Assembly: GCF_028369105.1 (NCBI RefSeq) | Contig: NZ_JAQNDO010000001.1 | Coordinates: 9,208,501-9,272,500 of the forward strand | Direction: 5' to 3' | DNA from: Polyangium mundeleinium | Lineage (GTDB): Bacteria; Myxococcota_A; Polyangia; Polyangiales; Polyangiaceae | DNA: 64,000 nt | Made by a program: the position numbers and the translations under genes | The notes under the pieces: generated by a model | What the model was told of the DNA's origin: nothing | What the model saw: only the letters and a program-made list of their open reading frames with translations | The model's database searches: none | Part shown: piece by piece, positions 1-64,000 of the stretch | Numbering within the stretch: position 1 is the stretch's first letter | Layout of the letters: the number at the start of each line of letters is the position of its first letter

Positions 1-160
1 CACAAGCCCCGGACACGGCCCCGGCGCGCCCCTCCCCGCCCATTGCGCAGGGAATCAGGCGCGCCGAATGTGTCGGACGGTCGAGCCGGCGATCATCGCC
101 GCGACGCGTGAGCACGAATACGCCGCGAACATCGGCCGCGGGGCGCCTACGGCCTTCGTT

Positions 161-1771
161 TCAGGGCTTGACAGCGAAGAGGAAAGCGTCGTCGCCGGCC
201 GCGGACAGCGGGCCGAGACCAAAATCGACCGTGCCCCCGAAGCTGCCGGTCAACACCACGTTGCCCGACACCGGATCAAACACGAGCGACTGCGGCGACT
301 GCACGAGGGGCCCGCCATACCCGCGGCCCCAGACGAGGCAGCCGTCCTTCGCGTCGAACCGGCCGAGGAACATGTCGAACCCATCCGCGCTCGGGATGGC
401 CCCGCCGCCGAGATCGATCGAGCCGGTGAAGGCGCCCGCGAGCAGCACGTCCCCGTTCGGCGCGAACGCCACGCCGTCGGCGCGCTGGAAGGTCGGATCG
501 CCAAACCGCAGCGTGTACGTCTGCGCGCCGGACGAGGTGAGCACCGAGACGAACGCATCGTCGACATCGATGTTCGTCATGGGCTTGCCGCCGAGGTCAA
601 ACGTGCCCTGGAACTGCCCGGCCACGGCCACCGAGCCCGAAGGCGACACGGCAATCGCGTTCGCCGAGGCCTTGCCCGCGCCCGCGCTGAGCTTCGCCCA
701 GATCGGCGCGCCCTGCGAATCGAGCTTCGCGACGAACGCGCTCGGGTTGCCTTGGGCCATGAGCGCCCCGGCGCCGAAATCGATCACGCCCGACGCCTCG
801 CCCGCGACGTACACGTTGCCCGCGCCGTCGACCGCGAGGCTCTTCGCCGACTGATCGGCCTCGTTGCCGTACTTCTTGCTCCAGAGGTGTTGCCCGGCTG
901 CGTTGAACTTGGCGACGAACACGTCGAAGGCCTGGCCCGCCGCGGTGAGGACGCCGCCGCCGAAGTCGACCTGCTGCTGGAAGTAGCCCGAGATGACGAC
1001 GTTGCCGATGCCGTCGACCGCGAGCGCACGCGCGTACTGGATGTTCGAATCGCCGAACTTCTTGCTCCAGACATGGCTGCCGTCGGGCGCGAACTTCACG
1101 AGGAACACGTCCTGGAAGAAGTTCGTGTCGCTCGTGAGGTTCGTGCCGCCGAAGTTGACGGTGCCGATGAAGATGCCCGTGACGTAGACGTTGCCCTCGG
1201 CGTCGGCGCCGATGCCCGTCGCGCTCTGGTTCTGCCCGTCGCCAAAGCGCTTCGCCCAGAGCACCTGGCCGTTCGGGGAGAGCTTCGCGACGAACGCGTC
1301 CTCCTTGCCGCCGCTCGTGAGCATGGTCCCGCCCAGGTTCATCGTGCCCTGGAGAGCGCCGGCGAGGAGGATGTTGCCCATCTTGTCGGTCGAGACGGAC
1401 GCGCCACTCTGCGTTTGCGCGTCGCCGTACGCGGCGGCGAACACGGTGGTGCCGCCGTTCGGGTTCGGCGGGTCGCACATCGGCCCGGGATTCTGCCCGC
1501 CGGTCCCGGAGGAGCTCGACGAGCTGCTCGACGCGCTCGTCACGAAGTCCTGGAGCCCGTCGCCGCCCTGGCCGCCGCCCGTCGCGCCGGCGCCGCCCGT
1601 GCCAGCGCCCGAGCCCCCCGAGCCGTTGCTGCTCCCATCACCACACGCGGACGCGAGCGCCACGAGGGCTCCCGCGCAGACGAAGGAGGCCAGCAAGGTG
1701 CCCGTGCCGAGGAGCTTACCGGCGCCCGAAGGCCCCCTGAGGTTCAAAGGATGCGCGCGACGTGTCCGCAT
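161..1771 (-). CDS. Lipoprotein with seven SBBP-like beta-propeller repeats
   Basis: Predicted 536-aa surface lipoprotein. The N-terminus has a basic stretch, a hydrophobic segment and a lipobox (LASAC) with Cys43 as the lipidation site. A Gly/Ser-rich linker follows to about residue 95. The rest is seven repeats of roughly 55-65 residues sharing the pattern GNVxxxGxFxGTxDFGG followed by a D-x-F-V-A-K-F/L strand and a W-x-K-x-F-G-D turn. This matches SBBP-type beta-propeller repeats, which are common in secreted myxobacterial proteins. An open frame extends upstream to 1942, but the ATG at 1771 puts the signal peptide at the N-terminus, so I chose it. The ligand is unknown. The family call is firm; the function is not. 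Confidence 0.85.
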   Translation of the reverse strand: MRTRRAHPLNLRGPSGAGKLLGTGTLLASFVCAGALVALASACGDGSSNGSGGSGAGTGGAGATGGGQGGDGLQDFVTSASSSSSSSSGTGGQNPGPMCDPPNPNGGTTVFAAAYGDAQTQSGASVSTDKMGNILLAGALQGTMNLGGTMLTSGGKEDAFVAKLSPNGQVLWAKRFGDGQNQSATGIGADAEGNVYVTGIFIGTVNFGGTNLTSDTNFFQDVFLVKFAPDGSHVWSKKFGDSNIQYARALAVDGIGNVVISGYFQQQVDFGGGVLTAAGQAFDVFVAKFNAAGQHLWSKKYGNEADQSAKSLAVDGAGNVYVAGEASGVIDFGAGALMAQGNPSAFVAKLDSQGAPIWAKLSAGAGKASANAIAVSPSGSVAVAGQFQGTFDLGGKPMTNIDVDDAFVSVLTSSGAQTYTLRFGDPTFQRADGVAFAPNGDVLLAGAFTGSIDLGGGAIPSADGFDMFLGRFDAKDGCLVWGRGYGGPLVQSPQSLVFDPVSGNVVLTGSFGGTVDFGLGPLSAAGDDAFLFAVKP

Positions 1772-1885
1772 GAAGCCATTTCTCCCGCAAAAGGAAATTT
1801 CGCCAGCCCCCGTTGATATCAACGGTCGGCGCGCGCGTGTAGAGGGGGCAGCGGGAAAAGGCGGGCTCCCCGGCGCGGCGCGCCC

Positions 1886-2184
1886 TCTGGCGCCGCAAGA
1901 TGGGGGGCGCAGAGCGCGCTCGGGGACCTGCGGCGCCGTCAAACGGGAGACGGCCTCACGGAGGGAGACTTGCAGCGCCGCAGGTCGGTGTCTCCAGAGC
2001 GAGGTTGGCGAGCTGCAGCGCCGCCTTTCAGGTGCGGGTGAGCGCGGAGGGCCGCCTGCAGCGCCGCAGGGCAGCGGACGCGCCCGGAGACCGGCGGTTC
2101 ACGGCTCCCGAGGTCGGCGGGCGCGCGGACGGGGGCCGGGTTGCAGCGCGGCAGGAGGCCATCCGCGGGGAGCGATCACGATCT
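1886..2184. repeat. Degenerate tandem repeat with a 42-43 bp period
   Basis: The core TGCAGCGCCGC or a close variant occurs at 1971, 2014 and 2057 (exactly 43 bp apart) and again at 2142 (85 bp later). Weaker forms occur at 1929 (TGCGGCGCCG) and 1888 (TGGCGCCGC). The core is a near-palindrome. Sequence between cores is only loosely conserved. The array lies upstream of the lipoprotein gene that starts at 1771 and contains no convincing gene. Confidence 0.45.
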
Positions 2185-2268
2185 CGCGGGGATGCAGGGC
2201 ATTCCGCGCCCGGTGCTGACCCCATGGGGCCGGGCGCCAAGGATGGATCTCAGGTTGGGGCGCCGCGC

Positions 2269-2533
2269 TGGGGCGCTGCCCCATGCCCCGCCCGGGGCTG
2301 TCCGCCCCGGGACCCGGACCAGGGCCAGCCCTGGACCTCTGGGCATCGACTGCGCGAAGCGCAGTCGATGCGGGGAACGTGCCCGTCGCCCGCTTGAGAC
2401 GCACCTCCAGGGTCTTGCCACCGGCCCGCTGGAAGAACTGCGCATCGCGCAGTTCTTCCATCCCCGGTCCAGGCCGTGCCTGGTCCGGGTCGAGGGGCGG
2501 ACAGCCCCCGCGGGGTCCGGGGCAGAGCCCCGG
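2269..2533. repeat. Composite hairpin element, copy A
   Basis: This intergenic element is organised symmetrically. Terminal hairpins are at 2269-2283 (TGGGGC, loop GCT, GCCCCA) and 2517-2533 (CCGGGGC, loop AGA, GCCCCGG). Inverted arms are at 2294-2323 and 2479-2508, identical in 28 of 30 positions after reverse complementing. Junction hairpins are at 2319-2334 (CCAGGGC, CA, GCCCTGG) and 2469-2483 (CCAGGC, CGT, GCCTGG). Inner hairpins are at 2344-2370 (CATCGACTGCGC, GAA, then its complement) and 2430-2460 (TGGAAGAACTGCGC, ATC, then its complement). It is homologous, in inverted orientation, to the element at 58765-59095. It ends 19 bp short of the acyl-CoA dehydrogenase stop codon, so it may also act as a terminator. 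Confidence 0.85.
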
Positions 2534-2552
2534 CGCGGCGGCCCAAGAAGGC

Positions 2553-3695
2553 TCAGCCTCCGAAGAGCTGCTTGGCGATCACGATCCGCTGGATCTGGCT
2601 CGTGCCTTCGTAGATCTGGAGGACCTTTGCGTCGCGCATGAGCTTCTCCACGGGGTACTCCTTCACGTACCCGTTGCCGCCGAAGACCTGCACGGCGTCC
2701 ACGGCCGTCTGCATCGCGCTGTCGGCGCCGTAGGCCTTCGCGAAGCTCGACACGATCGGATCTCGCACGCCGTGGTCGAGGTTCCAGGCGGCCTTCTGGT
2801 ACAGCAGCCGCGTCGCTTCTACGCGGATGGCCATCTCTGCGATCATCCACTGCACGAGCTGGTGGTTCGCGATCGGCGTGCCGAAGGTCTTGCGCTCCTT
2901 CGCGTACGCCACGCACTCGTCGAGGCAGCGGCGCATCAGGCCCGTCGCGCCCGCGCCGATGTCGGGACGTGTCTGGTTGAACGTCTCCATCGCGAGCTTG
3001 AAGCCCTTGCCCTCGGGTGCGAGCAGGTTTGCCTTCGGCACGACCACGTCCTCGAGGAAGATCTGCGCCGTGTCGCTCGCGCGTTGCCCGAGTTTGTCCT
3101 CCTTCTTGCCCACGCGGAGCCCGGGCGTGTCGCGATCCACGATGAACGCCGCGATGCCCCGGTGCCGGAGCTCGGTGTTGCTCGTCGCGAAGATCACGTA
3201 GAACCGCGCGTAACTCGCGTTCGTGATCCAGCACTTCTGCCCGTTCAACACGTAGTCGTCGCCGTGCTGCGCGAAGCGCGTCTGGAGGCCGGCCACGTCG
3301 CTGCCTGCGTCGGGCTCGCTCGTCGCGTAGCTCGCCATCACCGGCTCGCTCGTCAGCAGGCCGAGGTACTTCTTCTTCTGCTCCTCGCTCCCGCCGAGCT
3401 TGATCGGCGTCAGTGCGAGGCCGTTCGCGAGCAGGCTCGTCTGGATGCCCGTGCACCCGTACGCGAGCTCCTCCGTGATGATCGCGTTCTCGAGCTCGCC
3501 CATGCCCGACCCGCCGTATTCGGCCGGCACCGTCGGGTTGACGAGGCCGATCTCCCAGGCCTCTTTGAAGACCTCCATCGGGAAGCGCGACTCGTGATCA
3601 CACGCGGCCGCGATCGGGGTGATCCGCTCCTTCGTGAACCGGCGGGCGGTCTCGATGAGACCCTTGTGCTCTTCGGACAGCGAGAAATCCACCAC
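2553..3695 (-). CDS. Acyl-CoA dehydrogenase
   Basis: A 380-aa FAD-dependent acyl-CoA dehydrogenase, the usual length for the short/medium-chain family. It would catalyse the first step of beta-oxidation or of branched-chain acyl-CoA breakdown in the cytoplasm. The FAD/substrate region MASYATSEPDAGSD lies near residue 130. The C-terminal IYEGTSQIQR motif carries the expected catalytic Glu at about residue 363. The ATG start gives the normal MVDFSLSEEHKGL beginning. It is the last gene of a tight minus-strand run behind ccmC, the ccmD-like gene and a small membrane gene (gaps of 3, 1 and 6 nt), so it is probably co-transcribed with cytochrome c maturation. The substrate chain length cannot be fixed from sequence. 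Confidence 0.95.
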   Translation of the reverse strand: MVDFSLSEEHKGLIETARRFTKERITPIAAACDHESRFPMEVFKEAWEIGLVNPTVPAEYGGSGMGELENAIITEELAYGCTGIQTSLLANGLALTPIKLGGSEEQKKKYLGLLTSEPVMASYATSEPDAGSDVAGLQTRFAQHGDDYVLNGQKCWITNASYARFYVIFATSNTELRHRGIAAFIVDRDTPGLRVGKKEDKLGQRASDTAQIFLEDVVVPKANLLAPEGKGFKLAMETFNQTRPDIGAGATGLMRRCLDECVAYAKERKTFGTPIANHQLVQWMIAEMAIRVEATRLLYQKAAWNLDHGVRDPIVSSFAKAYGADSAMQTAVDAVQVFGGNGYVKEYPVEKLMRDAKVLQIYEGTSQIQRIVIAKQLFGG

Positions 3696-3701
3696 GGGCT
3701 C

Positions 3702-3845
3702 CTACTCCTTCATCCTGCGCTTGCGCTTCTCGAGTTCCGCGCGCACGGCGCGCGCGCCCAGGGTGTAACCGACGACGAGCCCGAGGAGAAGAACGCTCGG
3801 GATGTAGATCACGTGCTGAGGCGTGATCTGACCGAAGTCCGGCAC
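3702..3845 (-). CDS. Small single-pass membrane protein, second CcmD-like candidate
   Basis: A 47-aa protein starting at GTG 3845, one nucleotide past the stop of the ccmD-like gene. It has a short N-terminus, one hydrophobic segment (IPSVLLLGLVVGYTLGA) and a strongly charged C-terminal helix (RAELEKRKRRMKE). Topology and position resemble CcmD-type subunits, but the sequence is too short to assign by family. An upstream open frame reaches 4163 but would overlap the ccmD-like gene completely, so it is not used. It may be a second accessory subunit of the haem export complex or an unrelated small membrane protein. Confidence 0.6.
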   Translation of the reverse strand: MPDFGQITPQHVIYIPSVLLLGLVVGYTLGARAVRAELEKRKRRMKE

Positions 3846-3846
3846 G

Positions 3847-4113
3847 TCAGTCGCCCCCGCTCTTCGCGCGCGCCTTCTGGAGGGCCGCTTCCAGCGTCTC
3901 GATCCGCCGGTCGAGCCGACGCTGCCGTCGGAACATCGACGCGACGAACACGAGGACCACGATCCAGATGACCGCGTACGCCTCGACGAGCAGCTTCTCG
4001 CCGCTCTGCATCTGGTTGCCGCCCTCGACCGCGCGAAACGTCGTCGAGCGATCGTCGGCCGTCCCCTGGCCCGCCGTCCCCGGCGCTTGTTGTCCTGCTT
4101 GATCCGCCGACAT
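3847..4113 (-). CDS. ccmD: CcmD family haem-export accessory protein
   Basis: An 88-aa protein with a polar N-terminus of about 40 residues, one membrane segment containing AYAVIWIVVLVFVASMF, and a basic amphipathic helix (RRQRRLDRRIETLEAALQKA). The YAVIWI segment followed by RRQRRLxxRIxxLE is typical of CcmD-family proteins found beside ccmC. CcmD is known to stabilise release of holo-CcmE from the CcmABC transporter. It starts 3 nt after the ccmC stop, which supports the call. The N-terminal extension is longer than in the enterobacterial protein. Confidence 0.75.
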   Translation of the reverse strand: MSADQAGQQAPGTAGQGTADDRSTTFRAVEGGNQMQSGEKLLVEAYAVIWIVVLVFVASMFRRQRRLDRRIETLEAALQKARAKSGGD

Positions 4114-4116
4114 CGT

Positions 4117-4872
4117 CTACTCCTCACCCACGCCGAGCTCGAGCGCCTCTTCTTCGGCCTCACTCAGCCGCGCCGCTGCGAGCTCGATCCGCACGCGCGT
4201 CCAGATCAACACCACCGCGAGCAACGTGAACGTCAAGAACCCGAGCATGAGCGCGAGCTTCATGTCCGGATGCTTGAGCCCGCCGCCGCCCGACGTGATC
4301 ACCTTCGGGTGGTTGCCGCCCCACTTCTGCACCGAGTAGTGGATGATCGGCAGGTTCGCCGCGCCGAGCACCCCGAGCGCCGCCGCGAACTTCCGCTCCG
4401 AATCACCGTCGCCCGCGAACGCCCGCATGACCACGTACGCCACGTAAATCAGCACCGAGAGCAGCGCCGTCGTGAGCCGCGGATCCCAGGTCCAGTACAC
4501 GCCCCAGGCCTTCGCGCCCCAGAGCGCCCCGGTCACGAGCACGAGCACGCCCATCGCCACGGCGCACTCCGCGCCCGCACGCGCGAGTGCGTCCCAGCCG
4601 CGTGTCCCGCGGGCGAGGTACCCCGCCGAACCGAGGAAACACACGGCGGCCCCGACGTACATCGAGTACGCGATGGGCACGTGGAAGTAGAAGATCTTCT
4701 GGACGATGCCCATCGTCGACTCGACGGGCGCCTTGAAGAAGATCACCTGGAGCGTGATCAGAAACGCAGCCGCGCAGAGGGCGAGCACCGTGTAGAAGCC
4801 AACGTCCCCCAGGGAGCGAGAGCCGGACGTTTCGACTTTCGTTCCGGCTGCCAGAGCTTCGGTCGTCGCCAT
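4117..4872 (-). CDS. ccmC: Cytochrome c maturation haem-handling protein CcmC
   Basis: A 251-aa polytopic membrane protein with about six transmembrane helices. The tryptophan-rich haem-binding segment runs WGAKAWGVYWTWDPRLT (about residues 118-134). Two conserved His residues are in FYFHVP (His64) and PIIHYSVQKW (His178), the positions expected for axial haem ligands in CcmC. It loads haem onto CcmE at the periplasmic face for c-type cytochrome biogenesis. A TTG at 4896 would add eight residues; the ATG at 4872 is preferred. No ccmA, ccmB, ccmE or ccmF is visible nearby, so the rest of the system lies elsewhere. The protein heads the run that ends with the acyl-CoA dehydrogenase. Confidence 0.92.
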   Translation of the reverse strand: MATTEALAAGTKVETSGSRSLGDVGFYTVLALCAAAFLITLQVIFFKAPVESTMGIVQKIFYFHVPIAYSMYVGAAVCFLGSAGYLARGTRGWDALARAGAECAVAMGVLVLVTGALWGAKAWGVYWTWDPRLTTALLSVLIYVAYVVMRAFAGDGDSERKFAAALGVLGAANLPIIHYSVQKWGGNHPKVITSGGGGLKHPDMKLALMLGFLTFTLLAVVLIWTRVRIELAAARLSEAEEEALELGVGEE

Positions 4873-5001
4873 GGTGAGCGGCAACGGTAGTGGCAAGGTC
4901 GCGGGTGTTCAAGGACCCACACCTCCGCGTCGCACGGCCCCTCCTGGAAAGTATCCCTCGGCGACGAGCTGATCTAGACTCGCGTCCGAGCCGCGATCCC
5001 C

Positions 5002-6813
5002 ATGGCCCCCATTCGCCCCGAGCAAGCTCCGGCAGATGTACAGGCCGACGTCCCCGCGTTCCGTCCCGGTACCATCGTCGACGGTCGCTACCGCGTCCTC
5101 CGGCTCATCGGAGGCGGCGGCAACGGCCTCGTGCACGAGGTCGAGCACGTCCGCACCGGCCAGCGCCTGGCCCTCAAGTCCCTGCTCGATCCGACGACGT
5201 ACCAGCGCCTCGAACAAGAGGCGCGCGCGACGAGCCTGCTGAAGAGCCCGCGCGCGGTGAAGATCGTCGACATGGGCATGAGCCCGACCGAGGGCCCGTA
5301 CCTCGTGATGGAGCTGCTCGCCGGGCAGAGCCTGCGCGAGCTCTTGCACGAGGCGGGGCAGCTCCCGCTCGAGCTCACGGTCAACGTCGCGCTGCAGGTC
5401 GGCGAGTGCCTCGCCGAGGCGCATACGCAGGGCATCGTCCACCGTGATCTCAAGCCCGACAACATTCACCTCGGCCCGGGCCCGAGCCCCGGCGTCTACG
5501 ACGTCAAGCTCCTCGACTTCGGCATCGTCAAGATCGCCAGCGACGCGCCCGTCCCCGGCGGCTCGCTCACGCGCACGGGCTCCACGGTCGGCACGCCGTA
5601 CTACATGAGCCTGGAGCAGCTCCGGAACCCCTCGGGCGTCGACGGCCGCAGCGATCTCTACTCGCTCGGCGTCGTGCTTTACGAGTGCTTGACCGGCCGC
5701 AAGCCCTACGACGCGGACACCATCGGCGACCTCGTCTTCGCGCTCTGCTCGGGCCCGCCCACGGACATCGCGCGGCTGCGCCCCGATCTGCCGCAGCCCG
5801 TGGGCAAGGCGATCATGCGCGCGCTCGCGCCCGACCGCGACGATCGACAAGGCAGCGTGCTCGACCTCTGCCGCGAGCTCGCGCCGTTCGGCGATCGTTC
5901 CCTCTCCGCGTGGATGAACGAGCCGTCGCGCCCCGCCGCGCCCGAACCGCCGCGCCCCTCGCACGCAGGGCCTTTCGGCGGTGCGCCGACGCCCTCGGGC
6001 CTGCGGTCGATCCCGTCCAGCGAAGCGACCCAAGCCTTCCCGCTGCCCGACGGCCCCATGCCGCCGATCGACGAGCTCACGCCGTCCTTGCCGTCGAGCC
6101 CGGGACACGACGACGACGACGAGCCCGCCGAGCGGCGCGACACGCCCACGACGTTCTACGTCAAACCCGAACTGCCTGAACGCGCGCCCGACAGCGAGAA
6201 GACGCGCATGCTCGTCGAGCCGAGCCGCGGGCAACGCCAGTACGCGATCCCGTCGGAGAACATCGACGACCCGCCGACGGCGCCTGTCAAGCCGGGCGAC
6301 TTCGCGGCCGCGAAAAACACGTTCGGCCCGGGCAACAAGTACGCGAAGACGGCGCCGATCGACACGAGCCAGTTCCCCGAGCTCCAGAACCTGCCGCCGC
6401 TCGGCCAGTTTGGTCCTCCAAATCCGGGCGGCTTCGGGGCGCCCACGCCGACGGGCTCCGGCGTCTACGCGGCGCCGCCTCCTGGCATGATGGGCCAGCC
6501 TGGGATGCCGCCGGGCATGTTCCGCCCGCCGCCCATGCCGGGCCAGCTCATGACCTCGCAGAGCAACCTGCCGGCCGTGAACATCCCCGGCACGACGGGC
6601 CCCTTGCCCATGGGCCCCGGCGCGCCGCCCCCGTGGATGGCGCGGGCCGGTCAGCCCACGCTGGCGCCTCCGCCGCCCGCGGGCGGCGGCCTCGCGGCGC
6701 TCGTGAATTTCTGGCAAAACGCCCCGCCGCGCACGCAGCTCGCCATTGCGGTGGGCAGCGCGAGTGGCCTCGTCGCGCTCCTGCTCATCCTGCTCTGGAT
6801 CATCGTCCGCTAG
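5002..6813 (+). CDS. Membrane-anchored serine/threonine protein kinase
   Basis: A 603-aa Hanks-type kinase. The Gly-rich loop is LIGGGGNG (residues 35-42), the ATP-binding Lys is Lys59, the catalytic loop is HRDLKPDN (147-154) and the DFG motif is at 172-174, so it should be active. The P+1 region reads GTPYYMSLEQL, where the usual APE is replaced by SLE. A Pro/Gly-rich linker of about 280 residues separates the kinase from one C-terminal transmembrane helix (about 579-601). The kinase is therefore cytoplasmic, with almost nothing outside the membrane. It is divergent from ccmC (129 nt gap) and convergent with the TolC-like gene. Substrates are unknown. Confidence 0.95.
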   Translation: MAPIRPEQAPADVQADVPAFRPGTIVDGRYRVLRLIGGGGNGLVHEVEHVRTGQRLALKSLLDPTTYQRLEQEARATSLLKSPRAVKIVDMGMSPTEGPYLVMELLAGQSLRELLHEAGQLPLELTVNVALQVGECLAEAHTQGIVHRDLKPDNIHLGPGPSPGVYDVKLLDFGIVKIASDAPVPGGSLTRTGSTVGTPYYMSLEQLRNPSGVDGRSDLYSLGVVLYECLTGRKPYDADTIGDLVFALCSGPPTDIARLRPDLPQPVGKAIMRALAPDRDDRQGSVLDLCRELAPFGDRSLSAWMNEPSRPAAPEPPRPSHAGPFGGAPTPSGLRSIPSSEATQAFPLPDGPMPPIDELTPSLPSSPGHDDDDEPAERRDTPTTFYVKPELPERAPDSEKTRMLVEPSRGQRQYAIPSENIDDPPTAPVKPGDFAAAKNTFGPGNKYAKTAPIDTSQFPELQNLPPLGQFGPPNPGGFGAPTPTGSGVYAAPPPGMMGQPGMPPGMFRPPPMPGQLMTSQSNLPAVNIPGTTGPLPMGPGAPPPWMARAGQPTLAPPPPAGGGLAALVNFWQNAPPRTQLAIAVGSASGLVALLLILLWIIVR

Positions 6814-6934
6814 CAGGGGGCTGATAAACTTGCTGCGCGCCCCGAATCGTCGGTCGGGCTCCTCGGAATACTGAAGTATTCCTGCGTCGCCCTCCCTAGC
6901 TTCGAGGCGCTCGCTGCGTTTCTCAGCCCCCTGC
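6813..6934. repeat. 122-bp imperfect palindrome filling a convergent gap
   Basis: The ends are perfect 12-bp inverted repeats (GCAGGGGGCTGA at 6813-6824, complement at 6923-6934). The exact centre is a perfect 18-bp hairpin, GGAATACT-GA-AGTATTCC (6865-6882). Folding the two halves together, about 40 of 61 positions pair. The element starts at the last base of the kinase stop codon and ends one base before the TolC stop. It could serve as a bidirectional terminator, or it could be a REP/MITE-like insertion. Confidence 0.75.
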
Positions 6935-8317
6935 TCAAAGGCCGTCGGGCGCGATCGCGTCCCAGCCGGTGGCTTTGGCGAGCCGGCTCATCGCGAGATC
7001 GAGCTCCATCGTCGCGTTCATCAAGTTGAACCGGTTCGTCGCGAACGCCTTCGCGGCATCGAGGACGTCTTTCTCCTCGCGCGTCCCAACATCGATGCCT
7101 TGCTGCACCGTGACCAGCCACTTCCGGGCGTACGACACGGCCTTCGAATACGCGTCCACGCGCCTTTGCCAGTCGACGACCTCGGCGTAGGCCGTCTCCA
7201 CCTCGACCCCCGCGCCGCCGAGCGCGAGTTTTTCCGTCGCGCGCATTTCTTCGAGCTGCGCCTCGGCGTACTTGATGCGGGCCGATTGCGGCAGGAAATC
7301 GAGCTTCCACTGGAACGTGATGGCCGCGCCGTACCAGAAGAAGTTCGCCGTATCCGAGCCGAACGGGTTGATCTGGTTCGCCACCTCGGGCGCCCGCGCA
7401 TACCCCGCGTTCAAGCCGAGCCCGATATCGGGGAAGAGCTGCGCCCGCGCCACCTCGACCTGCGCGCGCCGCGCTTGCACGCCGGCCCGCGCCATCGCGA
7501 GCTCCGGCCGATGCAGCCGCGCCGCCGTCAGGTACCGCGACACGTGCCCGAGCTTGTGGGTCGGCGGCTTGAGCGGCACGTCGGGAATGTCGAGCTCCGG
7601 GATGCCCGTGAAAAACCTGAGCCCCGCGAGCGTCACCGACGTGTACCGCGTGACCTCGGCCTCGCGCACTTCGAGCTCGGCCGTGTACGTCTGCAGCTTG
7701 AAGAGCTCGATCGGATCGCCCTCGTCCTCCTCGATCGACGCCTTCATCTTGCCGATGGCCTTGTCGATCGCCGCGCGCACGTCCTTGAGGAGCAGGGCAC
7801 CGTCGCGCGCGAGCTGCAGGCCGAAATAGGCCCGGCGCACGTCGAGGCGCACGGCGTCGCGCTCCTTCTCGACGTTCGCCTTGTTCACCTCGACGTTCGC
7901 CTCGGCCGCCTCCCACAGGTTCGTGATCTTGCCGAAGGTCCAGAGCGGCACGACCCCGTCGACGCTGGCCCTCCATGCGAGCCCGAGGCTGCTCGTCAGC
8001 GACACGTCCGTGTTCGGGCTGAACATGTTGTTGCCGAGCACCGTCGGCGCGAGACCCACGCCGCCGGTCATGCGGAACTGGCTGAACGGCGCGCGGTGGG
8101 CCTCGTCGAGTTGCGCGCGCACCTGCGCGAGCCGCGCCCGGGCCGCGAGCACGTTCGGGTGGTTTCGCTCGGCGATCTCCAGGATCTTCCCGAGATCGTA
8201 GACGACCTTGTCCGCGGCCTCCGCGGGCGCCGGCAAGGCCAGAAGGCCCAGGGAAAGGGCCGCCCCGAGGAACCATCGCCGGATCGACCGCTGCGCCATG
8301 TCCGCGCTCTTTTTCAC
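6935..8317 (-). CDS. TolC-family outer membrane efflux channel protein
   Basis: A 460-aa TolC/OEP-family protein with a cleavable signal peptide (RWFLGAALSLGLLALPAPAEA) and two long alpha-helical repeats rich in Ala, Glu and Arg. Such proteins trimerise to form the outer-membrane duct of type I secretion or RND efflux. The GTG at 8317 and the ATG at 8299 are both possible starts; I kept the longer one. No membrane-fusion protein or inner-membrane pump is adjacent, so the partner is unknown. It lies 25 nt behind the sigma-54 regulator gene and is probably co-transcribed with it. The 122-bp palindrome follows its stop directly. Confidence 0.88.
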   Translation of the reverse strand: MKKSADMAQRSIRRWFLGAALSLGLLALPAPAEAADKVVYDLGKILEIAERNHPNVLAARARLAQVRAQLDEAHRAPFSQFRMTGGVGLAPTVLGNNMFSPNTDVSLTSSLGLAWRASVDGVVPLWTFGKITNLWEAAEANVEVNKANVEKERDAVRLDVRRAYFGLQLARDGALLLKDVRAAIDKAIGKMKASIEEDEGDPIELFKLQTYTAELEVREAEVTRYTSVTLAGLRFFTGIPELDIPDVPLKPPTHKLGHVSRYLTAARLHRPELAMARAGVQARRAQVEVARAQLFPDIGLGLNAGYARAPEVANQINPFGSDTANFFWYGAAITFQWKLDFLPQSARIKYAEAQLEEMRATEKLALGGAGVEVETAYAEVVDWQRRVDAYSKAVSYARKWLVTVQQGIDVGTREEKDVLDAAKAFATNRFNLMNATMELDLAMSRLAKATGWDAIAPDGL

Positions 8318-8342
8318 AGGGGGCCGCTCGCTGCAACCGTTG

Positions 8343-9815
8343 TTAGCCTTCGTCGTCGTCGCCGGCGCCGTCGTCCGAGGTCGCGCGGACCTTTTTCATG
8401 AGCCGCCGGAAATTCGAGCGATCCATCCCCGCCTGCCGCGCCGCCTCGCTCACGTTGTTGCTCGTTCGCTTGAGCAGCCGCTCCACGTAGGCGCGCTCGA
8501 ACGCGAACGCCGCCTTCTCCTTCGCCTGCGTGAACGGCAGCTCCGACAGCGTATCGCCCCAGAACGCCCGCGTATCGCCGGGCGCCCCATCCTCCTCCGC
8601 GGGCGCCTCGTCGCGACCGAACGGCAGATCCGAGGGCAGGATCGAGTCTCCGCGCGTCATCACCACCGCGTGCTCGATCGCGTTCTCGAGCTGCCGCACG
8701 TTCCCCGGCCAGGGCTGCTCGCGCAGGAGCCGGAGCGCCTCGACCCCGATCCGCTTGATGTCCCGGCCGCTGCGCCGCGCGTACTTGTGCAAGAAGTGGT
8801 ACGCGAGCAGCGGGATGTCCTCTTTTCGTTGCCGGAGCGGCGGCAAATGGACGGGGATCACGGCGAGCCGATAATAAAGATCCTCCCGGAAGCGCCCCGA
8901 CGCGATCCGCTCCTTCAGGTCCACGTTCGTCGCGGCGATCACGCGCACGTCGACCGTCTTTGGCTCCGTCGCGCCCACGCGCTTGATCTCGCCCTCGGCG
9001 AGCGCGCGCAAGAGCTTCGCCTGCGCGCTCAGCGGCAGATCGCCGATCTCGTCGAGGAACACCGTGCCCTTGTCGGCGAGCTCGAAGAGCCCCGGCCTGT
9101 CTTGCGCGCCGGTGAACGCGCCGCGCATGCTGCCGAAGAGCTCGGTCTCCACGAGCGTCTCGGGGATCGCGCCGCAGTTGATCGCGCGGAGCGGCCGGTC
9201 GCTCCGCAGGCTGTGCTGATGGATCGCGCGCGCGACGAGCTCCTTGCCCGTCCCGTTCTCCCCGAGGATCAACACCGTCGACGTCGTCGGCGCCGCGCCG
9301 AGCGCGATCCGGTAGACGTCCTGCATGCGCGACGAACGGCCGATCAGCTCGCCGAACCGCTCGTGCTCCACGAGGCGTTGCTCGAGCAGGCGCGTCCGAT
9401 CGACGAGCCGCTTGTGCTCGGCGGCCTGCATGAGCGCGAGCGCCACGGTCTCCGTGGGCCCGAACGGCTTCGTCAGGAAGTTGTAGGCGCCTTGCCGCAC
9501 GGCCGCGACGGCCGTGTCGATGTCGCCGAACGCCGTCATCATGACGACCTCGACCTCGGGGTGTTGCTCCTTGATGCGCGCGAGCACTTCCATGCCGCTC
9601 GGGCCGGGCATCATCACGTCGAGCAGCACCACGTCGACCGCGCGCGCCGTCGAGAGCAGCGTGAGCGCGGCGGCGCCGTCCTCGGCCGTCATCACGTCGA
9701 AGCCCTCGGCGAGGAGCACGCGCGCCAGGCTGCGACGCAGCGCCGGCTCGTCATCGACCACTATCACGTGCGCCTTCGGCGCCTTGGTCGCCCCCTGCGT
9801 CGTCTCGCTCGGCAC
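8343..9815 (-). CDS. NtrC-family sigma-54-dependent response regulator
   Basis: A 490-aa regulator with three domains. The receiver covers about residues 14-130, with acidic residues D21/D22, phospho-acceptor Asp66 and a Lys in LTKPF. The AAA+ domain covers about 155-390, with Walker A GENGTGKE (185-192), the sigma-54 contact loop GAFTGA (232-237) and Walker B TVFLDEIGDL (251-260). A Fis-type HTH lies near the C-terminus (NNVSEAARQAGMDRSNFRRLMKK, quoted in part as NVSEAARQAGMDRSNF). All key residues are present. No histidine kinase gene is adjacent. It lies between an LptD-like gene and a TolC-like gene, which suggests control of envelope functions (inference). I saw no convincing -24/-12 promoter in the window. 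Confidence 0.95.
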   Translation of the reverse strand: MPSETTQGATKAPKAHVIVVDDEPALRRSLARVLLAEGFDVMTAEDGAAALTLLSTARAVDVVLLDVMMPGPSGMEVLARIKEQHPEVEVVMMTAFGDIDTAVAAVRQGAYNFLTKPFGPTETVALALMQAAEHKRLVDRTRLLEQRLVEHERFGELIGRSSRMQDVYRIALGAAPTTSTVLILGENGTGKELVARAIHQHSLRSDRPLRAINCGAIPETLVETELFGSMRGAFTGAQDRPGLFELADKGTVFLDEIGDLPLSAQAKLLRALAEGEIKRVGATEPKTVDVRVIAATNVDLKERIASGRFREDLYYRLAVIPVHLPPLRQRKEDIPLLAYHFLHKYARRSGRDIKRIGVEALRLLREQPWPGNVRQLENAIEHAVVMTRGDSILPSDLPFGRDEAPAEEDGAPGDTRAFWGDTLSELPFTQAKEKAAFAFERAYVERLLKRTSNNVSEAARQAGMDRSNFRRLMKKVRATSDDGAGDDDEG

Positions 9816-9854
9816 GTCGCTTCCATGGTCGCAACCGAATCCCCCGAGTGCAAG

Positions 9855-11744
9855 TCAGCGCGACGCCGCTCGCGCGGGCAGCGGGGGGACGAGGTCGACC
9901 GACACCCAGATATCCGTGCCTGGCCGCCCCGCGCGGCGACTCCCGCCGACCTCGAGCGCCACGCACCCGTCCGGATGCCGGTACGAAAGCGCGCCGCCCA
10001 AACCGACGATCGCCCTCGTCCACAGGTCGGTGTCGGCGCGGATGTTCCCCGTGATGCCGCCAAAGAGCGGCCTCGAATACCCCAGGCCGAGGAGCAGCCC
10101 ACGCGGTGCCACGAGCCCGATCGTGTCGCCGAGCAGGAGCCCGCCGCCGAGCGAACGCGCGAGCGCGCCCTTTCCCGCCGCGCGCCCGTACACGTCGAGG
10201 AGGACCGTCGTCTTGTCCTCGAAACCCACGCGTAGCTCCGCGAGGGCAGAAATGCCGTCGCCCGCTTCGTCCGGGAGCTCGACGCTCCCCTTGCTCGCGA
10301 TCGCCTCGACCCGCGCGCTCACGGGCCCGCTCGTGCCCTCCGCGCTCGCCCATCCGACCGCGCTCGTCCCCGTGTTCGTCGCGACGAGCCCGCCCTTGAC
10401 CTCGGCTTCGAGGGAGCTGCCGAACGCTCGCCCGAGCGAGCTCGACACGCCGAGCGCCGCGAGCCCGAGCGCGGGCCCGAGATCCGGCCGTATCGCCTGG
10501 AAAAACGACCCCGCGCCCTGCGCGACCGCGCCACGCGCTTCGAGCCGCGGCGAGATGCGGTGCACGAGCGGGGCCGTGTCCTTGGCCCCGCCGAACGACT
10601 GTTCCAGGGTGACAAACGCCTCCGCCCGCGCCTCGGCCACGGCGTCCCAGGCGACCGGCGCGCCCTCGGGCCCCGCGAACCGCGCACGCGTCCCGAGCCG
10701 CGCCCGCGTGAAGATCGGCCCGAGGCGCGGCGCGACCTCGATCCCCGCCTCGGCGCGCGCATACGGCGTATTCGTTTGCCCTGAAAGCATCGCCAGCGCC
10801 GCGTTCGCCTCCCAGCTCCCGCGTCGCCCCACCGCGCCCGAGGCCCCGGCGAACGCCGTTGGGCCCCAAACGATCGGCCCTTCCCCGCGCCGCGCCCGCG
10901 CGACGAGCCCGGTCCCGAGGATCGCGCCCACGCCGCGTCCCGGCGAGACCTGCATCGTCACGCCGGCCGCGCCCACGTCGAACGGCTGTGCTGCCGCCGT
11001 GAGCGAGGGCGTCGCCACGAGCCCCCGCGCGCCCCGGATCGCATCCAGATCCCAGGCGATCCGCACGTCCGGCCGCGCGTCCGTCCGGACGAATCCGTGT
11101 GTATCCGCGACGAACCGATCCTGCCGGAGCCGATCCCACGTGAACCGCCCCGTCATCGTGGGCCCCTCGATCCGCGCGCCGAGCTCCACGCCTCCCTGCA
11201 CGTACCCCGACGCAAACAGCTCGACCGCGCGCAGCCGCCCGTCCGCGCCGCGCCAGGGAAACCGCGCCCCTGCGCCGAGGAGCGCGCCATCGTCGCCGCG
11301 CATCGCGAACCGCGGCGGCAAGAGCCCCACGCGATCCGCAGGCCGAACGAGGAGCCACGGCAGCACGAAGACCGGCAAGGGCCCGAAGTAGAGCCGCGGC
11401 CATCGCAGCTCGATCTCCCCCTGTCCCGTCGCTCGCGCGCCCGAGACTTCCAGCGAAACGGGCGAGTCTTTGCACGGACAATGCGTGATCTTCGCCGTCC
11501 CGCGCATCTCGACCGCGGAAGGGCCGAGCGTGATCACGAGCTTCTGGCTCGTGAGCCGGAAGCGGTCGTACGTCACGACGACGCCTCCTTGGAGCTCGAC
11601 CTTCCCGTGCTCGGGATCCGCGTGCGCCTCGTCGGCGCGAAACTGGACCTCGCCCGCCACGCCGGGGTTGTCCTGCCCGCGCGCCTGCGCGCTCGAGATC
11701 CACGCGGCGACCCCGATGGCCGCGGCGACCGCCCGTCGGTTCAG
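9855..11744 (-). CDS. LptD/OstA-like outer membrane LPS-assembly protein
   Basis: The N-terminal part resembles the OstA/LptA-type fold (VQFRADEAHADPEHGKVELQ), and the LptD-type motif LYFGPLPVFVLPWLLVRPADR follows near residue 120 (quoted in part: YFGPLPVFVLPWLL). The rest is beta-barrel-like strands. LptD inserts lipopolysaccharide into the outer leaflet. The first ATG/GTG start (GTG 11660) leaves no signal peptide. Reading upstream gives LNRRAVAAAIGVAAWISSAQA, a good signal peptide, starting at a CTG at 11744 that overlaps the stop of the preceding gene as CTGA. I chose that start (629 aa). The protein is shorter than enterobacterial LptD, so a related barrel is possible. Confidence 0.72.
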   Translation of the reverse strand: MNRRAVAAAIGVAAWISSAQARGQDNPGVAGEVQFRADEAHADPEHGKVELQGGVVVTYDRFRLTSQKLVITLGPSAVEMRGTAKITHCPCKDSPVSLEVSGARATGQGEIELRWPRLYFGPLPVFVLPWLLVRPADRVGLLPPRFAMRGDDGALLGAGARFPWRGADGRLRAVELFASGYVQGGVELGARIEGPTMTGRFTWDRLRQDRFVADTHGFVRTDARPDVRIAWDLDAIRGARGLVATPSLTAAAQPFDVGAAGVTMQVSPGRGVGAILGTGLVARARRGEGPIVWGPTAFAGASGAVGRRGSWEANAALAMLSGQTNTPYARAEAGIEVAPRLGPIFTRARLGTRARFAGPEGAPVAWDAVAEARAEAFVTLEQSFGGAKDTAPLVHRISPRLEARGAVAQGAGSFFQAIRPDLGPALGLAALGVSSSLGRAFGSSLEAEVKGGLVATNTGTSAVGWASAEGTSGPVSARVEAIASKGSVELPDEAGDGISALAELRVGFEDKTTVLLDVYGRAAGKGALARSLGGGLLLGDTIGLVAPRGLLLGLGYSRPLFGGITGNIRADTDLWTRAIVGLGGALSYRHPDGCVALEVGGSRRAGRPGTDIWVSVDLVPPLPARAASR

Positions 11745-12304
11745 CGCATCGCCCCTTCGGCCTGTGCTTGCTTCGGCGCGGCCGGCTTCGGCGCGCCGCC
11801 CGCGGCGGGCGCCGGGAAATCGACCTGCAACGTCACGCCGCCTTCCGTCTCGACGAGCTTGTAGCTCGGCGTGCTCGGTTGCTTGAGCTCGATCACGAGA
11901 TCCACGTCGCCGTCGTCGAGCTCGGCGAGCAGCACGCGACTGACGGGCGTCTGAAAAAACATCGTCTCCAGCGGCAAGCGGTTCGTCCGCGTGGGCACCG
12001 AGACGCCTTTCATGCGGTACGCGATTCGCCCTTCAGCCTTGTGCTCGGTGATGTCGACTTTCTGGCTGATCTCGACCGACACGCGGCTCACGCCGCCCGC
12101 GAGGAGCTGGAAGCCCGGCGAGTTCGCGACAGGCGCCTTTGGATCACGCTTCTTCGCTTTCTTCGCCTTCCTGGCCCTCTTCACGGGCGCCTTGGCCGCG
12201 GCGGGCGCGACGGCCGGAGGCGCGGGCTTCGGGGGCGACTCCTCGGCCGAGGCGAACGAGCCGATCAAAAGGCCGGCGAGCGCAAGCGGGAGCGAGCGGC
12301 GCAT
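11741..12304 (-). CDS. Secreted AMIN-domain-like envelope protein
   Basis: A 187-aa protein beginning MRRSLPLALAGLLIGSFASA, a signal peptide. A Pro/Ala/Lys-rich linker (KRARKAKKAKKR) follows. The C-terminal ~90 residues form alternating strands (VSRVSVEISQKVDI, then LLAELDDGDVDLVIEL, then VTLQVDFP) that resemble an AMIN domain, the periplasmic peptidoglycan or septum-targeting module of AmiC and PilQ. An open frame continues to 12484, but only the ATG at 12304 gives a signal peptide. It is the first gene of a minus-strand unit with the LptD-like protein (overlapping), the sigma-54 regulator and the TolC-like protein. The AMIN assignment is by pattern and is moderate. Confidence 0.7.
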   Translation of the reverse strand: MRRSLPLALAGLLIGSFASAEESPPKPAPPAVAPAAAKAPVKRARKAKKAKKRDPKAPVANSPGFQLLAGGVSRVSVEISQKVDITEHKAEGRIAYRMKGVSVPTRTNRLPLETMFFQTPVSRVLLAELDDGDVDLVIELKQPSTPSYKLVETEGGVTLQVDFPAPAAGGAPKPAAPKQAQAEGAMR

Positions 12305-12617
12305 CCGGACATTGGAACATGGTCCCGCAGCGGGAGCTAGTTTCCCGTCAGGCCGGCGGCAGGACGAAGCCGAGCGCGCTCGAAGGCGAGCCCGAGCGCA
12401 GGTCCGGGGCGCAATTTTCATTTGTATCCAAACGATGTACGACCCGATTCCGACCCTCTCGATTTTTCGCGCGGGGTGACCCACCTTCGGCGACCACGAT
12501 GAGCGCAGGCCCTGCCCTGCCCCGGCGCCACGGGACGCGTCCGGATCGAAACTTTACGCTTGAGGGAAAGGCCTCTTGTTTGGTCCAATGCGCGCCGAAG
12601 CAAGGAGCGCAGGGTCG
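12305..12617. other. Divergent intergenic region, no gene seen
   Basis: This 313-bp region separates the AMIN-like gene (minus) from the PEGA-domain gene (plus) and must hold both promoters. It contains an AT-richer patch around 12415-12475. I found no promoter pair good enough to name. Short open frames here lack ribosome binding sites and recognisable products. Confidence 0.4.
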
Positions 12618-13739
12618 ATGACGATGCGACGAGGGCGATGGTGGGCAGCAGGCCTGCTCGTGACGGGCATTTGGACCAGCACGCCGGCCGCGTGGGCGCA
12701 GGGCGCTCCGGGCAAGCCGGCGACGCCGGACAAAGGCGCCGCGGCGCCCGCGACCCCGACGCCGGCCCCGTCGCCGGCCGACGCCGACAAGGAATCGGTG
12801 CGCCTGTTCGAGGACGCGAAGAAGGCGCACAAGGCCTTCCAGTGGGACAAGGCGCGTGACGCGGCGCTCGCCGCGTTCAAGCTGAAGCCCGATCCCGCTT
12901 ACGGCCTGATCCTCGGCCAGTCGGAGCTGCAGACGAGCAAACCGCGGGACGCGGCCGAGCACCTCGAGCTCTTCGTGCGCGAGGCGAAGTCGGCGACGGC
13001 GATCGAGAAGCAGGCGGCGCAGAAGCTGCTCGACGAGGCGAAGCTCAAGCTCGGGACGCTCGTCATCCACGCGAACGTCGAGGGCGCGGACGTGGTCGTC
13101 GACGGGCGCGCGGTGGGCCGCACGCCGCTCGTGGCGCCGGTCTTCGTCGATCCGGGCAGCCACGAGATCGAGGTGAAGAAGTTCGGCTTCGACCCGGGCA
13201 AGGAGCTGCTCGCAGTGGCGCCTGCGACCGAGAGCGAGATGGAGTTCGCGCTGGCGCCGCTGGCCGCAGAGCCGGAAAAGCCGGAGCCGGAGAAGAAGCC
13301 AAAAGAGGAGCCGAAGCCGCCGCCGTTGCCCTCGCCGAAGTGGCGCACGTACGGGATGATCGGCGGCGCGGGCCTGACGGTGATCGGGCTCGGGCTCGGC
13401 GTGGGCCTGACGATGATGGCGAACAGCAAGAGTGACGAGGCGGATCAGCAGCTCATGATCCTGCGGCAGACCACGCCGACGACGTCGGGCCTGTGCGGCG
13501 CGGGCGGGTTCGTTCCGAACGCGGCGGGGTGCGCGAAGCTGAAGGACACGCTCTCGTCGCAGGACGCAGCCGCAAACGGCGCGCTCGCGGGGTACGTGAT
13601 TGGCGGCGTGGCGGCGATCGGCACGCTGGGGTTGTTTTTGCTGCCGCGCACGCCACTCGGCCGGAAGCTGATGGGTGTGAACGTCGTCCCGGTCCTCGGC
13701 GCAGGCCAGACGGGCGGCATGGTGGTCGGCTCGTTCTGA
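12618..13739 (+). CDS. Secreted PEGA-domain protein with membrane segments
   Basis: A 373-aa protein with a signal peptide (cleavage near AWA-QG, residue 28) and a Pro/Ala linker. A TPR-like helical region lies at about residues 55-130. A PEGA domain covers about 143-213 (GTLVIHANVEGADVVVDG, then VGRTPLVAPVFVDPGSHEIEV). A Lys/Glu/Pro linker follows, and two hydrophobic segments lie in the C-terminal third (GMIGGAGLTVIGLGLGVGL and GALAGYVIGGVAAIGTLGLF). PEGA domains are usually extracytoplasmic and are common in myxobacteria. The start at 12618 has AAGGAG about 10 nt upstream; the ATG two codons later is an alternative. It precedes two Cys-rich lipoproteins on the same strand. Confidence 0.82.
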   Translation: MTMRRGRWWAAGLLVTGIWTSTPAAWAQGAPGKPATPDKGAAAPATPTPAPSPADADKESVRLFEDAKKAHKAFQWDKARDAALAAFKLKPDPAYGLILGQSELQTSKPRDAAEHLELFVREAKSATAIEKQAAQKLLDEAKLKLGTLVIHANVEGADVVVDGRAVGRTPLVAPVFVDPGSHEIEVKKFGFDPGKELLAVAPATESEMEFALAPLAAEPEKPEPEKKPKEEPKPPPLPSPKWRTYGMIGGAGLTVIGLGLGVGLTMMANSKSDEADQQLMILRQTTPTTSGLCGAGGFVPNAAGCAKLKDTLSSQDAAANGALAGYVIGGVAAIGTLGLFLLPRTPLGRKLMGVNVVPVLGAGQTGGMVVGSF

Positions 13740-13758
13740 GGGAATGGAGGACCGGGAC

Positions 13759-14880
13759 ATGCTGCGAACGAATCGCGCGACGTGGATTTTGCTCGTGCCC
13801 ATGGCGGTGCTTGGCCTGCTGCACGGCCCTGGCTGCTCGAACGAGGCGGAGGACATCGACCGCAACGGCGAGAGCACGGCGCTGAAGGGCGAGTGCAAGC
13901 TGGCGGCGGACGACGGCGACCCGTGCACGGTGGAGGGCTGCGAGGGCCAACCGAACGCGCACGTGAAGGTGGCGGGCCTCCCCTGCGGCACGAACAACGC
14001 GCTGAAATGCAACGCGAACGGGCAATGCAGCGGGTGCACGAGCCCGGACCAATGCGGAGAATCGGCGGATTGCGCGCCGTACGCTTGCAACAGCGGCGTC
14101 TGCAACCTGACCTTCACGCCGTCGGGCACGCCGGTACCTGCGCAGGTGCCTGGGGATTGCCAGCAGATCCAATGCGACGGCAACGGCGAGGAGATGTCGG
14201 CGAACGATGACAGCGACGTGCCGTCGACGGCATGTCAGCTCTCGTCATGCGTGGGCGGGACGCCGACGAGCATGCCCGCGGCGCAGGGGACGCCTTGCAG
14301 CGTGGGGAATGGGAAGAGCTGCGACGGCGAGGGGAACTGCGTCGAGTGCAATACGGATGCGGATTGTGGAGTAGCCGGCATTCATTGCGATCCCAAGTCA
14401 AACACGTGCTTCTCGTGCACGGATGGCATCCGGAACGGCGATGAAAGCGATAGCGATTGCGGTGGCAACAGGTGCCCCAAGTGCACGCAAGGCAAGTCGT
14501 GCAACACGGGAGGGGACTGCACGACGGCCAATTGCGCCGATGGGGCATGTTGCAGTTCCCCTTGCAGTGGTCCCTGCCTCGCGTGTGATCTGCCTGGTTT
14601 CGTTGGCGAGTGTAATCCCATCGAAAAATATGGCGAGGATTCCTCCTACGGGAACGGGATGTCCTGTTTGAACGCTGCTGGACTAGCTTGCAGCGCTGCG
14701 GCAAGCTGTTTGCAGGCGCTCAATACCAACTGCGCCAGCAATGGGGATTGCGCTAGCCTCCGATGCGCTGATCCTGACAACAATGGTCAAAAAACTTGCG
14801 TCAAGGGACCTGGCGACCCGTGCAATCAGCCCGTTGAATGCTTCAACAACACTTGCACGAACGGCGTGTGCGCCCCCTGA
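13759..14880 (+). CDS. Cys-rich secreted lipoprotein, paralogue 1
   Basis: A 373-aa protein with an N-terminal hydrophobic segment ending near Cys26 (a weak lipobox, HGPGC) and more than 40 Cys residues in CxxxDCG, GxCV and CDGxGxC arrangements. Such proteins occur as families of disulphide-rich surface lipoproteins in myxobacteria; the function is unknown. The ATG at 13759 has GGAGG at 13746-13750 and is preferred over the ATG at 13744. It follows the PEGA gene by 19 nt. The two halves differ in codon use: third positions are almost all G/C before about 14340 and about half A/T after it. The C-terminal ~170 residues align closely with the next gene. Confidence 0.85.
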   Translation: MLRTNRATWILLVPMAVLGLLHGPGCSNEAEDIDRNGESTALKGECKLAADDGDPCTVEGCEGQPNAHVKVAGLPCGTNNALKCNANGQCSGCTSPDQCGESADCAPYACNSGVCNLTFTPSGTPVPAQVPGDCQQIQCDGNGEEMSANDDSDVPSTACQLSSCVGGTPTSMPAAQGTPCSVGNGKSCDGEGNCVECNTDADCGVAGIHCDPKSNTCFSCTDGIRNGDESDSDCGGNRCPKCTQGKSCNTGGDCTTANCADGACCSSPCSGPCLACDLPGFVGECNPIEKYGEDSSYGNGMSCLNAAGLACSAAASCLQALNTNCASNGDCASLRCADPDNNGQKTCVKGPGDPCNQPVECFNNTCTNGVCAP

Positions 14881-14912
14881 AGCAGTGAGCTTTCGCCCTG
14901 GAGGGTGACCCG

Positions 14913-15941
14913 ATGCGCTCCATCCGGATCCCGCTGGCCCTTCTCCTCGCCGGTACGATCGTCGGATGTAGCGTCGCCCTCAGCCTCGACGACTACGAAA
15001 AGGTCTGCGAAGACGCTGGTTGTCGCGCATGTATCACGACAACCGATTGCGGAGAGCCTCCGCTGTGCACGGTCTGGACGTGTGAAGCGAACGTCTGCCA
15101 GCAACGACCAGCGGAGGCGCGGAGCCCCTGCCCGCTTGGCGTCTGTGATGGCGCAGGGGAGTGTGTAGGTTGCATCAACGCCGACGACTGCGGCGAATCA
15201 ACCGAGTGCGGGCAGTGGATCTGCGGCGCTCGGATTTGCACCCGTACGTTCACGGCTGCCGGGACACCTCTCTCGATGCAGCCCAACGACTGCCAGACCT
15301 CGCAGTGTGACGGCAAGGGCAACACTTCCACGGTGTTCGACCTTCAAGGCACCGCGTGCGCGACGAACGGCGGAAAAGTCTGCGATGGGACAGGTTCATG
15401 CGTCGAGTGTATGTCGAATGCAGATTGCACGGCGCCCGGCAGTTTCTGCGACGTCCCATCACAGACGTGCTTTCGCTGCAACGACAGCCAAAAGAACGGC
15501 GACGAGACGGACACCGATTGCGGCGGGCAGTACTGCGCCAAGTGCGCGCCAGGGAAAGCCTGCACCAAAGGCGGCGACTGCGTCTCGAACTTCTGCGTCG
15601 ACGGCGTCTGCTGCAACAGCTCCTGCACCGAGCCCTGCAAGGCATGCAACCTGATTGGCAGCGTGGGCTTGTGTGACGCGATTCCGAAGTACGGGGAAGA
15701 TCTCTCCTACGGCAACGGGGAAACCTGCCTCCACGCGAACAACCTTGCATGCACGGGGTTGGGAAGTTGTGAGAGCACGCTGGGGTCACCTTGCCTCGTC
15801 AACGGCGACTGTGCGAGCATTCACTGCGCGGATCCCGACGAAAACGGCCAGAAGACCTGCGTCAAAGGTCCCGGCGACCCCTGCATCCAACCCGTCGAAT
15901 GTTACAATAACATGTGCGCCAGCGGAATTTGTCCGCCCTGA
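14913..15941 (+). CDS. Cys-rich secreted lipoprotein, paralogue 2
   Basis: A 342-aa lipoprotein with signal peptide and lipobox (IVGC, Cys19). It has the same layout of Cys motifs as the gene before it, including DSDCGG-like/DTDCGG, KYGEDxSYGNG, and a shared ending (VKGPGDPC, QPVEC, NN, G-C-P-P). GGAGGGTG lies ahead of the ATG. It is a tandem duplicate of the upstream gene and probably in the same transcript (32 nt gap). It meets the next gene tail to tail with no spacing between stop codons. The function is unknown. Confidence 0.85.
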   Translation: MRSIRIPLALLLAGTIVGCSVALSLDDYEKVCEDAGCRACITTTDCGEPPLCTVWTCEANVCQQRPAEARSPCPLGVCDGAGECVGCINADDCGESTECGQWICGARICTRTFTAAGTPLSMQPNDCQTSQCDGKGNTSTVFDLQGTACATNGGKVCDGTGSCVECMSNADCTAPGSFCDVPSQTCFRCNDSQKNGDETDTDCGGQYCAKCAPGKACTKGGDCVSNFCVDGVCCNSSCTEPCKACNLIGSVGLCDAIPKYGEDLSYGNGETCLHANNLACTGLGSCESTLGSPCLVNGDCASIHCADPDENGQKTCVKGPGDPCIQPVECYNNMCASGICPP

Positions 15942-17921
15942 TCACTCCGGATCACACGCTCCCTCGCAGAACGCCTTGATCACCCCCGTCCGGAAAAACT
16001 CATGGCTCTGCGAATAAGCCGCGTCGAGCCCCCGCACCTTCCCGTGCGGGTCCTCATCCCCCTTCGGCGGCGTATTCGTCTTCGGCGCCTCGGGCAAACC
16101 GAAATCGTACTCCACGATCGCCGCCCCTGACAGCGGCGCGGGCGCCTCGTCCACACCCCAGATCGTTCGATTCACCGGCGTCACGTTCTTCGCGCCCACC
16201 GCCCGCGCCAGGATGTGCGCGCCGAGCGGCGTCACCTGGTAGTCCCCGATCGCCACGTGAATCAAGAGTTCATGCGCGGGCGTCCCCGGCAGCATGTTCT
16301 CGCGAATGTACGGCGCGAATCCGTTCGGCTCCGTTCGATCCCACAACATCTGCATCAGCCCCTCCACGAGCTGGATGTTCCGGCCCGTCCCGTAGGCTCC
16401 CTTCAGGAACAGGAAAAACGGCGCGAAATCGGTGCTCCGATCCAAAAGCATCGTGTAAGGCATTCCCGGCACGCTCACGAGACCACGTGTCACGTCCGTC
16501 GAAAGCGCCATGTACGTCGTCCCAAAGATCCCGCCCTGGCTGTCGCCCCGGTAGAATCGCTGCGTCGGGTCGATCACGCTCTCGCCGTTCACCTGCAGGA
16601 GCGGCTCGTTCACGAAACGACCCGACATCATTCGCATGGCGAGCAGGCTGTTCAGGATGCCCTGGTGCTGCCGGTCCACGCTCTTCCGGAAGCCCCCCGC
16701 GTCCGTCACCAGCGCGTCCGTGATGCTCGGCACGTCCTCGCTGGCCATACCCACGAGATCCACCGAAAAGGCCACGTATCCGTGCCGATTCGCGAGCTCC
16801 CCGAGGTATCCGTCGCCCCCCTCGAACTTCGAGCCGAGCAGGCCGTGACCATTCTGGATCAGCGCGAGCTTCTGCCCCTGCTTCGCCGCGTGTGGCACAT
16901 GCACCACGAACTCGTATTCGGCAAAGCCGTTCTGCTTCGGCAAACCATCGTCCCCCCGCACGAGCGACGACCCCGGCCCCGGCGCCTCCAGATAAAGCGG
17001 CACCTTCATCATGCCCACGAGCCGCTTCCAGATCCGCGGGTTTTCCGCCTCCGTGAACTCCTCGCTCGTCACCGTATATTCCGGCCCCTCCGCGCCTACC
17101 TTCATGAGCGCGTCGTCCCGCATCGCCACGAGCGCGGCCGTGTTGTTCTCGCGGCTCGACGTGGTGAAATCCCACGCGATCTGAAGATCCTTCCGCGAGA
17201 TCCCCGCCTTCTCCAGCCGCGTGAAGATATCGTCGTAAAGCGCGCGCCGCGCCTCGACCGAGCGATCACACGACGACGCCCCGTCCCGGAGCGCCTGAAA
17301 CGCCGGCGACGCCGCGATCGGCTTGCCGCTCGCGTCCACCACGTTTCGGATCGCCACGATGTACCGCCGCGCGTCGGCGAGACGTACGACCGGCCGCACC
17401 ATGAAAGCTCGCTCCTCGTCCGCCTCCGCCACGAGGCTCCGATCGAGCTCCGAGAAATGCGGCACCCGCTCGCCCGTCTCCGCATCCAGGATCACGGTCG
17501 GCGACGCGTCCGAAAGCGAGAGATCGATCGTGTCCTGCGTCGGCAATCCCGTGATCGTCGCGCCGGGCAGGTGCGTCAGCGCCGGTTGCCCCGGGGAAAA
17601 CCCGTCGCTCGACGCCCACCATTCTGGATCCATCGGCCCGTGGCCCGCCGCGACCGGGAGCGTCGCCGCCCCGAAGGCCACGCGTTTCCCCGTCGGTTTG
17701 CTCGCGTCGTCCGTGAGCCACACGTTCGAGGGGAACGGATAGCCGCATTGCGTCGGGACGAGCGGATCACAATCGGCCCCGAGCAGCTTCGGCGCGCCCG
17801 CGGGCGGTGTGACGGCTTCACAAACGAGCGGATCCTCGGCGTTCGAGGAACATGCGGCCGAGCCGAACCCGAGGCCCACGCCGATCACAGCCCGGACGAG
17901 GAAGGAGAGCGAGCGCTTCAT
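15942..17921 (-). CDS. Secreted lipoprotein with alpha/beta-hydrolase-like GDSQGG motif
   Basis: A 659-aa lipoprotein (lipobox SAAC, Cys24). The N-terminal region contains CGYPFPSNVWLTDD, like the start of VolA-type secreted lipases and related myxobacterial proteins. A nucleophile-elbow motif GDSQGG lies at about residue 458, preceded by strand-turn sequence (KLALIQNGHGLLG) typical of an alpha/beta hydrolase. The C-terminus has a possible His-containing region (HVAIGDYQVTP). A lipase or esterase role at the cell surface is likely but not proven. The ATG at 17921 gives a standard lipoprotein signal. It is divergent from the small zinc-ribbon regulator. Confidence 0.75.
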   Translation of the reverse strand: MKRSLSFLVRAVIGVGLGFGSAACSSNAEDPLVCEAVTPPAGAPKLLGADCDPLVPTQCGYPFPSNVWLTDDASKPTGKRVAFGAATLPVAAGHGPMDPEWWASSDGFSPGQPALTHLPGATITGLPTQDTIDLSLSDASPTVILDAETGERVPHFSELDRSLVAEADEERAFMVRPVVRLADARRYIVAIRNVVDASGKPIAASPAFQALRDGASSCDRSVEARRALYDDIFTRLEKAGISRKDLQIAWDFTTSSRENNTAALVAMRDDALMKVGAEGPEYTVTSEEFTEAENPRIWKRLVGMMKVPLYLEAPGPGSSLVRGDDGLPKQNGFAEYEFVVHVPHAAKQGQKLALIQNGHGLLGSKFEGGDGYLGELANRHGYVAFSVDLVGMASEDVPSITDALVTDAGGFRKSVDRQHQGILNSLLAMRMMSGRFVNEPLLQVNGESVIDPTQRFYRGDSQGGIFGTTYMALSTDVTRGLVSVPGMPYTMLLDRSTDFAPFFLFLKGAYGTGRNIQLVEGLMQMLWDRTEPNGFAPYIRENMLPGTPAHELLIHVAIGDYQVTPLGAHILARAVGAKNVTPVNRTIWGVDEAPAPLSGAAIVEYDFGLPEAPKTNTPPKGDEDPHGKVRGLDAAYSQSHEFFRTGVIKAFCEGACDPE

Positions 17922-18010
17922 CGGCCCTACTCTATCAGGAAATCGCGGCGTCTCAGCATTTCCTCGGCGCTCCTCCCCCGGAGGTCCGTGCCTTCCGTGC
18001 GCTCTTCCTG

Positions 18011-18016
18011 TAGAAT
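18011..18016 (+). promoter_or_regulatory. Possible -10 box, leaderless arrangement
   Basis: TAGAAT lies 9 nt before the ATG at 18026, so transcription would start at or within a few bases of the start codon. No clear -35 box is present. This is a weak prediction. Confidence 0.3.
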
Positions 18017-18025
18017 TGTCGTATC

Positions 18026-18346
18026 ATGAAGGAAAAGGAGCCGCCCGTCCCCAAGGAGCACGCCGAGACCACGCGGCAGGCGTTGCTCGAAGCATTACGA
18101 TCCGGGCGGTCCACGGCGCGCGCGCTCGCCATCACGCTCGGGCTGCGCGAGAAAGACGTGCTCGCCCACCTTGAACACGTCGCCCGCTCGCTCGCCGGGC
18201 AGGGCAGCGCCCTCGGCGTGAGCCCCGCGACCTGCCTCGGCTGTGGGTATGTCTTCGAGGATCGGCGTGCGCTCGGGCGCCCGAGCCGCTGCCCGCGTTG
18301 CAAAGGTGAGCGAATCGAAGCGCCCAAGTTCTTCGTCGAGCCCTGA
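18026..18346 (+). CDS. Small HTH plus zinc-ribbon putative transcriptional regulator
   Basis: A 106-aa cytoplasmic protein. Residues about 12-60 form a winged-helix-like segment (TRQALLEALRSGRSTARALA, then LREKDVLAHLEHVARSL). Residues about 68-100 form a zinc ribbon with two Cys pairs, CLGCGY and CPRCKG. The layout matches a small family of predicted transcriptional regulators (COG3357-like). No Shine-Dalgarno lies in front of the ATG; the purine-rich stretch is inside the coding sequence. It ends one base from the stop of the convergent chimeric gene. The target genes are unknown. Confidence 0.8.
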   Translation: MKEKEPPVPKEHAETTRQALLEALRSGRSTARALAITLGLREKDVLAHLEHVARSLAGQGSALGVSPATCLGCGYVFEDRRALGRPSRCPRCKGERIEAPKFFVEP

Positions 18347-18347
18347 A

Positions 18348-21680
<3,333 letters not shown>

Positions 21681-21686
21681 GGCGGT

Positions 21687-22496
21687 TCACATCTCGAACG
21701 TGATACCCACGGTCCAGGTCGACGTGCCGACCTTCATCTGATTCGCGCCGAGGCCGAGGTTGTGGTTCGTCCACTCGCCGAAGAGGTGCACGTGGTTGAT
21801 CCCCGACTCCTGATCGAGCGCGGCCATGGAGCGGCGGCCGAGCCAATCGAGCGCGAGCATGCCGCCGACCGCCCAGTGCACGCCGTAGCTCAACCCGACG
21901 CCCTTGATCGGGTCGTCGTCGGGCCCAACCTGGGCCGTCTCCTCGCCGACGTCGACCCACCAGAGCCCCGTGCCGAAGCCGATCTTGCCAAAAGGAATGA
22001 GCGGGATACCCGTGCGGCGAAAGAGCTCGTCGAGCCGAAGCACGGCCGAGACGTGCATCGGGAGGATGGTGAGCGACGTCTCGCCGACGCGCCGCTCGTC
22101 GTAATAATACGCGCCATCGGGCGCGTCGTACGTCCCCTCGCGGAACGCCTTGCCCGTCGCCGAGGTGTATCCGATTCCGACCCCGGGGCCGAACGATCCG
22201 ACGTAGGGAATGCGCAGCGCTTGCCAGTCGAACTCGCCGCCGAAATGGAACCGGCCCTTGTCGCCGAAGAACTTGCTGTACGGGCCGGTGCCGCCGAACT
22301 CCTCGTCGACGGCCGGATAATACAGGCCAAAACGGAATTCGAGCGCGAACCGCTGGGGGCTGCCCTGCTGCACGCTGCCGCGCTCACTTTGCCGCCAGTT
22401 CGAATCGCGAATCCGCTTCGTTTGCGCCTCCGCGCCCTCGGCCGCGAAGAGCGCCACGATCCCGGCGAGCGCCGATACGAGCATCCTCGTCCGCAT
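21687..22496 (-). CDS. Outer-membrane beta-barrel-like protein
   Basis: A 269-aa protein with a signal peptide (MLVSALAGIVALFAAEGAEA) and a mature region of alternating aromatic/Gly strands (FALEFRFGLYYPAVDEEFGG, GVGIGYTSATGKAF, LIPFGKIGFGTGLWWVDVG) ending in an aromatic-hydrophobic strand with terminal Phe-Glu-Met. It resembles small outer-membrane beta-barrels. The ATG at 22496 overlaps the stop of the preceding gene (TGATG), so the two are translationally coupled. The function is unknown. Confidence 0.72.
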   Translation of the reverse strand: MRTRMLVSALAGIVALFAAEGAEAQTKRIRDSNWRQSERGSVQQGSPQRFALEFRFGLYYPAVDEEFGGTGPYSKFFGDKGRFHFGGEFDWQALRIPYVGSFGPGVGIGYTSATGKAFREGTYDAPDGAYYYDERRVGETSLTILPMHVSAVLRLDELFRRTGIPLIPFGKIGFGTGLWWVDVGEETAQVGPDDDPIKGVGLSYGVHWAVGGMLALDWLGRRSMAALDQESGINHVHLFGEWTNHNLGLGANQMKVGTSTWTVGITFEM

Positions 22497-23689
22497 CACG
22501 ACGCCCCCTCGTTCCCCGCGCTGCGCCCGCGTTTTTCCGTTCGCCTGCGCCGTCGCAGTCCGAGCGCGACCGCGGACGCGGCGAGCGCACCGCCGAAGAG
22601 CCCCGCGGTCCGGGACGCAGGCAACGCCGAGACGGAGCACAAACCGCCGCCCGTGCCGCCGAGATCACGGTAGACCTCGAAGAAATCGTCGACCGGGACG
22701 GGCGCCACGCATTGCACCTCCGACAGCGGTCCGACATTGCCGCGTGTATCCGTCGCCGCCACGGCGATCGCATATTCGACGCCGTTCTCCAGATCCTTGA
22801 CGGTGTTCGACTCGCTGCAAGGCTCCCACGTGGGATCGGGGCGTTGTCCCGCCACGAACGGGCTCGTGCACGTCGCGCCGCCGCCCCCGCCAGCGCCGCC
22901 ACTCCCGCCCGCGCCGCCGCTCCCGCCCGCGCCGCCGCTCCCGCCCGTGCCGCCGCTGCCGGTCTCACCGCCGGGGAGGAGAACGTTTCCTTTGGCGCAG
23001 TACACGGCAATGCCCGCGTAATCGGTGTCCAAGGGGCGTTTGTACACGACTTCGAAGCTCGCGTCGCCCTGCTTCACGGACACCTCCGTGGGCATGCCGG
23101 GCCCCCAGAGGTCGAGCTTCGAGCTCGTCCATTTCACGTTGCTGACCACGGATCCGCTGCCGAAGAGCATGAAAAACACCGTGATCGCCTTCTCCGCCCC
23201 CGTGACGTTTTTCTCTGCGCAGGCCTTGATGTCGGGATCCGGATCGACGCCCACCAGGTCCGCCGCCGTCAGCACGACCTGCCCCGTGTTGTTTACGGGG
23301 TTCGCCTGCGGGATCTTCGAGGGATTGAGCTTGAAGCATTGCGCTGTGGGGCCCGTCCGTTGCATCGGATCGGTGCAATCGATCCCCGCGGTCGTCGTCC
23401 CCCATACCTCGAACGAATACGAGCTCGTGAATCCCGTGAACGTGAGGTTGAAGGTGAAGGTCTCGTCGGGGTTCAAACACTCCTCTCGGTTGATGTCCCA
23501 CTGGGTCGTGGGGCGCAGCGACGCGGGGCTCCGGATGGCCGGCTGCTGCGACTGGAGCGCCACCGTCTGCGCCTCCGCCGCGCCGCTCGTCAGCCACCCC
23601 GCCGCGACCCATAACGCCGCGCACGCCCCTCGAAACACGCGCCGCCTCCCGAACGAAGCCCCCCGAAGACCCGACGAACCTGTATCCAT
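22496..23689 (-). CDS. Cell-surface protein with MYXO-CTERM-like sorting tail
   Basis: A 397-aa exported protein with a signal peptide ending near GAAEAQ. It has fibronectin-like or Ig-like strand regions, then a Gly/Ser/Ala linker encoded by 18-bp repeats (about 22887-22965). It ends with a Cys-containing tripartite tail: a short Cys motif (GGLCSVSALPAS), a hydrophobic helix (TAGLFGGALAASAVALGL) and an Arg cluster (RRRRR). That arrangement is typical of the MYXO-CTERM sorting signal, which is thought to anchor proteins at the myxobacterial surface. An ATG at 23689 is used; the longer frame to 23809 lacks a signal peptide. It is coupled to the barrel-like gene downstream. Confidence 0.82.
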   Translation of the reverse strand: MDTGSSGLRGASFGRRRVFRGACAALWVAAGWLTSGAAEAQTVALQSQQPAIRSPASLRPTTQWDINREECLNPDETFTFNLTFTGFTSSYSFEVWGTTTAGIDCTDPMQRTGPTAQCFKLNPSKIPQANPVNNTGQVVLTAADLVGVDPDPDIKACAEKNVTGAEKAITVFFMLFGSGSVVSNVKWTSSKLDLWGPGMPTEVSVKQGDASFEVVYKRPLDTDYAGIAVYCAKGNVLLPGGETGSGGTGGSGGAGGSGGAGGSGGAGGGGGATCTSPFVAGQRPDPTWEPCSESNTVKDLENGVEYAIAVAATDTRGNVGPLSEVQCVAPVPVDDFFEVYRDLGGTGGGLCSVSALPASRTAGLFGGALAASAVALGLRRRRRTEKRGRSAGNEGAS

Positions 23690-23887
23690 CCTGCGTGTTT
23701 GAGCACAGCTCGTGCCACGGGGCAAATCCTGCGGCGCGACGCCGATTCCATCCGGACGGAGCCCCCCGCGCGTGACGAGTTGGCCGGACGGATGGGGCGC
23801 GCGTGACAAGTTGGCAACGCGCGCGGGCGCCTGTGGCGGATGCTGCGGGGGACGTGTAGGGTCGCGGCCGCGAGGAGGCTCGATTCC

Positions 23888-24787
23888 ATGACCGTCTCAG
23901 CGATCTTCGATCCTGCGCGCTGGCGCGAGGTGCCGGGTTTTTCGTTCACGGACATCACCTACCACCGCGCCGTGGACCAGGGCACCGTGCGTATCGCGTT
24001 CCATCGGCCCGAGGTGCGCAACGCGTTTCGGCCGAAGACGGTGGACGAGCTCTACACGGCGCTCGAGGACGCGCGGACCACGGCGGACGTGGGCTGCGTG
24101 CTCATCACGGGCAACGGCCCCTCGCCGAAGGACGGCGGCTGGGCCTTCTGTTCGGGCGGCGATCAACGAATTCGCGGCAAGGACGGGTACAAATACGAGG
24201 GCAACGAGGCCGGCGAGGTCGACGCGGCGCGCCTCGGGCGTCTGCACATCCTGGAGGTGCAGCGGCTCATTCGTTTCATGCCGAAGGTCGTGATCGCGGT
24301 CGTGCCGGGCTGGGCGGTCGGCGGCGGGCACAGCCTGCACGTCGTCTGCGACATGACGCTCGCGAGCCGGGAGCATGCGCGGTTCAAGCAGACGGATCCC
24401 GACGTGGCGAGCTTCGACAGCGGCTACGGATCGGCGCTCCTGGCGCGGCAGATCGGCCAGAAGAAGGCGCGCGAGATCTTCTTCCTCGGCCTCGATTACA
24501 CCGCGGAGCAGGCCGCGGCGATGGGGATGGTGAACGCCGTCGTGCCGCACGAAGACCTGGAGAAGGTGGCGCTCGAATGGGGCGCGCTCATCAACGGCAA
24601 GAGCCCGACCGCGATGCGAATGCTGAAATACGGCTTCAACCTCCCCGACGAGGGCCTCGTGGGGCAGCAGCTCTTCGCCGGCGAGGCGACGCGGCTCGCC
24701 TACGGCACCGACGAGGCCGCGGAAGGCCGCGACGCGTTCCTGGAAAAGCGCAAACCCGATTACAAGCGCTTCCCCTGGCATTATTGA
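23888..24787 (+). CDS. menB: 1,4-dihydroxy-2-naphthoyl-CoA synthase
   Basis: A 299-aa crotonase-fold enzyme that cyclises o-succinylbenzoyl-CoA in menaquinone synthesis. Family features include GWAFCSGGDQRIRGKDGY (oxyanion-hole/active-site loop), VVPGWAVGGGHSLHVVCD, KQTDPDVASFDSGYGSAL, and the C-terminal KRKPDYKRFPWHY, close to the usual MenB ending. The start at 23888 follows GAGGAGG by about 9 nt and is preferred over an in-frame ATG at 23840. It stands alone; no other men genes are seen in the window. Confidence 0.96.
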   Translation: MTVSAIFDPARWREVPGFSFTDITYHRAVDQGTVRIAFHRPEVRNAFRPKTVDELYTALEDARTTADVGCVLITGNGPSPKDGGWAFCSGGDQRIRGKDGYKYEGNEAGEVDAARLGRLHILEVQRLIRFMPKVVIAVVPGWAVGGGHSLHVVCDMTLASREHARFKQTDPDVASFDSGYGSALLARQIGQKKAREIFFLGLDYTAEQAAAMGMVNAVVPHEDLEKVALEWGALINGKSPTAMRMLKYGFNLPDEGLVGQQLFAGEATRLAYGTDEAAEGRDAFLEKRKPDYKRFPWHY

Positions 24788-24939
24788 AGCCGCACGTTCG
24801 TTCGTCCTGAAAAACGTATCCGCGGCCGCCGCGGCCGAGGCCCTGGCCGTCCACGACACGAGCGGCCGAGCTCGGGCGCCCCCCGACATTCGGAGCCGGG
24901 CGCCCACCATCGACCACCAAGGCGACCGTCTCGCTACGG

Positions 24940-24945
24940 TATACT
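24940..24945 (+). promoter_or_regulatory. Possible -10 box upstream of the Npt-like gene
   Basis: TATACT lies 14 nt before the GTG start at 24960, giving a very short leader. No clear -35 box is present. No Shine-Dalgarno is seen ahead of the GTG. Confidence 0.3.
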
Positions 24946-24959
24946 ACCCTTTCCGCCAC

Positions 24960-27900
24960 GTGGCCGAACCCCCCGCCCCGACCGCATCGACGTCCCTGCC
25001 GAACGACGGCCCGAGCCCGGGGACCGTCGCGACGAACCGGGACAAGGCGCGCCACGCAGCCGCGTCGTCGCTCCTCGGCATCGCCCTCAACCGCGCCGAG
25101 ATCGAGCGCGTCGCGCTCCTGTCCACGTTGCTCTTCCTGTCCGCGCTGCTGCTCGTCGTCGGCCGCACCGCGCGGGATGCGCTCTTCCTGACGCGCTTTC
25201 CAGTCACGTGGATCGCGCCGATGTGGATGGCGTACGGCGTGGTCTCGGCCGTCGTGGCCTTCGGCTACGAGCGCGGGCTCCGGAAGCTGCCGCGCGCGCG
25301 CTTCGGCGCGGTGTTCGCGATCGGTGCGGCCGCAAGTTACGTCCTGCTTCGTCTGCTCATCGGCAAGGACATCGGCGCCGCGTACCTGATCTTCGCGATC
25401 TGGGCCGACGTCATCGCGAACCTGACCGGCATGCTCGCCTGGAGCATCGCGCAGGACCTCTACGACGCGCGCAGCGCCCGGCGCATCTTCGGGCTGATCG
25501 GCGCCGGGCACATCGCAGGCACGGTCGTCTCGGGCCTCGGGGCCGGCGCGATCGCGCCGATCATCGGCGCGGAGAACCTCATCTTCGTGCTCGTCGCGGC
25601 GCTGCTCGGCGTGGCGCTCCTTTGCCGCATCACCGCGCGCCGGCACGGCACGGCCTCCCGGAGCCGCGCCGACGAGCGATCGAGCGCGCAGCAGCAAGAC
25701 CAAACGCCGCTGCTCAACTCGCGCTACGTCGGCGCCCTCGCCGTGACGATCCTGGTCGTCTACGCGATCCTCACGGTCGGCGATTACCAGTTCAAGGCGA
25801 TCGCCCGCACGTCGTACCCGGACCGCGACTCGCTCGCGCGGTTCATGGGCACGTTTTACGGCGCGATCGGGATGATCGGGCTCTTCGTCCAGCTCGTCGT
25901 CACGCCCCGGATGCTCGATCGCGCGGGCGTGCTCGGTGGCGCAGCGACGATGCCCGTCGCGTTCGTCGCGAGCACCGTGCTGCTCCTCGCCTTCCCCTCG
26001 ATGCCGCTCGCGGCGGTGCTCAAGGCGAGTGACAACGCGCTGCAGTTCTCGATCTTCGACGTGACGCTGCAGATCCTGTTCTTCCCGTTCCCCGCGGCGC
26101 TCAGGGATCGCGTGCGGACACTCGCGTCCGCGATCATGAAGCCCCTCGGCTGCGGCGTCGGCGCGGCGCTCTTGCTCGCGTTCAGCCCCTCGGCGAGCGA
26201 GGCGCAACCAGGAGCTTCGCTCATCACGGCCGCGGCGAAGCTCGGGTACGTGACGCTCCCGCTGGGCCTCACGATCCTGCCGCTCCTGCTCGTCGTGCGG
26301 CGCGGCTACGTGGAGGCGATGCAGGGGACGCTCCTCCGCGGCAAGCTCACGCCGGAGATGCCCCAGCGCGGCGGCAGGGCCGTGGCCGCGCTCGCCGGCG
26401 CGCTGTCGAGCCTCGACGCGCCGCAGGTGCTCTTCGCCCTCGATCGGCTGCGGCAGCTCGATCCGGCGCGTGTCCGCGAGGCGCTGCCGACGCTCACGCG
26501 GCACGTCTCGGCGCGCGTGCGGGCCGCAGCGCTCCGGACGTCACGCGCCGTGGGGCACCCCGAGGCCGCGGCGCTGGCCCGCGAGCGGCTCGAAGATCCC
26601 GATCCCGAGGTCCGCGGCATCGCGGTGGAGCTGCTCGCCAACGCGCTCGGCGAGGACGCACATGAAGAGCTCTGTGCGCTCGCGACGCGAGGCGGCGACG
26701 ACGCCGTGCGGGCCGCGTCGATCGCGGCGCTGCTCCGGCACGGCGGGCTCGGCGGCATGCTGGAAGGCGCGCCGAGGCTGCGGGATCTGCTCGACAGCGA
26801 GGACCCCGCCGAGCGCGTGACGGCGGCGCGCGTGCTCGGTTTGGTCGGACAACCGCAGCTCGAAAGGGCGGTCGCGCGGCTGCTCGCCGACACCGATCCC
26901 GCCGTGCGGAAGGCCGCGCTCTCGGCCTCCGCGACGGTGGCCGCGCCGAAGCTCCTGCCGCTCCTCGAAGGCGCGCTCGCCGATCACACGCTCGGGAAGG
27001 CCGCGTCGAACGCGATCGTGGCGCTCGGCGATCGCGCGATCCCGCGGCTCGTGACGACGCTCTCGGATCCGAACGCGGACGCAATCGTGCGGCTCGCGAT
27101 CCCCCGCCTTCTGTCGCGGATCGGCACGAGCGCCGCGCTCGCCGCGCTGCTCGATCGGGTGGACGAGCCGGACGATCGGGTGCGGCAGAAGGTGCTCGCG
27201 TCGGCCTCAAGGCTGCGCCTCGCGCTCGGTGCCCCGCCTGCGCCGCTCGAGCCGATCCGCGAGCGCATCGAGCGAGAAGCGCATGCCCACGAGCGCGAGC
27301 GGGACGCCTACCTCCTCGTGCGCCCGCGCCTCGCGCGCCCGCTCCTCGACGCACACGTGGAACGCCGCTTGCGCAAGGGCCTCATCCGGATCCTGCGCCT
27401 CTGCGAGCTCGTCTACCCGCGCGACGTCGTGGCCGGCGTGCGGACGCACGTCTTCGGCAAGGATCGTTCGCTCCGGGCGAACGCCTTCGAGGTGCTCGAA
27501 TCGCTGCTCGATCGCCGGCGCGGCGCGCGGCTCGTCGCGCTGTTCGAGCGTTACCTCGAGCTCGCCGACGGGCTGCCTCGCGGAAGTGCGCATCCGAGCA
27601 CGGACGACGTCGTGACCTTCGTGCGGTCCGAGCTCCAGTCGAACGACCCTTACCGCGCCGCGCTCGTGCTCGAAGCGGTCGCGGTGCACCGGATCGAGGC
27701 GTGTGCGAAGGACGTGAGCCTCGCGCTCGACGCGCCCGATCCGCTCGTGCGCGAGGCCGCGGCGATCGCGGTGGTCGAGACGCGGGCCGCTGGCGCGGAG
27801 GAAAAACTCCAGGCCCTCGTGAAGGATCCGGATCGGGCCGTCGCGCGGTGGGCTGCGTACTGGGCGCGGACGGGGCGAAGCGCGATCGAGGCGGGAGACG

Positions 27901-28436
27901 GCATGTACACGACGATCGAAAAAGTGCTCTTTTTGCAGCGTGTCCCGATCCTCTCGAAGATCTCGGGCGAGGAGCTCGTCGGGCTCGCGCGGACCTCGGA
28001 GGTCCTCGGCCTGCCGCGCGGCGAGGTGATCTTCCGGCAAGGGGACTCGGGCGCCGCGCTCTACTTCATCATCTCGGGCTCGGTCAGCTTGCGCGTCGAG
28101 GGCAAGGAGGTCGTGCGGCTCGGGGCGAACGAGGTCTTCGGCGAGACCTCGATCATCGATCGCGAGCCCCGCGCGGCAACCGCGGTGAGCCTCGAACCCG
28201 TCGAGCTCCTGCGCGTGTCGGGGGAGGATTTCAGCGCCGCGGTGCACGACACGGCCGAGATCGCGATGGGCGTCTTGCGCGTGGTGAGCGTGCGTCTGCG
28301 CGAGGCTGATCGCCGGCTCTCGATGGCGGAGGCCGAGCTCGCGCGGCTGCGCAGGTCCTCGAGCCCGACGGGCGAGAAGCCGCCGCCCGAGGGCGACGCA
28401 GGCGCGACGCGCCGGAGCTGGGACGACGACGAGTGA
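24960..28436 (+). CDS. Npt-like nucleotide carrier fused to HEAT repeats and a cNMP-binding domain
   Basis: An 1158-aa protein in three parts. Residues about 50-440 hold about 11-12 transmembrane helices resembling the ATP/ADP translocase (Npt/TLC) family (VGRTARDALFLTRFP, GHIAGTVVSGLGAGAIAP, SIFDVTLQILFFPFPAALRD). Residues about 470-960 are HEAT-like helical repeats rich in Ala, Arg and Leu (VRAAALRTSRAVGHPEA, VRKAALSASATVAAPKL). Residues about 965-1085 form a cyclic-nucleotide-binding domain with a complete phosphate cassette (FGETSIIDREPRAATAV). The C-terminus is polar. It would sit in the inner membrane with the other domains cytoplasmic. The GTG at 24960 is the only plausible start. Whether it transports nucleotides is not established. 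Confidence 0.88.
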   Translation: MAEPPAPTASTSLPNDGPSPGTVATNRDKARHAAASSLLGIALNRAEIERVALLSTLLFLSALLLVVGRTARDALFLTRFPVTWIAPMWMAYGVVSAVVAFGYERGLRKLPRARFGAVFAIGAAASYVLLRLLIGKDIGAAYLIFAIWADVIANLTGMLAWSIAQDLYDARSARRIFGLIGAGHIAGTVVSGLGAGAIAPIIGAENLIFVLVAALLGVALLCRITARRHGTASRSRADERSSAQQQDQTPLLNSRYVGALAVTILVVYAILTVGDYQFKAIARTSYPDRDSLARFMGTFYGAIGMIGLFVQLVVTPRMLDRAGVLGGAATMPVAFVASTVLLLAFPSMPLAAVLKASDNALQFSIFDVTLQILFFPFPAALRDRVRTLASAIMKPLGCGVGAALLLAFSPSASEAQPGASLITAAAKLGYVTLPLGLTILPLLLVVRRGYVEAMQGTLLRGKLTPEMPQRGGRAVAALAGALSSLDAPQVLFALDRLRQLDPARVREALPTLTRHVSARVRAAALRTSRAVGHPEAAALARERLEDPDPEVRGIAVELLANALGEDAHEELCALATRGGDDAVRAASIAALLRHGGLGGMLEGAPRLRDLLDSEDPAERVTAARVLGLVGQPQLERAVARLLADTDPAVRKAALSASATVAAPKLLPLLEGALADHTLGKAASNAIVALGDRAIPRLVTTLSDPNADAIVRLAIPRLLSRIGTSAALAALLDRVDEPDDRVRQKVLASASRLRLALGAPPAPLEPIRERIEREAHAHERERDAYLLVRPRLARPLLDAHVERRLRKGLIRILRLCELVYPRDVVAGVRTHVFGKDRSLRANAFEVLESLLDRRRGARLVALFERYLELADGLPRGSAHPSTDDVVTFVRSELQSNDPYRAALVLEAVAVHRIEACAKDVSLALDAPDPLVREAAAIAVVETRAAGAEEKLQALVKDPDRAVARWAAYWARTGRSAIEAGDGMYTTIEKVLFLQRVPILSKISGEELVGLARTSEVLGLPRGEVIFRQGDSGAALYFIISGSVSLRVEGKEVVRLGANEVFGETSIIDREPRAATAVSLEPVELLRVSGEDFSAAVHDTAEIAMGVLRVVSVRLREADRRLSMAEAELARLRRSSSPTGEKPPPEGDAGATRRSWDDDE

Positions 28437-28440
28437 GGCG

Positions 28441-30147
28441 TCAGGGGCGCTGCGGGGATCGCAGATCCGCCTCGATTTGACGCAGCAACGCGGCCTCGCG
28501 GGTTCGGTTCGGGTGACGCTCGACGAAGGGCGCGAGGGTCGCCCGCGCCGCTTCGAGCTGGCCCTGGCGCGCCAGGAAGACCGCGAGGTTGAAGACGGCC
28601 TTCGTCGAGTCGGGATCGAGCTCGACGGCCTTGCGGAAATGCTCTTCGGCCTCGCGCACGCGACCCACGTCGAGCTGCGCCACCCCGAGCTGCGCGTGCG
28701 GCTCGGACCACGCCGGCAGGATCTCGGCGGCACGCTCGAAGTGCCGGATCGACGCTGCGGACTTGCCCTCGTTGAGAAGCGCCGAGCCGTAGTTGTGATG
28801 CGCCCGCGCCGATCTCGGCACGACCTCGATCGCCGCCTCGAACAGCGTCCGATCGTTCTTCCAATCCGCAGCGCGGCTCCACGCGAGGGCCATGTTGCCG
28901 AGCATCACGGGCGCGAGCACGAGCACGAACGATCGCACGTGCGCCGGATCCACCTTCGGCGGCTTCTGCGCCGCACGTTTCTTTCCCTTCCCTGCGGATG
29001 CCGTGGGTCCCACGAGCGCGCCGGGCGTTCGCTCCAGCATCCACTCGCCGATCCGCGCGATCACGAGCGCAAAACCCGCGGCCGGCACGTACAGCAGCCG
29101 CTCGGCAAAAATCGTCGGGAGCACGAACGGCAACTGGCTCACGACGATCCACGGAACGAGCACCATCACGGCCGCGAGCGCGAGCAAGGGCTCTCGCCGG
29201 CGCAGGCGGATCGCCAGGGCGACGAGGCCCACGAGCGCGAGCGCGGAGGCGAGAACGGGCAGGACGAACGGGCTGTGCTCCGGGAGAATCGCGGCGTACG
29301 AGTAGTCCGCTGACAAACCCACGGGCAGGACGATCTTGCCGAGCGCCATGCCAAACAGCCGCAGCGAGGTCCAGATCCGCGGCCCCCATCCCTCGGCGAG
29401 CAGCGGGTTTGCCTGGAGCTCACGCGCGACCGCGGCGAGCGGCGACGCGAAGGCCAGGCTTCGCAGCGCGATCACGACGCCCGCCGCGGCGACGAGGGAG
29501 CCGTACCGTGCCGAAAGGATCCGCGGCGCGCGTCCTTTCGGCGAGAGGATCCGATCGGCGAGAAAAAGAAATAGCGGAAAGACGATCGCCGACTCCTTGG
29601 ACGCGAGCGCCCCCGCGAACGCGAACGCCGCCCCGACCTCGCTACGAGGCGCTTCCGCCTCGTCCGCGCGCCCCGCGACGAACCACGCGAGCCAGCAAAA
29701 CCCAGCGGCCATCACGTCCGCGCGCCCCACGAGACCCACCACGGCCTCCGTGTGGATCCCGAGCACGCCGAACACCATCGCCGCGACGACGGCGAACGTG
29801 GTCCGTCCCGTGTGCCGCGCGAGCGCCAGCGCGAGCACCACCGACGTCGCCGCGTGCAGCACGAGGTTCGTCTCGTGAAACCCGCCCGTGACGTGCTTGT
29901 TCAGCCAGAACGACAGCACCACGAGCGGCCGCCACGTCCCCGGCCCCTCGCCGGGCGGACGCCCCCAGAAGTCGGTGCTGAAGAGCGCCCCGAGATCGAG
30001 GTCGCCCTGCACGATCGGGTTCTCCAGGATCGCCCCGCGATCATCGAAGACGAAGTCCGCGCTGAGCGCCCGCGCGTGCCCGAAGAAAGCAGCCGCCGCG
30101 ACGAGCGCGAGCGCGCCGCGGGACAACACTGCCTTCGCTCGGGCCAT
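28441..30147 (-). CDS. TMTC-like membrane glycosyltransferase with TPR tail
   Basis: A 568-aa protein. The N-terminal ~380 residues contain about 9-11 transmembrane helices with the GT-C-type early acidic motif FVFDDRGAILENP, where the DD sits in the first loop. The C-terminal ~150 residues are TPR repeats (AHHNYGSALLNEGKSAASIR, AVFNLAVFLARQGQLEAAR). This resembles TMTC proteins, which are O-mannosyltransferases in animals; in bacteria the family is mostly uncharacterised. It starts 2 nt after the stop of the OmpA-like gene, so the pair is an operon. A Lys-rich cytoplasmic loop (GKGKKRAAQKPPKV) separates the parts. The acceptor is unknown. Confidence 0.8.
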   Translation of the reverse strand: MARAKAVLSRGALALVAAAAFFGHARALSADFVFDDRGAILENPIVQGDLDLGALFSTDFWGRPPGEGPGTWRPLVVLSFWLNKHVTGGFHETNLVLHAATSVVLALALARHTGRTTFAVVAAMVFGVLGIHTEAVVGLVGRADVMAAGFCWLAWFVAGRADEAEAPRSEVGAAFAFAGALASKESAIVFPLFLFLADRILSPKGRAPRILSARYGSLVAAAGVVIALRSLAFASPLAAVARELQANPLLAEGWGPRIWTSLRLFGMALGKIVLPVGLSADYSYAAILPEHSPFVLPVLASALALVGLVALAIRLRRREPLLALAAVMVLVPWIVVSQLPFVLPTIFAERLLYVPAAGFALVIARIGEWMLERTPGALVGPTASAGKGKKRAAQKPPKVDPAHVRSFVLVLAPVMLGNMALAWSRAADWKNDRTLFEAAIEVVPRSARAHHNYGSALLNEGKSAASIRHFERAAEILPAWSEPHAQLGVAQLDVGRVREAEEHFRKAVELDPDSTKAVFNLAVFLARQGQLEAARATLAPFVERHPNRTREAALLRQIEADLRSPQRP

Positions 30148-30149
30148 GG

Positions 30150-31721
30150 TTACTTGATGATGCGCGCCTGGACCGTGCCCGCACGCAGATCGTCGCGCAG
30201 GACGAGCTCGTAGCGGTTCGAGTCGAGGCTGCCCGACCGCAGGACGAAGATGATCGCCTGCGCCCGCCGATCGCTCAGATCCGCGCTCACGCCCTTCGTG
30301 CCGAGCGAGACGCTGACCTGCTCGATCTTCGGGTTCGCGCGCATCGTCGCCGCGATCTCCTCGAGCGCCGCCTGCCCCTCGGGCGTGAGCTGATCGCCCG
30401 TGCTGAACTTGATCGGCGGTTTGATCTCGAACGACTCACCCTTGAGCCGCGCGTACTTGGGGCAGCCCTCGGGCGCGGGGCCCGGCTCGGTCGGGCACTT
30501 GTCCACGGGCTCTGGGAGCTGATCGTTGTCGACGTCCGGACAACCGTTCGCCTCCGCGCTCGCGTGCTTGACGCCCGGGCTCTGCGGGCAAGCGTCCTCT
30601 TCGTCGCGGATGCCGTCGCCGTCCTTGTCGCGCGACGGGCAACCACGCTCCTTCGGATCCGCGTTGTCGGGCCCAGCCGCATCGGGGCAGGCGTCTTCGG
30701 CGTCGGGGATCTTGTCGAGGTCGCGATCCGACGGTGGCTTGGGCGGAACCGGCGCCGGCCGTCCACCGCCGACGTACGCGAAGCTCAGGACCCCGCGGAA
30801 GCCCGGCGCGCCCGCAGCACCGCCAAACCCTGGCCCGCCGCTCACGCCGATCTGCATCCCGCCGAACGCCATGCGCACCGACGCAAGCGGCTCGATCTGC
30901 AGATCGATCGAGCTCGGTGGATCCTTGCCCGCGTCCACGGACGCGTGCGTCTGGTTGAACATCGCGAAGCTCGGCTCGAGCCCGACCCACAGGAACGACG
31001 CAGCCCGGAGCTGCGCGGCGCAAGCAAGCGCGATCCGCTCGCCGTCGGAGCCGGCCACGTCGATGAAGAACAAGGGCGAGACGAAGGCCGTGCACCCCCA
31101 CCGGAACGAGCCCTTCTCGCTCGCGACGCCGAGATCGACCTCGGCGCGAAGCCTCTTGTCCGAGAGGAACGACGCCGTTGATCCGACCGGCGCCCAGAAC
31201 CTCGCGCCCGCGACGAACGTGAACGCTTTCGTATCGATGGGACGGAAATGCAGACCCGCGCGCAGATCACCGACGCCGAACGTCTCGGGCTGACGGACGA
31301 TCACGCCGTACCGGTCGAACGGCTGCTGGAGGTCGCCGTTGATGAAGAGCCCGACGGGGAGCGCGAGATCCGCCGTGAGCCAGGGCAGCGGCGTGATCGA
31401 GCCGCCGACGTGCGCGAGCAGCGCGTTCTGGACCGGCGTCGCTGCGACGGTCTCCACGCCTTGCCCGTCGATCGTGACGGCCTTGAGCAGCCCCATGCCG
31501 TAGTCGAGCGACAGGCCGAACGCGAACTCGATGGTGTTCGCGCCCTTCTCGTGAGGCCCGAGCGCACGAAGGAAGGGGCTCTCCGGCGAGGCCGGCTGGA
31601 GCTGGTCGATGCGGATGCCCTCGTCGAGACGGGCCTTGTTTTCCTGGGCCGAAGAGGAGCCCGCGAGGGAAAAGCCCATCGCAAACGCGAAGAGCCCTGC
31701 CCATCCTTGCCGTGCACGCAC
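30150..31721 (-). CDS. OmpA-family protein with thrombospondin type 3 repeats
   Basis: A 523-aa outer-membrane protein. A signal peptide (about 25 residues, ending SSSAQ) leads into a beta-barrel-like region to about residue 330. Calcium-binding thrombospondin type 3 repeats follow at about 345-420 (DKIPDAEDACPDAAGPDN, DKDGDGIRDEEDACPQSPG). The C-terminal domain resembles the OmpA peptidoglycan-binding fold (IKFSTGDQLTPEGQAALEEI, LSDRRAQAII). The GTG at 31721 has AAGGTGG just upstream. The gene heads an operon with the TMTC-like gene, so the OmpA protein could be its glycosylation substrate (inference). Confidence 0.87.
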   Translation of the reverse strand: MRARQGWAGLFAFAMGFSLAGSSSAQENKARLDEGIRIDQLQPASPESPFLRALGPHEKGANTIEFAFGLSLDYGMGLLKAVTIDGQGVETVAATPVQNALLAHVGGSITPLPWLTADLALPVGLFINGDLQQPFDRYGVIVRQPETFGVGDLRAGLHFRPIDTKAFTFVAGARFWAPVGSTASFLSDKRLRAEVDLGVASEKGSFRWGCTAFVSPLFFIDVAGSDGERIALACAAQLRAASFLWVGLEPSFAMFNQTHASVDAGKDPPSSIDLQIEPLASVRMAFGGMQIGVSGGPGFGGAAGAPGFRGVLSFAYVGGGRPAPVPPKPPSDRDLDKIPDAEDACPDAAGPDNADPKERGCPSRDKDGDGIRDEEDACPQSPGVKHASAEANGCPDVDNDQLPEPVDKCPTEPGPAPEGCPKYARLKGESFEIKPPIKFSTGDQLTPEGQAALEEIAATMRANPKIEQVSVSLGTKGVSADLSDRRAQAIIFVLRSGSLDSNRYELVLRDDLRAGTVQARIIK

Positions 31722-31958
31722 GGGGCCACCTTACATGCACTGCCGGGCCCGTTGGAACTGGGACCTGCATCCAAGCGAAGATCCCGCGCAATCCGGTTCG
31801 CGCCCCGACCCCGGGAGCGCCCCTCGCGCCTGGATCACGCGGCGCGAAAACGATCCGGGCCCTGGCCCGTCCAAGGATCAGGAAGCGGAACGACGCTTGC
31901 AAGACCGTAGCGACGAGCGCTTCCGCTCTGGCAACTGCTTCGACGAGGTCCCATCATC

Positions 31959-33380
31959 ATGAACGCCATGCGCTTTGCCGAGACGTCGCCCCGCACCGAT
32001 CGACCCGCGCCCCGGCCCGCCTTGCCAGGGCGTCGCTTCACTTCCATCGCGCTGTCGCTCCTCGCGGCAGCACTTTCGTTCACACCTCTGGCCGTCCAAG
32101 CGGATACACCCGCGGGCCTGCCGCAGGGCTGGACGAGCGACGCGCCCGAGGAGACCGCAGCCCCGAACACCGACGGCTTCCAGCCCACGCAAGCCGTGGA
32201 CGCGCAGGTCAGCGTGACGGTGTCAGGCGACGAATACGTCGACACGGATCCCGCCGCGCTGAACGATTTCCGCGAGCCGCTCGCGGCCTACGGCACGTGG
32301 GTGGACGATGCGACGTACGGCACGATCTGGGTGCCGAGCGCCACCGTCGTCGGCGCTGACTTCGCGCCTTATCAGACGGCGGGCCACTGGGAGCTCGACG
32401 TCGACAGCAACTGGATGTGGGTCAGCGATTACGACTGGGGCCACATCCCGTTCCATTACGGTCGCTGGACCTGGATCGGCGGCCGCGGCTGGGGCTGGAT
32501 CCCGGGCCGCGTGTATGCCCCCGCGTGGGTCACGTGGCGCATGACGGATTATGGCTACGTCGGCTGGGCTCCGATGGCGCCGTCCTGGTACTGGTTCAGC
32601 GGCTCCGCGGTGAACGTGTGGGTGACGCCGTCGTCCGCGTTCGTGTTCTGCCCGTCGAGTTACGTCTTCCATCGCCACGTGCACACGTACGTCGTGCGGG
32701 ATCGCGACATCGTCCGCCGCATTGGCGCGCATTCGCGGCCGTATCGTCCGGCCCAACCCTCGGCGGGCGGCGGAGGCGGCGCGCACGCGCGTTCGTCGTA
32801 TCGCCCGGCTTCGCCCACGCTCGCCGAGGCGAAGATCCCCTCCGGAGCCGCCCCGGAAAAACGTTCGGCGCCCGACGCGCGCGCGGCCGCTTATTCGCGT
32901 CGCAGCACGACGGCGCAAGCGAAGACGATGCCGGCGCCGTCGCGCGGGCTCGTCGCTTCGCCATCCGTTTCCAGGGCCCCGGGCGCGCATGCCGAGGGTC
33001 GTGGCGTGCACGTCGATCGCAGCCCGCGCGGCGAGGTCAGCCCGCGCGGCGGCCGCGGCGAGGTGTCCACGCCGAGCGCCTCGCCGTCGCGCCCCGCGGT
33101 TTCGCCTTCGAGGCCAGCCGTCTCCTCGCCGAAGCCCTCGCGGCCTGCGACCGAGTCGCGTCCCTCGACGGAATCGCGTCCGTCGGCCTCGCCGTCGCGG
33201 CCTTCGACGTCGACCTCGCGGCCTTCGACGTCGACCTCGCGCCCGTCGGTCTCGCCCTCGCGGCCTTCGATCTCGCCCTCGCGGCCTTCGATCTCGCCCT
33301 CGCGGCCTTCGGTCTCGCCGTCCCGTTCGTCGTCCTCGCCGTCCCGCTCGTCCTCGCCGTCGCCTCGGCGAGGGCGGTAG
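31959..33380 (+). CDS. DUF6600-like secreted protein with Ser/Pro/Arg repeat tail
   Basis: A 473-aa exported protein. After an N-terminal basic region and hydrophobic stretch (FTSIALSLLAAALSFTPLAV), residues about 100-230 form a Trp/Tyr-rich module (LAAYGTWVDDATYGTIWVP, DWGHIPFHYGRWTW, GWGWIPGRVYAPAWVTW, YGYVGWAPMAPSWYW) typical of DUF6600-type proteins. The last ~200 residues are low complexity, ending in SxSPSRP-type heptads. The function is unknown, but a cell-surface or wall-associated role is likely. It is divergent from the OmpA-like gene and followed by a small lipoprotein gene after 52 nt. Confidence 0.78.
   Translation: MNAMRFAETSPRTDRPAPRPALPGRRFTSIALSLLAAALSFTPLAVQADTPAGLPQGWTSDAPEETAAPNTDGFQPTQAVDAQVSVTVSGDEYVDTDPAALNDFREPLAAYGTWVDDATYGTIWVPSATVVGADFAPYQTAGHWELDVDSNWMWVSDYDWGHIPFHYGRWTWIGGRGWGWIPGRVYAPAWVTWRMTDYGYVGWAPMAPSWYWFSGSAVNVWVTPSSAFVFCPSSYVFHRHVHTYVVRDRDIVRRIGAHSRPYRPAQPSAGGGGGAHARSSYRPASPTLAEAKIPSGAAPEKRSAPDARAAAYSRRSTTAQAKTMPAPSRGLVASPSVSRAPGAHAEGRGVHVDRSPRGEVSPRGGRGEVSTPSASPSRPAVSPSRPAVSSPKPSRPATESRPSTESRPSASPSRPSTSTSRPSTSTSRPSVSPSRPSISPSRPSISPSRPSVSPSRSSSSPSRSSSPSPRRGR
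33172..33372 (+). repeat. Coding minisatellite, 21-bp units
   Basis: Repeats of about 21 bp (CTCGCCCTCGCGGCCTTCGAT and variants) encode the heptad S-x-S-P-S-R-P at the end of the DUF6600-like protein. Three units near 33255-33320 are almost identical. Copy number could vary between strains without changing the reading frame. Confidence 0.75.
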
Positions 33381-33432
33381 CTCGCGGATCTTGGCTCGCC
33401 TCTTGCGAAACCCCCGAACAGGAGCACGTCCG

Positions 33433-34047
33433 ATGCCTTCTTTTCTACGCAACGTGAAGCTTGGTTCACTGACGGTGTGGCCGGCGGTTCTCGGGCTCGT
33501 CGCCTGTGTCGGCCTGGGGAGCACCACGACGGGATGCATCATCGTCGACGACGACGATGACGATACGGTGATCGTCGACAACGGGAACGGTTTGCCCCCG
33601 GAGCAGCCGATGGAGATGAGCATCGAGACCGATGTCCAGCTCGACGCGATCCCGGGCGATGGCGTGGGGGTGTTCGTCGAGTACTACGCGAGCGGCGTGT
33701 ACCGGGTCTGGACGACCTGCGACACGAACTTCTCCGGCGTCGTTTGCCCGATCGATGTCTTCATGTCGGTCGACACGAGCTCGACGATCGACGCTGTCGT
33801 GACGGATGATTTCGAAGGCGCCGACCACGTGAACGTCCGCGAGGCCCTGGGGACGGTCGACATGCACGTCGATACAGGCGTGGACATCGACGCCATCGAG
33901 ATCAGCACGACGCCCGGTGCGATCCTCCGCCTCGAGGTCCTCATCGACAACGTCCCGCAGCCGCGCTTCGTGTACTGGTACGGCAACGGCGTCCTGCACA
34001 ACGGCGCCCCGACGAGCCCGGTCGACTTCGTCCCGACCGTGCCGTGA
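33433..34047 (+). CDS. Small lipoprotein, acidic after the lipidation Cys
   Basis: A 204-aa protein with a signal sequence (LTVWPAVLGLVACVGLGS) and likely lipobox TTTGC (Cys35). A run of aspartates follows (IIVDDDDDD). The mature part has no recognised domain but shows beta-strand-like alternation, with two Cys residues (VWTTCDTNFSGVVCPIDV). AGGAG lies 8 nt before the ATG at 33433. It is 52 nt behind the DUF6600-like gene and probably in the same transcript. A strong terminator follows. Confidence 0.75.
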   Translation: MPSFLRNVKLGSLTVWPAVLGLVACVGLGSTTTGCIIVDDDDDDTVIVDNGNGLPPEQPMEMSIETDVQLDAIPGDGVGVFVEYYASGVYRVWTTCDTNFSGVVCPIDVFMSVDTSSTIDAVVTDDFEGADHVNVREALGTVDMHVDTGVDIDAIEISTTPGAILRLEVLIDNVPQPRFVYWYGNGVLHNGAPTSPVDFVPTVP

Positions 34048-34053
34048 ACGAAA

Positions 34054-34086
34054 AAGGCCCGGCCGACACTCCGTCGACCGGGCCTT
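34054..34086. terminator. Bidirectional intrinsic terminator
   Basis: A hairpin pairs AAGGCCCGG (34054-34062) with CCGGGCCTT (34078-34086), and the inner CGAC pairs with GTCG. An A-run precedes it and TTT follows, so it can work on both strands between the convergent lipoprotein gene and the M16-like gene. Confidence 0.85.
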
Positions 34087-34109
34087 TGGGTTTCCCCCCC
34101 TCGCGCCTT

Positions 34110-35726
34110 CTACTTGCCCTTCTTCGCGCCAGGTTTGTCCGCAGGCTTCGCCGCCGGTTTGTCCGCAGGCTTCGCCTCGGGCTTCGCGGCGGCATTCGCC
34201 GGCTTGCCCTCCGGATCCCATGACTCGGGCTCGCCGAGGCCGAGCGTCGCGAGCTGCGGCCCGACCGCCTCGCGTGGGCCCACCACGATCACCGTCGCCG
34301 ACGTCGGATCCACGTGCGTCTTCGCGAGCGCCGTGACCTCCGCGAGCGTCGCGCTCTGCCGTGCGCGGGTCGCCTCGCTGTCGTGACCGGGCGGAAGCCC
34401 GAGCCGCGCCAGCGTCGCGAGCCTGCGCGCCGTGCCGCTCACGGTCTCGTAGGTCTGCATGAGGTCGGCGCGATCCTGCGCCTTCGCCTTCTCCAGCTCC
34501 TCCGCCGTCGGCCCCGAAGCCGCCATCTTCGAAAGCTCGCTCAGCATCTCCTTCAGCGCGACCCCGGTCGCGGGCGTCTCGACCGAGGCGATGGCCCAGA
34601 ACCCGCCCTTGTTGCGGCTCTCCTGGAACGTCGAACCTGCGCCGTACGCCCAGTGATGCTCCTCGCGCAGGTTCATGTTGAGGCGCGACGTGAACGAGCC
34701 GCCGAGCGCCGTGTTGATGAGCTCGAGCCGCGGGAGCAACGGGTCACTCGCGGCCACGCCGTCCCGCACGACCGCGATGACGGACTGCGGCGCGCCGGGC
34801 CGATCGACGAGCACGAGCTTCGGGCGCGCCGAGGCCGCGCGCGGCCCCGGGAACTCCGCCTGCTTCGGCGCAGCCTTGGCGGGCGGCGCTTTCCAGGTGC
34901 CGAGCTGTGCGTCGACGATGTCCGTCACCTCCTTGCGGGAGATGTCGCCGGCCACGACGAGCACCGCGCGATCGGGGCGGAAGCTCTCCTTGTAGAAGCG
35001 CTTCACCGTCGGCAGATCGACCTTCGCCGCCGCTTCGAGCAAGCCGTCGGCGGGGTGGCCGTAGGGCGTCTCCGGGCCGAAGAGCACCGCTGCGTTGATC
35101 ACACGCGAGACGCTCATCGGCTCGTCGGACCGCTTCTTCAGGTTGTTCTGCCAGAGCTCCGAGACACGCTTCCACTCCTTCGCGTCGAAGTGCGGCCGCG
35201 CGACCACATCCGAGAAGATGCCGAACGCCGCGTTGAAGTTGTTCTTCAGCACGGTGAGCGAGAGGACGCTCGCATCGGCGCTCGTGCCGAGCGCGAGCGT
35301 CGCGCCGAGGTCGTTGATGCCGCTCGACACCTCGACGGCGCTGCGCTTGCCGGCGCCTTCGTCGAGCATGTCGGTCGTGATGTGCATCAGGCCGGGCAGG
35401 TTCGCCGGATCGGCCGAGGACCCGCCGCGCATGACGAGCACCGCCGACACGAGCGGCAAGCCGTGCTTCTCGACCAGCCACACCGAGAGGCCGTTCTTGG
35501 TCGTGAACGTCTCGACAGCAGGAGGTGTGAACGGACGGCTTGGCGGAAGCTCCGGCTTGGGGCCGAGCAGGTCCACCGGAGGCGGCGCAGGCTTCGCCTC
35601 GGCGACGGGCGGGGTCGTTTCCTTCTTCGTCGGATCGACCGGCTGGACCTGGGGCTCGGCGCCGCACGCGGCGAGGGCCGTGAGCGCGACGAGCGAAAGG
35701 AAGGCCGACTTCTTGGCAAACCTCAC
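34110..35726 (-). CDS. M16-family lipoprotein lacking the zinc site
   Basis: A 538-aa peptidase-M16-like protein. It starts at GTG 35726, overlapping the previous stop (GTGA), and has a lipoprotein signal (SLVALTALAAC). The two M16 domains are recognisable (LSVWLVEKHGLPLVSAVLVM; RLELINTALGGSFTSRLNMN), but the HxxEH metal site is replaced by LMHITTDMLDEG. It is therefore probably the non-catalytic partner of the gene just upstream, as in the PqqF or processing-peptidase type of heterodimer. The C-terminus is a KPAD-type Lys/Ala/Pro tail. The long upstream open frame to 37295 belongs to another frame and is ignored. Confidence 0.9.
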   Translation of the reverse strand: MRFAKKSAFLSLVALTALAACGAEPQVQPVDPTKKETTPPVAEAKPAPPPVDLLGPKPELPPSRPFTPPAVETFTTKNGLSVWLVEKHGLPLVSAVLVMRGGSSADPANLPGLMHITTDMLDEGAGKRSAVEVSSGINDLGATLALGTSADASVLSLTVLKNNFNAAFGIFSDVVARPHFDAKEWKRVSELWQNNLKKRSDEPMSVSRVINAAVLFGPETPYGHPADGLLEAAAKVDLPTVKRFYKESFRPDRAVLVVAGDISRKEVTDIVDAQLGTWKAPPAKAAPKQAEFPGPRAASARPKLVLVDRPGAPQSVIAVVRDGVAASDPLLPRLELINTALGGSFTSRLNMNLREEHHWAYGAGSTFQESRNKGGFWAIASVETPATGVALKEMLSELSKMAASGPTAEELEKAKAQDRADLMQTYETVSGTARRLATLARLGLPPGHDSEATRARQSATLAEVTALAKTHVDPTSATVIVVGPREAVGPQLATLGLGEPESWDPEGKPANAAAKPEAKPADKPAAKPADKPGAKKGK

Positions 35727-37135
35727 GGGGCACCTCCGGCAGGCTTCTTCTCGGGCTCCACGCGGATGATCACGCGGCCGTTCAGGTCGAGGGTGCTCTT
35801 CGCGGTCCGCTGGAGCGACTCCTGCGTGACGCCGCGGTAGCGGGCGAGGTCTTTCTCGGCGAAGCCCGGATCCCCGACGTACGTCTCGTACTGGTTCAGC
35901 ATCGAGGCGCGCGCGGTGACCGACTGCAGGCGCGAGACGAAGCCCGTCTCGTACTGGTTTTTCGCCCGCACGATCTCCGCCTGGCTCGCGGCCTCGCTCG
36001 TGATCTTCGTGAGCTCCTTGTCGATCGCGGCTTCGAGCTGGTCGAGCGTCACGCCCGGGCGCGCGATGGCCTCGACCACGAAGTACGAGCCGAGATCCCC
36101 GGACGCCTGGTACGCCGACACCTCCTGCGCGACGGGGTTGTCGTAGACGAGCGCCTTGTAAAGCCGGCTCGCCTTGCCGTCCGTGAGGATCACGCTGAGC
36201 AGGTCGAGCTCTGCGTCGCCCGGCGCGTACCGCGCGGGGCTGTGCCAGGCCATCACGACCTTGCCGAGCTCCACCTTGTCCGTGAGCGTCTCGCGCACGA
36301 CCTTGTCGAGCTTGACGGGCTTCGCCTGCGGCGCCGCGGGCAAGGGCGACGACGGGATCGAGCCGAACCACTTCTCGATGACCGGCTTGATCTCGGCCGT
36401 CGAGAAATCCCCCGCGACCACGAGCGAGGCGTTGTTCGGGACGTACCAGCGCTTGAAGAAGCCCTTCACGTCGTCCACCGTCGCGGCCTGCAGGTCCTCG
36501 TGCGAGCCGATCACCGGGTGGTGGTAGGGATGATCCGCGGGGAAGAGCAGCTCGGGGAGCCGCAGCTCGACCTTGCCGTAAGGCTCGTTCTCCGTGCGCT
36601 GCCGCCGCTCGTTGCGCACGACCTCGCGCTGCACGTCGAGCTTCTCCTTCGTCATCTCGTCGGCGAGCGAGGAGAAACGATCGGCTTCGAGCCAGAGCAG
36701 GAGCTTCAGCGTGTGCGCGGGTCCGACGTCGAAGTAGTCCGTGCGGTCCTCGCTCGTCCACGCGTTGTTCCAGCCGCCTTCCGACTCCATCCACGTGTCG
36801 AACATCTTGGGCGGCGCGCGGCGCGTGCCCATGAACATGAGGTGCTCGAAGAGGTGTGCGAAGCCCGTGCGCTTCGGCTCCTCGAAGCGCGAGCCCACCT
36901 TTACCATCGTGTTCACCACGACGAGCGGCAGCGCGTGATCCTCGTGCAGGATCACGGTGAGGCCGTTCGACAGCTTGTACTTCTCGAACGGGACCTTGAT
37001 CTCGGCCTTCTGCTCGGCGTGAGCGGTCGCGACAAACGCAGGCAGGGCGAGCGGCGCGGCGAACGCGAGCGCGGAGGCGAGGAGCGCCGCGGCTCGCACG
37101 CGGCGCCTTCGAAGGGGAGGACGGATCGATCGCAT
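35723..37135 (-). CDS. M16-family zinc metalloprotease, catalytic subunit
   Basis: A 470-aa secreted M16 peptidase with a signal peptide (about 40 residues, ending ATAHA). The inverted zinc motif HxxEH is intact (H94-L-F-E97-H98), and the third ligand Glu is in NERRQ (Glu176). Two M16 domains follow (VPNNASLVVAGDFS; LDLLSVILTDGKASRLYKAL). It probably degrades peptides or processes proteins in the periplasm together with the downstream inactive homologue, to which it is translationally coupled. The ATG at 37135 gives a proper signal peptide; the frame extends further upstream only as antisense shadow. Confidence 0.93.
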   Translation of the reverse strand: MRSIRPPLRRRRVRAAALLASALAFAAPLALPAFVATAHAEQKAEIKVPFEKYKLSNGLTVILHEDHALPLVVVNTMVKVGSRFEEPKRTGFAHLFEHLMFMGTRRAPPKMFDTWMESEGGWNNAWTSEDRTDYFDVGPAHTLKLLLWLEADRFSSLADEMTKEKLDVQREVVRNERRQRTENEPYGKVELRLPELLFPADHPYHHPVIGSHEDLQAATVDDVKGFFKRWYVPNNASLVVAGDFSTAEIKPVIEKWFGSIPSSPLPAAPQAKPVKLDKVVRETLTDKVELGKVVMAWHSPARYAPGDAELDLLSVILTDGKASRLYKALVYDNPVAQEVSAYQASGDLGSYFVVEAIARPGVTLDQLEAAIDKELTKITSEAASQAEIVRAKNQYETGFVSRLQSVTARASMLNQYETYVGDPGFAEKDLARYRGVTQESLQRTAKSTLDLNGRVIIRVEPEKKPAGGAP

Positions 37136-37206
37136 GGCCGGAGAGCGTGCCCCTTTGGCCCGCGATTGCAAGCGGCGAGCGCGGCCTTGGGTGCGGAGAG
37201 AAGAAC

Positions 37207-38382
37207 CTAGCGACCGCTTCGCGAAGGGGCCTTCGCGGGCAAGCTCGCGGGCGTGCGCGCGTCCGACGACGAGGAGCTCTTCGACGTCCGGCCATTCATG
37301 ACGACGGCGATGCCCGCGACGACGGCGACCAGGAAGAGGACGAAGAAGAAGATCTTCCAGAACGAATACGGCGCCTTGCCGATCACCTCGCCGGTCTGTC
37401 CGTTCACGAGGAACTGAAAGGGCTTGTCCTGGTACCGATAGGCCGCGATCCACACGGGCAAGAGCACGTGCTTGAAGGTCACGTGCGAGAAGTGGTTGTC
37501 GACGTGCAGGTTGCGCTGTTCGTCCCCCGGGACGTCGCTCCGGCAGCGGCTCCACTGGGTCGAGCCCATGATCGTTTGCCCCGTGTCCCACGCGGGCATG
37601 AGATCGATCGCGTAGGCCTCGGCGCGCCAGCCCGCGAGGAACTCGGGGCGATACGGCGTGAGCTCGCCGGTGTTGAAGGTACGGAAGCTGTCCCCGAGGT
37701 TCTCGGGCAGCCCCTTCGAGGCGCACACGATCACGTCGTCGAAGGTGTCGGTGCGACGGCCGCGCGCAGGCTCCCAGCGGGTCTTCTGCACCTGCCGCGT
37801 CTGCCGGTTGCCCTGCTCGTCCGTATACGTTTCGGTCTCGTAATAATGGTAGCCGGCCTCGGCGGTCCACGACGAGTCCACGCGCGCGTCGAACGTCCAG
37901 TACGGGACGTACACGCCCGCGAAGCCCTCGACCTTGGCCATCTTCTTCAGGTCATTCGGGCGGAACCAGAGCGAGCCGAGCCACTCTTCGAAGCGATGGT
38001 TCGCGCTGTTCTTGTCGACCTTGAAAGGCACGACGGACTCGGGGCGGATCGCCGTGCCCGCGGACTGTTGCGCGAGGACCTGATGCGATCGACAGAAGGT
38101 GCACGTCGCGGTCTGCTCGCCCGGGGGGACGTTGACGGTCGCGCCACACTCGCGGCAGCTCACCTGCGCGACCGGCGTACCGTATCCACGCGCGGCGAGG
38201 CGCATGCCCTCTTCGATCGGGATCTCGCGGACGTGGCCCCCAGCCCCGTGGGGGACGGCCTGCTGGAAGCCGCAATAGGGGCACTTCATGGCCTGCGTGC
38301 CCGCGTCGTAGCCGAGCTTCGCGCCGCACTGGCCGCACGGGAACGTGTCGCCCGAAGGGCCCGGATCGAATGCGCTCGTCAC
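37207..38382 (-). CDS. Double zinc-ribbon membrane protein
   Basis: A 391-aa protein. Two zinc ribbons occupy the N-terminus (C16-C19/C34-C37 and C76-C79/C94-C97, all CxxC pairs). A central region of about 220 residues (YVPYWTFDARVDSSWTAEAG, HVLLPVWIAAYRYQDKPFQF) resembles proteins with a 'primosomal-type' zinc ribbon fused to a membrane anchor. One transmembrane helix lies at about 355-375 (FWKIFFFVLFLVAVVAGIAV). The tail is Ser/Ala/Pro-rich. Start GTG at 38382 with GGAGG and AAGAG upstream. The function is unknown. Confidence 0.75.
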   Translation of the reverse strand: MTSAFDPGPSGDTFPCGQCGAKLGYDAGTQAMKCPYCGFQQAVPHGAGGHVREIPIEEGMRLAARGYGTPVAQVSCRECGATVNVPPGEQTATCTFCRSHQVLAQQSAGTAIRPESVVPFKVDKNSANHRFEEWLGSLWFRPNDLKKMAKVEGFAGVYVPYWTFDARVDSSWTAEAGYHYYETETYTDEQGNRQTRQVQKTRWEPARGRRTDTFDDVIVCASKGLPENLGDSFRTFNTGELTPYRPEFLAGWRAEAYAIDLMPAWDTGQTIMGSTQWSRCRSDVPGDEQRNLHVDNHFSHVTFKHVLLPVWIAAYRYQDKPFQFLVNGQTGEVIGKAPYSFWKIFFFVLFLVAVVAGIAVVMNGRTSKSSSSSDARTPASLPAKAPSRSGR

Positions 38383-38448
38383 CTCTTGTCCTCCAGCTCC
38401 GATGTTACAAGGAAGCTTGCCGCAAAGACCACGCGCGCGAGCAACGTG

Positions 38449-39816
38449 TCACGTGGCTTCGACGTCGGCCTCGGGCGTGGGGGCGTGCGAGGGCAGATCG
38501 AGGAGGCTTCCTTCGCGCTTCTTGCCGATCTCGCCAGCGCGCGCGAGGGCCATGCGGAAGAGGACGGGGCCGATCATCTCGTTGATGACGATCGTGCCGA
38601 GGATGAGCGTCGACGCGGCCTGGCCCCAAGGCTTGAACGAGTTCGCGACGAGGTTCGCGAGGCCGATCGCGACGCCGGCCTGCGGGAACATGCCGAAGGG
38701 AATGCGGGCCGCGACCTCGGGATCGACCTTGGCCACGCGAGCGCCGAAGCGCGCGCCGGCGAAGATGCCCGCCGCGCGGGTAAGCGCTGCCACGGCTGCG
38801 TAAGGCGCGACCGTGAAGAAGGCGTGCAGGTGGACCTCGGCGCCCACGACCGCAAAGAAGACGGCGAACGTGGGCATCGCCGCGACCTCGGTCTCGTGGA
38901 TGACCTCGTGGCCGCTGACGGGGCTGATGTTCTCGAGGAAGAGGCCGGCCGAGAGGCCGACGAGCAGCGGGTCGAGGTGCAGCGCGCCGCCGATCTCGGC
39001 GACGACGAAGAGGACCGCGAAGACGAAGAGCCCGATGCGCTGACCAACGCGGCGGATGTAGAGCGCCGAGACGAGCCCTACGGCGATGCCAGTCGCGATC
39101 GAACCGAAGATGTGCACCGCGAGGGCGCCGAAGATCGAGGAGCCAGCGCCGCTCGCCGTGGCCTCGGGGGGAAACACAGCGCGCGCCACGGACTCGGTGA
39201 AGGAGAAGGCCACGACGACCGCGAGATCCGCGAGCACCACGATCGAGAGGCACATCTCGCTGAGCGGGCCGATCGCGCGTGTCTCCTTGAGGATGCCCAT
39301 GACGACGGCGGGCGAGAGCGCGGAGAGCACGGTGGAACAGATGAGCGCGACCGTGAGGCGCTGCGCCGAGGTCATCTCCGCGGTGAACTCGATGCGCCCG
39401 AGGACGAACGCGAAGAACCCGAAGAGCAGGACGAACTCGGTGAGGAGGCCGAAAATCGAGACAAGGCCGATGCTGCGGATCTTCGGGCGGAGGCGCGCGA
39501 AGTTGAGCTCGCATCCGGCGTTCAGCGCGATGAGCCCGACCGCGACCTTCTTCACGAGCGTGAGGTCGCCGAGCATCGACGGCGTGATGAGGCGAAGCAC
39601 CTCGGGGCCGAAGAGCGCGCCACAGAGGATGAAGCCCGTGAGGTGCGGCAGCCGGAGGCCGTGGAAGATGTGCCCCGTCTGCATCGCCGCGATCAGCAGG
39701 AAGCCGAACGCGAGCGCCGCGCCCGAGCCCGTGATCGTGGCATCCGCGGGCAAGAAGGAGCGCGCGGCAAAGGAGATGCCGGCGACGAGCGCGAGGACGA
39801 TCGCCGCGCGGATCAC
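38449..39816 (-). CDS. CPA2-type cation/proton antiporter
   Basis: A 455-aa membrane protein with about 12 transmembrane helices. Typical CPA2 segments include GHIFHGLRLPHLTGFILCGA, LIALNAGCELNF and GMFPQAGVAIGLANLVAN. There is no clear C-terminal TrkA domain. The start is GTG 39816 with GGAGGG 8 nt upstream and a GTGA overlap with the preceding antiporter gene. The two are likely to be translated together and may form a hetero-oligomer. It would exchange Na+ or K+ for H+ across the inner membrane. Confidence 0.85.
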   Translation of the reverse strand: MIRAAIVLALVAGISFAARSFLPADATITGSGAALAFGFLLIAAMQTGHIFHGLRLPHLTGFILCGALFGPEVLRLITPSMLGDLTLVKKVAVGLIALNAGCELNFARLRPKIRSIGLVSIFGLLTEFVLLFGFFAFVLGRIEFTAEMTSAQRLTVALICSTVLSALSPAVVMGILKETRAIGPLSEMCLSIVVLADLAVVVAFSFTESVARAVFPPEATASGAGSSIFGALAVHIFGSIATGIAVGLVSALYIRRVGQRIGLFVFAVLFVVAEIGGALHLDPLLVGLSAGLFLENISPVSGHEVIHETEVAAMPTFAVFFAVVGAEVHLHAFFTVAPYAAVAALTRAAGIFAGARFGARVAKVDPEVAARIPFGMFPQAGVAIGLANLVANSFKPWGQAASTLILGTIVINEMIGPVLFRMALARAGEIGKKREGSLLDLPSHAPTPEADVEAT

Positions 39817-41141
39817 GCGCTTCCCTCCGGGGTCGTCGGCGTCGTCGAGAGGACGGGGGCCGCGTCGGCCTGCGGCTTCGGCGGCTCCGGCGGCTGCACA
39901 CGCGTGGGCGGGATCGGGGTGAGATCCACGCCGGTGCGCCGGCGCCGCCACTCGAGGATCCGCACCACGACCTCGGTGAGCACGCCGCCGATGAGGACGG
40001 CGTTGATGGCCCAGCGAACACGCTCGGGCCCGTAGCCGTGGTACAGGGTCGCCGCGCTGACCATGAGGACGATGGAGCTCGGGCTCTGCGGCGCGAGCGC
40101 GAGCGCGAGCATGCGCGCGCTCGGCAGCTCCTTCGGTCCCACGCGCTTCGACCAGATCGCGCCGAGGCGCTTGCCCGCGACGCGCGCGAGGACGAACGCC
40201 GTCGCGAGGAGCCAGCCCTGCCATTCGAGCGGCCGCCACGTCGCGCCGACGACGAGGAGGAAGATCAGGTAGATCGGGCGCTCGACGTCGAGCAGCGTCT
40301 TCTTCAAACCTTCGAGATCACGGATCGGGAGGTTCGCGAGCAGGGCGCCCGCGATCGCGCAGACGACGGGGACGCTCAGCGCGAGGTAACCAGCGACGCC
40401 CGCCGAGAGCGCCACCGCGCCGAGCAAGAGCGTGAGCTCCTCGGCCGCGTTGTGCGCGCCGCGCAGGAGGACGTACGTGAGGATGCCGAGCACGCCGCCG
40501 AGGCCGAGCGTCAGGAGCAACCACGCCGACGACGGCAAGACCCAGCGCGTCGTGTCGTTCTCGGGGCGGAAGAGGATCGCGACGACGCCGAGGAGCGCGA
40601 GGCCCGTGACCTCGTCGAGGCTCGTGACCTCGTCGATCATGCGCGCGGCCTTGCGACCGACGCGGCGCTCCCAGAACTCCATGCTGATCGGCGCGCTTGG
40701 CGCCGCGCAGGCCGCGAGCACGAGCGCATCCCGCGCGAAGGCGTTCCGCTCCCACGGCACACCCATGCCGAGCAGCGCCATGGCGCAGAGGCCCGCGGTC
40801 GTGAGCATGGGGACGACGGACTCGAGGACGATGACGGGGCCGAGCGACGTAGGCAGCGCGTCGAGCTTGCGCACGTCGAAGTGCAAGCCCACGACGAACC
40901 CGACCCAGCCGAGGCCAAACTCGAACGCGGGCTTGAGGTCGAGAAGGACCTGGGGCGTCAGAATCCCCACGCTGTCGAGCGAGAAGATCGCGCCCATCGC
41001 GAGGAACGGCACGCCCGCGGAGATGAGGACGGTGACGCCAAAGCGCTGCTCGAGCGCCTTCACCTTCGGCTGCGCGAGCAGCACGGCCAGCCCGAGCGCG
41101 GCCGCGAGGCCGACGACGATGCGGAGCCGATCGGGGGGCAT
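39813..41141 (-). CDS. Second cation/proton antiporter-like membrane protein
   Basis: A 442-aa polytopic protein with about 12 hydrophobic segments. It resembles the CPA family (GLGWVGFVVGLHFDVRKLDA, SLDEVTGLALLGVVAILF), with conserved acidic residues in membrane segments. Sequence identity to the downstream antiporter is low. I chose the ATG at 41141 (MPPDRLRI); an upstream ATG at 41204 is also possible, and neither has a clear ribosome binding site. The gene overlaps the next antiporter by 4 nt. The pairing of two antiporter-like genes suggests a two-component exchanger (inference). Confidence 0.75.
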   Translation of the reverse strand: MPPDRLRIVVGLAAALGLAVLLAQPKVKALEQRFGVTVLISAGVPFLAMGAIFSLDSVGILTPQVLLDLKPAFEFGLGWVGFVVGLHFDVRKLDALPTSLGPVIVLESVVPMLTTAGLCAMALLGMGVPWERNAFARDALVLAACAAPSAPISMEFWERRVGRKAARMIDEVTSLDEVTGLALLGVVAILFRPENDTTRWVLPSSAWLLLTLGLGGVLGILTYVLLRGAHNAAEELTLLLGAVALSAGVAGYLALSVPVVCAIAGALLANLPIRDLEGLKKTLLDVERPIYLIFLLVVGATWRPLEWQGWLLATAFVLARVAGKRLGAIWSKRVGPKELPSARMLALALAPQSPSSIVLMVSAATLYHGYGPERVRWAINAVLIGGVLTEVVVRILEWRRRRTGVDLTPIPPTRVQPPEPPKPQADAAPVLSTTPTTPEGSA

Positions 41142-41290
41142 CACTTGGGGAGTATCAGCCAAGATCGGCGGCTTGGCCTGCGGAAAGCGCGCCCAAACAC
41201 GCATGCGTTCCGCACGTCGGAGGGCCGAGCCTCACGGCCGCGCACGCATTTCCGCGCCCACGCCGAAGCGCGGGATCATGGGCTTTTTCG

Positions 41291-43498
41291 TCAGGATCGG
41301 GTCGTGCGCGGAGCCGGCGTCCGTGATCGCCCGCGGCTCGTCGAAGGCGCGCGCGGCGGCGCCTCCTGGCTCGAAGGCATGGGCGTGACGGAGCGGGCGC
41401 GCAGGAGGTTCCCGTCGCACTCGACCTCGACGCCGAGCGCGCGACAGCGACGAACGAGGCGCTCGAGATCAACGTCAGGCGCGAGGAGCAAACCAGACGG
41501 CGGGGACGGATCGATGAAGAGCTCGGAGGCGGGGCGCCGCGTGCGCAAGAGCTCGCGGATCTCCGCGTCTTCCACCCACAGGAAGCCCGCGGCGGGGACG
41601 AAGCTCGCGCGGCCGATCACCACGCTCGCCTGGATGAGCATCTGCGAGATGCCGTCGGGGAGCTTCGCGACGGCCTCGATCCGCGCGCGCAGCGCGTCGC
41701 TTTCAAGCCCGGCGGAGAGGGCCCGCGCGATCGACGAGGGCGCGAGGAGGAGATCGACCTTGTCGCCGATGCGCGTGATCTCGGCGAATGGAACGAGCGC
41801 GAGCACGTGCGCGACGCGCGCCGAAGGGGCGATCTGGAGGATCTGCGTCTCGACGAAATGGCTCGGGGCCGGATCGAGGCTCGGCGCGGTGCCCGCGAGC
41901 ATGGCGCGGCCGCGCGGCGTGAGGCGCAAGGCAGGGCCGTCGTCGAGGTCGTCGCCGCCGAGGTCGAGGATGCCGAGCGCAGGCAAGGATTCGAGCGCGA
42001 TGCGGCGCGTGATTTCGAGGACCTCCGGGGCCTCGTTCGAGGTGCGATCGCCCCAGCGGCGCAGGAGGCGCTCGACGCCGCCGATGCGATCGTCCGCGGC
42101 GAGGTAGCCGCGGAGCGAGGCCCACGGCACCCAGCGGCCCTCGCCGAGCTCTTGCAGCGCGTCGATGACCATCTCGCGGAGGGCGCCGATCGGGCTCGAC
42201 TCGCGGCCCTCGGAGGCGGCACGTAACACCTCGCGCTCGGGACGCGCTTCGTCCCATGCGCCGCCGCGGCGCCACGTGTCGAAGAGGACGCGGCCGAGCT
42301 CGTGCACGGCGAGCGATCCCGGAGGCGTGGCCGCCGAGGCCGCCGACGGCTCCCACAAACCGATGGCGCGCGAAACCGCGGCCGAGAGCGCGACCATCTC
42401 CACGTCGCGGCCGAAGCGCTGGGCGAGACGAACGAGGAGCGAACGAGGCGTGCCCACGCCGGGACGAACGTCGCTGCCAGGCTCGCGCACCGCGTACGCA
42501 AGGCCGAGCGCGAGCATGCCCGGATCGGGGGCGAAGCGGGCGCGGCGCGGCGCGTGATCTTCTTCGAGGACGAACGATCGGATCTGCGCGCGGCGGGCCT
42601 CGCGGGCCTTGCGGCGCTCGGCGCCGACGATGGTCGAGATCTCGGTCGGGATGACGTGGCGGTTCGGGTGGATCGGGATCAGGAAGGCCCGACGTTCGAG
42701 CGCGAAGCCCGCGCCTCGCCGGCTGGCCGTGATGCCGGTGGCGCCGCGCAGGCGCATGGGCTCACGTTCGAGATCGAGCAGCTCCTGCGTGTCGACCTCG
42801 CCGCCGACGGCCTCGATGGCTTCGAGCAAGCGACGCTCGACCGGAGCGAGCCGCTCGACCTCGGACGCGAGGCGCGACGTATCGCAGAGCGTCTCCCACG
42901 CGGCTTCGAGCGAGAGCGCGATCGGCGGCGTGGCCGGGCGGCCGAGGTAGTGCGCGGCCACGGCGCTGACGGTTTCGAACGACGCCTGCGAGAGGAGCGC
43001 GCGGAGAGCGCGCGGGTCCTCGCTCTCCCAGGACTTGAGCTGCACGAGGAACGCGGTTGGAAGGACGAGCTCGATGCCTTCGTCGATCTTGCGCGCGTAC
43101 ACGACGCCGCGCGCGACGAGCGGCTCGAGCCCCGCGGGCAACGTCGGCACGACGAGCGCGCCGCCGGCCTCGGCGATGCGGTGGAGCAGCTCGCGGCTCG
43201 ACGCCTGCAAGCGCGACGGATCCCGCACGTCGGGGATGCCGACGAGCGCGCGGGCGACCTGCGACGGAGCGTCGATGCGCTTCTGCGCATCGATGCGTAT
43301 GCCGAGGCGGCGGATGAGCGCCGCGAGCTCGGAGTCCGGAAGGGCGCGGAGGATGTGATCGAGCCGGCGGGGCGATCCGCCTCCGGTCTCATCGGACGCG
43401 GGCTCGGGTTCCACTGCGCGCGAAGCGCGTTGGCCCTTCGAGGCACCGTGCGCAGGTTCCAGAGCGGCTTCGCCGTGTCGTCCGCCGATGGAGGTCAT
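41291..43498 (-). CDS. XPB/Ssl2-N-like helicase-associated protein
   Basis: A 735-aa soluble protein. The C-terminal third (LDLGGDDLDDGPALRLTPRG, VLALVPFAEITRIGDKVDLL, GVEVECDGNLLRARSV) resembles the helicase-associated domain found beside bacterial XPB helicases. The N-terminal two thirds are a winged-helix-rich region (LPDSELAALIRRLGI). No Walker motif is present, so it is not itself a helicase. An XPB-like helicase gene is not seen nearby. The ATG at 43498 is used; GTG 43549 or TTG 43555 could extend it by up to 19 residues. Confidence 0.6.
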   Translation of the reverse strand: MTSIGGRHGEAALEPAHGASKGQRASRAVEPEPASDETGGGSPRRLDHILRALPDSELAALIRRLGIRIDAQKRIDAPSQVARALVGIPDVRDPSRLQASSRELLHRIAEAGGALVVPTLPAGLEPLVARGVVYARKIDEGIELVLPTAFLVQLKSWESEDPRALRALLSQASFETVSAVAAHYLGRPATPPIALSLEAAWETLCDTSRLASEVERLAPVERRLLEAIEAVGGEVDTQELLDLEREPMRLRGATGITASRRGAGFALERRAFLIPIHPNRHVIPTEISTIVGAERRKAREARRAQIRSFVLEEDHAPRRARFAPDPGMLALGLAYAVREPGSDVRPGVGTPRSLLVRLAQRFGRDVEMVALSAAVSRAIGLWEPSAASAATPPGSLAVHELGRVLFDTWRRGGAWDEARPEREVLRAASEGRESSPIGALREMVIDALQELGEGRWVPWASLRGYLAADDRIGGVERLLRRWGDRTSNEAPEVLEITRRIALESLPALGILDLGGDDLDDGPALRLTPRGRAMLAGTAPSLDPAPSHFVETQILQIAPSARVAHVLALVPFAEITRIGDKVDLLLAPSSIARALSAGLESDALRARIEAVAKLPDGISQMLIQASVVIGRASFVPAAGFLWVEDAEIRELLRTRRPASELFIDPSPPSGLLLAPDVDLERLVRRCRALGVEVECDGNLLRARSVTPMPSSQEAPPRAPSTSRGRSRTPAPRTTRS

Positions 43499-43825
43499 GA
43501 CATCACCGACATGGAAGGAGGGGTTGTCGGACGCGTCGACTCGCTTCACGTCCAACGAACGACACTACACGACGAAGGGTGCACCGACATCCCCCAATCG
43601 GCGCAATTTCTGCGGTCTTCGCGCCACTTTCGTGCGCATCTCGAACGCCTCGGGTCGCACGCGTGGAAGACCTGCATGGGCTCCGCTGCTACCACGACTG
43701 GAATTCGACAGGGGTTTTACCGGGAATTTTTCGAGCGTGATCGACAGCGTCAGGGAACTCCCGATACGCACGAGGAGATGCCGGATGGACGATGCGGGAC
43801 TACGATGGATCCCTGGAGGGCATGA
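43499..43825. other. Divergent intergenic region, no gene seen
   Basis: This 327-bp stretch between the helicase-associated gene and the HD phosphohydrolase gene is AT-richer than its surroundings. It must contain both promoters, but I cannot name elements with confidence. Confidence 0.4.
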
Positions 43826-45163
43826 GTGATCCTGCGTGACCCGGTGCATGGGCTCGTCGCGTTCGAAAGCGAAGAAGACTCGATCGTGACGCGCCTCCTC
43901 GGCGCCAGAGAGATGCAACGGCTGCGGCGGATACGCCAGCTCGGGCTCACCTCGCTCGCGTACCCAGGCGCCGAGCACACGCGCTTCTCGCACGCGATCG
44001 GCGCCGCGCACGTGATGAAGCTCCTGCTCGCGCGGCTCAGGCAGATCGATCGAGATCTGCCGTTCTGGCAACGCGTGACGAGCGAGCGCGCGCGCGACGC
44101 CATCGCGGCGGCGCTGCTGCACGACGTCGGACACGGGCCGCTCTCGCACCTGTTCGAGGCGGCGATGCCGGGCGCCGTGGAGCACGAGACGTGGACCGCG
44201 AGGATCCTGCTCGACCCGGCATGCGAGCTGCACCAGATCCTCGCCGAGGACGATCCGAGCCTGCCGCGCCGCGTAGCCGATCTCGTCGCGGGCAAGCACG
44301 AGCTGCCCTACCTCGCCCGCGCGGTGAGCGGCACCTTCGACGTCGACCGCTGCGACTACCTCCTGCGCGACGCGCACGCGACCGGCGTGCGCTACGGCGA
44401 CTACGACCTGCCGTGGCTGCTCCGAAGCCTCCGCTTCAGCGAGCCGAGCGGCCCCCCCGGTCACAACGCGCCGTCGCTCGCGATCGACGGACAGAAGGGC
44501 ATCGTCGCGATCGAGTCGTTCCTGCTCGCGCGGTACTTCATGTTCCAGCAGGTCTACTTTCACAAAGCCACACGCGCGGCCGAGTGGATGATCGGCGCCA
44601 TCCTGCGCCGCGCCCTCGCGCTCGTCGTGGATGGCACGCGCCTGCCCGTCCTGCCACCCGCGATCGCCGCCGTCGCCGCGGGGGACGTACCCTCGCTCGA
44701 TCAGTACCTCGAGCTCGACGACCAGGTCCTGCTCGGCGCCATCCACGCATGGGAGGAAGCAAAAGACCCCACGCTGAGTGATCTCTGCCGGCGGCTCCGC
44801 GCGCGCTCGCTCTTCAAGACGATCGAGCTCTCGCCCGAGGCGCACGGGGACGGCGAGAGCTTCACCGGAAGCGCGTTCGGCGCGCTCGACGACGGGGCCC
44901 GCGAGAAGGCGCTCGCCGCCGCGCGCACGGTCGCCTCGGAGCGGGGGCTCGATCCGGACCTGTACGTGGGTCTCGACGTCGCGACGGACACGCCGTATGC
45001 CGAAGACGACTCGCTGCACGTGGTCTTCCCGAGCGGCAAGCCCCGTCCCCCTTCGGAGGTTTCGTTCTTGCTCGATCGTCTGCGCAACGAGACGCTCACC
45101 CGCTGCCGGCTGATCTTCGCCCCGGAGCTGCGCGACGCGATGCGGGAGGCGTTCGTCCGTTGA
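43826..45163 (+). CDS. HD-domain phosphohydrolase (dNTPase-like)
   Basis: A 445-aa metal-dependent phosphohydrolase. The HD signature is complete: H56 in HTRFSH, H99-D100 in LLHDVGHGPLSH, and an Asp in FDVDRCDYLLRD (about 171-182). The opening IxDPVHGLV and this spacing match the SAMHD1/dGTPase-like branch, which hydrolyses dNTPs. The start is GTG at 43826 with GGAGG 6 nt upstream. It overlaps the next gene by 4 nt and heads a three-gene run with a secreted protein and glycerate kinase. The physiological substrate is unknown. Confidence 0.88.
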   Translation: MILRDPVHGLVAFESEEDSIVTRLLGAREMQRLRRIRQLGLTSLAYPGAEHTRFSHAIGAAHVMKLLLARLRQIDRDLPFWQRVTSERARDAIAAALLHDVGHGPLSHLFEAAMPGAVEHETWTARILLDPACELHQILAEDDPSLPRRVADLVAGKHELPYLARAVSGTFDVDRCDYLLRDAHATGVRYGDYDLPWLLRSLRFSEPSGPPGHNAPSLAIDGQKGIVAIESFLLARYFMFQQVYFHKATRAAEWMIGAILRRALALVVDGTRLPVLPPAIAAVAAGDVPSLDQYLELDDQVLLGAIHAWEEAKDPTLSDLCRRLRARSLFKTIELSPEAHGDGESFTGSAFGALDDGAREKALAAARTVASERGLDPDLYVGLDVATDTPYAEDDSLHVVFPSGKPRPPSEVSFLLDRLRNETLTRCRLIFAPELRDAMREAFVR

Positions 45164-45819
45164 GCCGCGCGCGCGTCTCGGCGGCGCGCGGCGTGGGCCT
45201 CGCCGTGCTGCTCGTGCTCGGAAGCTCGGCCGCGACGGCGCAGGCCGACGACGACGGGCCCGACGGCGTCTACGGGCGCCTCGACGGCGACCTCGACGTG
45301 CGCGTCGGCGCCGGAGCCGCATTCGCGCGCGGAGGCCCCGCGCTCGCCGCCCACGCGTCCCTCCTGTACCTGTCATCCGCGGGCTTGTACGCGCACTACA
45401 CCGACGCCCTCGGGACGGACGGCCCGGCCGTCACGCGATCGATCGCGACCGGCGTGGTGATCGAGCCACTCTTCCTCGGCCGCTTCGCGACGAACCTGGA
45501 GCATGGGCCCGCGCGCTTCGACCTCGGCCTCGACTCGTTCGCGCTCGGCCTCGGCGCCTTCTGGGAAGCCCCGCGCGGAGGCACGTTCAGCGCCGAGCCG
45601 GGATTCGAGTTCTCCATCGGCCTCGGCTTCCCGTTTTTCGCGAACGCCACGGGGCCGGTGCTCGGCGTGCGCGGCGCGCTCCGCGTCCGGCCGGGAGCGT
45701 TCACCGGCGCGGCGCCCTTCCACCTGATCGATCAGGGCGCGCTCCTCTCGGTCACGCTCACGTGGCGCCACATCGTGCCCGTTCACCTCGTGGACGTGGC
45801 CGATCGGCTCGAACGATGA
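45160..45819 (+). CDS. Secreted outer-membrane-like protein
   Basis: A 219-aa protein starting at TTG 45160 (TTGA overlap with the upstream stop). The signal peptide ends near ATAQA. The mature region has alternating Gly/aromatic strands (GAFWEAPRGGTFSAEPGFEF; GLGFPFFANATGPVLGVRG) that fit a small beta-barrel. No named family. It overlaps both neighbours, so the three genes are translationally linked. The functional link between them is not obvious. Confidence 0.7.
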   Translation: MSRARVSAARGVGLAVLLVLGSSAATAQADDDGPDGVYGRLDGDLDVRVGAGAAFARGGPALAAHASLLYLSSAGLYAHYTDALGTDGPAVTRSIATGVVIEPLFLGRFATNLEHGPARFDLGLDSFALGLGAFWEAPRGGTFSAEPGFEFSIGLGFPFFANATGPVLGVRGALRVRPGAFTGAAPFHLIDQGALLSVTLTWRHIVPVHLVDVADRLER

Positions 45820-47075
45820 TCACCGCCGAGGCGGCCCTCCGGCACGTCCTCGCCGAGGTCTTTCGAGAGAGCCTCGCCGCGCTCGACCCGGCCCGCCTCG
45901 TGGCGGAGGCCCTGCCCTCGCGGCCCCCTGAAGGCGCGCGCGTCCGGCTCTTCGCCGCGGGCAAAGCGGCGGCGGCGATGGCCCGGGGCGCTCTCTCCCG
46001 CTGGGGCGATTGCATCGAGGCCACGCTCGTCGTGACCGTCGACGGCGCGCCGCTCGCCTTTCGCGGGCTCGATCTCCAGAGCGCAGCCGTCGTCCTCCGC
46101 GCTGCACACCCTGTCCCCGACGAACGCAGCGTCGCAGCGGCCCACGCGGCGCTCGCGCACGTACGTGGCCTCGGCCCCGCGGATCGCGTCCTCGCGTTGA
46201 TCTCGGGCGGCAGCTCTGCGCTCCTCGTGTTGCCTCCGCCCGGGCTCGACCTCGACGACGAACGCCACGTCGTCCGCGCGCTCCTCGAAGGTGGCGCGCC
46301 GATCCACGACGTGAACCTCGTGCGCCGCCACCTCTCGCGCATCAAAGGCGGACGGCTCGCCGCCGCGGCCGCGCCTGCATTCGTGGAGACGCTCGCGCTC
46401 TCCGACGTCGTCGGCGGCGCGCTGCACGACATCGGCTCCGGCCCCACGGTCCCCGATCCCACGACCGCCGCCGAGGCCCGCGTCGCGCTCGCCCGGTATG
46501 CCCCCGCCGAGCTTGCCGCGCGCGTCGCGCCCCACCTCGACGACACGGAAACCCCGTTCCCCACGCGCACCGCGGCCCGCCTGCTCGCCGGCCCCGAGGA
46601 CTTCGCCCGCGCTGCCGCCGCGAACCTCTCCGCGCGTGGTTTTTCCGTCCGGATCGAGCCCCCCGAAGGCGGTGACGCGCGCGCCGTGGTGGAAAAACGC
46701 CTCGCGCAGGCTGCGGCGCTTGACCCAGGCAGCGCGATCGTCATCGCGTGCGAGCCAACGCTCGCCTTACCGCCCGAACGCGGACGCGGCGGACGCGCTG
46801 GCTGGGTCGCGCTTGCCGCCATGAAAAGACTTCCTCCGGGTGTCGCGCTCCTCTGCGGCGCCTCCGACGGCACCGACGGAAGCTCCTCCGCCGCAGGCGC
46901 CGTCGTGAGCCCTGGCGCCGCGAACGACTTCGATGCAGCGCGAATCGACGCGGCGCTCGCTGGCTACGATGATGCCGCGATCCACCACGCCCTCGGCACG
47001 GCGATCGACACGGGCCCGACAGGGCAGAACCTCACGGATCTGCACATCCTGGCGCGTTTTTTCTCGGAGAGCTGA
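45816..47075 (+). CDS. Glycerate 2-kinase (MOFRL family)
   Basis: A 419-aa class II glycerate kinase converting glycerate to 2-phosphoglycerate. Diagnostic segments include LFAAGKAAAAMARGAL near residue 45, LISGGSSALL, IKGGRLAAAAAPA, SDVVGGALHDIGSGPTVPDP, and the MOFRL-domain motif CGASDGTDGSSSAAGAVV. The ATG at 45816 overlaps the previous stop (ATGA). It is the last gene of the three-gene run and is convergent with the next unit (11 nt). Confidence 0.93.
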   Translation: MITAEAALRHVLAEVFRESLAALDPARLVAEALPSRPPEGARVRLFAAGKAAAAMARGALSRWGDCIEATLVVTVDGAPLAFRGLDLQSAAVVLRAAHPVPDERSVAAAHAALAHVRGLGPADRVLALISGGSSALLVLPPPGLDLDDERHVVRALLEGGAPIHDVNLVRRHLSRIKGGRLAAAAAPAFVETLALSDVVGGALHDIGSGPTVPDPTTAAEARVALARYAPAELAARVAPHLDDTETPFPTRTAARLLAGPEDFARAAAANLSARGFSVRIEPPEGGDARAVVEKRLAQAAALDPGSAIVIACEPTLALPPERGRGGRAGWVALAAMKRLPPGVALLCGASDGTDGSSSAAGAVVSPGAANDFDAARIDAALAGYDDAAIHHALGTAIDTGPTGQNLTDLHILARFFSES

Positions 47076-47086
47076 GAGACCGCGTT

Positions 47087-48118
47087 TTACGGCGCGGGCG
47101 CGACGACACCCGCCTGGGTATCGCCCATCGCGTCGCGGACGGCATTCGCGAGCGCGCAGCTCAAGGCCTGGCGCTGCTGGGCGTTCACGACGCGTTCGTC
47201 GAGCTGCGCGCCGGACATCTTGAGCTCCACCTCGGGCGAGCGGCGGATGCGAAGCACGAGCTTGTTGTCCGAGAGCCGCCAGATGCCAACGCGCGACGCG
47301 TGGGGCACGGCGCGCAGGGCTTCGGACTTCGACATGCCCGCGGGGACCTGAAAGTTCGGCGGCGTCTCGTCGAGGACGACGGCGAAGTACTGCGCTCGGG
47401 TGAGCAGATCGACCGCGATCGGGATGTCGTCGCGCACAGCATCCTCGAAGAAGCTCGTGAGCGCACGCAGCCGCAGCTCGCCTGTCGTGTCCTGCGCCTC
47501 CCGTACCCAGTCCTCGGAGAGGATACGCATCGCTCGGTACGCGACGCGCAGGTTGTACGGTTGCGCGGGCGGCGCGCAGCGATCGAGCTCGTTGCAGATC
47601 TCGCCGAATGCGCAATCGCGGGTGAGCTTGCACTCCTTGCCGGAGAGCTGGTTCTTGTTGTCTGCCGTGAACAGGCAGGCGGTGAACCCGTCACGCAACG
47701 AATCGTTCGAGGCTTTGCGGATGGCCTCGGCGCTCGTGGCTTGGTCGGCGTCGAGGCGGAGATAGATGCCGGGTTTGTCGCGGAAGGTCCAGGCCTTGAG
47801 GATCTCCGTCTCGACGACGTCCGAGGACGGCTCCTTCGCGAGGTCGACCGTCCAGCGCTCGATCCGGTCACGCAAGGGAAACCAGCGGGGACCGAGCTCG
47901 GTGACGACGGCGCGTTGTTTGGCGAGGACGCCGCTTCGTTCGCTCTCGAGGCGGCCTTGGGCCCACTTCCACTGGAAGATGACCGTGACGGCCATCACGA
48001 GGCCGATCCAGGCCCAAACTTTGGGGGCGGGCCACCGCATACGGCCCGCCCCGCGGTCCTGCTTGGACTGGATCAGCGAGGGCAGGCCGCGGGGTCGTTC
48101 ATCCGCGCTGGGCGGCAT
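47087..48118 (-). CDS. Membrane-anchored protein in the TolQR-like operon, unknown family
   Basis: A 343-aa protein with one N-terminal membrane segment (VWAWIGLVMAVTVIFQW, about residues 34-50) and a large, probably periplasmic domain. It has four Cys residues in a row of spacings (CLF...CKLTRDCAFGEIC...C) that may form disulphides. No family was recognised. It follows two ExbD-like genes by 11 nt and is the last gene of that operon. By position it may be a periplasmic partner of the proton-driven motor. Confidence 0.7.
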   Translation of the reverse strand: MPPSADERPRGLPSLIQSKQDRGAGRMRWPAPKVWAWIGLVMAVTVIFQWKWAQGRLESERSGVLAKQRAVVTELGPRWFPLRDRIERWTVDLAKEPSSDVVETEILKAWTFRDKPGIYLRLDADQATSAEAIRKASNDSLRDGFTACLFTADNKNQLSGKECKLTRDCAFGEICNELDRCAPPAQPYNLRVAYRAMRILSEDWVREAQDTTGELRLRALTSFFEDAVRDDIPIAVDLLTRAQYFAVVLDETPPNFQVPAGMSKSEALRAVPHASRVGIWRLSDNKLVLRIRRSPEVELKMSGAQLDERVVNAQQRQALSCALANAVRDAMGDTQAGVVAPAP

Positions 48119-48129
48119 GGGGGTAGCTT

Positions 48130-48717
48130 TCAGCCGCTCTTGGGGAGCTTGGCGACCATGAAGCTGACGTTCGGGTAACCGGCGAACGCAGCGGTCTGGA
48201 AGACGCTCTTCACGACGATCGCGGGCACGTTCGAGTCGACCTGGAGGATGCAGACGCCGGGGAACGGCTTGTTCGGCTGCACCTGCTTCCAGAGCTCGCG
48301 CTTGTTCTTCAGGAGGTTGAAGAGCTCGTCGATCTTCTGCATACGGCCGAGCTCCTCGATCGCGCGCGTCGAGCCGGCGAGCGTGCCGTCGACGAGGATC
48401 TGGTTGCCGTTCACGGCGACCATCGGCGCGTCGATGATGTCCTCGACGTTCTCGGCCTTCGGCAGTTTGACGTTCTTGTCGACCGTGATCTCACCGGACG
48501 CCGAGAAGGACATCAGGAGGAAGATGACGGTGGTGATCAAGAAGTCGATGAAGCTGACCAGGTTCAGCGCGGCGTTGCCGCTCCGCCTGCCGTGCCCCGC
48601 CACCTTGTTCCACACGAACTTCAGCGGGATGTGGTGCATCAACCGCCGACCAGGCTGGTGGATGACGTGGGCGTGGGGGTTGTGATGTTTGGACGGAGGT
48701 TTGGCGTGGCCACCCAT
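48130..48717 (-). CDS. ExbD/TolR-family motor protein (minus module, second)
   Basis: A 195-aa protein. It has a His-rich N-terminus, a single transmembrane helix with the essential Asp (NLVSFIDFLITTVIFLLMSF) and a periplasmic domain (VNGNQILVDG; ICILQVDSN-like GVCILQVDSNVPAIVV). The Asp is the proton-carrying residue of ExbD, TolR and MotB. It is coupled in a run with another ExbD-like gene and an ExbB-like gene. AGGGAG lies upstream of the ATG. Confidence 0.88.
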   Translation of the reverse strand: MGGHAKPPSKHHNPHAHVIHQPGRRLMHHIPLKFVWNKVAGHGRRSGNAALNLVSFIDFLITTVIFLLMSFSASGEITVDKNVKLPKAENVEDIIDAPMVAVNGNQILVDGTLAGSTRAIEELGRMQKIDELFNLLKNKRELWKQVQPNKPFPGVCILQVDSNVPAIVVKSVFQTAAFAGYPNVSFMVAKLPKSG

Positions 48718-48733
48718 CTCAGGTCTCCCTTGC

Positions 48734-49291
48734 TCAGCGGACGGAGAACGTCATGTTGAAGACCGGCAGGTCCTTGTCCCCCTCGGGGAGCTTCACCTTG
48801 CGCTTCGTCGTGTAAAGCGCGTCGAGCACCGCGACGACCTCCTTGAAGGGAGTGCGGTTGTCGGTGTGCATGATCGCCTGATCGAGCTTCTTGTCGCTCG
48901 GATCGCGATGGCTGCCGTTGCTATTCCACTCGGCCTCGATCTTCTTCGCGAGGTCCGAATACCGGATCACGGCGCTGTCACTCGGCGGCGGCTTGGGGAC
49001 ACGCACCTCGCTCACGACGGTCGCACCCTGCTTCCACACGAGCGCGAAATCGCTCTCGCCGATGTGCAGATTCAGCACCTTCTCGGGCGTCTGCGGCGTG
49101 AGTTCCTTGTCGGGGTTCGGCGGCCCAGGCACCTGCGCGTCCGCGTTCATGCGCGAGTTCGTGACCCACACAGCCGTGATCAAGAGGAACGCGATCGTGC
49201 ACATCAACAGGTCGATGAACGGGACCATGTTGATTTCCGCGTTCGTCGCTTTCTTTTTGCCGCCCTCGCTGCCTACGTCTACGCCACCCAT
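48734..49291 (-). CDS. ExbD/TolR-family motor protein (minus module, first)
   Basis: A 185-aa ExbD/TolR-like protein. The N-terminal EINMVPFIDLLMCTIAFLLI carries the membrane Asp. The periplasmic part has ExbD-type strands and a helix (DSAVIRYSDLAKKIEAEW; TPFKEVVAVLDALYTTKR). AGGAGG lies 8 nt ahead of the ATG. It is separated from the ExbB-like gene upstream by 193 nt that contain a strong hairpin. All motor residues look functional. Confidence 0.9.
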   Translation of the reverse strand: MGGVDVGSEGGKKKATNAEINMVPFIDLLMCTIAFLLITAVWVTNSRMNADAQVPGPPNPDKELTPQTPEKVLNLHIGESDFALVWKQGATVVSEVRVPKPPPSDSAVIRYSDLAKKIEAEWNSNGSHRDPSDKKLDQAIMHTDNRTPFKEVVAVLDALYTTKRKVKLPEGDKDLPVFNMTFSVR

Positions 49292-49445
49292 GGGCTGCCT
49301 CCTGCGATGCTCGCTCTCGCGAGCGTACTGCGATGGGGACGCATGACGCGCCCCCTACACGCTACCGTTGCCCGCCCTCGTGGGCAGGGCATTGCCCTTT
49401 GTACGACAACGGATCTGGGCGAAAGTTTCTCCCTAGATCACGGCG

Positions 49446-49473
49446 GGGGCGGCGCGGGCGCAGGCGCCGCCCC
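49446..49473 (-). promoter_or_regulatory. Intercistronic hairpin between ExbB- and ExbD-like genes
   Basis: GGGGCGGCGC (49446-49455) pairs perfectly with GCGCCGCCCC (49464-49473) around an 8-nt loop. It lies 11 nt after the ExbB-like stop, in transcription order before the ExbD genes. No U-run follows, so it could be a partial terminator, an RNA-stability element or neither. Confidence 0.6.
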
Positions 49474-49484
49474 GGAGGTGGATT

Positions 49485-50147
49485 TCAGGCAGCCGCCTGG
49501 CCCACGGCCGCGACGTTCACCTTCTGGCGGTTCGCCACGACGAGGTTCAGCACCATGACCGACGCCTCGTTGATGTCGTCCTCGAGGTGCTGCGTCTTGC
49601 CGTTGAGAATGGCGAAGCCGATGAGGGCGATGATCGCGACGGCGAGGCCGAACGCGGTGCAGTTCATGGCCTCCGAGATGCCTGCCGCGAGAACGCGCGC
49701 CTTCTGGCTCGGATCGATCGACTCACCGGAGACGGAGCCGAATGCCATGATGAGACCCGTCACGGTGCCGAGGAGGCCCGAGAGCATCGCGAGGTTCGCG
49801 AGGAGGCCGAGGTACGGGGTGTTCTTGCTGAGGCGCGGAAGCTCGCGGAGCGCGGCCTCGTCCATCGCAGCCTGAACCTCTTCGTCGGGACGGTTCACCT
49901 TCACGAGGCCAGCCTGCACGATGCGGGCGAGCGGCGCGTTGGCGGCGGAGCACATCTTGACGGCCTTGGCCACGTCACCCGCGAGGATGCACTTCTGCAT
50001 CGTGGCGAGGAAGACGTCCTTGTTGATCGACGCGCCGAACAGATAGATGGAGCGCTCCACGATGATGCCGATCGTCAGGATCGACCAGAACAAGATGGGC
50101 CACATGCCCCATCCACCTTCTTTGAAGTGCTCGTACGCTGCGTGCAT
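49485..50147 (-). CDS. ExbB/TolQ/MotA-family motor protein (minus module)
   Basis: A 220-aa protein with three transmembrane helices: about 15-35 (WPILFWSILTIGIIVERSIY), about 115-140 (LANLAMLSGLLGTVTGLIMAF) and about 160-185 (GISEAMNCTAFGLAVAIIAL). The conserved GLLGTVTGLI and TAFGLAVAI segments line the proton path in ExbB and TolQ. GGAGG lies 9 nt ahead of the ATG. It heads a minus-strand run with two ExbD-like proteins and a membrane-anchored protein, mirrored by a divergent module at 50914. Confidence 0.93.
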   Translation of the reverse strand: MHAAYEHFKEGGWGMWPILFWSILTIGIIVERSIYLFGASINKDVFLATMQKCILAGDVAKAVKMCSAANAPLARIVQAGLVKVNRPDEEVQAAMDEAALRELPRLSKNTPYLGLLANLAMLSGLLGTVTGLIMAFGSVSGESIDPSQKARVLAAGISEAMNCTAFGLAVAIIALIGFAILNGKTQHLEDDINEASVMVLNLVVANRQKVNVAAVGQAAA

Positions 50148-50913
50148 TTGTCAGGTCCTCCAGCTTGCCTCGCGTCCGCTCGGGCCGAGGTGTCGCACTC
50201 TACATGAAAGCCATTCCGGATCGAATGCGGCAGTTACTGCGACGGTCTTCGTGCGATCGCGCTGGCCGTCGCGGCCTCGCGCCCCGCGCCCCGCTCGTTG
50301 CTCTCCGCGTGAATTCCGCTTCGTTGCATCGCTGGGGAGGGTACGACTTCGGCCAAGGCATCCAAGCGAACCAGGACGCTAGCCGAGCCGCACGCCCCAA
50401 CGCAAGTAGGGTGTTTGGCTTCGTTCCGTCTCGGGTGTCTTCGTCAGCGGCGATCCAGGATGGAGCACGAGATCCCGTGTTCGCGCACGAGCTCGCGTGT
50501 TCCGGGGCCAGTCTACCCGCCCGCATCCGAACGGGGCAAATGGCCGGTATCCAAGGATCGTCGTCTCCGTCGACCCAGCGCGAATCGGCCCTCGTTGAAG
50601 CTTCATCGCCCAGGCGACCGGCATCTTCGCGATTCAGACCCTCTCTCGTCAAGCAACATTTGGTCGAGATCGCGCGAGTCACGCGGTAAACAACGCACGT
50701 TCCCCACGAACTTGGAAGGATCCAGCCTCATCGGACGAAGCCCAAGCAGCCCACGTCACGACGCGGCAGGGGCTCCGCTCACACGATCCTCTGCCGCTTG
50801 CCTGAGAGATCGAGCGGCGGCTATAGTCGCGCCCCAACGCGACTTTTGCGCGTAGGGCATAACCACGGATCGTGGCGCTCTGGTGACTTGGTAGGGAGAA
50901 AGGGACTGCGAGG
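50148..50913. other. Long intergenic region between divergent motor modules
   Basis: This 766-bp region has a visibly lower GC content than the genes around it. Short open frames on both strands lack ribosome binding sites, domains and typical codon use, so I do not call genes here. It must contain the promoters for both modules and is long enough for several regulatory sites. Confidence 0.5.
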
Positions 50914-51585
50914 ATGCGTCACCTGTTCATGTTGGCGTCCGAAGGAGGAGAGGTCGGGATGTGGGGGGCCATCAAGGAGAACCCCACGTTCCTCGTGATG
51001 AACCTCGTCGTCTCGGCGATCGTGGTGACCGTCATCATCGAGCGTGCGTACTTCCAGCTCGACCGCTACCGCGTGAACTCGAAGGAGTTCTTCGCCCAGA
51101 TCAAGAAGCTCGTGGTCGCAGGCAACATCGACCGCGCCATCAAGCTCTGCGACGCCGGCGACTACCCGATCCTGCAGCTCGTCAAGGCCGGCCTCACCCA
51201 GGCGAGCAAAGGCGCCGACGAGATCGACGCGGCCCTCAGCGAGAAGCTCTCCGAGCTCAAGCCCGCCGTCGAGAAGCGCGTCGGGTTGCTCTGGTCCCTC
51301 GCGAACATCGCCACGCTGATCGGCCTCATCGGCACCGTGAGTGGTCTCATCAAGACCTTCGCCTCGATCTCGGCCCCCGGCCTCTCCGCCGCCGTCAAGC
51401 AGCAGATGCTCTCGAACGGCATCGCGGAGGCCATGTACAACACGGCGTTCGGACTCGGTATCGCAGTGCTCTGCATGATCGCGCACGTGCTGCTCCACAC
51501 GCGGTCGAAGAACATCCAGCACGATCTGGAGTCGACCACCGAGCGCGTGTTCAACCTGCTGACGATCGCCAAGCCGAACTTCTAG
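50914..51585 (+). CDS. ExbB/TolQ/MotA-family motor protein (plus module)
   Basis: A 223-aa three-helix ExbB-type protein. Segments include FLVMNLVVSAIVVTVIIERA, LANIATLIGLIGTVSGLIKT and EAMYNTAFGLGIAVLCMIAH. GTVSGLI and NTAFGLGIAV are the usual proton-channel stretches. It is the first of three genes: an ExbD-like gene starts 10 nt after its stop, and another ExbD-like gene overlaps that. It is divergent from the second ExbB-like gene, so the two modules may be co-regulated. Confidence 0.93.
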   Translation: MRHLFMLASEGGEVGMWGAIKENPTFLVMNLVVSAIVVTVIIERAYFQLDRYRVNSKEFFAQIKKLVVAGNIDRAIKLCDAGDYPILQLVKAGLTQASKGADEIDAALSEKLSELKPAVEKRVGLLWSLANIATLIGLIGTVSGLIKTFASISAPGLSAAVKQQMLSNGIAEAMYNTAFGLGIAVLCMIAHVLLHTRSKNIQHDLESTTERVFNLLTIAKPNF

Positions 51586-51595
51586 AGCGTCGCCC

Positions 51596-52159
51596 ATGGC
51601 CGAGACCCACGACGCTCCGCTCAGCGCCTCGCAAAAATCGCGCATCCGGCGGCTTTCTCAGCCGAAAGAGCCGGAGCCGGGCGAGGAGGCGGGTGAGCTC
51701 AACATCGTGCCCTTCCTCGACATCATCACGAACGTGATGATGTTCGTGCTCGCCAGCGTCTCGGTCACCTTCATCGCCTCGATCGACACGACCCCGCCCG
51801 CCATCGGCGGCAAGGGTCGGAGCGACGTGGCGACCAAGGCGCTGAACCTCTCGGCGTTCATCACGACGCAGGGAATCTCGCTCAAGACCTCGAGCGGCAA
51901 CGTCGCCCCGGGTTGTCAGGGCATCGGCGCCGGCATCACCATCCCGATGCGCGAGGGCAGCATCCACGACTTCGCCGCCGTCACGAGCTGCGCGAAGCGG
52001 CTCAAGAACGCAGCCCCCGAGTTCAAGGAGGAGACCCAGGTGACCATCACCGCGAACCCGGGCGTCGAATACGGGACGATCATCGACACGATGGACGCGC
52101 TCCGAAAAGACGGCGAAGAGGAGCTCTTCTCGGACGTGCACTTCGGGGTGGCGCGATGA
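51596..52159 (+). CDS. ExbD/TolR-family motor protein (plus module, first)
   Basis: A 187-aa ExbD-like protein with a charged cytoplasmic N-terminus, the membrane segment ELNIVPFLDIITNVMMFVLA containing the conserved Asp, and a periplasmic domain with one Cys pair (NVAPGCQG, TSCAKRL) and the typical GVEYGTIIDTMDALR helix. It overlaps the next gene by 4 nt (ATGA). Confidence 0.9.
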   Translation: MAETHDAPLSASQKSRIRRLSQPKEPEPGEEAGELNIVPFLDIITNVMMFVLASVSVTFIASIDTTPPAIGGKGRSDVATKALNLSAFITTQGISLKTSSGNVAPGCQGIGAGITIPMREGSIHDFAAVTSCAKRLKNAAPEFKEETQVTITANPGVEYGTIIDTMDALRKDGEEELFSDVHFGVAR

Positions 52160-52827
52160 GCACCGAAGACGCCTTCGATCCGGAGCCTGGGCAAGACAGC
52201 GGCCCGAACGCGCCCCGCTCGGCCCCGAACCAGCGCCCGCGGCCTCCGCAGCCGCAGAAGGGCAGCCTCGTCAAGTACAAGGCCGCCCTGAGGAAGGCGA
52301 AGCGCAAGAACGCGCGCGAGCCCGAGATCGACTTCCTCAACATCACGGCGATGCTCGACCTGATGACCATCATCCTGGTCTTCTTGCTGAAGAGCCTCGC
52401 CTCGTCGGCCGGCGCGATCCCGCAGTCCGACGACCTCCGCCTGCCGCAGTCCGTGATGGTCGGCGAGCCGAGCGACGAGGGCGTGCTCGTCGTCGTCTCG
52501 AAGACGCAGATCCTGGTCGGCGAAGAGTCCACGCCCGTCGTGACCTTGCCGAGCCGCGAGCAGCTCGCGCAGTCGGGCATCGACGCCAAGCACAAGCGCA
52601 GCGGCCCGAACGACCTCTACATCGTGCCGCTGGCGAACTCGCTCCAGCACGCGCGCGAGATCGACAAGGCCGTCCGCGCCGCGAAGGGCCTCGACCCGTC
52701 CACGTCCGAGGCGCGCATCGTCGCCGACAAGACCACGCCCTACCGGCTGCTCATCGAGGTGCTCTACACCCTCGGCCAGAGCGAGTTCGGCAAGTACCAC
52801 CTGATGATCCTGAGCGGGAAGAAGTAA
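52156..52827 (+). CDS. ExbD/TolR-family motor protein (plus module, second)
   Basis: A 223-aa ExbD-like protein. A Pro/Gln-rich, then Lys/Arg-rich N-terminus (about 55 residues) precedes the membrane segment ITAMLDLMTIILVFLLKSLA, with the Asp retained. The periplasmic domain includes ILVGEESTPVVTLPS and TTPYRLLIEVLYTLGQSEF. The start at ATG 52156 is coupled to the previous stop. With the two genes before it, this gives one TolQ-like and two TolR-like proteins, the same composition as the AglR-AglQ-AglS motor of Myxococcus gliding. Confidence 0.9.
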   Translation: MSTEDAFDPEPGQDSGPNAPRSAPNQRPRPPQPQKGSLVKYKAALRKAKRKNAREPEIDFLNITAMLDLMTIILVFLLKSLASSAGAIPQSDDLRLPQSVMVGEPSDEGVLVVVSKTQILVGEESTPVVTLPSREQLAQSGIDAKHKRSGPNDLYIVPLANSLQHAREIDKAVRAAKGLDPSTSEARIVADKTTPYRLLIEVLYTLGQSEFGKYHLMILSGKK

Positions 52828-52857
52828 GGCCCGCGGCCGCAAGTCGCGGCGCGGGCC
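52828..52857. terminator. Terminator-like hairpin between convergent genes
   Basis: GGCCCGC pairs with GCGGGCC, and the inner GCCGC pairs with GCGGC around the loop AAGT plus one base, with one bulge. It sits directly after the ExbD stop and 43 nt from the SNF2 gene stop. Short AA and TT flanks are present but no long U-run. Confidence 0.6.
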
Positions 52858-52900
52858 CCTTCCCAGGACCCCTCCCTGGTCCCTCCCCTTCCCTCGTCCG

Positions 52901-55900
52901 TCAGTCGACGGAGAAGAGCTCCTCCACGTCCGCCTTCGTGAGCTTCTTGGCGCCGCCCTGATCCTCGCTGAGGACCGAGGCCACGAGCTCGCGCTTCTTC
53001 GCCTTGAGCTGCAGGATCTTCTCCTCGATCGTCCCCTCCGCGACGAGCCGGTACGCCGTCACGACGCGGGTTTGCCCGATGCGGTGGGCGCGATCCGTCG
53101 CCTGCTGCTCCACGGCCGGATTCCACCACGGATCGAAGTGGATCACCGTGTCCGCCGCCGTCAGGTTCAGGCCCGTCCCGCCGGCCTTCAGGCTGATCAG
53201 GAAGACCGGCACCGTCGGATCGTTCTGGAAGCGCTCCACGCGCTCCATACGATCCTTCGTCGAGCCGTCGAGGTACTCGTAGGGCACCCCGTCCTCCTTC
53301 ATCGCCCGCTCGATGATCTTCAGCATCATCACGAACTGGCTGAAGACGAGCACCTTGTGGCCGCCCTCGACCGCGTTCGCGATGAGCTCGCGCAGCGCCA
53401 CGAGCTTGCCCGAGTCCTCGTCCGAGAAGTCGCGCGGCAGGCCGAGGAGCCGCGGATCGCAGGCCGCCTGACGCAGCCGCGTGAGGCCCGCGAGGATCTG
53501 GATCTGGCTCTTCGCGATGCCGACGCGCTCCACCTCGCCGAGCACCTGGGCCCGCACCTCGCGCGCCACCTGCAGGTAAATCGACCGCTGATCCCCCGTG
53601 AGATCGCAGATCTGATCGGTCTCGATCTTCTCGGGCAGGTCCTTGGCGACCTCCTGCTTCGTACGGCGCAGGATGAAGGGGTGGATGATCGAGCGCAGGC
53701 GCTGCGCGGTCTTGTAGTCGCCGGCCTCGATCGGCCGCGCCAGGCGCGCCTCGAACTTGTCGAGCGTGCCGAGCAGGCCCGGTGAGACGAAGTCGAAGAT
53801 CGACCAGATCTCGGAGAGGCGGTTCTCGATCGGCGTGCCCGTGAGCGCGAGCCTGCGGCGCGCCTTGAGGCGCTTCGCGGCGGCCGCGGTCGCGGAGAGC
53901 GGGTTCTTGATGTGCTGCGCCTCGTCGAGGATCGCGTAGGTGAGATCGAGCTTCGCGAGGAACTCCTCATCGCGGCGGAGCAGCGCGTAGCTCGTGATGA
54001 TGACCTCGGCCTCCTGGACCTCCTCGATCTGGTCCTTGCGATCCGCGCCGTGCCAGAGCGCCACCCTGAGCGTCGGCGCGAACCGGACGAGCTCGCGCTC
54101 CCAGTTCGTCACGACGCTCGTCGGGGCCACGATCAGCGCTTTGACGTGCTTCTCCTCCTGCTTGACGCTGAGGAGCAGCGCGATCGTCTGCACCGTCTTG
54201 CCGAGGCCCATGTCGTCCGCGAGCACGCCGCCGGAGCCGATGTCGTGGATGAACTTGAGCCACGAGAGGCCGGCTTCCTGGTAGGGGCGCAACGTCGCCT
54301 TGAGCGCCCGCGGCTTCTTCGTGCTCTCGATCTCGTCGATGCTCGACAGCTTGTGGAAGAGCTCGCGCGCGCCCTGGGCCACGTTCGAACCGCTCACCTG
54401 CGAGAGCAGCTCCTGGATGCGGCCCGCGTGCGCGAGCGGCAGCTTTCCGCTGCGGCCAGCCGCCGTCATGAGCTCGATCTCGCGGTCGAGCATCGAGCGG
54501 ATCGTGTCGGGATCGAGCGGCGCGAACGAGCCGTCTTCGAGGCGCACGTACTTCTTGCCCTCGGTGAGACAGCGGCGCAGCTCGTCGCGATCGACGGCGA
54601 TGCCCTCGCTCTCGAACGAGAGCCGCACGTTGAGCCAGTCCATGCCGCTCGTGACCTTGGCGAAGACGCCGAGCGGCTTGTGCCGGACCTGCGTGTCGAC
54701 GAGGTCCTCCGGGACGAAGAGATCCCAGTCCTCGGGCAGCTCTGCGAGGCCCTCGCTCCAGAAGCGGATGGCCGCGTCGCCGCTCGCCACGAACTCCTGG
54801 CCCGTCTCGTCGGGCTTGAGGCCGAGGCCGAGCAGCCGCGCCGCCGCCTCCTGCTGCAACGCGATGTCGACCCGCACGCAACGCGCGCGCTTCATGCCCT
54901 CCTCGGGCGGCTGCACGAGCACGGGCGGCGAGATCCCGTCGGCGCGGACCTGCACTTCCTCCTCGCCATACGCGGCGTAGAGCTGCACGTGCGCCTCGAC
55001 GAGCGAGCCGCCCGCGCGCATGCGGAACGTCGGGGGCAAATCCACGACGTCCGCGATCTGCGCGAGATCCGGAAGCTCCGCGCCGACCTCCAGCGCGACC
55101 TTCGGCAAGCCCTGCATGATCAGGCGCACGAGGTCGCGCATCGGCTCGCCGATCGTGGGCGAGCGCAAGAGCCTGCGCATCGCGGCGGGCGAGACGCGCT
55201 TGTCGAGGCGCCGCGCGATGCCCTCCTGCGTGTCGACGTGCCAGCCGGGCCAGCCCTCGAACCAGCCGCCTTGCAGCAGCGTGAAGCGGCGCCTGTCCGT
55301 CGGGCGCTCGAAGCTCGCCTTCACGATGATCGTGTCGCCGCCGACGGTCTCCAGATCGAAGCGCGGCCGCAGCGGCTCCTCGGCGAAGCGGAGCTGCATG
55401 AGCGCGGGCTCGAGCAGCACGCGCTGGCCTTCCAGCAAGGGCAAAAGCTCGGCGACGTCCTCGCCGCGCACGTCGACCGCGGGGTGCCGCGGGTTGCCGC
55501 TCTCGAAGCGGGCGAGGAGGCGCAGGGCGTCGCGATCGGGCGTCGGATAGAGCGCCTGCCAGGCGAGGGCCGTCGAGGGCAGGATCGGCACGCGCGCGTC
55601 GGCGTCGAGCACCGTGACCGTGAGCGCGCCCTGGCGGACGTGCAGGCGGAACTCCACGCGCCGCGAGCCGCCGAGCCCCTCGGGGGGCAGCCACGCGCCG
55701 ATGCCGGTTTGTTTCGCCGTCGCGTCGTGCTGCGGCGCGGTGATCACGGACGAGCCGGGCGGTCCCATCGCGGCCATCGAGGTCCTCTCGCTTGCGCCCA
55801 TGTGCCCCATCGAGGCTCCCGGGCCGGGGCTACCGAGCGGCGGCTGCGTGCCGCGCGGCCGATCGCGCCTTCGCACGCGCTTGAGCGCATCGCCGCCGGC

Positions 55901-56263
55901 GTGCGCGGTCTGCGGCATCATCGGGGCGGGCACGGGGTCGCGACGGGGCTGCGCGCCGCGGGCTTGATCCCGCAGCGTGATGAGCAGCGCGGCGACGTGC
56001 TTGCAGTGCTGGCCCCCCTTCGAGAACGTCGGGCACGAGCAGTAGGACTTGATGCCGTCCGGGGTGAGCTCGACCTTCACCGGGTAAGGCTCGGAGTCGC
56101 TCGCGCGGACGACGCCGCTCGCGCTCATTTCCAGGACATCGATGTCCTCGACGACACGGCGACGGAAGTATTCGAGGCCGCGGAGGAACGTGCGAGCGCC
56201 GAGCAAACGGCGCAGCCCGCGGTCGCTCAAGGTGGAGAGTGCGTCGGTGATCGGAGGCGGCAC
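52901..56263 (-). CDS. SWIM-SNF2 DNA-dependent ATPase
   Basis: A 1120-aa SWI2/SNF2-type protein, typical of bacterial HepA/RapA-like ATPases. The N-terminus carries a SWIM zinc motif (C-x-C then CxH: YCSCPTFSKGGQHCKH, about 73-88). A central region of about 500 residues follows. The ATPase domain has Walker A ADDMGLGKTVQTIA (about 677-690) and Walker B DEAQH (about 776). The C-terminal helicase domain has VFLISLKAGGTGLNLT and DRAHRIGQTRVV. All motifs look intact. It probably remodels nucleic-acid complexes rather than unwinding DNA. Start is GTG 56263; no Shine-Dalgarno was seen. It lies 72 nt downstream of the pyrophosphatase gene. Confidence 0.95.
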   Translation of the reverse strand: MPPPITDALSTLSDRGLRRLLGARTFLRGLEYFRRRVVEDIDVLEMSASGVVRASDSEPYPVKVELTPDGIKSYCSCPTFSKGGQHCKHVAALLITLRDQARGAQPRRDPVPAPMMPQTAHAGGDALKRVRRRDRPRGTQPPLGSPGPGASMGHMGASERTSMAAMGPPGSSVITAPQHDATAKQTGIGAWLPPEGLGGSRRVEFRLHVRQGALTVTVLDADARVPILPSTALAWQALYPTPDRDALRLLARFESGNPRHPAVDVRGEDVAELLPLLEGQRVLLEPALMQLRFAEEPLRPRFDLETVGGDTIIVKASFERPTDRRRFTLLQGGWFEGWPGWHVDTQEGIARRLDKRVSPAAMRRLLRSPTIGEPMRDLVRLIMQGLPKVALEVGAELPDLAQIADVVDLPPTFRMRAGGSLVEAHVQLYAAYGEEEVQVRADGISPPVLVQPPEEGMKRARCVRVDIALQQEAAARLLGLGLKPDETGQEFVASGDAAIRFWSEGLAELPEDWDLFVPEDLVDTQVRHKPLGVFAKVTSGMDWLNVRLSFESEGIAVDRDELRRCLTEGKKYVRLEDGSFAPLDPDTIRSMLDREIELMTAAGRSGKLPLAHAGRIQELLSQVSGSNVAQGARELFHKLSSIDEIESTKKPRALKATLRPYQEAGLSWLKFIHDIGSGGVLADDMGLGKTVQTIALLLSVKQEEKHVKALIVAPTSVVTNWERELVRFAPTLRVALWHGADRKDQIEEVQEAEVIITSYALLRRDEEFLAKLDLTYAILDEAQHIKNPLSATAAAAKRLKARRRLALTGTPIENRLSEIWSIFDFVSPGLLGTLDKFEARLARPIEAGDYKTAQRLRSIIHPFILRRTKQEVAKDLPEKIETDQICDLTGDQRSIYLQVAREVRAQVLGEVERVGIAKSQIQILAGLTRLRQAACDPRLLGLPRDFSDEDSGKLVALRELIANAVEGGHKVLVFSQFVMMLKIIERAMKEDGVPYEYLDGSTKDRMERVERFQNDPTVPVFLISLKAGGTGLNLTAADTVIHFDPWWNPAVEQQATDRAHRIGQTRVVTAYRLVAEGTIEEKILQLKAKKRELVASVLSEDQGGAKKLTKADVEELFSVD

Positions 56264-56335
56264 GTTTGAATGGGGGGGGTTTGTCCCGCGGCGAGCGGGC
56301 GCGTCGATCGGGTGGTTCGCGCCTTCTGGCGCGGG

Positions 56336-58627
56336 CTAGACGAAGAACGGCAAAAAGACGAGCGTGACGACGGGAAGCATTTTCACGAGCACGTGAATCG
56401 CGGGCCCGGCGGCGTCCTTCAGCGGATCGCCGACCGTGTCACCGAAGGCCGCCGCGAGGTACGTCGGGTTGTCGACCCGCGCGCCGGTCTCGTCGACGAG
56501 GTACCGCCCGCCGTGCGCCCCGGTCACGATGTACTTCTTCGCGTTGTCCCAAGCGCCCCCCGCATTGCCGAGCAGGAGCGCGCCAAGGACGCCTGCGATC
56601 GTCGCGGCCAGGATCAAGGCGGCGACCGCGTCGGCAACGGCTAGAGGATTATCTTCCGTTCCGGCGAAGCGCAAGCCCAGTCCCACCGCGATCGGCACCG
56701 AGGCGGCGACCAGGGCCGGCGTGATCGCGTGGCCAAGCGCCGCGCGGCTGCCGAGCTCCACGCAGGCGTCCAGGTCGGGCGCCCCGAGCCCAGCCCGCGT
56801 GGCAGGCGCCGAAGACTGGCTCGGCCGCGAGGCCCGCGGGTGCGGCGGCGTCCAAGCCGTGCTCGTCCCGAGCGACGAGGGCGCGTTGATCTGCCGGCGC
56901 GCCTCCTCAAGGATGCGCCTGGCCGCGCGCGAAACGCCGCCGATGCACCGCGACGCGAACCATACGACCAAGACGATGCCAACGGCCGCGCCGAGGTACA
57001 CCTCCGGCCGACCCACCTGCAGCGCAGTTGCGGCCGCAGCGGCCGGTTTGCCCGCAGGTAGCCGGCGCTTGGCCTCGTCCAGCCAAACCGACACGAGCAT
57101 CGACGTCGCGAGCAGCGCCGCGGCGCCCGTGTGCGCCCGCGTGAACGCCTTCGCCGTGTTGCCAACGGCGTCGAGGACCACCGTCCGGCCGCGCACGTCG
57201 GGGCGCTCGCGCCCGATGGTCATCTCCACGATCCCGCCCGCGCTGTCGATGATCGGAGCGAAGCCAGCCATCGCGAGCGCATAAGCGCTCGTGCCGAGCA
57301 GCCCCATCGTCGCCACCGCGATGCCGAGCGCGCCGCCGCCATCGAGGCCGGTGCGCGCGCCAAGGACGTGCGCCGACGCCACCGCCGCACCGAGGATCAC
57401 GAGCGGAGCGAGCGCGCTCTCCAGGCCCACCGAAGCCCCGCGGAGGAGCGCGAGCGGCGGACCGACGCGCGCAGCCTCGGCGATCTCGCGGACGGGCCGG
57501 TAGCGGTGCTCCGTGTAGTACTGCGCCACGAAGAGCAGGAGGATCCCCGCGGCCATGCCCACGGCCGCCGCGCCAAAGAGCGGCAGCCAGTGCTTGCCGA
57601 GCAGCCACTTCGCCGCACCCGCAGTGCCCACCGCGCCGAGCAGCGCCGTCACGAACAAGCCGCGGGCGAGCGCATTCATCGGATCCTCGCGGTCATCCGT
57701 GCGCACGACCATCACCCCGAACATCGCAGCGAGGACGCCAAAGGCGCGCGTGATGACGGGGAACAACATGATCGAGAGCACGCTCGGGATGCCCTCGTTC
57801 TGGCGGAAGACAGCAGCCGCAAGCAGCATCGCGCCAAGGTTCTCCGCCGCCGTCGAAGCAAACGCGGACGCCGCCTTGCCCGCGCCCTCCCCCGCGCAGT
57901 CACCAGCGAGGTCCGCGATGGTGGCAGGATTCCGGGCATCATCCTCGGGCAGGCCGAGCTCCCGACCCGCAAGATCAGCGCCCATGTCGGCGCTCTTCGC
58001 GAACGCACCGCCGCCAAGCTCGGCAATGAGCGCAGCAAACGCGCCCCCCAGCGCGTAACCAGCGATGACGAGCGGAATCGAGGGAGCAAGCCTCAGCGCG
58101 TTGCCAGGCTCGGCCGAGAAGCCGCCCTTCTGCGCAAACACCGCCGCAAAGAGGCCCACGAGCCCGATGAGCCCGAGCGAGACAGAAAACAGCCCCGAGA
58201 CCGCGCCACCACGGATGGCGATCTGCAGCGCATGGTCAAGCGAGCGTCGCGCACCACTCGCAGCCCGGACATTCGCACGCGTCGCCGTCCAAGCAGCAAC
58301 ATGCGCAGCCGCGACCGCCGACCCAACGCCAAGCGAGAAGGAGAGCGTGAGCCAAGCCCCAAGCTCGAGCGGCGGGAACGCCTGAACCTCAGGCTTCTGC
58401 CGAGCCAGGCCATACGCGAGGAAGATGCCGCCCCCAGGCACAGCCGAGACCGCAAGGATGGTGCCACGCAAGCGGTTCGTGAAGTACACCGCCGCCGCAC
58501 GGATACGAGCCGCAACACGCGGCATGTCCCCCTCACCCGTAGGACAACCAAGCACCCAGCGCGCGAGGTACCCCGCGAACCCGATGCCAAGCAGGCTGAT
58601 GCCAAGGATGAGCGCGAGCTCAGTCAT
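56336..58627 (-). CDS. hppA: Divergent proton-pumping membrane pyrophosphatase
   Basis: A 763-aa membrane pyrophosphatase with about 16 transmembrane segments. Conserved parts include GGAFAKSADMGADLAGRELG, PEDDARNPATIAD, and the C-terminal FGDTVGDPLKDAAGP. The central acidic motif, usually DNVGDNVGD, reads DLAGDCAGE, so the third Asp is a Glu and the Asn/Val positions are changed. The segment DAVGNTAKAFTRAHTG has Lys where K+-independent H+-pumping types have it, suggesting a K+-independent proton pump. A Pro/Ser-rich loop (ASRPSQSSAPATRA) interrupts the C-terminal third. Because catalytic-site residues vary, activity needs testing. Start ATG 58627 (MTELALILG). Confidence 0.85.
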   Translation of the reverse strand: MTELALILGISLLGIGFAGYLARWVLGCPTGEGDMPRVAARIRAAAVYFTNRLRGTILAVSAVPGGGIFLAYGLARQKPEVQAFPPLELGAWLTLSFSLGVGSAVAAAHVAAWTATRANVRAASGARRSLDHALQIAIRGGAVSGLFSVSLGLIGLVGLFAAVFAQKGGFSAEPGNALRLAPSIPLVIAGYALGGAFAALIAELGGGAFAKSADMGADLAGRELGLPEDDARNPATIADLAGDCAGEGAGKAASAFASTAAENLGAMLLAAAVFRQNEGIPSVLSIMLFPVITRAFGVLAAMFGVMVVRTDDREDPMNALARGLFVTALLGAVGTAGAAKWLLGKHWLPLFGAAAVGMAAGILLLFVAQYYTEHRYRPVREIAEAARVGPPLALLRGASVGLESALAPLVILGAAVASAHVLGARTGLDGGGALGIAVATMGLLGTSAYALAMAGFAPIIDSAGGIVEMTIGRERPDVRGRTVVLDAVGNTAKAFTRAHTGAAALLATSMLVSVWLDEAKRRLPAGKPAAAAATALQVGRPEVYLGAAVGIVLVVWFASRCIGGVSRAARRILEEARRQINAPSSLGTSTAWTPPHPRASRPSQSSAPATRAGLGAPDLDACVELGSRAALGHAITPALVAASVPIAVGLGLRFAGTEDNPLAVADAVAALILAATIAGVLGALLLGNAGGAWDNAKKYIVTGAHGGRYLVDETGARVDNPTYLAAAFGDTVGDPLKDAAGPAIHVLVKMLPVVTLVFLPFFV

Positions 58628-58764
58628 GAGAAGGACATCGCGACCATCCGCCCGTGGGTTCGTCAACACGAACCCCATCCGCATGGAAGGCGGGCCGCGG
58701 GGAGGTCCACTACCGCGATGCGCCCGTCAGGGCAAGTGCGCTCTCGGATGCCGGAGGCGTCGCG

Positions 58765-59095
58765 CCGGGGTTTCACCCCGGACCCGACCAGGGGCTGTCC
58801 GCCCCTGGACCCGGACCAGGCACTGCCTGGACCGAAGGTGGAAGAACTGCGCAAAGCGCAGTTCTTCCAACGGGCCCGTGGCAAGACCATGAAGGTGGGT
58901 TTCAAGCCGGCGACGACCACGTTGCCGGTTGAACCAGCAGCGCTTCGGCCTTGATTGGCAGGATCGTCGCCAGTCTTGCCAGCGGCTGTTCGATGAACTG
59001 CGCGGAGCGCAGTTCATCGACCCCGAGTCCAGCGCTTGCGCTGGTCCGGGTCCAGGGGCGGACAGCCCCTGGTGGGGCCTGGGGCAACGCCCCAG
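58765..59095. repeat. Composite hairpin element, copy B
   Basis: Same plan as the copy at 2269-2533. Terminal hairpins are at 58765-58781 (CCGGGGT, TTC, ACCCCGG) and 59079-59095 (CTGGGGC, AAC, GCCCCAG). Inverted arms are at 58791-58820 and 59041-59069; the 29 nt of the right arm are a perfect complement. Junction hairpins are at 58816-58830 (CCAGGC, ACT, GCCTGG) and 59029-59044 (CCAGCGC, TT, GCGCTGG). Inner hairpins are at 58839-58869 (TGGAAGAACTGCGC, AAA) and 58990-59020 (TCGATGAACTGCGC, GGA). The left part of the core is about 85 percent identical to copy A over 68 nt in inverted orientation. The core is longer here. It lies between the pyrophosphatase start and the TolC stop. Confidence 0.9.
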
Positions 59096-59114
59096 CTCCG
59101 CGCCTTCGCGAGGC

Positions 59115-60767
59115 TCACCGCGGCGCTGCCGTTGCCTTCTCCACGTCGCGACCCGTCGCGTGCTCGAGACGTGTCCGCGCGACGAGGATCCCGACGCGCG
59201 CGTCGACGCGGCGCAGGCGTGCGCGTGTCACCTCGGCCTCGGCGTCGACGAGGGCCACGCCTGTCGCGCGTCCTGCGCGGAACAGCTCGTTCTGCACGCG
59301 CAGACCTTCTTCTGCTGCGGCGAGACCGCGATCGGCGGCGTCGATGTTTGCTTCGGCGCGCTTCAGCTCTGCGTGGGCGGAGGCCACTTCGAGCTTGAGA
59401 CCTTGGAGGAGCTGCTCCTTCTGCGCTGCGATCTGCTCCACGCGGGACTGCGCCTCGGTCACGGTGGGGATGGCGGTCAGCGTATCGTTGATGGTCCAAG
59501 AGAGCCGCACGCCTGCGTTCCATGTGAACCGGAACTCGTCCGTCTGCGGGAAGACGCGCTGGTTCGGGTTCTGGTACTGCCCCTCGGCGAAGCCGTCGAT
59601 GCGCGGGAAGTAGCCGGCGCGGGCGAGCGAGACCTGCTTCTTCAACGAGTGCTCTGTCTCGTCGAGTGCACGGATCTCCAGCCGCCGCGCGAGCGCCTCG
59701 TCTTGCAGCGCTGCGAGTTGCACCGTGCTCGGCTCCACCGACGCGTGCAGCACGTCCACGCCGATCGTGAGCGGCTTGCCGACTGGGAGCGCGAGGGCCA
59801 CGCGGATCTGCTCCTCCGCGAGGGACGCAAGTGCGTTCCCGTCGGCCTCGACCTGCTGCGCTGCCGCGACCTGCGCTTCGAGACGCAGCACGTCTGCCTT
59901 GGAGATGAGACCTGCCGAGAAGGTGAGCTGCGCGTCCTTCAGGTGCGCCTCGGCTTGCGCGACGGCCTCGGTCGCGACGACGGCGCTGCCCTTGGCGCGG
60001 ACCCAGTTGTAGAACGCCACCTTCGCGTCCGCGGCGACCGTCAGCCCCTCGGCTTCGACCTCCAGCTTCTTCGCGCTCTCGGCGTGCGAGGCGGCCGCGT
60101 AGCCCTGCGAGATCCGCAGCACGTAGTCCGAGATCGGCACCGAGATCGAGGCCGTCAGCGAGTACGAGTTCAGGAGGACCGGGAACGAAAAGGCCGGCGC
60201 CTGCACTGCGGTGATCGCCGTGCCTGCGATGTCCGTCACGCAGTTCCCCGACAAGGGGGGCGGGCACGGCCTCGACACGAGCGGGCCTTCCTGCACGGGG
60301 ATCACTTGCGGGTTCGCCGGATCCAGGTTCGTGCCCACGTAGGCCGTCGACGGCGCGCCGAGCACGTTCTCGACCCGCGACAGCCGCGTGTAGCCTGCGG
60401 CGACGGTCACGCGGGGCAGGTAGTTCAGGAGCGCCTGATCGACACGCGCGGCGGCGGCGCGCAGCTCTGCCTGCTTGACGCGCAGCGACGGACGGATGCG
60501 GAGCGCGAGGCGCGCGGCTTCGTCCGGGGTCAGGCCTCCGGACTGGGGCGCGAGGGCCTCGGCGATACGATCGGTCGCGGGGGGAGGCGGCGTGGGCGCG
60601 GCTGCGGGGGCGGCGGGCGCGGGCTCTGCGCGAACCGGCGCGGGGGCGGGTTGCGCGAGGGCCGCGGCGGGGGCGCCGAACAGCAGGGCGAGCCCGCATG
60701 CCGTGAGGGCGCGGAGGGCTCTGCGGGGCGAGGAGGAGGAGGCGAAGCGGGAGACAGAGGACGTCAT
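59115..60767 (-). CDS. TolC-family outer membrane efflux protein
   Basis: A 550-aa TolC/OEP protein. A long N-terminal region includes a signal peptide (ALRALTACGLALLFGAPAAA) and a Pro/Ala-rich linker to about residue 75. The coiled-coil TolC repeats follow (AARLALRIRPSLRVKQAELR; RLEAQVAAAQQVEADGNALA; AELKRAEANIDAADRGLAAA). An insertion with one Cys pair (SRPCPPPLSGNCV) lies near residue 170. No pump genes are adjacent. Copy B of the hairpin element lies immediately downstream. It is unrelated in detail to the TolC-like gene at 6935. Confidence 0.9.
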   Translation of the reverse strand: MTSSVSRFASSSSPRRALRALTACGLALLFGAPAAALAQPAPAPVRAEPAPAAPAAAPTPPPPATDRIAEALAPQSGGLTPDEAARLALRIRPSLRVKQAELRAAAARVDQALLNYLPRVTVAAGYTRLSRVENVLGAPSTAYVGTNLDPANPQVIPVQEGPLVSRPCPPPLSGNCVTDIAGTAITAVQAPAFSFPVLLNSYSLTASISVPISDYVLRISQGYAAASHAESAKKLEVEAEGLTVAADAKVAFYNWVRAKGSAVVATEAVAQAEAHLKDAQLTFSAGLISKADVLRLEAQVAAAQQVEADGNALASLAEEQIRVALALPVGKPLTIGVDVLHASVEPSTVQLAALQDEALARRLEIRALDETEHSLKKQVSLARAGYFPRIDGFAEGQYQNPNQRVFPQTDEFRFTWNAGVRLSWTINDTLTAIPTVTEAQSRVEQIAAQKEQLLQGLKLEVASAHAELKRAEANIDAADRGLAAAEEGLRVQNELFRAGRATGVALVDAEAEVTRARLRRVDARVGILVARTRLEHATGRDVEKATAAPR

Positions 60768-60890
60768 GTTGACCCGCCGGTCACTTATGGGCGCTCGCCC
60801 CTCCCGTCAAGCGCCCTTGCACGACTTCACATGCCGCAGCATCACGACGGGGTCACGTCGATTCGTGACCCCCGGGTCGTGACGCGCGTC

Positions 60891-62543
60891 TCAGCGCATG
60901 TAGGCTGGCGTGGCCACGGCGCTCCGGCACTGCCAGTTGAAGCTCCGCATGTGCGGGGCCCGGCCGTGCTGCTGGAGCTTCGCCACGAGCCCGCCGACGG
61001 CGTTCGCCAGCTTGGCGTCGTGCGAGTAGTGGTAGGCCATGGCCATGACATACGCGGCTTCACCCCAGTGCTCGTTGTCGGGGTCTTCCTCGCCCCGGCC
61101 CGAGCCGCCTTCGCCCATGAAGTAGTAGGGCTTGCCCGATCTGTCCATCCCGTCGCGCGCGATGGCGCGCCCGAGCTTCACGATCGCGGTGTGCACCTGG
61201 TTTGCGCGCTGGCCGCCCCGCTCGCTGGCGTAGAGATCGAGGCCGTCGGCGAGGATGGCGCTCATCCAGGGGCTGCAACCGAAGTACCCGTAATCCTCGC
61301 CGTGCGCGCCGGCGTGGTGCGCGAAGCAACGGGCATTCGAATCCCCATACCCTTGTGGATACGTCGCCTGCACGTTGAGGTAGGCGTCGACCGCGTCGTC
61401 GGCGAGCTCTCGAAAATGCTCGCCCTGATCGTCGGAGACCATCATCGCGTAGGTCATGTCGAGCAGGAAGAAGCCCGCGTGACGCTCCGTCCAGAGGCCC
61501 GTGTCCTTCCCCTTGTACCGGGGGCTCCAGATCGAGGCCATTCGCTCGGCCACGTTCTCGGCGGCCTCGCGGAAGCGGTCGTCGCCGGTCAGGAGGTAAT
61601 GGATCGCGAGGTTCTGGGTGTAATGGTACTTCGGATCCTTCGCCTTCTTGGGGATACCGATGGTCAGGGTCTTCCCGCTGCCGGAGATGCCGGCGCGATA
61701 CATCGCGGTCTCGCGGTAGGCCGTGCGGAGCGTCTCCACGTCGCCCCTCCGCGCATACCCTCGATAAAACGTGGTGCCGCGATCGTAGAGCCAGACGGCG
61801 GGGTCGCCCTTCTTCGGGAGGAACGCGTCCACGTCGTGCTTCTCGTAATCGCAGACCTTCGCCCAATGGTCGTACGGCGAGTTCGCGGTCTCCGATTCCG
61901 GGGCGATCAGGCCCATCACGCCGCTCTTCGCGAGCCGCGCGGGCGAAAGGAGCGCGTACACGCGCGGCCCCTCGGCCCCGTCCGCGTCCACCAGCGTCCG
62001 CTGCACGGGCACCATCGCGAGCGCGCCGGCCTTCGACGCCTCGCCCAGGATCACCTGGATCTCCGTCTCCCCGGCGACGCGCACGTCGACCTGGATCTGC
62101 ACGCTCCGGAGGCTGCCGTTCGCGTGGAGCGCGAGGCCGCGGTGCGCGACGGCGAGGTCGCGGCCCTCGTGGACCACGCGAATCATGGATTCGTCGGAGA
62201 GCTCCCCGGGGGCCAGGGGAATCGCGAAATTGACGCGCTGAACGCCGGAGCCGCCCTGCCCGGCGACGAGGCGCACCGTCTCGGCGCGCGGCGCCGACAG
62301 CGCGCTCTCGGCCTCGGCTTCCTCGACGTTCTCCTCGGACGCGGCCTCCGCGACGGTGTCCTCCGCGACATCTTCGTCGCTCCCCTCGTCGCCGTCCGTA
62401 TCGCTCGTCGCGTCCGTATCGCTCTCGGCCGCCTCGATCCCGTCTTCCTGGGCGTCGTCCGCGGAGGCGACACACGAGGCCGTGGAGGCGGCGAGGAGGA
62501 GGGCGAGCAGAGAAATACAAGAATTGGAATGATAACGGTGCAT
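60891..62543 (-). CDS. Lipoprotein with acidic linker and a helical-toroid-like domain
   Basis: A 550-aa lipoprotein. The signal peptide has a lipobox near AASTASC. A highly acidic, Thr/Ser-rich linker of about 60 residues follows (ESDTDATSDTDGDEGSDEDV). The rest (about 100-550) is rich in Trp, Tyr and His in helix-forming sequence (HYHYTQ-like YHYTQNLAIHYLLTGDD, LWTERHAGFFLLDMTYAMM, GCSPWMSAILADGLDLY), a pattern like alpha/alpha toroid polysaccharide lyases or glycosidases. I cannot name catalytic residues. AAAGG lies 7 nt ahead of the ATG at 62543. Tentatively a polysaccharide-degrading surface enzyme. Confidence 0.65.
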   Translation of the reverse strand: MHRYHSNSCISLLALLLAASTASCVASADDAQEDGIEAAESDTDATSDTDGDEGSDEDVAEDTVAEAASEENVEEAEAESALSAPRAETVRLVAGQGGSGVQRVNFAIPLAPGELSDESMIRVVHEGRDLAVAHRGLALHANGSLRSVQIQVDVRVAGETEIQVILGEASKAGALAMVPVQRTLVDADGAEGPRVYALLSPARLAKSGVMGLIAPESETANSPYDHWAKVCDYEKHDVDAFLPKKGDPAVWLYDRGTTFYRGYARRGDVETLRTAYRETAMYRAGISGSGKTLTIGIPKKAKDPKYHYTQNLAIHYLLTGDDRFREAAENVAERMASIWSPRYKGKDTGLWTERHAGFFLLDMTYAMMVSDDQGEHFRELADDAVDAYLNVQATYPQGYGDSNARCFAHHAGAHGEDYGYFGCSPWMSAILADGLDLYASERGGQRANQVHTAIVKLGRAIARDGMDRSGKPYYFMGEGGSGRGEEDPDNEHWGEAAYVMAMAYHYSHDAKLANAVGGLVAKLQQHGRAPHMRSFNWQCRSAVATPAYMR

Positions 62544-62915
62544 GGGTGCGCCTTTCAAAGGAGGTGTGCGAATGGCCGAGCCGGGCCGACGCGGTCGCCG
62601 CGAGGACGAAGGCCAAACGAAGGATGCCGGTGCGCGCTTTCGGGGCCGAATGAGGCCGGCGCGTCAATCGGTGTCGGTCACGAGCAATTCAATGACAGGC
62701 AGCCGGGACGTCGTCGAGATTTTTAATGGGAACGGCTGGACGCCGCGGGGCCGCGCATTACCAACCTCCACATTTATTTTCGGAAGCGACCCCACCGGAG
62801 CGGCGTGGTTTGCCGGCACTCGCGGCATTCGTGCGCCAAGGCTGTGCTCGGCGCGCGCGCCCCCCGTGCGAAACATGCGCGGAATCCCACCGGACGCGCG
62901 GTCCTTGACCCCTCC
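62544..62915. other. Intergenic region, no gene seen
   Basis: Upstream of the lipoprotein gene there is an AT-rich patch around 62690-62790 that could hold its promoter. I found no recognisable gene or tRNA. Open frames that run through here into the repeat array are not protein-like. Confidence 0.4.
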
Positions 62916-63302
62916 GCCCGCCCGGCGCTCGCCTTGGCGCGCAGCCCTTGCCCCCTCCGGCCGCCCGGCGTCCTCCTTGGCGCACAGCCAAAGCCCCCTC
63001 GGGTCACGCCGACATCTCTATGGCGCTTCGCCCAAGAGCCCCCGGGACCTCCGGACCTCTCCTTGGCGCACCGCCAAAGCCCACCCCGGACGCGCCGACC
63101 TCTCGGGGGCGCACCGCCAAGGCCCACCCCGGACGCGCCGACCTCTCGGGGGCGATTCGCCAATGCCCCCCTCGGACGCGCCGACCTCTCTTTGACGCGC
63201 CCCCAAAGCCGACCCGGGGCGCCCGGACCTCTCGTTGGCGCTTCGCCAAAGCCCACCGGGGCCGCGCAGACCCCTCGTCGGCGTATTTGCACGCCCTTTT
63301 CC
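62916..63302. repeat. Tandem array of nine 43-bp units with a variable-loop hairpin
   Basis: Units begin at 62916, 62959, 63002, 63045, 63088, 63131, 63174, 63217 and 63260, all 43 bp apart. Typical units start GGACGCGCCGACCTCTC. Within most is a hairpin such as TTGGCG-CAC-CGCCAA or TTGGCG-CTT-CGCCAA; other units have loop ATT or GCACA with matching stems. The first and last units are diverged. The period is not a multiple of 3, so the array is not coding. It ends 79 bp before the next gene. Confidence 0.85.
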
Positions 63303-63381
63303 GTCTCCGACGCACCGCGCGATTCTATTTGCTCTTTCGCGGTGGAGGCGACATCGAGTAGCCGAAGCCTCGGAGGTATCG

Positions 63382-63837
63382 ATGCCCGTCCAGTCCCACC
63401 GGCGCCCGGAGCTACGCGCATCCGTCGTAAAGTTGCTCGAAACCCTCGTCCCCGCCGTACGAGACGGAGGCGAGGTGCCGCTGCTCTCCATCGTGCAGAG
63501 CGTCGCAGGCGATCGATTGAAGCCCGAGGTCCAAAAACACCTCGAAGCCCGCGGCAACGCCGTCTTCCGGCGCGAAGGCACGACGATGACCTTCTCCAAC
63601 GAAGGCCCCGCCCTGCGCATCCCCCTCAAGCGATTCGACCTCCGCATCGCCGCCCGCGTCACCGGTGAGGCCCGCCTCGTCGAAGGCGGCGCCACGCTGC
63701 GCTTCCGCGGCGCCGAGACGCTGAGCGCGAGCAAATTCCTCTTCTCCGTGCGCCTCGAAGGCATCGAAGCCACCGACCAGCGAATTCTCGTCGACATGGA
63801 AGGCGACTCCTTCGACCAAGTCTTCGAACTGGTCTAG
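63382..63837 (+). CDS. Small hypothetical protein
   Basis: A 151-aa soluble protein. GGAGG lies 6 nt before the ATG at 63382, which is preferred over an upstream start that would read through part of the repeat array. The N-terminal third is helical (ASVVKLLETLVPAV), and the rest is beta-rich (LRFRGAETLSASKFLFSVRL, RILVDMEGDSFDQVFELV). No family was recognised. The 43-bp array lies directly upstream. Confidence 0.7.
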   Translation: MPVQSHRRPELRASVVKLLETLVPAVRDGGEVPLLSIVQSVAGDRLKPEVQKHLEARGNAVFRREGTTMTFSNEGPALRIPLKRFDLRIAARVTGEARLVEGGATLRFRGAETLSASKFLFSVRLEGIEATDQRILVDMEGDSFDQVFELV

Positions 63838-64000
63838 GTAAGAGCGCCCCCCTCTGACATCTGCGTCATAGCGGCGCCGGCTGGCACATCGTTTCCCGCC
63901 CAGCGCGAACCCTCTTTCACGGTCACACGCGCCTCCCCCCGAAGTGGAGCCCCGCACCCCGATTCGGATTCCGTTTCATGTCCGCGCAGTTGGCGCGAAC
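63838..64000. other. Window edge, no gene seen
   Basis: This is 163 bp of intergenic or partial sequence with no supported feature. The first 160 bp of the window are similar: nothing recognised ahead of the lipoprotein stop at 161. Confidence 0.4.

Follow-up and report, generated by a model that had tools for sequence, protein, structure and literature searches.

Both hairpin-rich loci in the 64,000-nt window of the Polyangium mundeleinium genome (the whole stretch of DNA that was analysed) are, with good probability, copies of a miniature inverted-repeat transposon (MITE), that is, of a short non-autonomous transposon lacking a transposase gene, that were spread by the transposase of a Tn5-like insertion sequence and whose hairpins outlasted their decayed ends. 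The mirror-image hairpin plan is far beyond chance, and the two loci belong to one large Polyangium family.

Structure, spread and placement of the hairpin family

The preliminary description had reported twelve hairpins on the same plan at both loci. All twelve were found in place with loops of 2-3 nt, and terminal, junction and inner hairpins stand on each side of both elements (Table 1). This observation was confirmed, and the interpretation attached to it was partly supported. The inverted arm GGGGCTGTCCGCCCC of that description is present, but it is not a plain arm and is itself a hairpin, GGGGC-TGTCC-GCCCC. Like the two sides of a pseudoknot, the loop of the arm hairpin and the GGAC at the base of the junction hairpin covary. 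Since the arm is a hairpin with a loop contact, each half consists of four stem-loops and a pseudoknot-like contact. The right terminal hairpin lies 19 nt from the stop codon of a minus-strand gene in both cases (gene 2553-3695 for element 1 and gene 59115-60767 for element 2). The left junction hairpin of element 2 corresponds to the site where the Tn5-like insertion sequence is inserted in other copies of the family.

Table 1. Positions of the two elements and their hairpins in the window.
Feature	Position	Strand	Sequence or structure	Basis
Element 1	~2259..2543	.	short-core copy; left half type C, right half type A	
Left terminal hairpin, element 1	2269..2283	.	TGGGGC-gct-GCCCCA	
Left arm hairpin, element 1	2294..2308	.	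GGGGC-TGTCC-GCCCC	by reading; structure from family
Left arm loop, element 1	2300..2303		GTCC; can pair with GGAC 2316..2319 (pseudoknot-like)	
Left junction hairpin, element 1	2319..2334	.	CCAGGGC-ca-GCCCTGG	
Left inner hairpin, element 1	2343..2371	.	13-bp stem; loop GAA	
Right inner hairpin, element 1	2430..2460	.	14-bp stem; loop ATC	
Right junction hairpin, element 1	2469..2483	.	CCAGGC-cgt-GCCTGG	
Right arm hairpin, element 1	2494..2508	.	GGGGC-GGACA-GCCCC	by reading; structure from family
Right terminal hairpin, element 1	2517..2533	.	CCGGGGC-aga-GCCCCGG	
Element 2	~58756..59104	.	left A half, right B half	
Left terminal hairpin, element 2	58765..58781	.	CCGGGGT-ttc-ACCCCGG	
Left arm hairpin, element 2	58789..58807	.	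CAGGGGC-TGTCC-GCCCCTG	by reading; structure from family
Left arm loop, element 2	58797..58800		GTCC; can pair with GGAC 58813..58816	
Left junction hairpin, element 2	58816..58830	.	CCAGGC-act-GCCTGG	
Left inner hairpin (type A), element 2	58839..58869	.	14-bp stem; loop AAA	
Right inner hairpin (type B), element 2	58990..59020	.	14-bp stem; loop GGA	
Right junction hairpin, element 2	59029..59044	.	CCAGCGC-tt-GCGCTGG	by reading
Right arm hairpin, element 2	59052..59072	.	CCAGGGGC-GGACA-GCCCCTGG	by reading; covariation
Right terminal hairpin, element 2	59079..59095	.	CTGGGGC-aac-GCCCCAG	

The preliminary description depended on copies elsewhere in the genome, and these are abundant. The inner-hairpin motif ACTGCGCnnnGCGCAGT occurred 220 times, and the same pattern read backwards, used as a control, gave 0 occurrences. 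BLAST with element 2 found at least about 40 further places when 40 candidates were scored. The sites fetched numbered 204 (198 of the 220 hairpins and 6 BLAST starts); the omitted hairpins lay beyond about 6.95 Mb. The 87 full elements measure about 290-360 bp including both margins, are multi-copy and carry no transposase gene inside. Single halves exist alongside them, as does a long-core subfamily with left-right gaps of roughly 535-770 nt and minisatellite repeats. The two ends of an element are distinguishable, with type B at one side and type A or D at the other. Among 83 pairs of ends, 51 were AB or BA, 26 BD or DB, 1 AA, 2 DD, 1 CA and 0 BB, and 2 had an unclassified end. The orientations were balanced (AB 25, BA 26). 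In one comparison of halves, rows named AB also take in D-type halves.

By DNA similarity, the family was present in 6/6 sampled Polyangium genomes and in 0/92 other Polyangiaceae genomes. An inner-hairpin scan of public genomes assigned 112 of 120 among the matches listed to Polyangium. When 183 genomes of the order were searched with a model under strict filters, the 6 Polyangium genomes were returned, and 3 others gave weak matches. The best match outside the genus, in G066 (57.7 bits), is a lead and not a family member: one hairpin array of similar form stands there next to a hypothetical gene that is unrelated and had no Pfam or NCBIfam match. The matches in G024 and G126 looked like GC-rich hairpins by eye. 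A description of the Polyangium hairpin family was not found in the titles and abstract openings that made up the literature covered, a scope in which subscription papers were mostly not included.

The gene context of the 87 full elements was convergent in 46, tandem in 38 and divergent in 3. Distances were taken from a point 9 nt beyond the terminal hairpin to genes predicted by a codon-usage finder, with short predicted genes inside elements ignored; their median was 13 nt where the neighbouring gene end was a stop codon (130 sides) and 82 nt where it was a start codon (44 sides). The elements sit just behind stop codons and are biased to gene 3' ends. Insertions may be tolerated at these places, where they would do little damage.

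Such placement recalls REPINs, which are paired REP sequences mobilised by the RAYT (TnpA-REP) Y1 transposase, and a REPIN-like family had been among the earlier suggestions. Placement and behaviour fit: the hairpins are paired, inverted, intergenic and multi-copy, single halves occur, stop codons are near, and the elements are insertion-sequence targets, as REPs are in the accessible part of PMC1525189. However, a search of the P. mundeleinium genome for the Y1 transposase that defines REPINs was negative: PF01797 (Y1_Tnp) had 0 matches, and the control set was positive in 5/14. The halves, at about 110 nt with four stem-loops, also differ from REPs of 20-40 nt, and the element ends match a Tn5-like insertion sequence. 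Mobilisation as a REPIN is therefore extremely improbable.

Terminal repeats and occupied sites

The Tn5-like insertion sequence is present in the genome as four full copies, beside one partial match. The full copies measure 1,504 bp and end in 19-bp terminal repeats; the domains of the transposase are Tnp_DNA_bind, DDE_Tnp_1 and Dimer_Tnp_Tn5. Tn5 has 19-bp terminal repeats and makes 9-bp duplications. Two copies are flanked by GGCACGGCC on both sides, the flanks of a third are 8/9 alike, and the fourth is without duplication. Three of the four full copies lie inside hairpin elements, and the insertion sequence's own target GGCACGGCCTGGACC adjoins one hairpin element on one side.

The surviving terminal repeats of the elements match those of this insertion sequence. 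When its two repeat forms alone were used, 26 of 294 element ends matched with ≤5 mismatches at a distance of 26-41 nt from the terminal hairpin on its outer side; the controls gave 2/5,880 shuffled windows and 2/5,880 random genomic windows. The wider counts add two forms from element ends; with all four forms, 39 ends matched at ≤6 mismatches, 26 of them exactly 32 nt out. The repeats lie mostly 31-32 nt from the terminal hairpin and point outward. No recognisable repeat (9 or more mismatches) was present at 214/294 ends, and a decayed repeat consensus was still detectable across all 294. The three scored ends of the window elements had 9, 10 and 11 mismatches. Outside 2269, at the end of element 1 that did not belong to the scored set, ATGGATCTCAGG looks like a terminal repeat by eye. 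The TGA of the terminal repeat was the gene's stop, at the exact place, in only 4/130 ends; TGA was counted at position -13 in 23 ends, at -31 in 20 and at -12 in 17.

The element at 2855462 has repeats at both ends and a perfect 9-bp duplication, CCGGCCAGG, enclosing the whole element, and 9 bp is the length made by the insertion sequence. Both repeats were within 7 mismatches in six pairs; the duplication was perfect in this one of them and 1-3/9 in the other five, which is not significant by permutation (P = 0.20). The insertion sequence might merely target hairpins, in which case the outside repeats would be relics of lost insertion sequences and not element ends. The full copies inside elements and the similar repeats outside agree with this, but the repeats keep the distance and outward direction of the element's own ends, and the duplication at 2855462 encloses an element with both repeats. 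We regard this explanation as improbable. The insertion sequence probably spread the same hairpins that attract its insertion.

When the 1,246 proteins predicted near copies were compared, 13 clusters had at least two members, and among these the only transposase, by eye, was that of the insertion sequence (3 members). For a two-member cluster, serine-recombinase-like by eye, the closest full element is 3-4.5 kb away. Where left and right halves lie far apart, the DNA between them was searched for an autonomous version; it yielded the insertion sequence and the long-core subfamily but no transposase belonging to the element itself. The earlier remark that no transposase is nearby fits what was seen in the window; the insertion sequence that is the likely partner has its copies in other parts of the genome.

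At seven sites one species carries an element that another lacks. The site of element 1 has no element in G077, G056, G014 and G093, and the site of element 2 is empty in G014. Three rows scored as empty were dropped as unclear: G056 L185:413 (inner-hairpin-like matches only), G014 L055 (gap of 1,286 nt) and G014 L214:8362 (gap of 529 nt). No target duplication was visible by eye at the seven filled/empty sites. The non-autonomous mobile unit of the preliminary description is thus supported by filled and empty sites, terminal repeats common with the insertion sequence and one perfect target duplication, but the duplication was absent in the five other testable elements. Against the MITE reading stand the 214 ends without recognisable repeat, and transposition was seen in no case in these sequence data.

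The orientation was flipped between species at 6/15 compared shared sites. This hand comparison of occupied sites comprised 20 rows (15 sites), including element 2 against G056 from a separate comparison; reciprocal rows, most half-element rows and own_6074445/L214 were dropped. Usable cores were obtained from 16 of the 18 shared-site comparisons tried. Copies at shared sites were no more alike than other copies, and the cores at a shared site were not recognisably orthologous; these between-genome comparisons are biased, since copies from relatives were partly selected by likeness to element 2. Inversion in place alone does not explain why shared-site copies are no more alike than others.

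Covariation and upkeep of the stems

From 282 halves, 60 diverse ones were aligned, and one at a contig end was dropped, which left 59 rows. Two-sided changes occurred in 16/34 pairs of the named structure. Of its 1,999 cells 99.1% were paired, 188 were two-sided (shuffled mean 59), 2 were one-sided and 17 were unpaired. Further pair types in this alignment did not exceed shuffling (25 against 22.9; 57/500 shuffles). The unguided fold showed both-side changes in 14/31 pairs, with wobble only in a marginal pair (columns 32-50; 15 one-sided changes, 10 broken). The paired changes described earlier for the stems are therefore real, and stem positions do not vary independently.

Stem covariation is widely accepted as proof of functional RNA, and a structured RNA had also been proposed. 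If the element were a structured RNA or part of a 3'-UTR, with its RNA folding under selection for a role in transcript ends, stability or ribosome stalling, this would account for the strong covariation including the pseudoknot-like contact, the short median distance to stop codons, the enrichment in convergent-gene gaps, stems that outlast the transposition ends and the wobble in the marginal pair. REPs ≤15 nt from a stop codon reportedly stall ribosomes, according to the accessible part of PMC12306157. However, distinct mismatch events in an alignment of 307 halves were G-T 14, A-C 19 and other 42, so there is no wobble preference, whichever strand is read. An asymmetry between G-T and A-C in the A-to-B alignment, whose PK_B row is one base out of register and is disregarded, was dismissed, because it came mainly from two recurrent sites and was gone when distinct events were counted (307 halves). 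The scarcity of one-sided changes in the named stems, the nearly equal orientations and an Rfam scan of the window with 0 matches at gathering score also speak against selection for RNA folding, which we consider rather unlikely. The stems are near-perfect, double changes in them are frequent and G·U intermediates very scarce. Together this points to upkeep at the DNA level, by template switching or conversion, or to strict selection, more than to RNA evolution of the ordinary kind.

The stems could also be kept perfect without copying, by selection on the DNA hairpins because proteins bind them or because they form cruciforms. Stem sequence is conserved besides pairing (mean entropy 0.25 in stems and 0.68 in the core), and strict Watson-Crick pairing suits a DNA ligand. 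On the other side, no binding protein is known, and inner loops are inverted above expectation: 15 of 51 rare loops were reverse complements of three common loops (5.8 expected; P = 0.0004), a template-switching footprint as reported in the accessible part of PMC8604942. None of the junction and terminal hairpin loops listed was an inverted form of a common one. We give this selection not far short of an even chance.

A copying process that keeps the arms matched, as the preliminary description had put it, remains a leading idea for the stems. It is consistent with the excess of inverted inner loops and with stems that stay near-perfect at repeat-less ends, where inner-stem mismatch was 0.9% (214 ends) against 1.6% at 35 ends with a repeat. 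The ends are heterotypic and whole arms are not homogenised, so template switching could act only within single hairpins.

Proposed origin and comparison with known systems

The complete MITE would begin on each side with a terminal repeat of 19 bp, CTGAGCATTGGTCTCATCT or a sequence close to it, and about 13 nt of GC-rich sequence, followed inward by the terminal, arm, junction and 14-bp inner hairpins around a variable core; the arm-hairpin loop can pair with the foot of the next stem. A transposase of the insertion-sequence group would have spread it by cut-and-paste. After insertion, the terminal repeats would decay and the hairpins persist. For stem repair and inner-loop inversion we prefer DNA-level copying, that is, template switching within each palindrome and conversion between copies, and whole-element flips may come from recombination between ends or from site re-occupation. 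The copies may also be retained in part because a hairpin at the 3' end benefits the host.

The wider reading, a transposon-born repeat with self-repairing palindromes, in which template switching during replication and conversion between copies keep stems perfect, invert loops and flip elements in place once the transposition ends have decayed, is held tentatively and at clearly less than an even chance. If true, many immobile copies would keep their structure at gene ends with no need for compensatory evolution of the ordinary kind, and strong two-sided covariation would be a by-product of mutation and not proof of a selected RNA. With covariation in stems, DNA-transposon ends, rare wobble and stems at least as perfect at lost ends, the family therefore offers a natural test of template switching against selection. 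Six genomes supply many copies for it, together with empty sites that match them.

In this family a MITE is combined with a position behind stop codons that resembles that of REPs. Like REP, BIME and REPIN sequences, the Polyangium element is palindromic, extragenic, just behind stop codons and an insertion-sequence target; unlike them, it is much larger, has Tn5-like ends, and occurs in a genome where the Y1 transposase was not found. The insertion sequence resembles Tn5/IS50-like elements (IS4 family) in its 19-bp repeats and 9-bp duplications, whereas the hairpin element has no gene and, by eye, has only the terminal repeat in common with the insertion sequence. According to the accessible parts of their descriptions, bacterial MITEs such as MITEAba12 and TIMEs are likewise short, without a transposase gene and with terminal inverted repeats common with a resident insertion sequence, and the filled and empty sites are a further likeness, as may be the partner-length target duplication seen in one copy. 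As judged by the same parts, the Polyangium element differs in its four stem-loops per side, pseudoknot-like contact and two end types, in terminal repeats that are mostly unrecognisable while the hairpins are near-perfect, and in its strong bias to gene 3' ends. In Wolbachia, insertion-sequence inversion through recombination between terminal repeats concerned 9% of loci, as given in the accessible part of PMC3004938. There too the same site is occupied in opposite orientation between genomes, but in Polyangium this was the case at 6 of 15 compared sites, with cores at a shared site that were not recognisably orthologous.

Copies, architecture and placement

The preliminary description had read one hairpin plan at both loci of the window, elements 1 and 2, and this plan was present at both. 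The window covers positions 9208501-9272500 of contig C1 of the host genome (G000). It had named an absence of copies elsewhere as evidence against itself; in the host genome (13.25 Mb, two contigs) the inner-hairpin motif ACTGCGCnnnGCGCAGT occurred 220 times, and the pattern read backwards, used as a control, 0 times. With element 2 as a BLAST query, about 40 further places were found (best 40 candidates scored). For the element survey, 95 stretches around the listed sites and the window were merged into 1.65 Mb. The parts follow the order terminal hairpin, arm, junction hairpin, inner hairpin and core, and then the mirror image. Single halves were also numerous in the merged sequence. The spacing between inner hairpins fell into two main classes, approximately 151 and 121 nt.

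Halves were typed by the sequence of the inner stem: TGGAAGAACTGCGC marks type A, TCGATGAACTGCGC type B and TTGAAAAACTGCGC type D; type C is rare. The 83 paired halves comprised 51 AB/BA (25 AB, 26 BA, near equal), 26 BD/DB, 1 AA, 2 DD, 1 CA (element 1), 0 BB and 2 with an unclassified end. Elements therefore nearly always combine a B end with an A-like end. A long-core subfamily (L062, L066, L079, L107, L110, L146) had half-to-half gaps of about 535-770 nt and a core with GGCACGGCCTCGTACCTCCAA-like minisatellite units. Composites of a full element and an extra half about 427-436 nt off resembled one another in several places.

Genes for the placement counts were predicted with our own codon-usage finder, and the element margin was set 9 nt beyond the terminal hairpin. 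Of 87 full elements, 46 lay between convergent genes, 38 between tandem and 3 between divergent genes; the element-free gaps of at least 30 bp were 103, 424 and 213, respectively. The median distance from the margin was 13 nt to a stop codon (130 sides) and 82 nt to a start codon (44 sides). Among the matches listed, sites spanned 1.31-10.19 Mb. The list comprised 204 positions (198 of the 220 hairpins plus 6 BLAST starts), all of them outside the 4.35-Mb arc that runs from 10.19 Mb via 0 Mb to 1.31 Mb. The best DnaA match lay at 11.65 Mb, inside this arc, and the listed sites cluster opposite it.

By DNA similarity, the family was found in 6/6 same-genus genomes and in 0/92 other genomes of the same taxonomic family (7 candidates scored per genome). 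The element 1 site was without an element in G077, G056 and G093, taken as Polyangium sp. 15x6, y55x31 and 6x1, respectively, and in a further genome (G014); in G086, taken as Polyangium fumosum DSM 14668, it held half an element and other DNA. This other DNA measured about 4.7 kb and carried an IS1-type transposase gene (PF03400), with hairpin remnants adjoining. The element 2 site was empty in one genome, G014, and occupied in two, G086 and G077. Element sequence was found there in G056 and G093 too, with a break of synteny at it, which suggests rearrangement through element copies. Some contigs of the relatives end within elements. Sequence like the repeat-like stretch before element 1 was found elsewhere in G086 and G056, and the orthologous site lacked it in G077, G056, G014 and G093. 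In a genome of another genus (G066), a lone hairpin array of similar kind precedes a gene whose product, 518 residues long, has an FDRLVFRGTL motif. Pfam and NCBIfam gave no match for this product, whose distant relatives are plasmid-borne in Paraburkholderia, Rhodococcus and others.

Terminal repeats and the Tn5-like insertion sequence

When element ends were aligned outward from the terminal hairpin, CTGAGCATTGGTCTCATCT or a near variant of it emerged as a terminal repeat, most often 32 nt beyond the hairpin. Matching terminal repeats bound an insertion sequence of 1,504 bp whose transposase has domains of Tn5 type. With the two repeats of the insertion sequence as query, 26/294 element ends matched with at most 5 mismatches, and the controls gave 2/5,880 shuffled and 2/5,880 random genomic windows. 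At the remaining ends the repeat had decayed, and its consensus was still enriched position by position. TGAGC peaked where the repeat would place it (13 ends at -31; next-best position, 7).

The insertion sequence was flanked on both sides by the 9-bp duplication GGCACGGCC in two copies; in the third the two flanks agreed at 8/9 positions, and the fourth had no duplication. Three of the four full copies sit in junction hairpins of elements, one of which has its far side damaged. One element, with a repeat at each end, was enclosed by a perfect 9-bp duplication; the other five of the 6 element pairs with at most 7 mismatches in both repeats had none (overall P = 0.20). The preliminary description had suggested a non-autonomous mobile unit and advised a search for empty sites and target duplications. 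Five more sites, seven in total with elements 1 and 2, were filled in one species and empty in another. No target duplication was visible by eye at these seven sites. Filled and empty sites, terminal repeats of insertion-sequence type and the one perfect duplication agree with a mobile unit. We believe that the element is quite probably a miniature inverted-repeat transposon (MITE) of the Tn5-like group, which would mobilise it in trans.

Alternatively, the repeats outside the hairpins might be relics and not the element's own ends, which we consider improbable. The stop of the gene lay exactly within the repeat at 4/130 ends, and TGA alone was more frequent at -13 (23 ends) than at -31 (20 ends); therefore, the stop codon seldom comes from the repeat. 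For this reason, and since two of the four repeat forms in the wider searches derive from the elements themselves, our confidence in the MITE is slightly lower and the relic reading gains slightly.

Coordinates of the features (window positions where stated)
Feature	Position	Remark
Element 1	window 2259-2543	
Element 2	window 58756-59104	
Repeat-like stretch	window 1866-2245	TTGCAGCGCCGCAGG-type motifs; directly before element 1
Insertion sequence, full copy	G000 8042312 (L143)	1,504 bp; four nearly identical
Insertion sequence, full copy	G000 5449392 (L089)	1,504 bp
Insertion sequence, full copy	G000 5332737 (L355)	1,504 bp
Insertion sequence, full copy	G000 6280184 (L356)	1,504 bp
Insertion sequence, fifth, partial match	5311870-5312033	adjoins another element
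Element with repeat at both ends	2855462	duplication CCGGCCAGG
Element	7915035	GGCACGGCCTGGACC, the insertion sequence's own target, abutting on one side
Composite	5825689 (L099)	
Composite	6301407 (L108)	
Composite	6316154 (L109)	
Composite	6198011 (L105)	
Element 1 site in G086	L175:2378-3664	
Synteny break	G056:C44, near 19714	at element
Synteny break	G093:C108, near 65500	at element
Hairpin array, other genus	G066:C141:168-1904 (L341/L354)	

Covariation and upkeep of the stems

In 307 halves from six genomes, the top covarying column pairs included the expected inner, terminal, arm and junction stem pairs. A further covarying contact joined the loop of the arm hairpin to the junction-hairpin foot (Watson-Crick in 301/307 halves; C-G 248, T-A 52). 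Non-pair correlations between subfamily-specific columns also ranked high. An unguided consensus fold of 59 diverse halves gave 31 pairs, 14 with two-sided changes. In the named structure, which includes the loop contact, two-sided changes occurred in 16/34 pairs of these halves, and 99.1% of 1,999 cells were paired (17 unpaired). Two-sided cells numbered 188, whereas shuffling gave a mean of 59 (0/500 shuffles as high), which upholds the covarying stems claimed at the outset. With partners shifted by 1-3 columns, pairing was only 31-47%. Further pair types in the 59 halves did not exceed shuffling in number (57/500 shuffles reached their count).

Wobble intermediates are normally expected in an RNA stem. 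In the element stems they are very rare, unlike in the usual RNA stem: the named structure held only 2 cells with one-sided standard changes. An exception came from the unguided fold, where a marginal pair (columns 32-50) had changed on one side in 15 cases and was broken in 10. Distinct mismatch events in a larger set of halves were G-T 14, A-C 19 and other 42.

Ends without a recognisable repeat (n = 214) had mismatches of 0.9% in the inner and 0.3% in the terminal stem; ends with one (n = 35) had 1.6% and 1.2%. Given the low rates at repeat-less ends, the hairpins seem to persist after the power to transpose has gone. Among the 51 inner loops other than the three common triplets, 15 were the exact reverse complement of one of these triplets (expected 5.8; P = 0.0004). 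PMC8604942 gives arm homogenisation and spacer inversion as marks of template switching, which, according to PMC8794818, can also hold RNA stems perfect. Selection on DNA hairpins, or use by the host at 3' ends, could also account for the stems, which are conserved in sequence (mean entropy 0.25; core, 0.68).

At sites occupied in two species, 8/20 hand-picked comparisons (6/15 sites) were flipped. Insertion sequences are known to invert when their terminal repeats recombine, as PMC3004938 reports. At a shared site, the core resembled its counterpart no more than it resembled other copies (mean rank 0.45 unflipped, n = 10; 0.38 flipped, n = 6); therefore, beside inversion in place, conversion between copies or repeated re-occupation must be at work. 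Stop-codon-to-element spacers differed between species.

Comparison with known systems

The REPIN-like family once suggested for the element was rejected on the test made, as no Y1 transposase was found in the host genome; in this the element differs from REPINs. With REPs it shares a placement near stop codons. PMC1525189 names REPs as targets of insertion sequences, IS4-family included, and PMC12306157 reports that REPs near stop codons stall ribosomes. Our literature search found no description of a MITE that consists of a comparable hairpin array and has stems outlasting its ends. The element looks like a MITE in appearance and behaviour and like a REP in placement.
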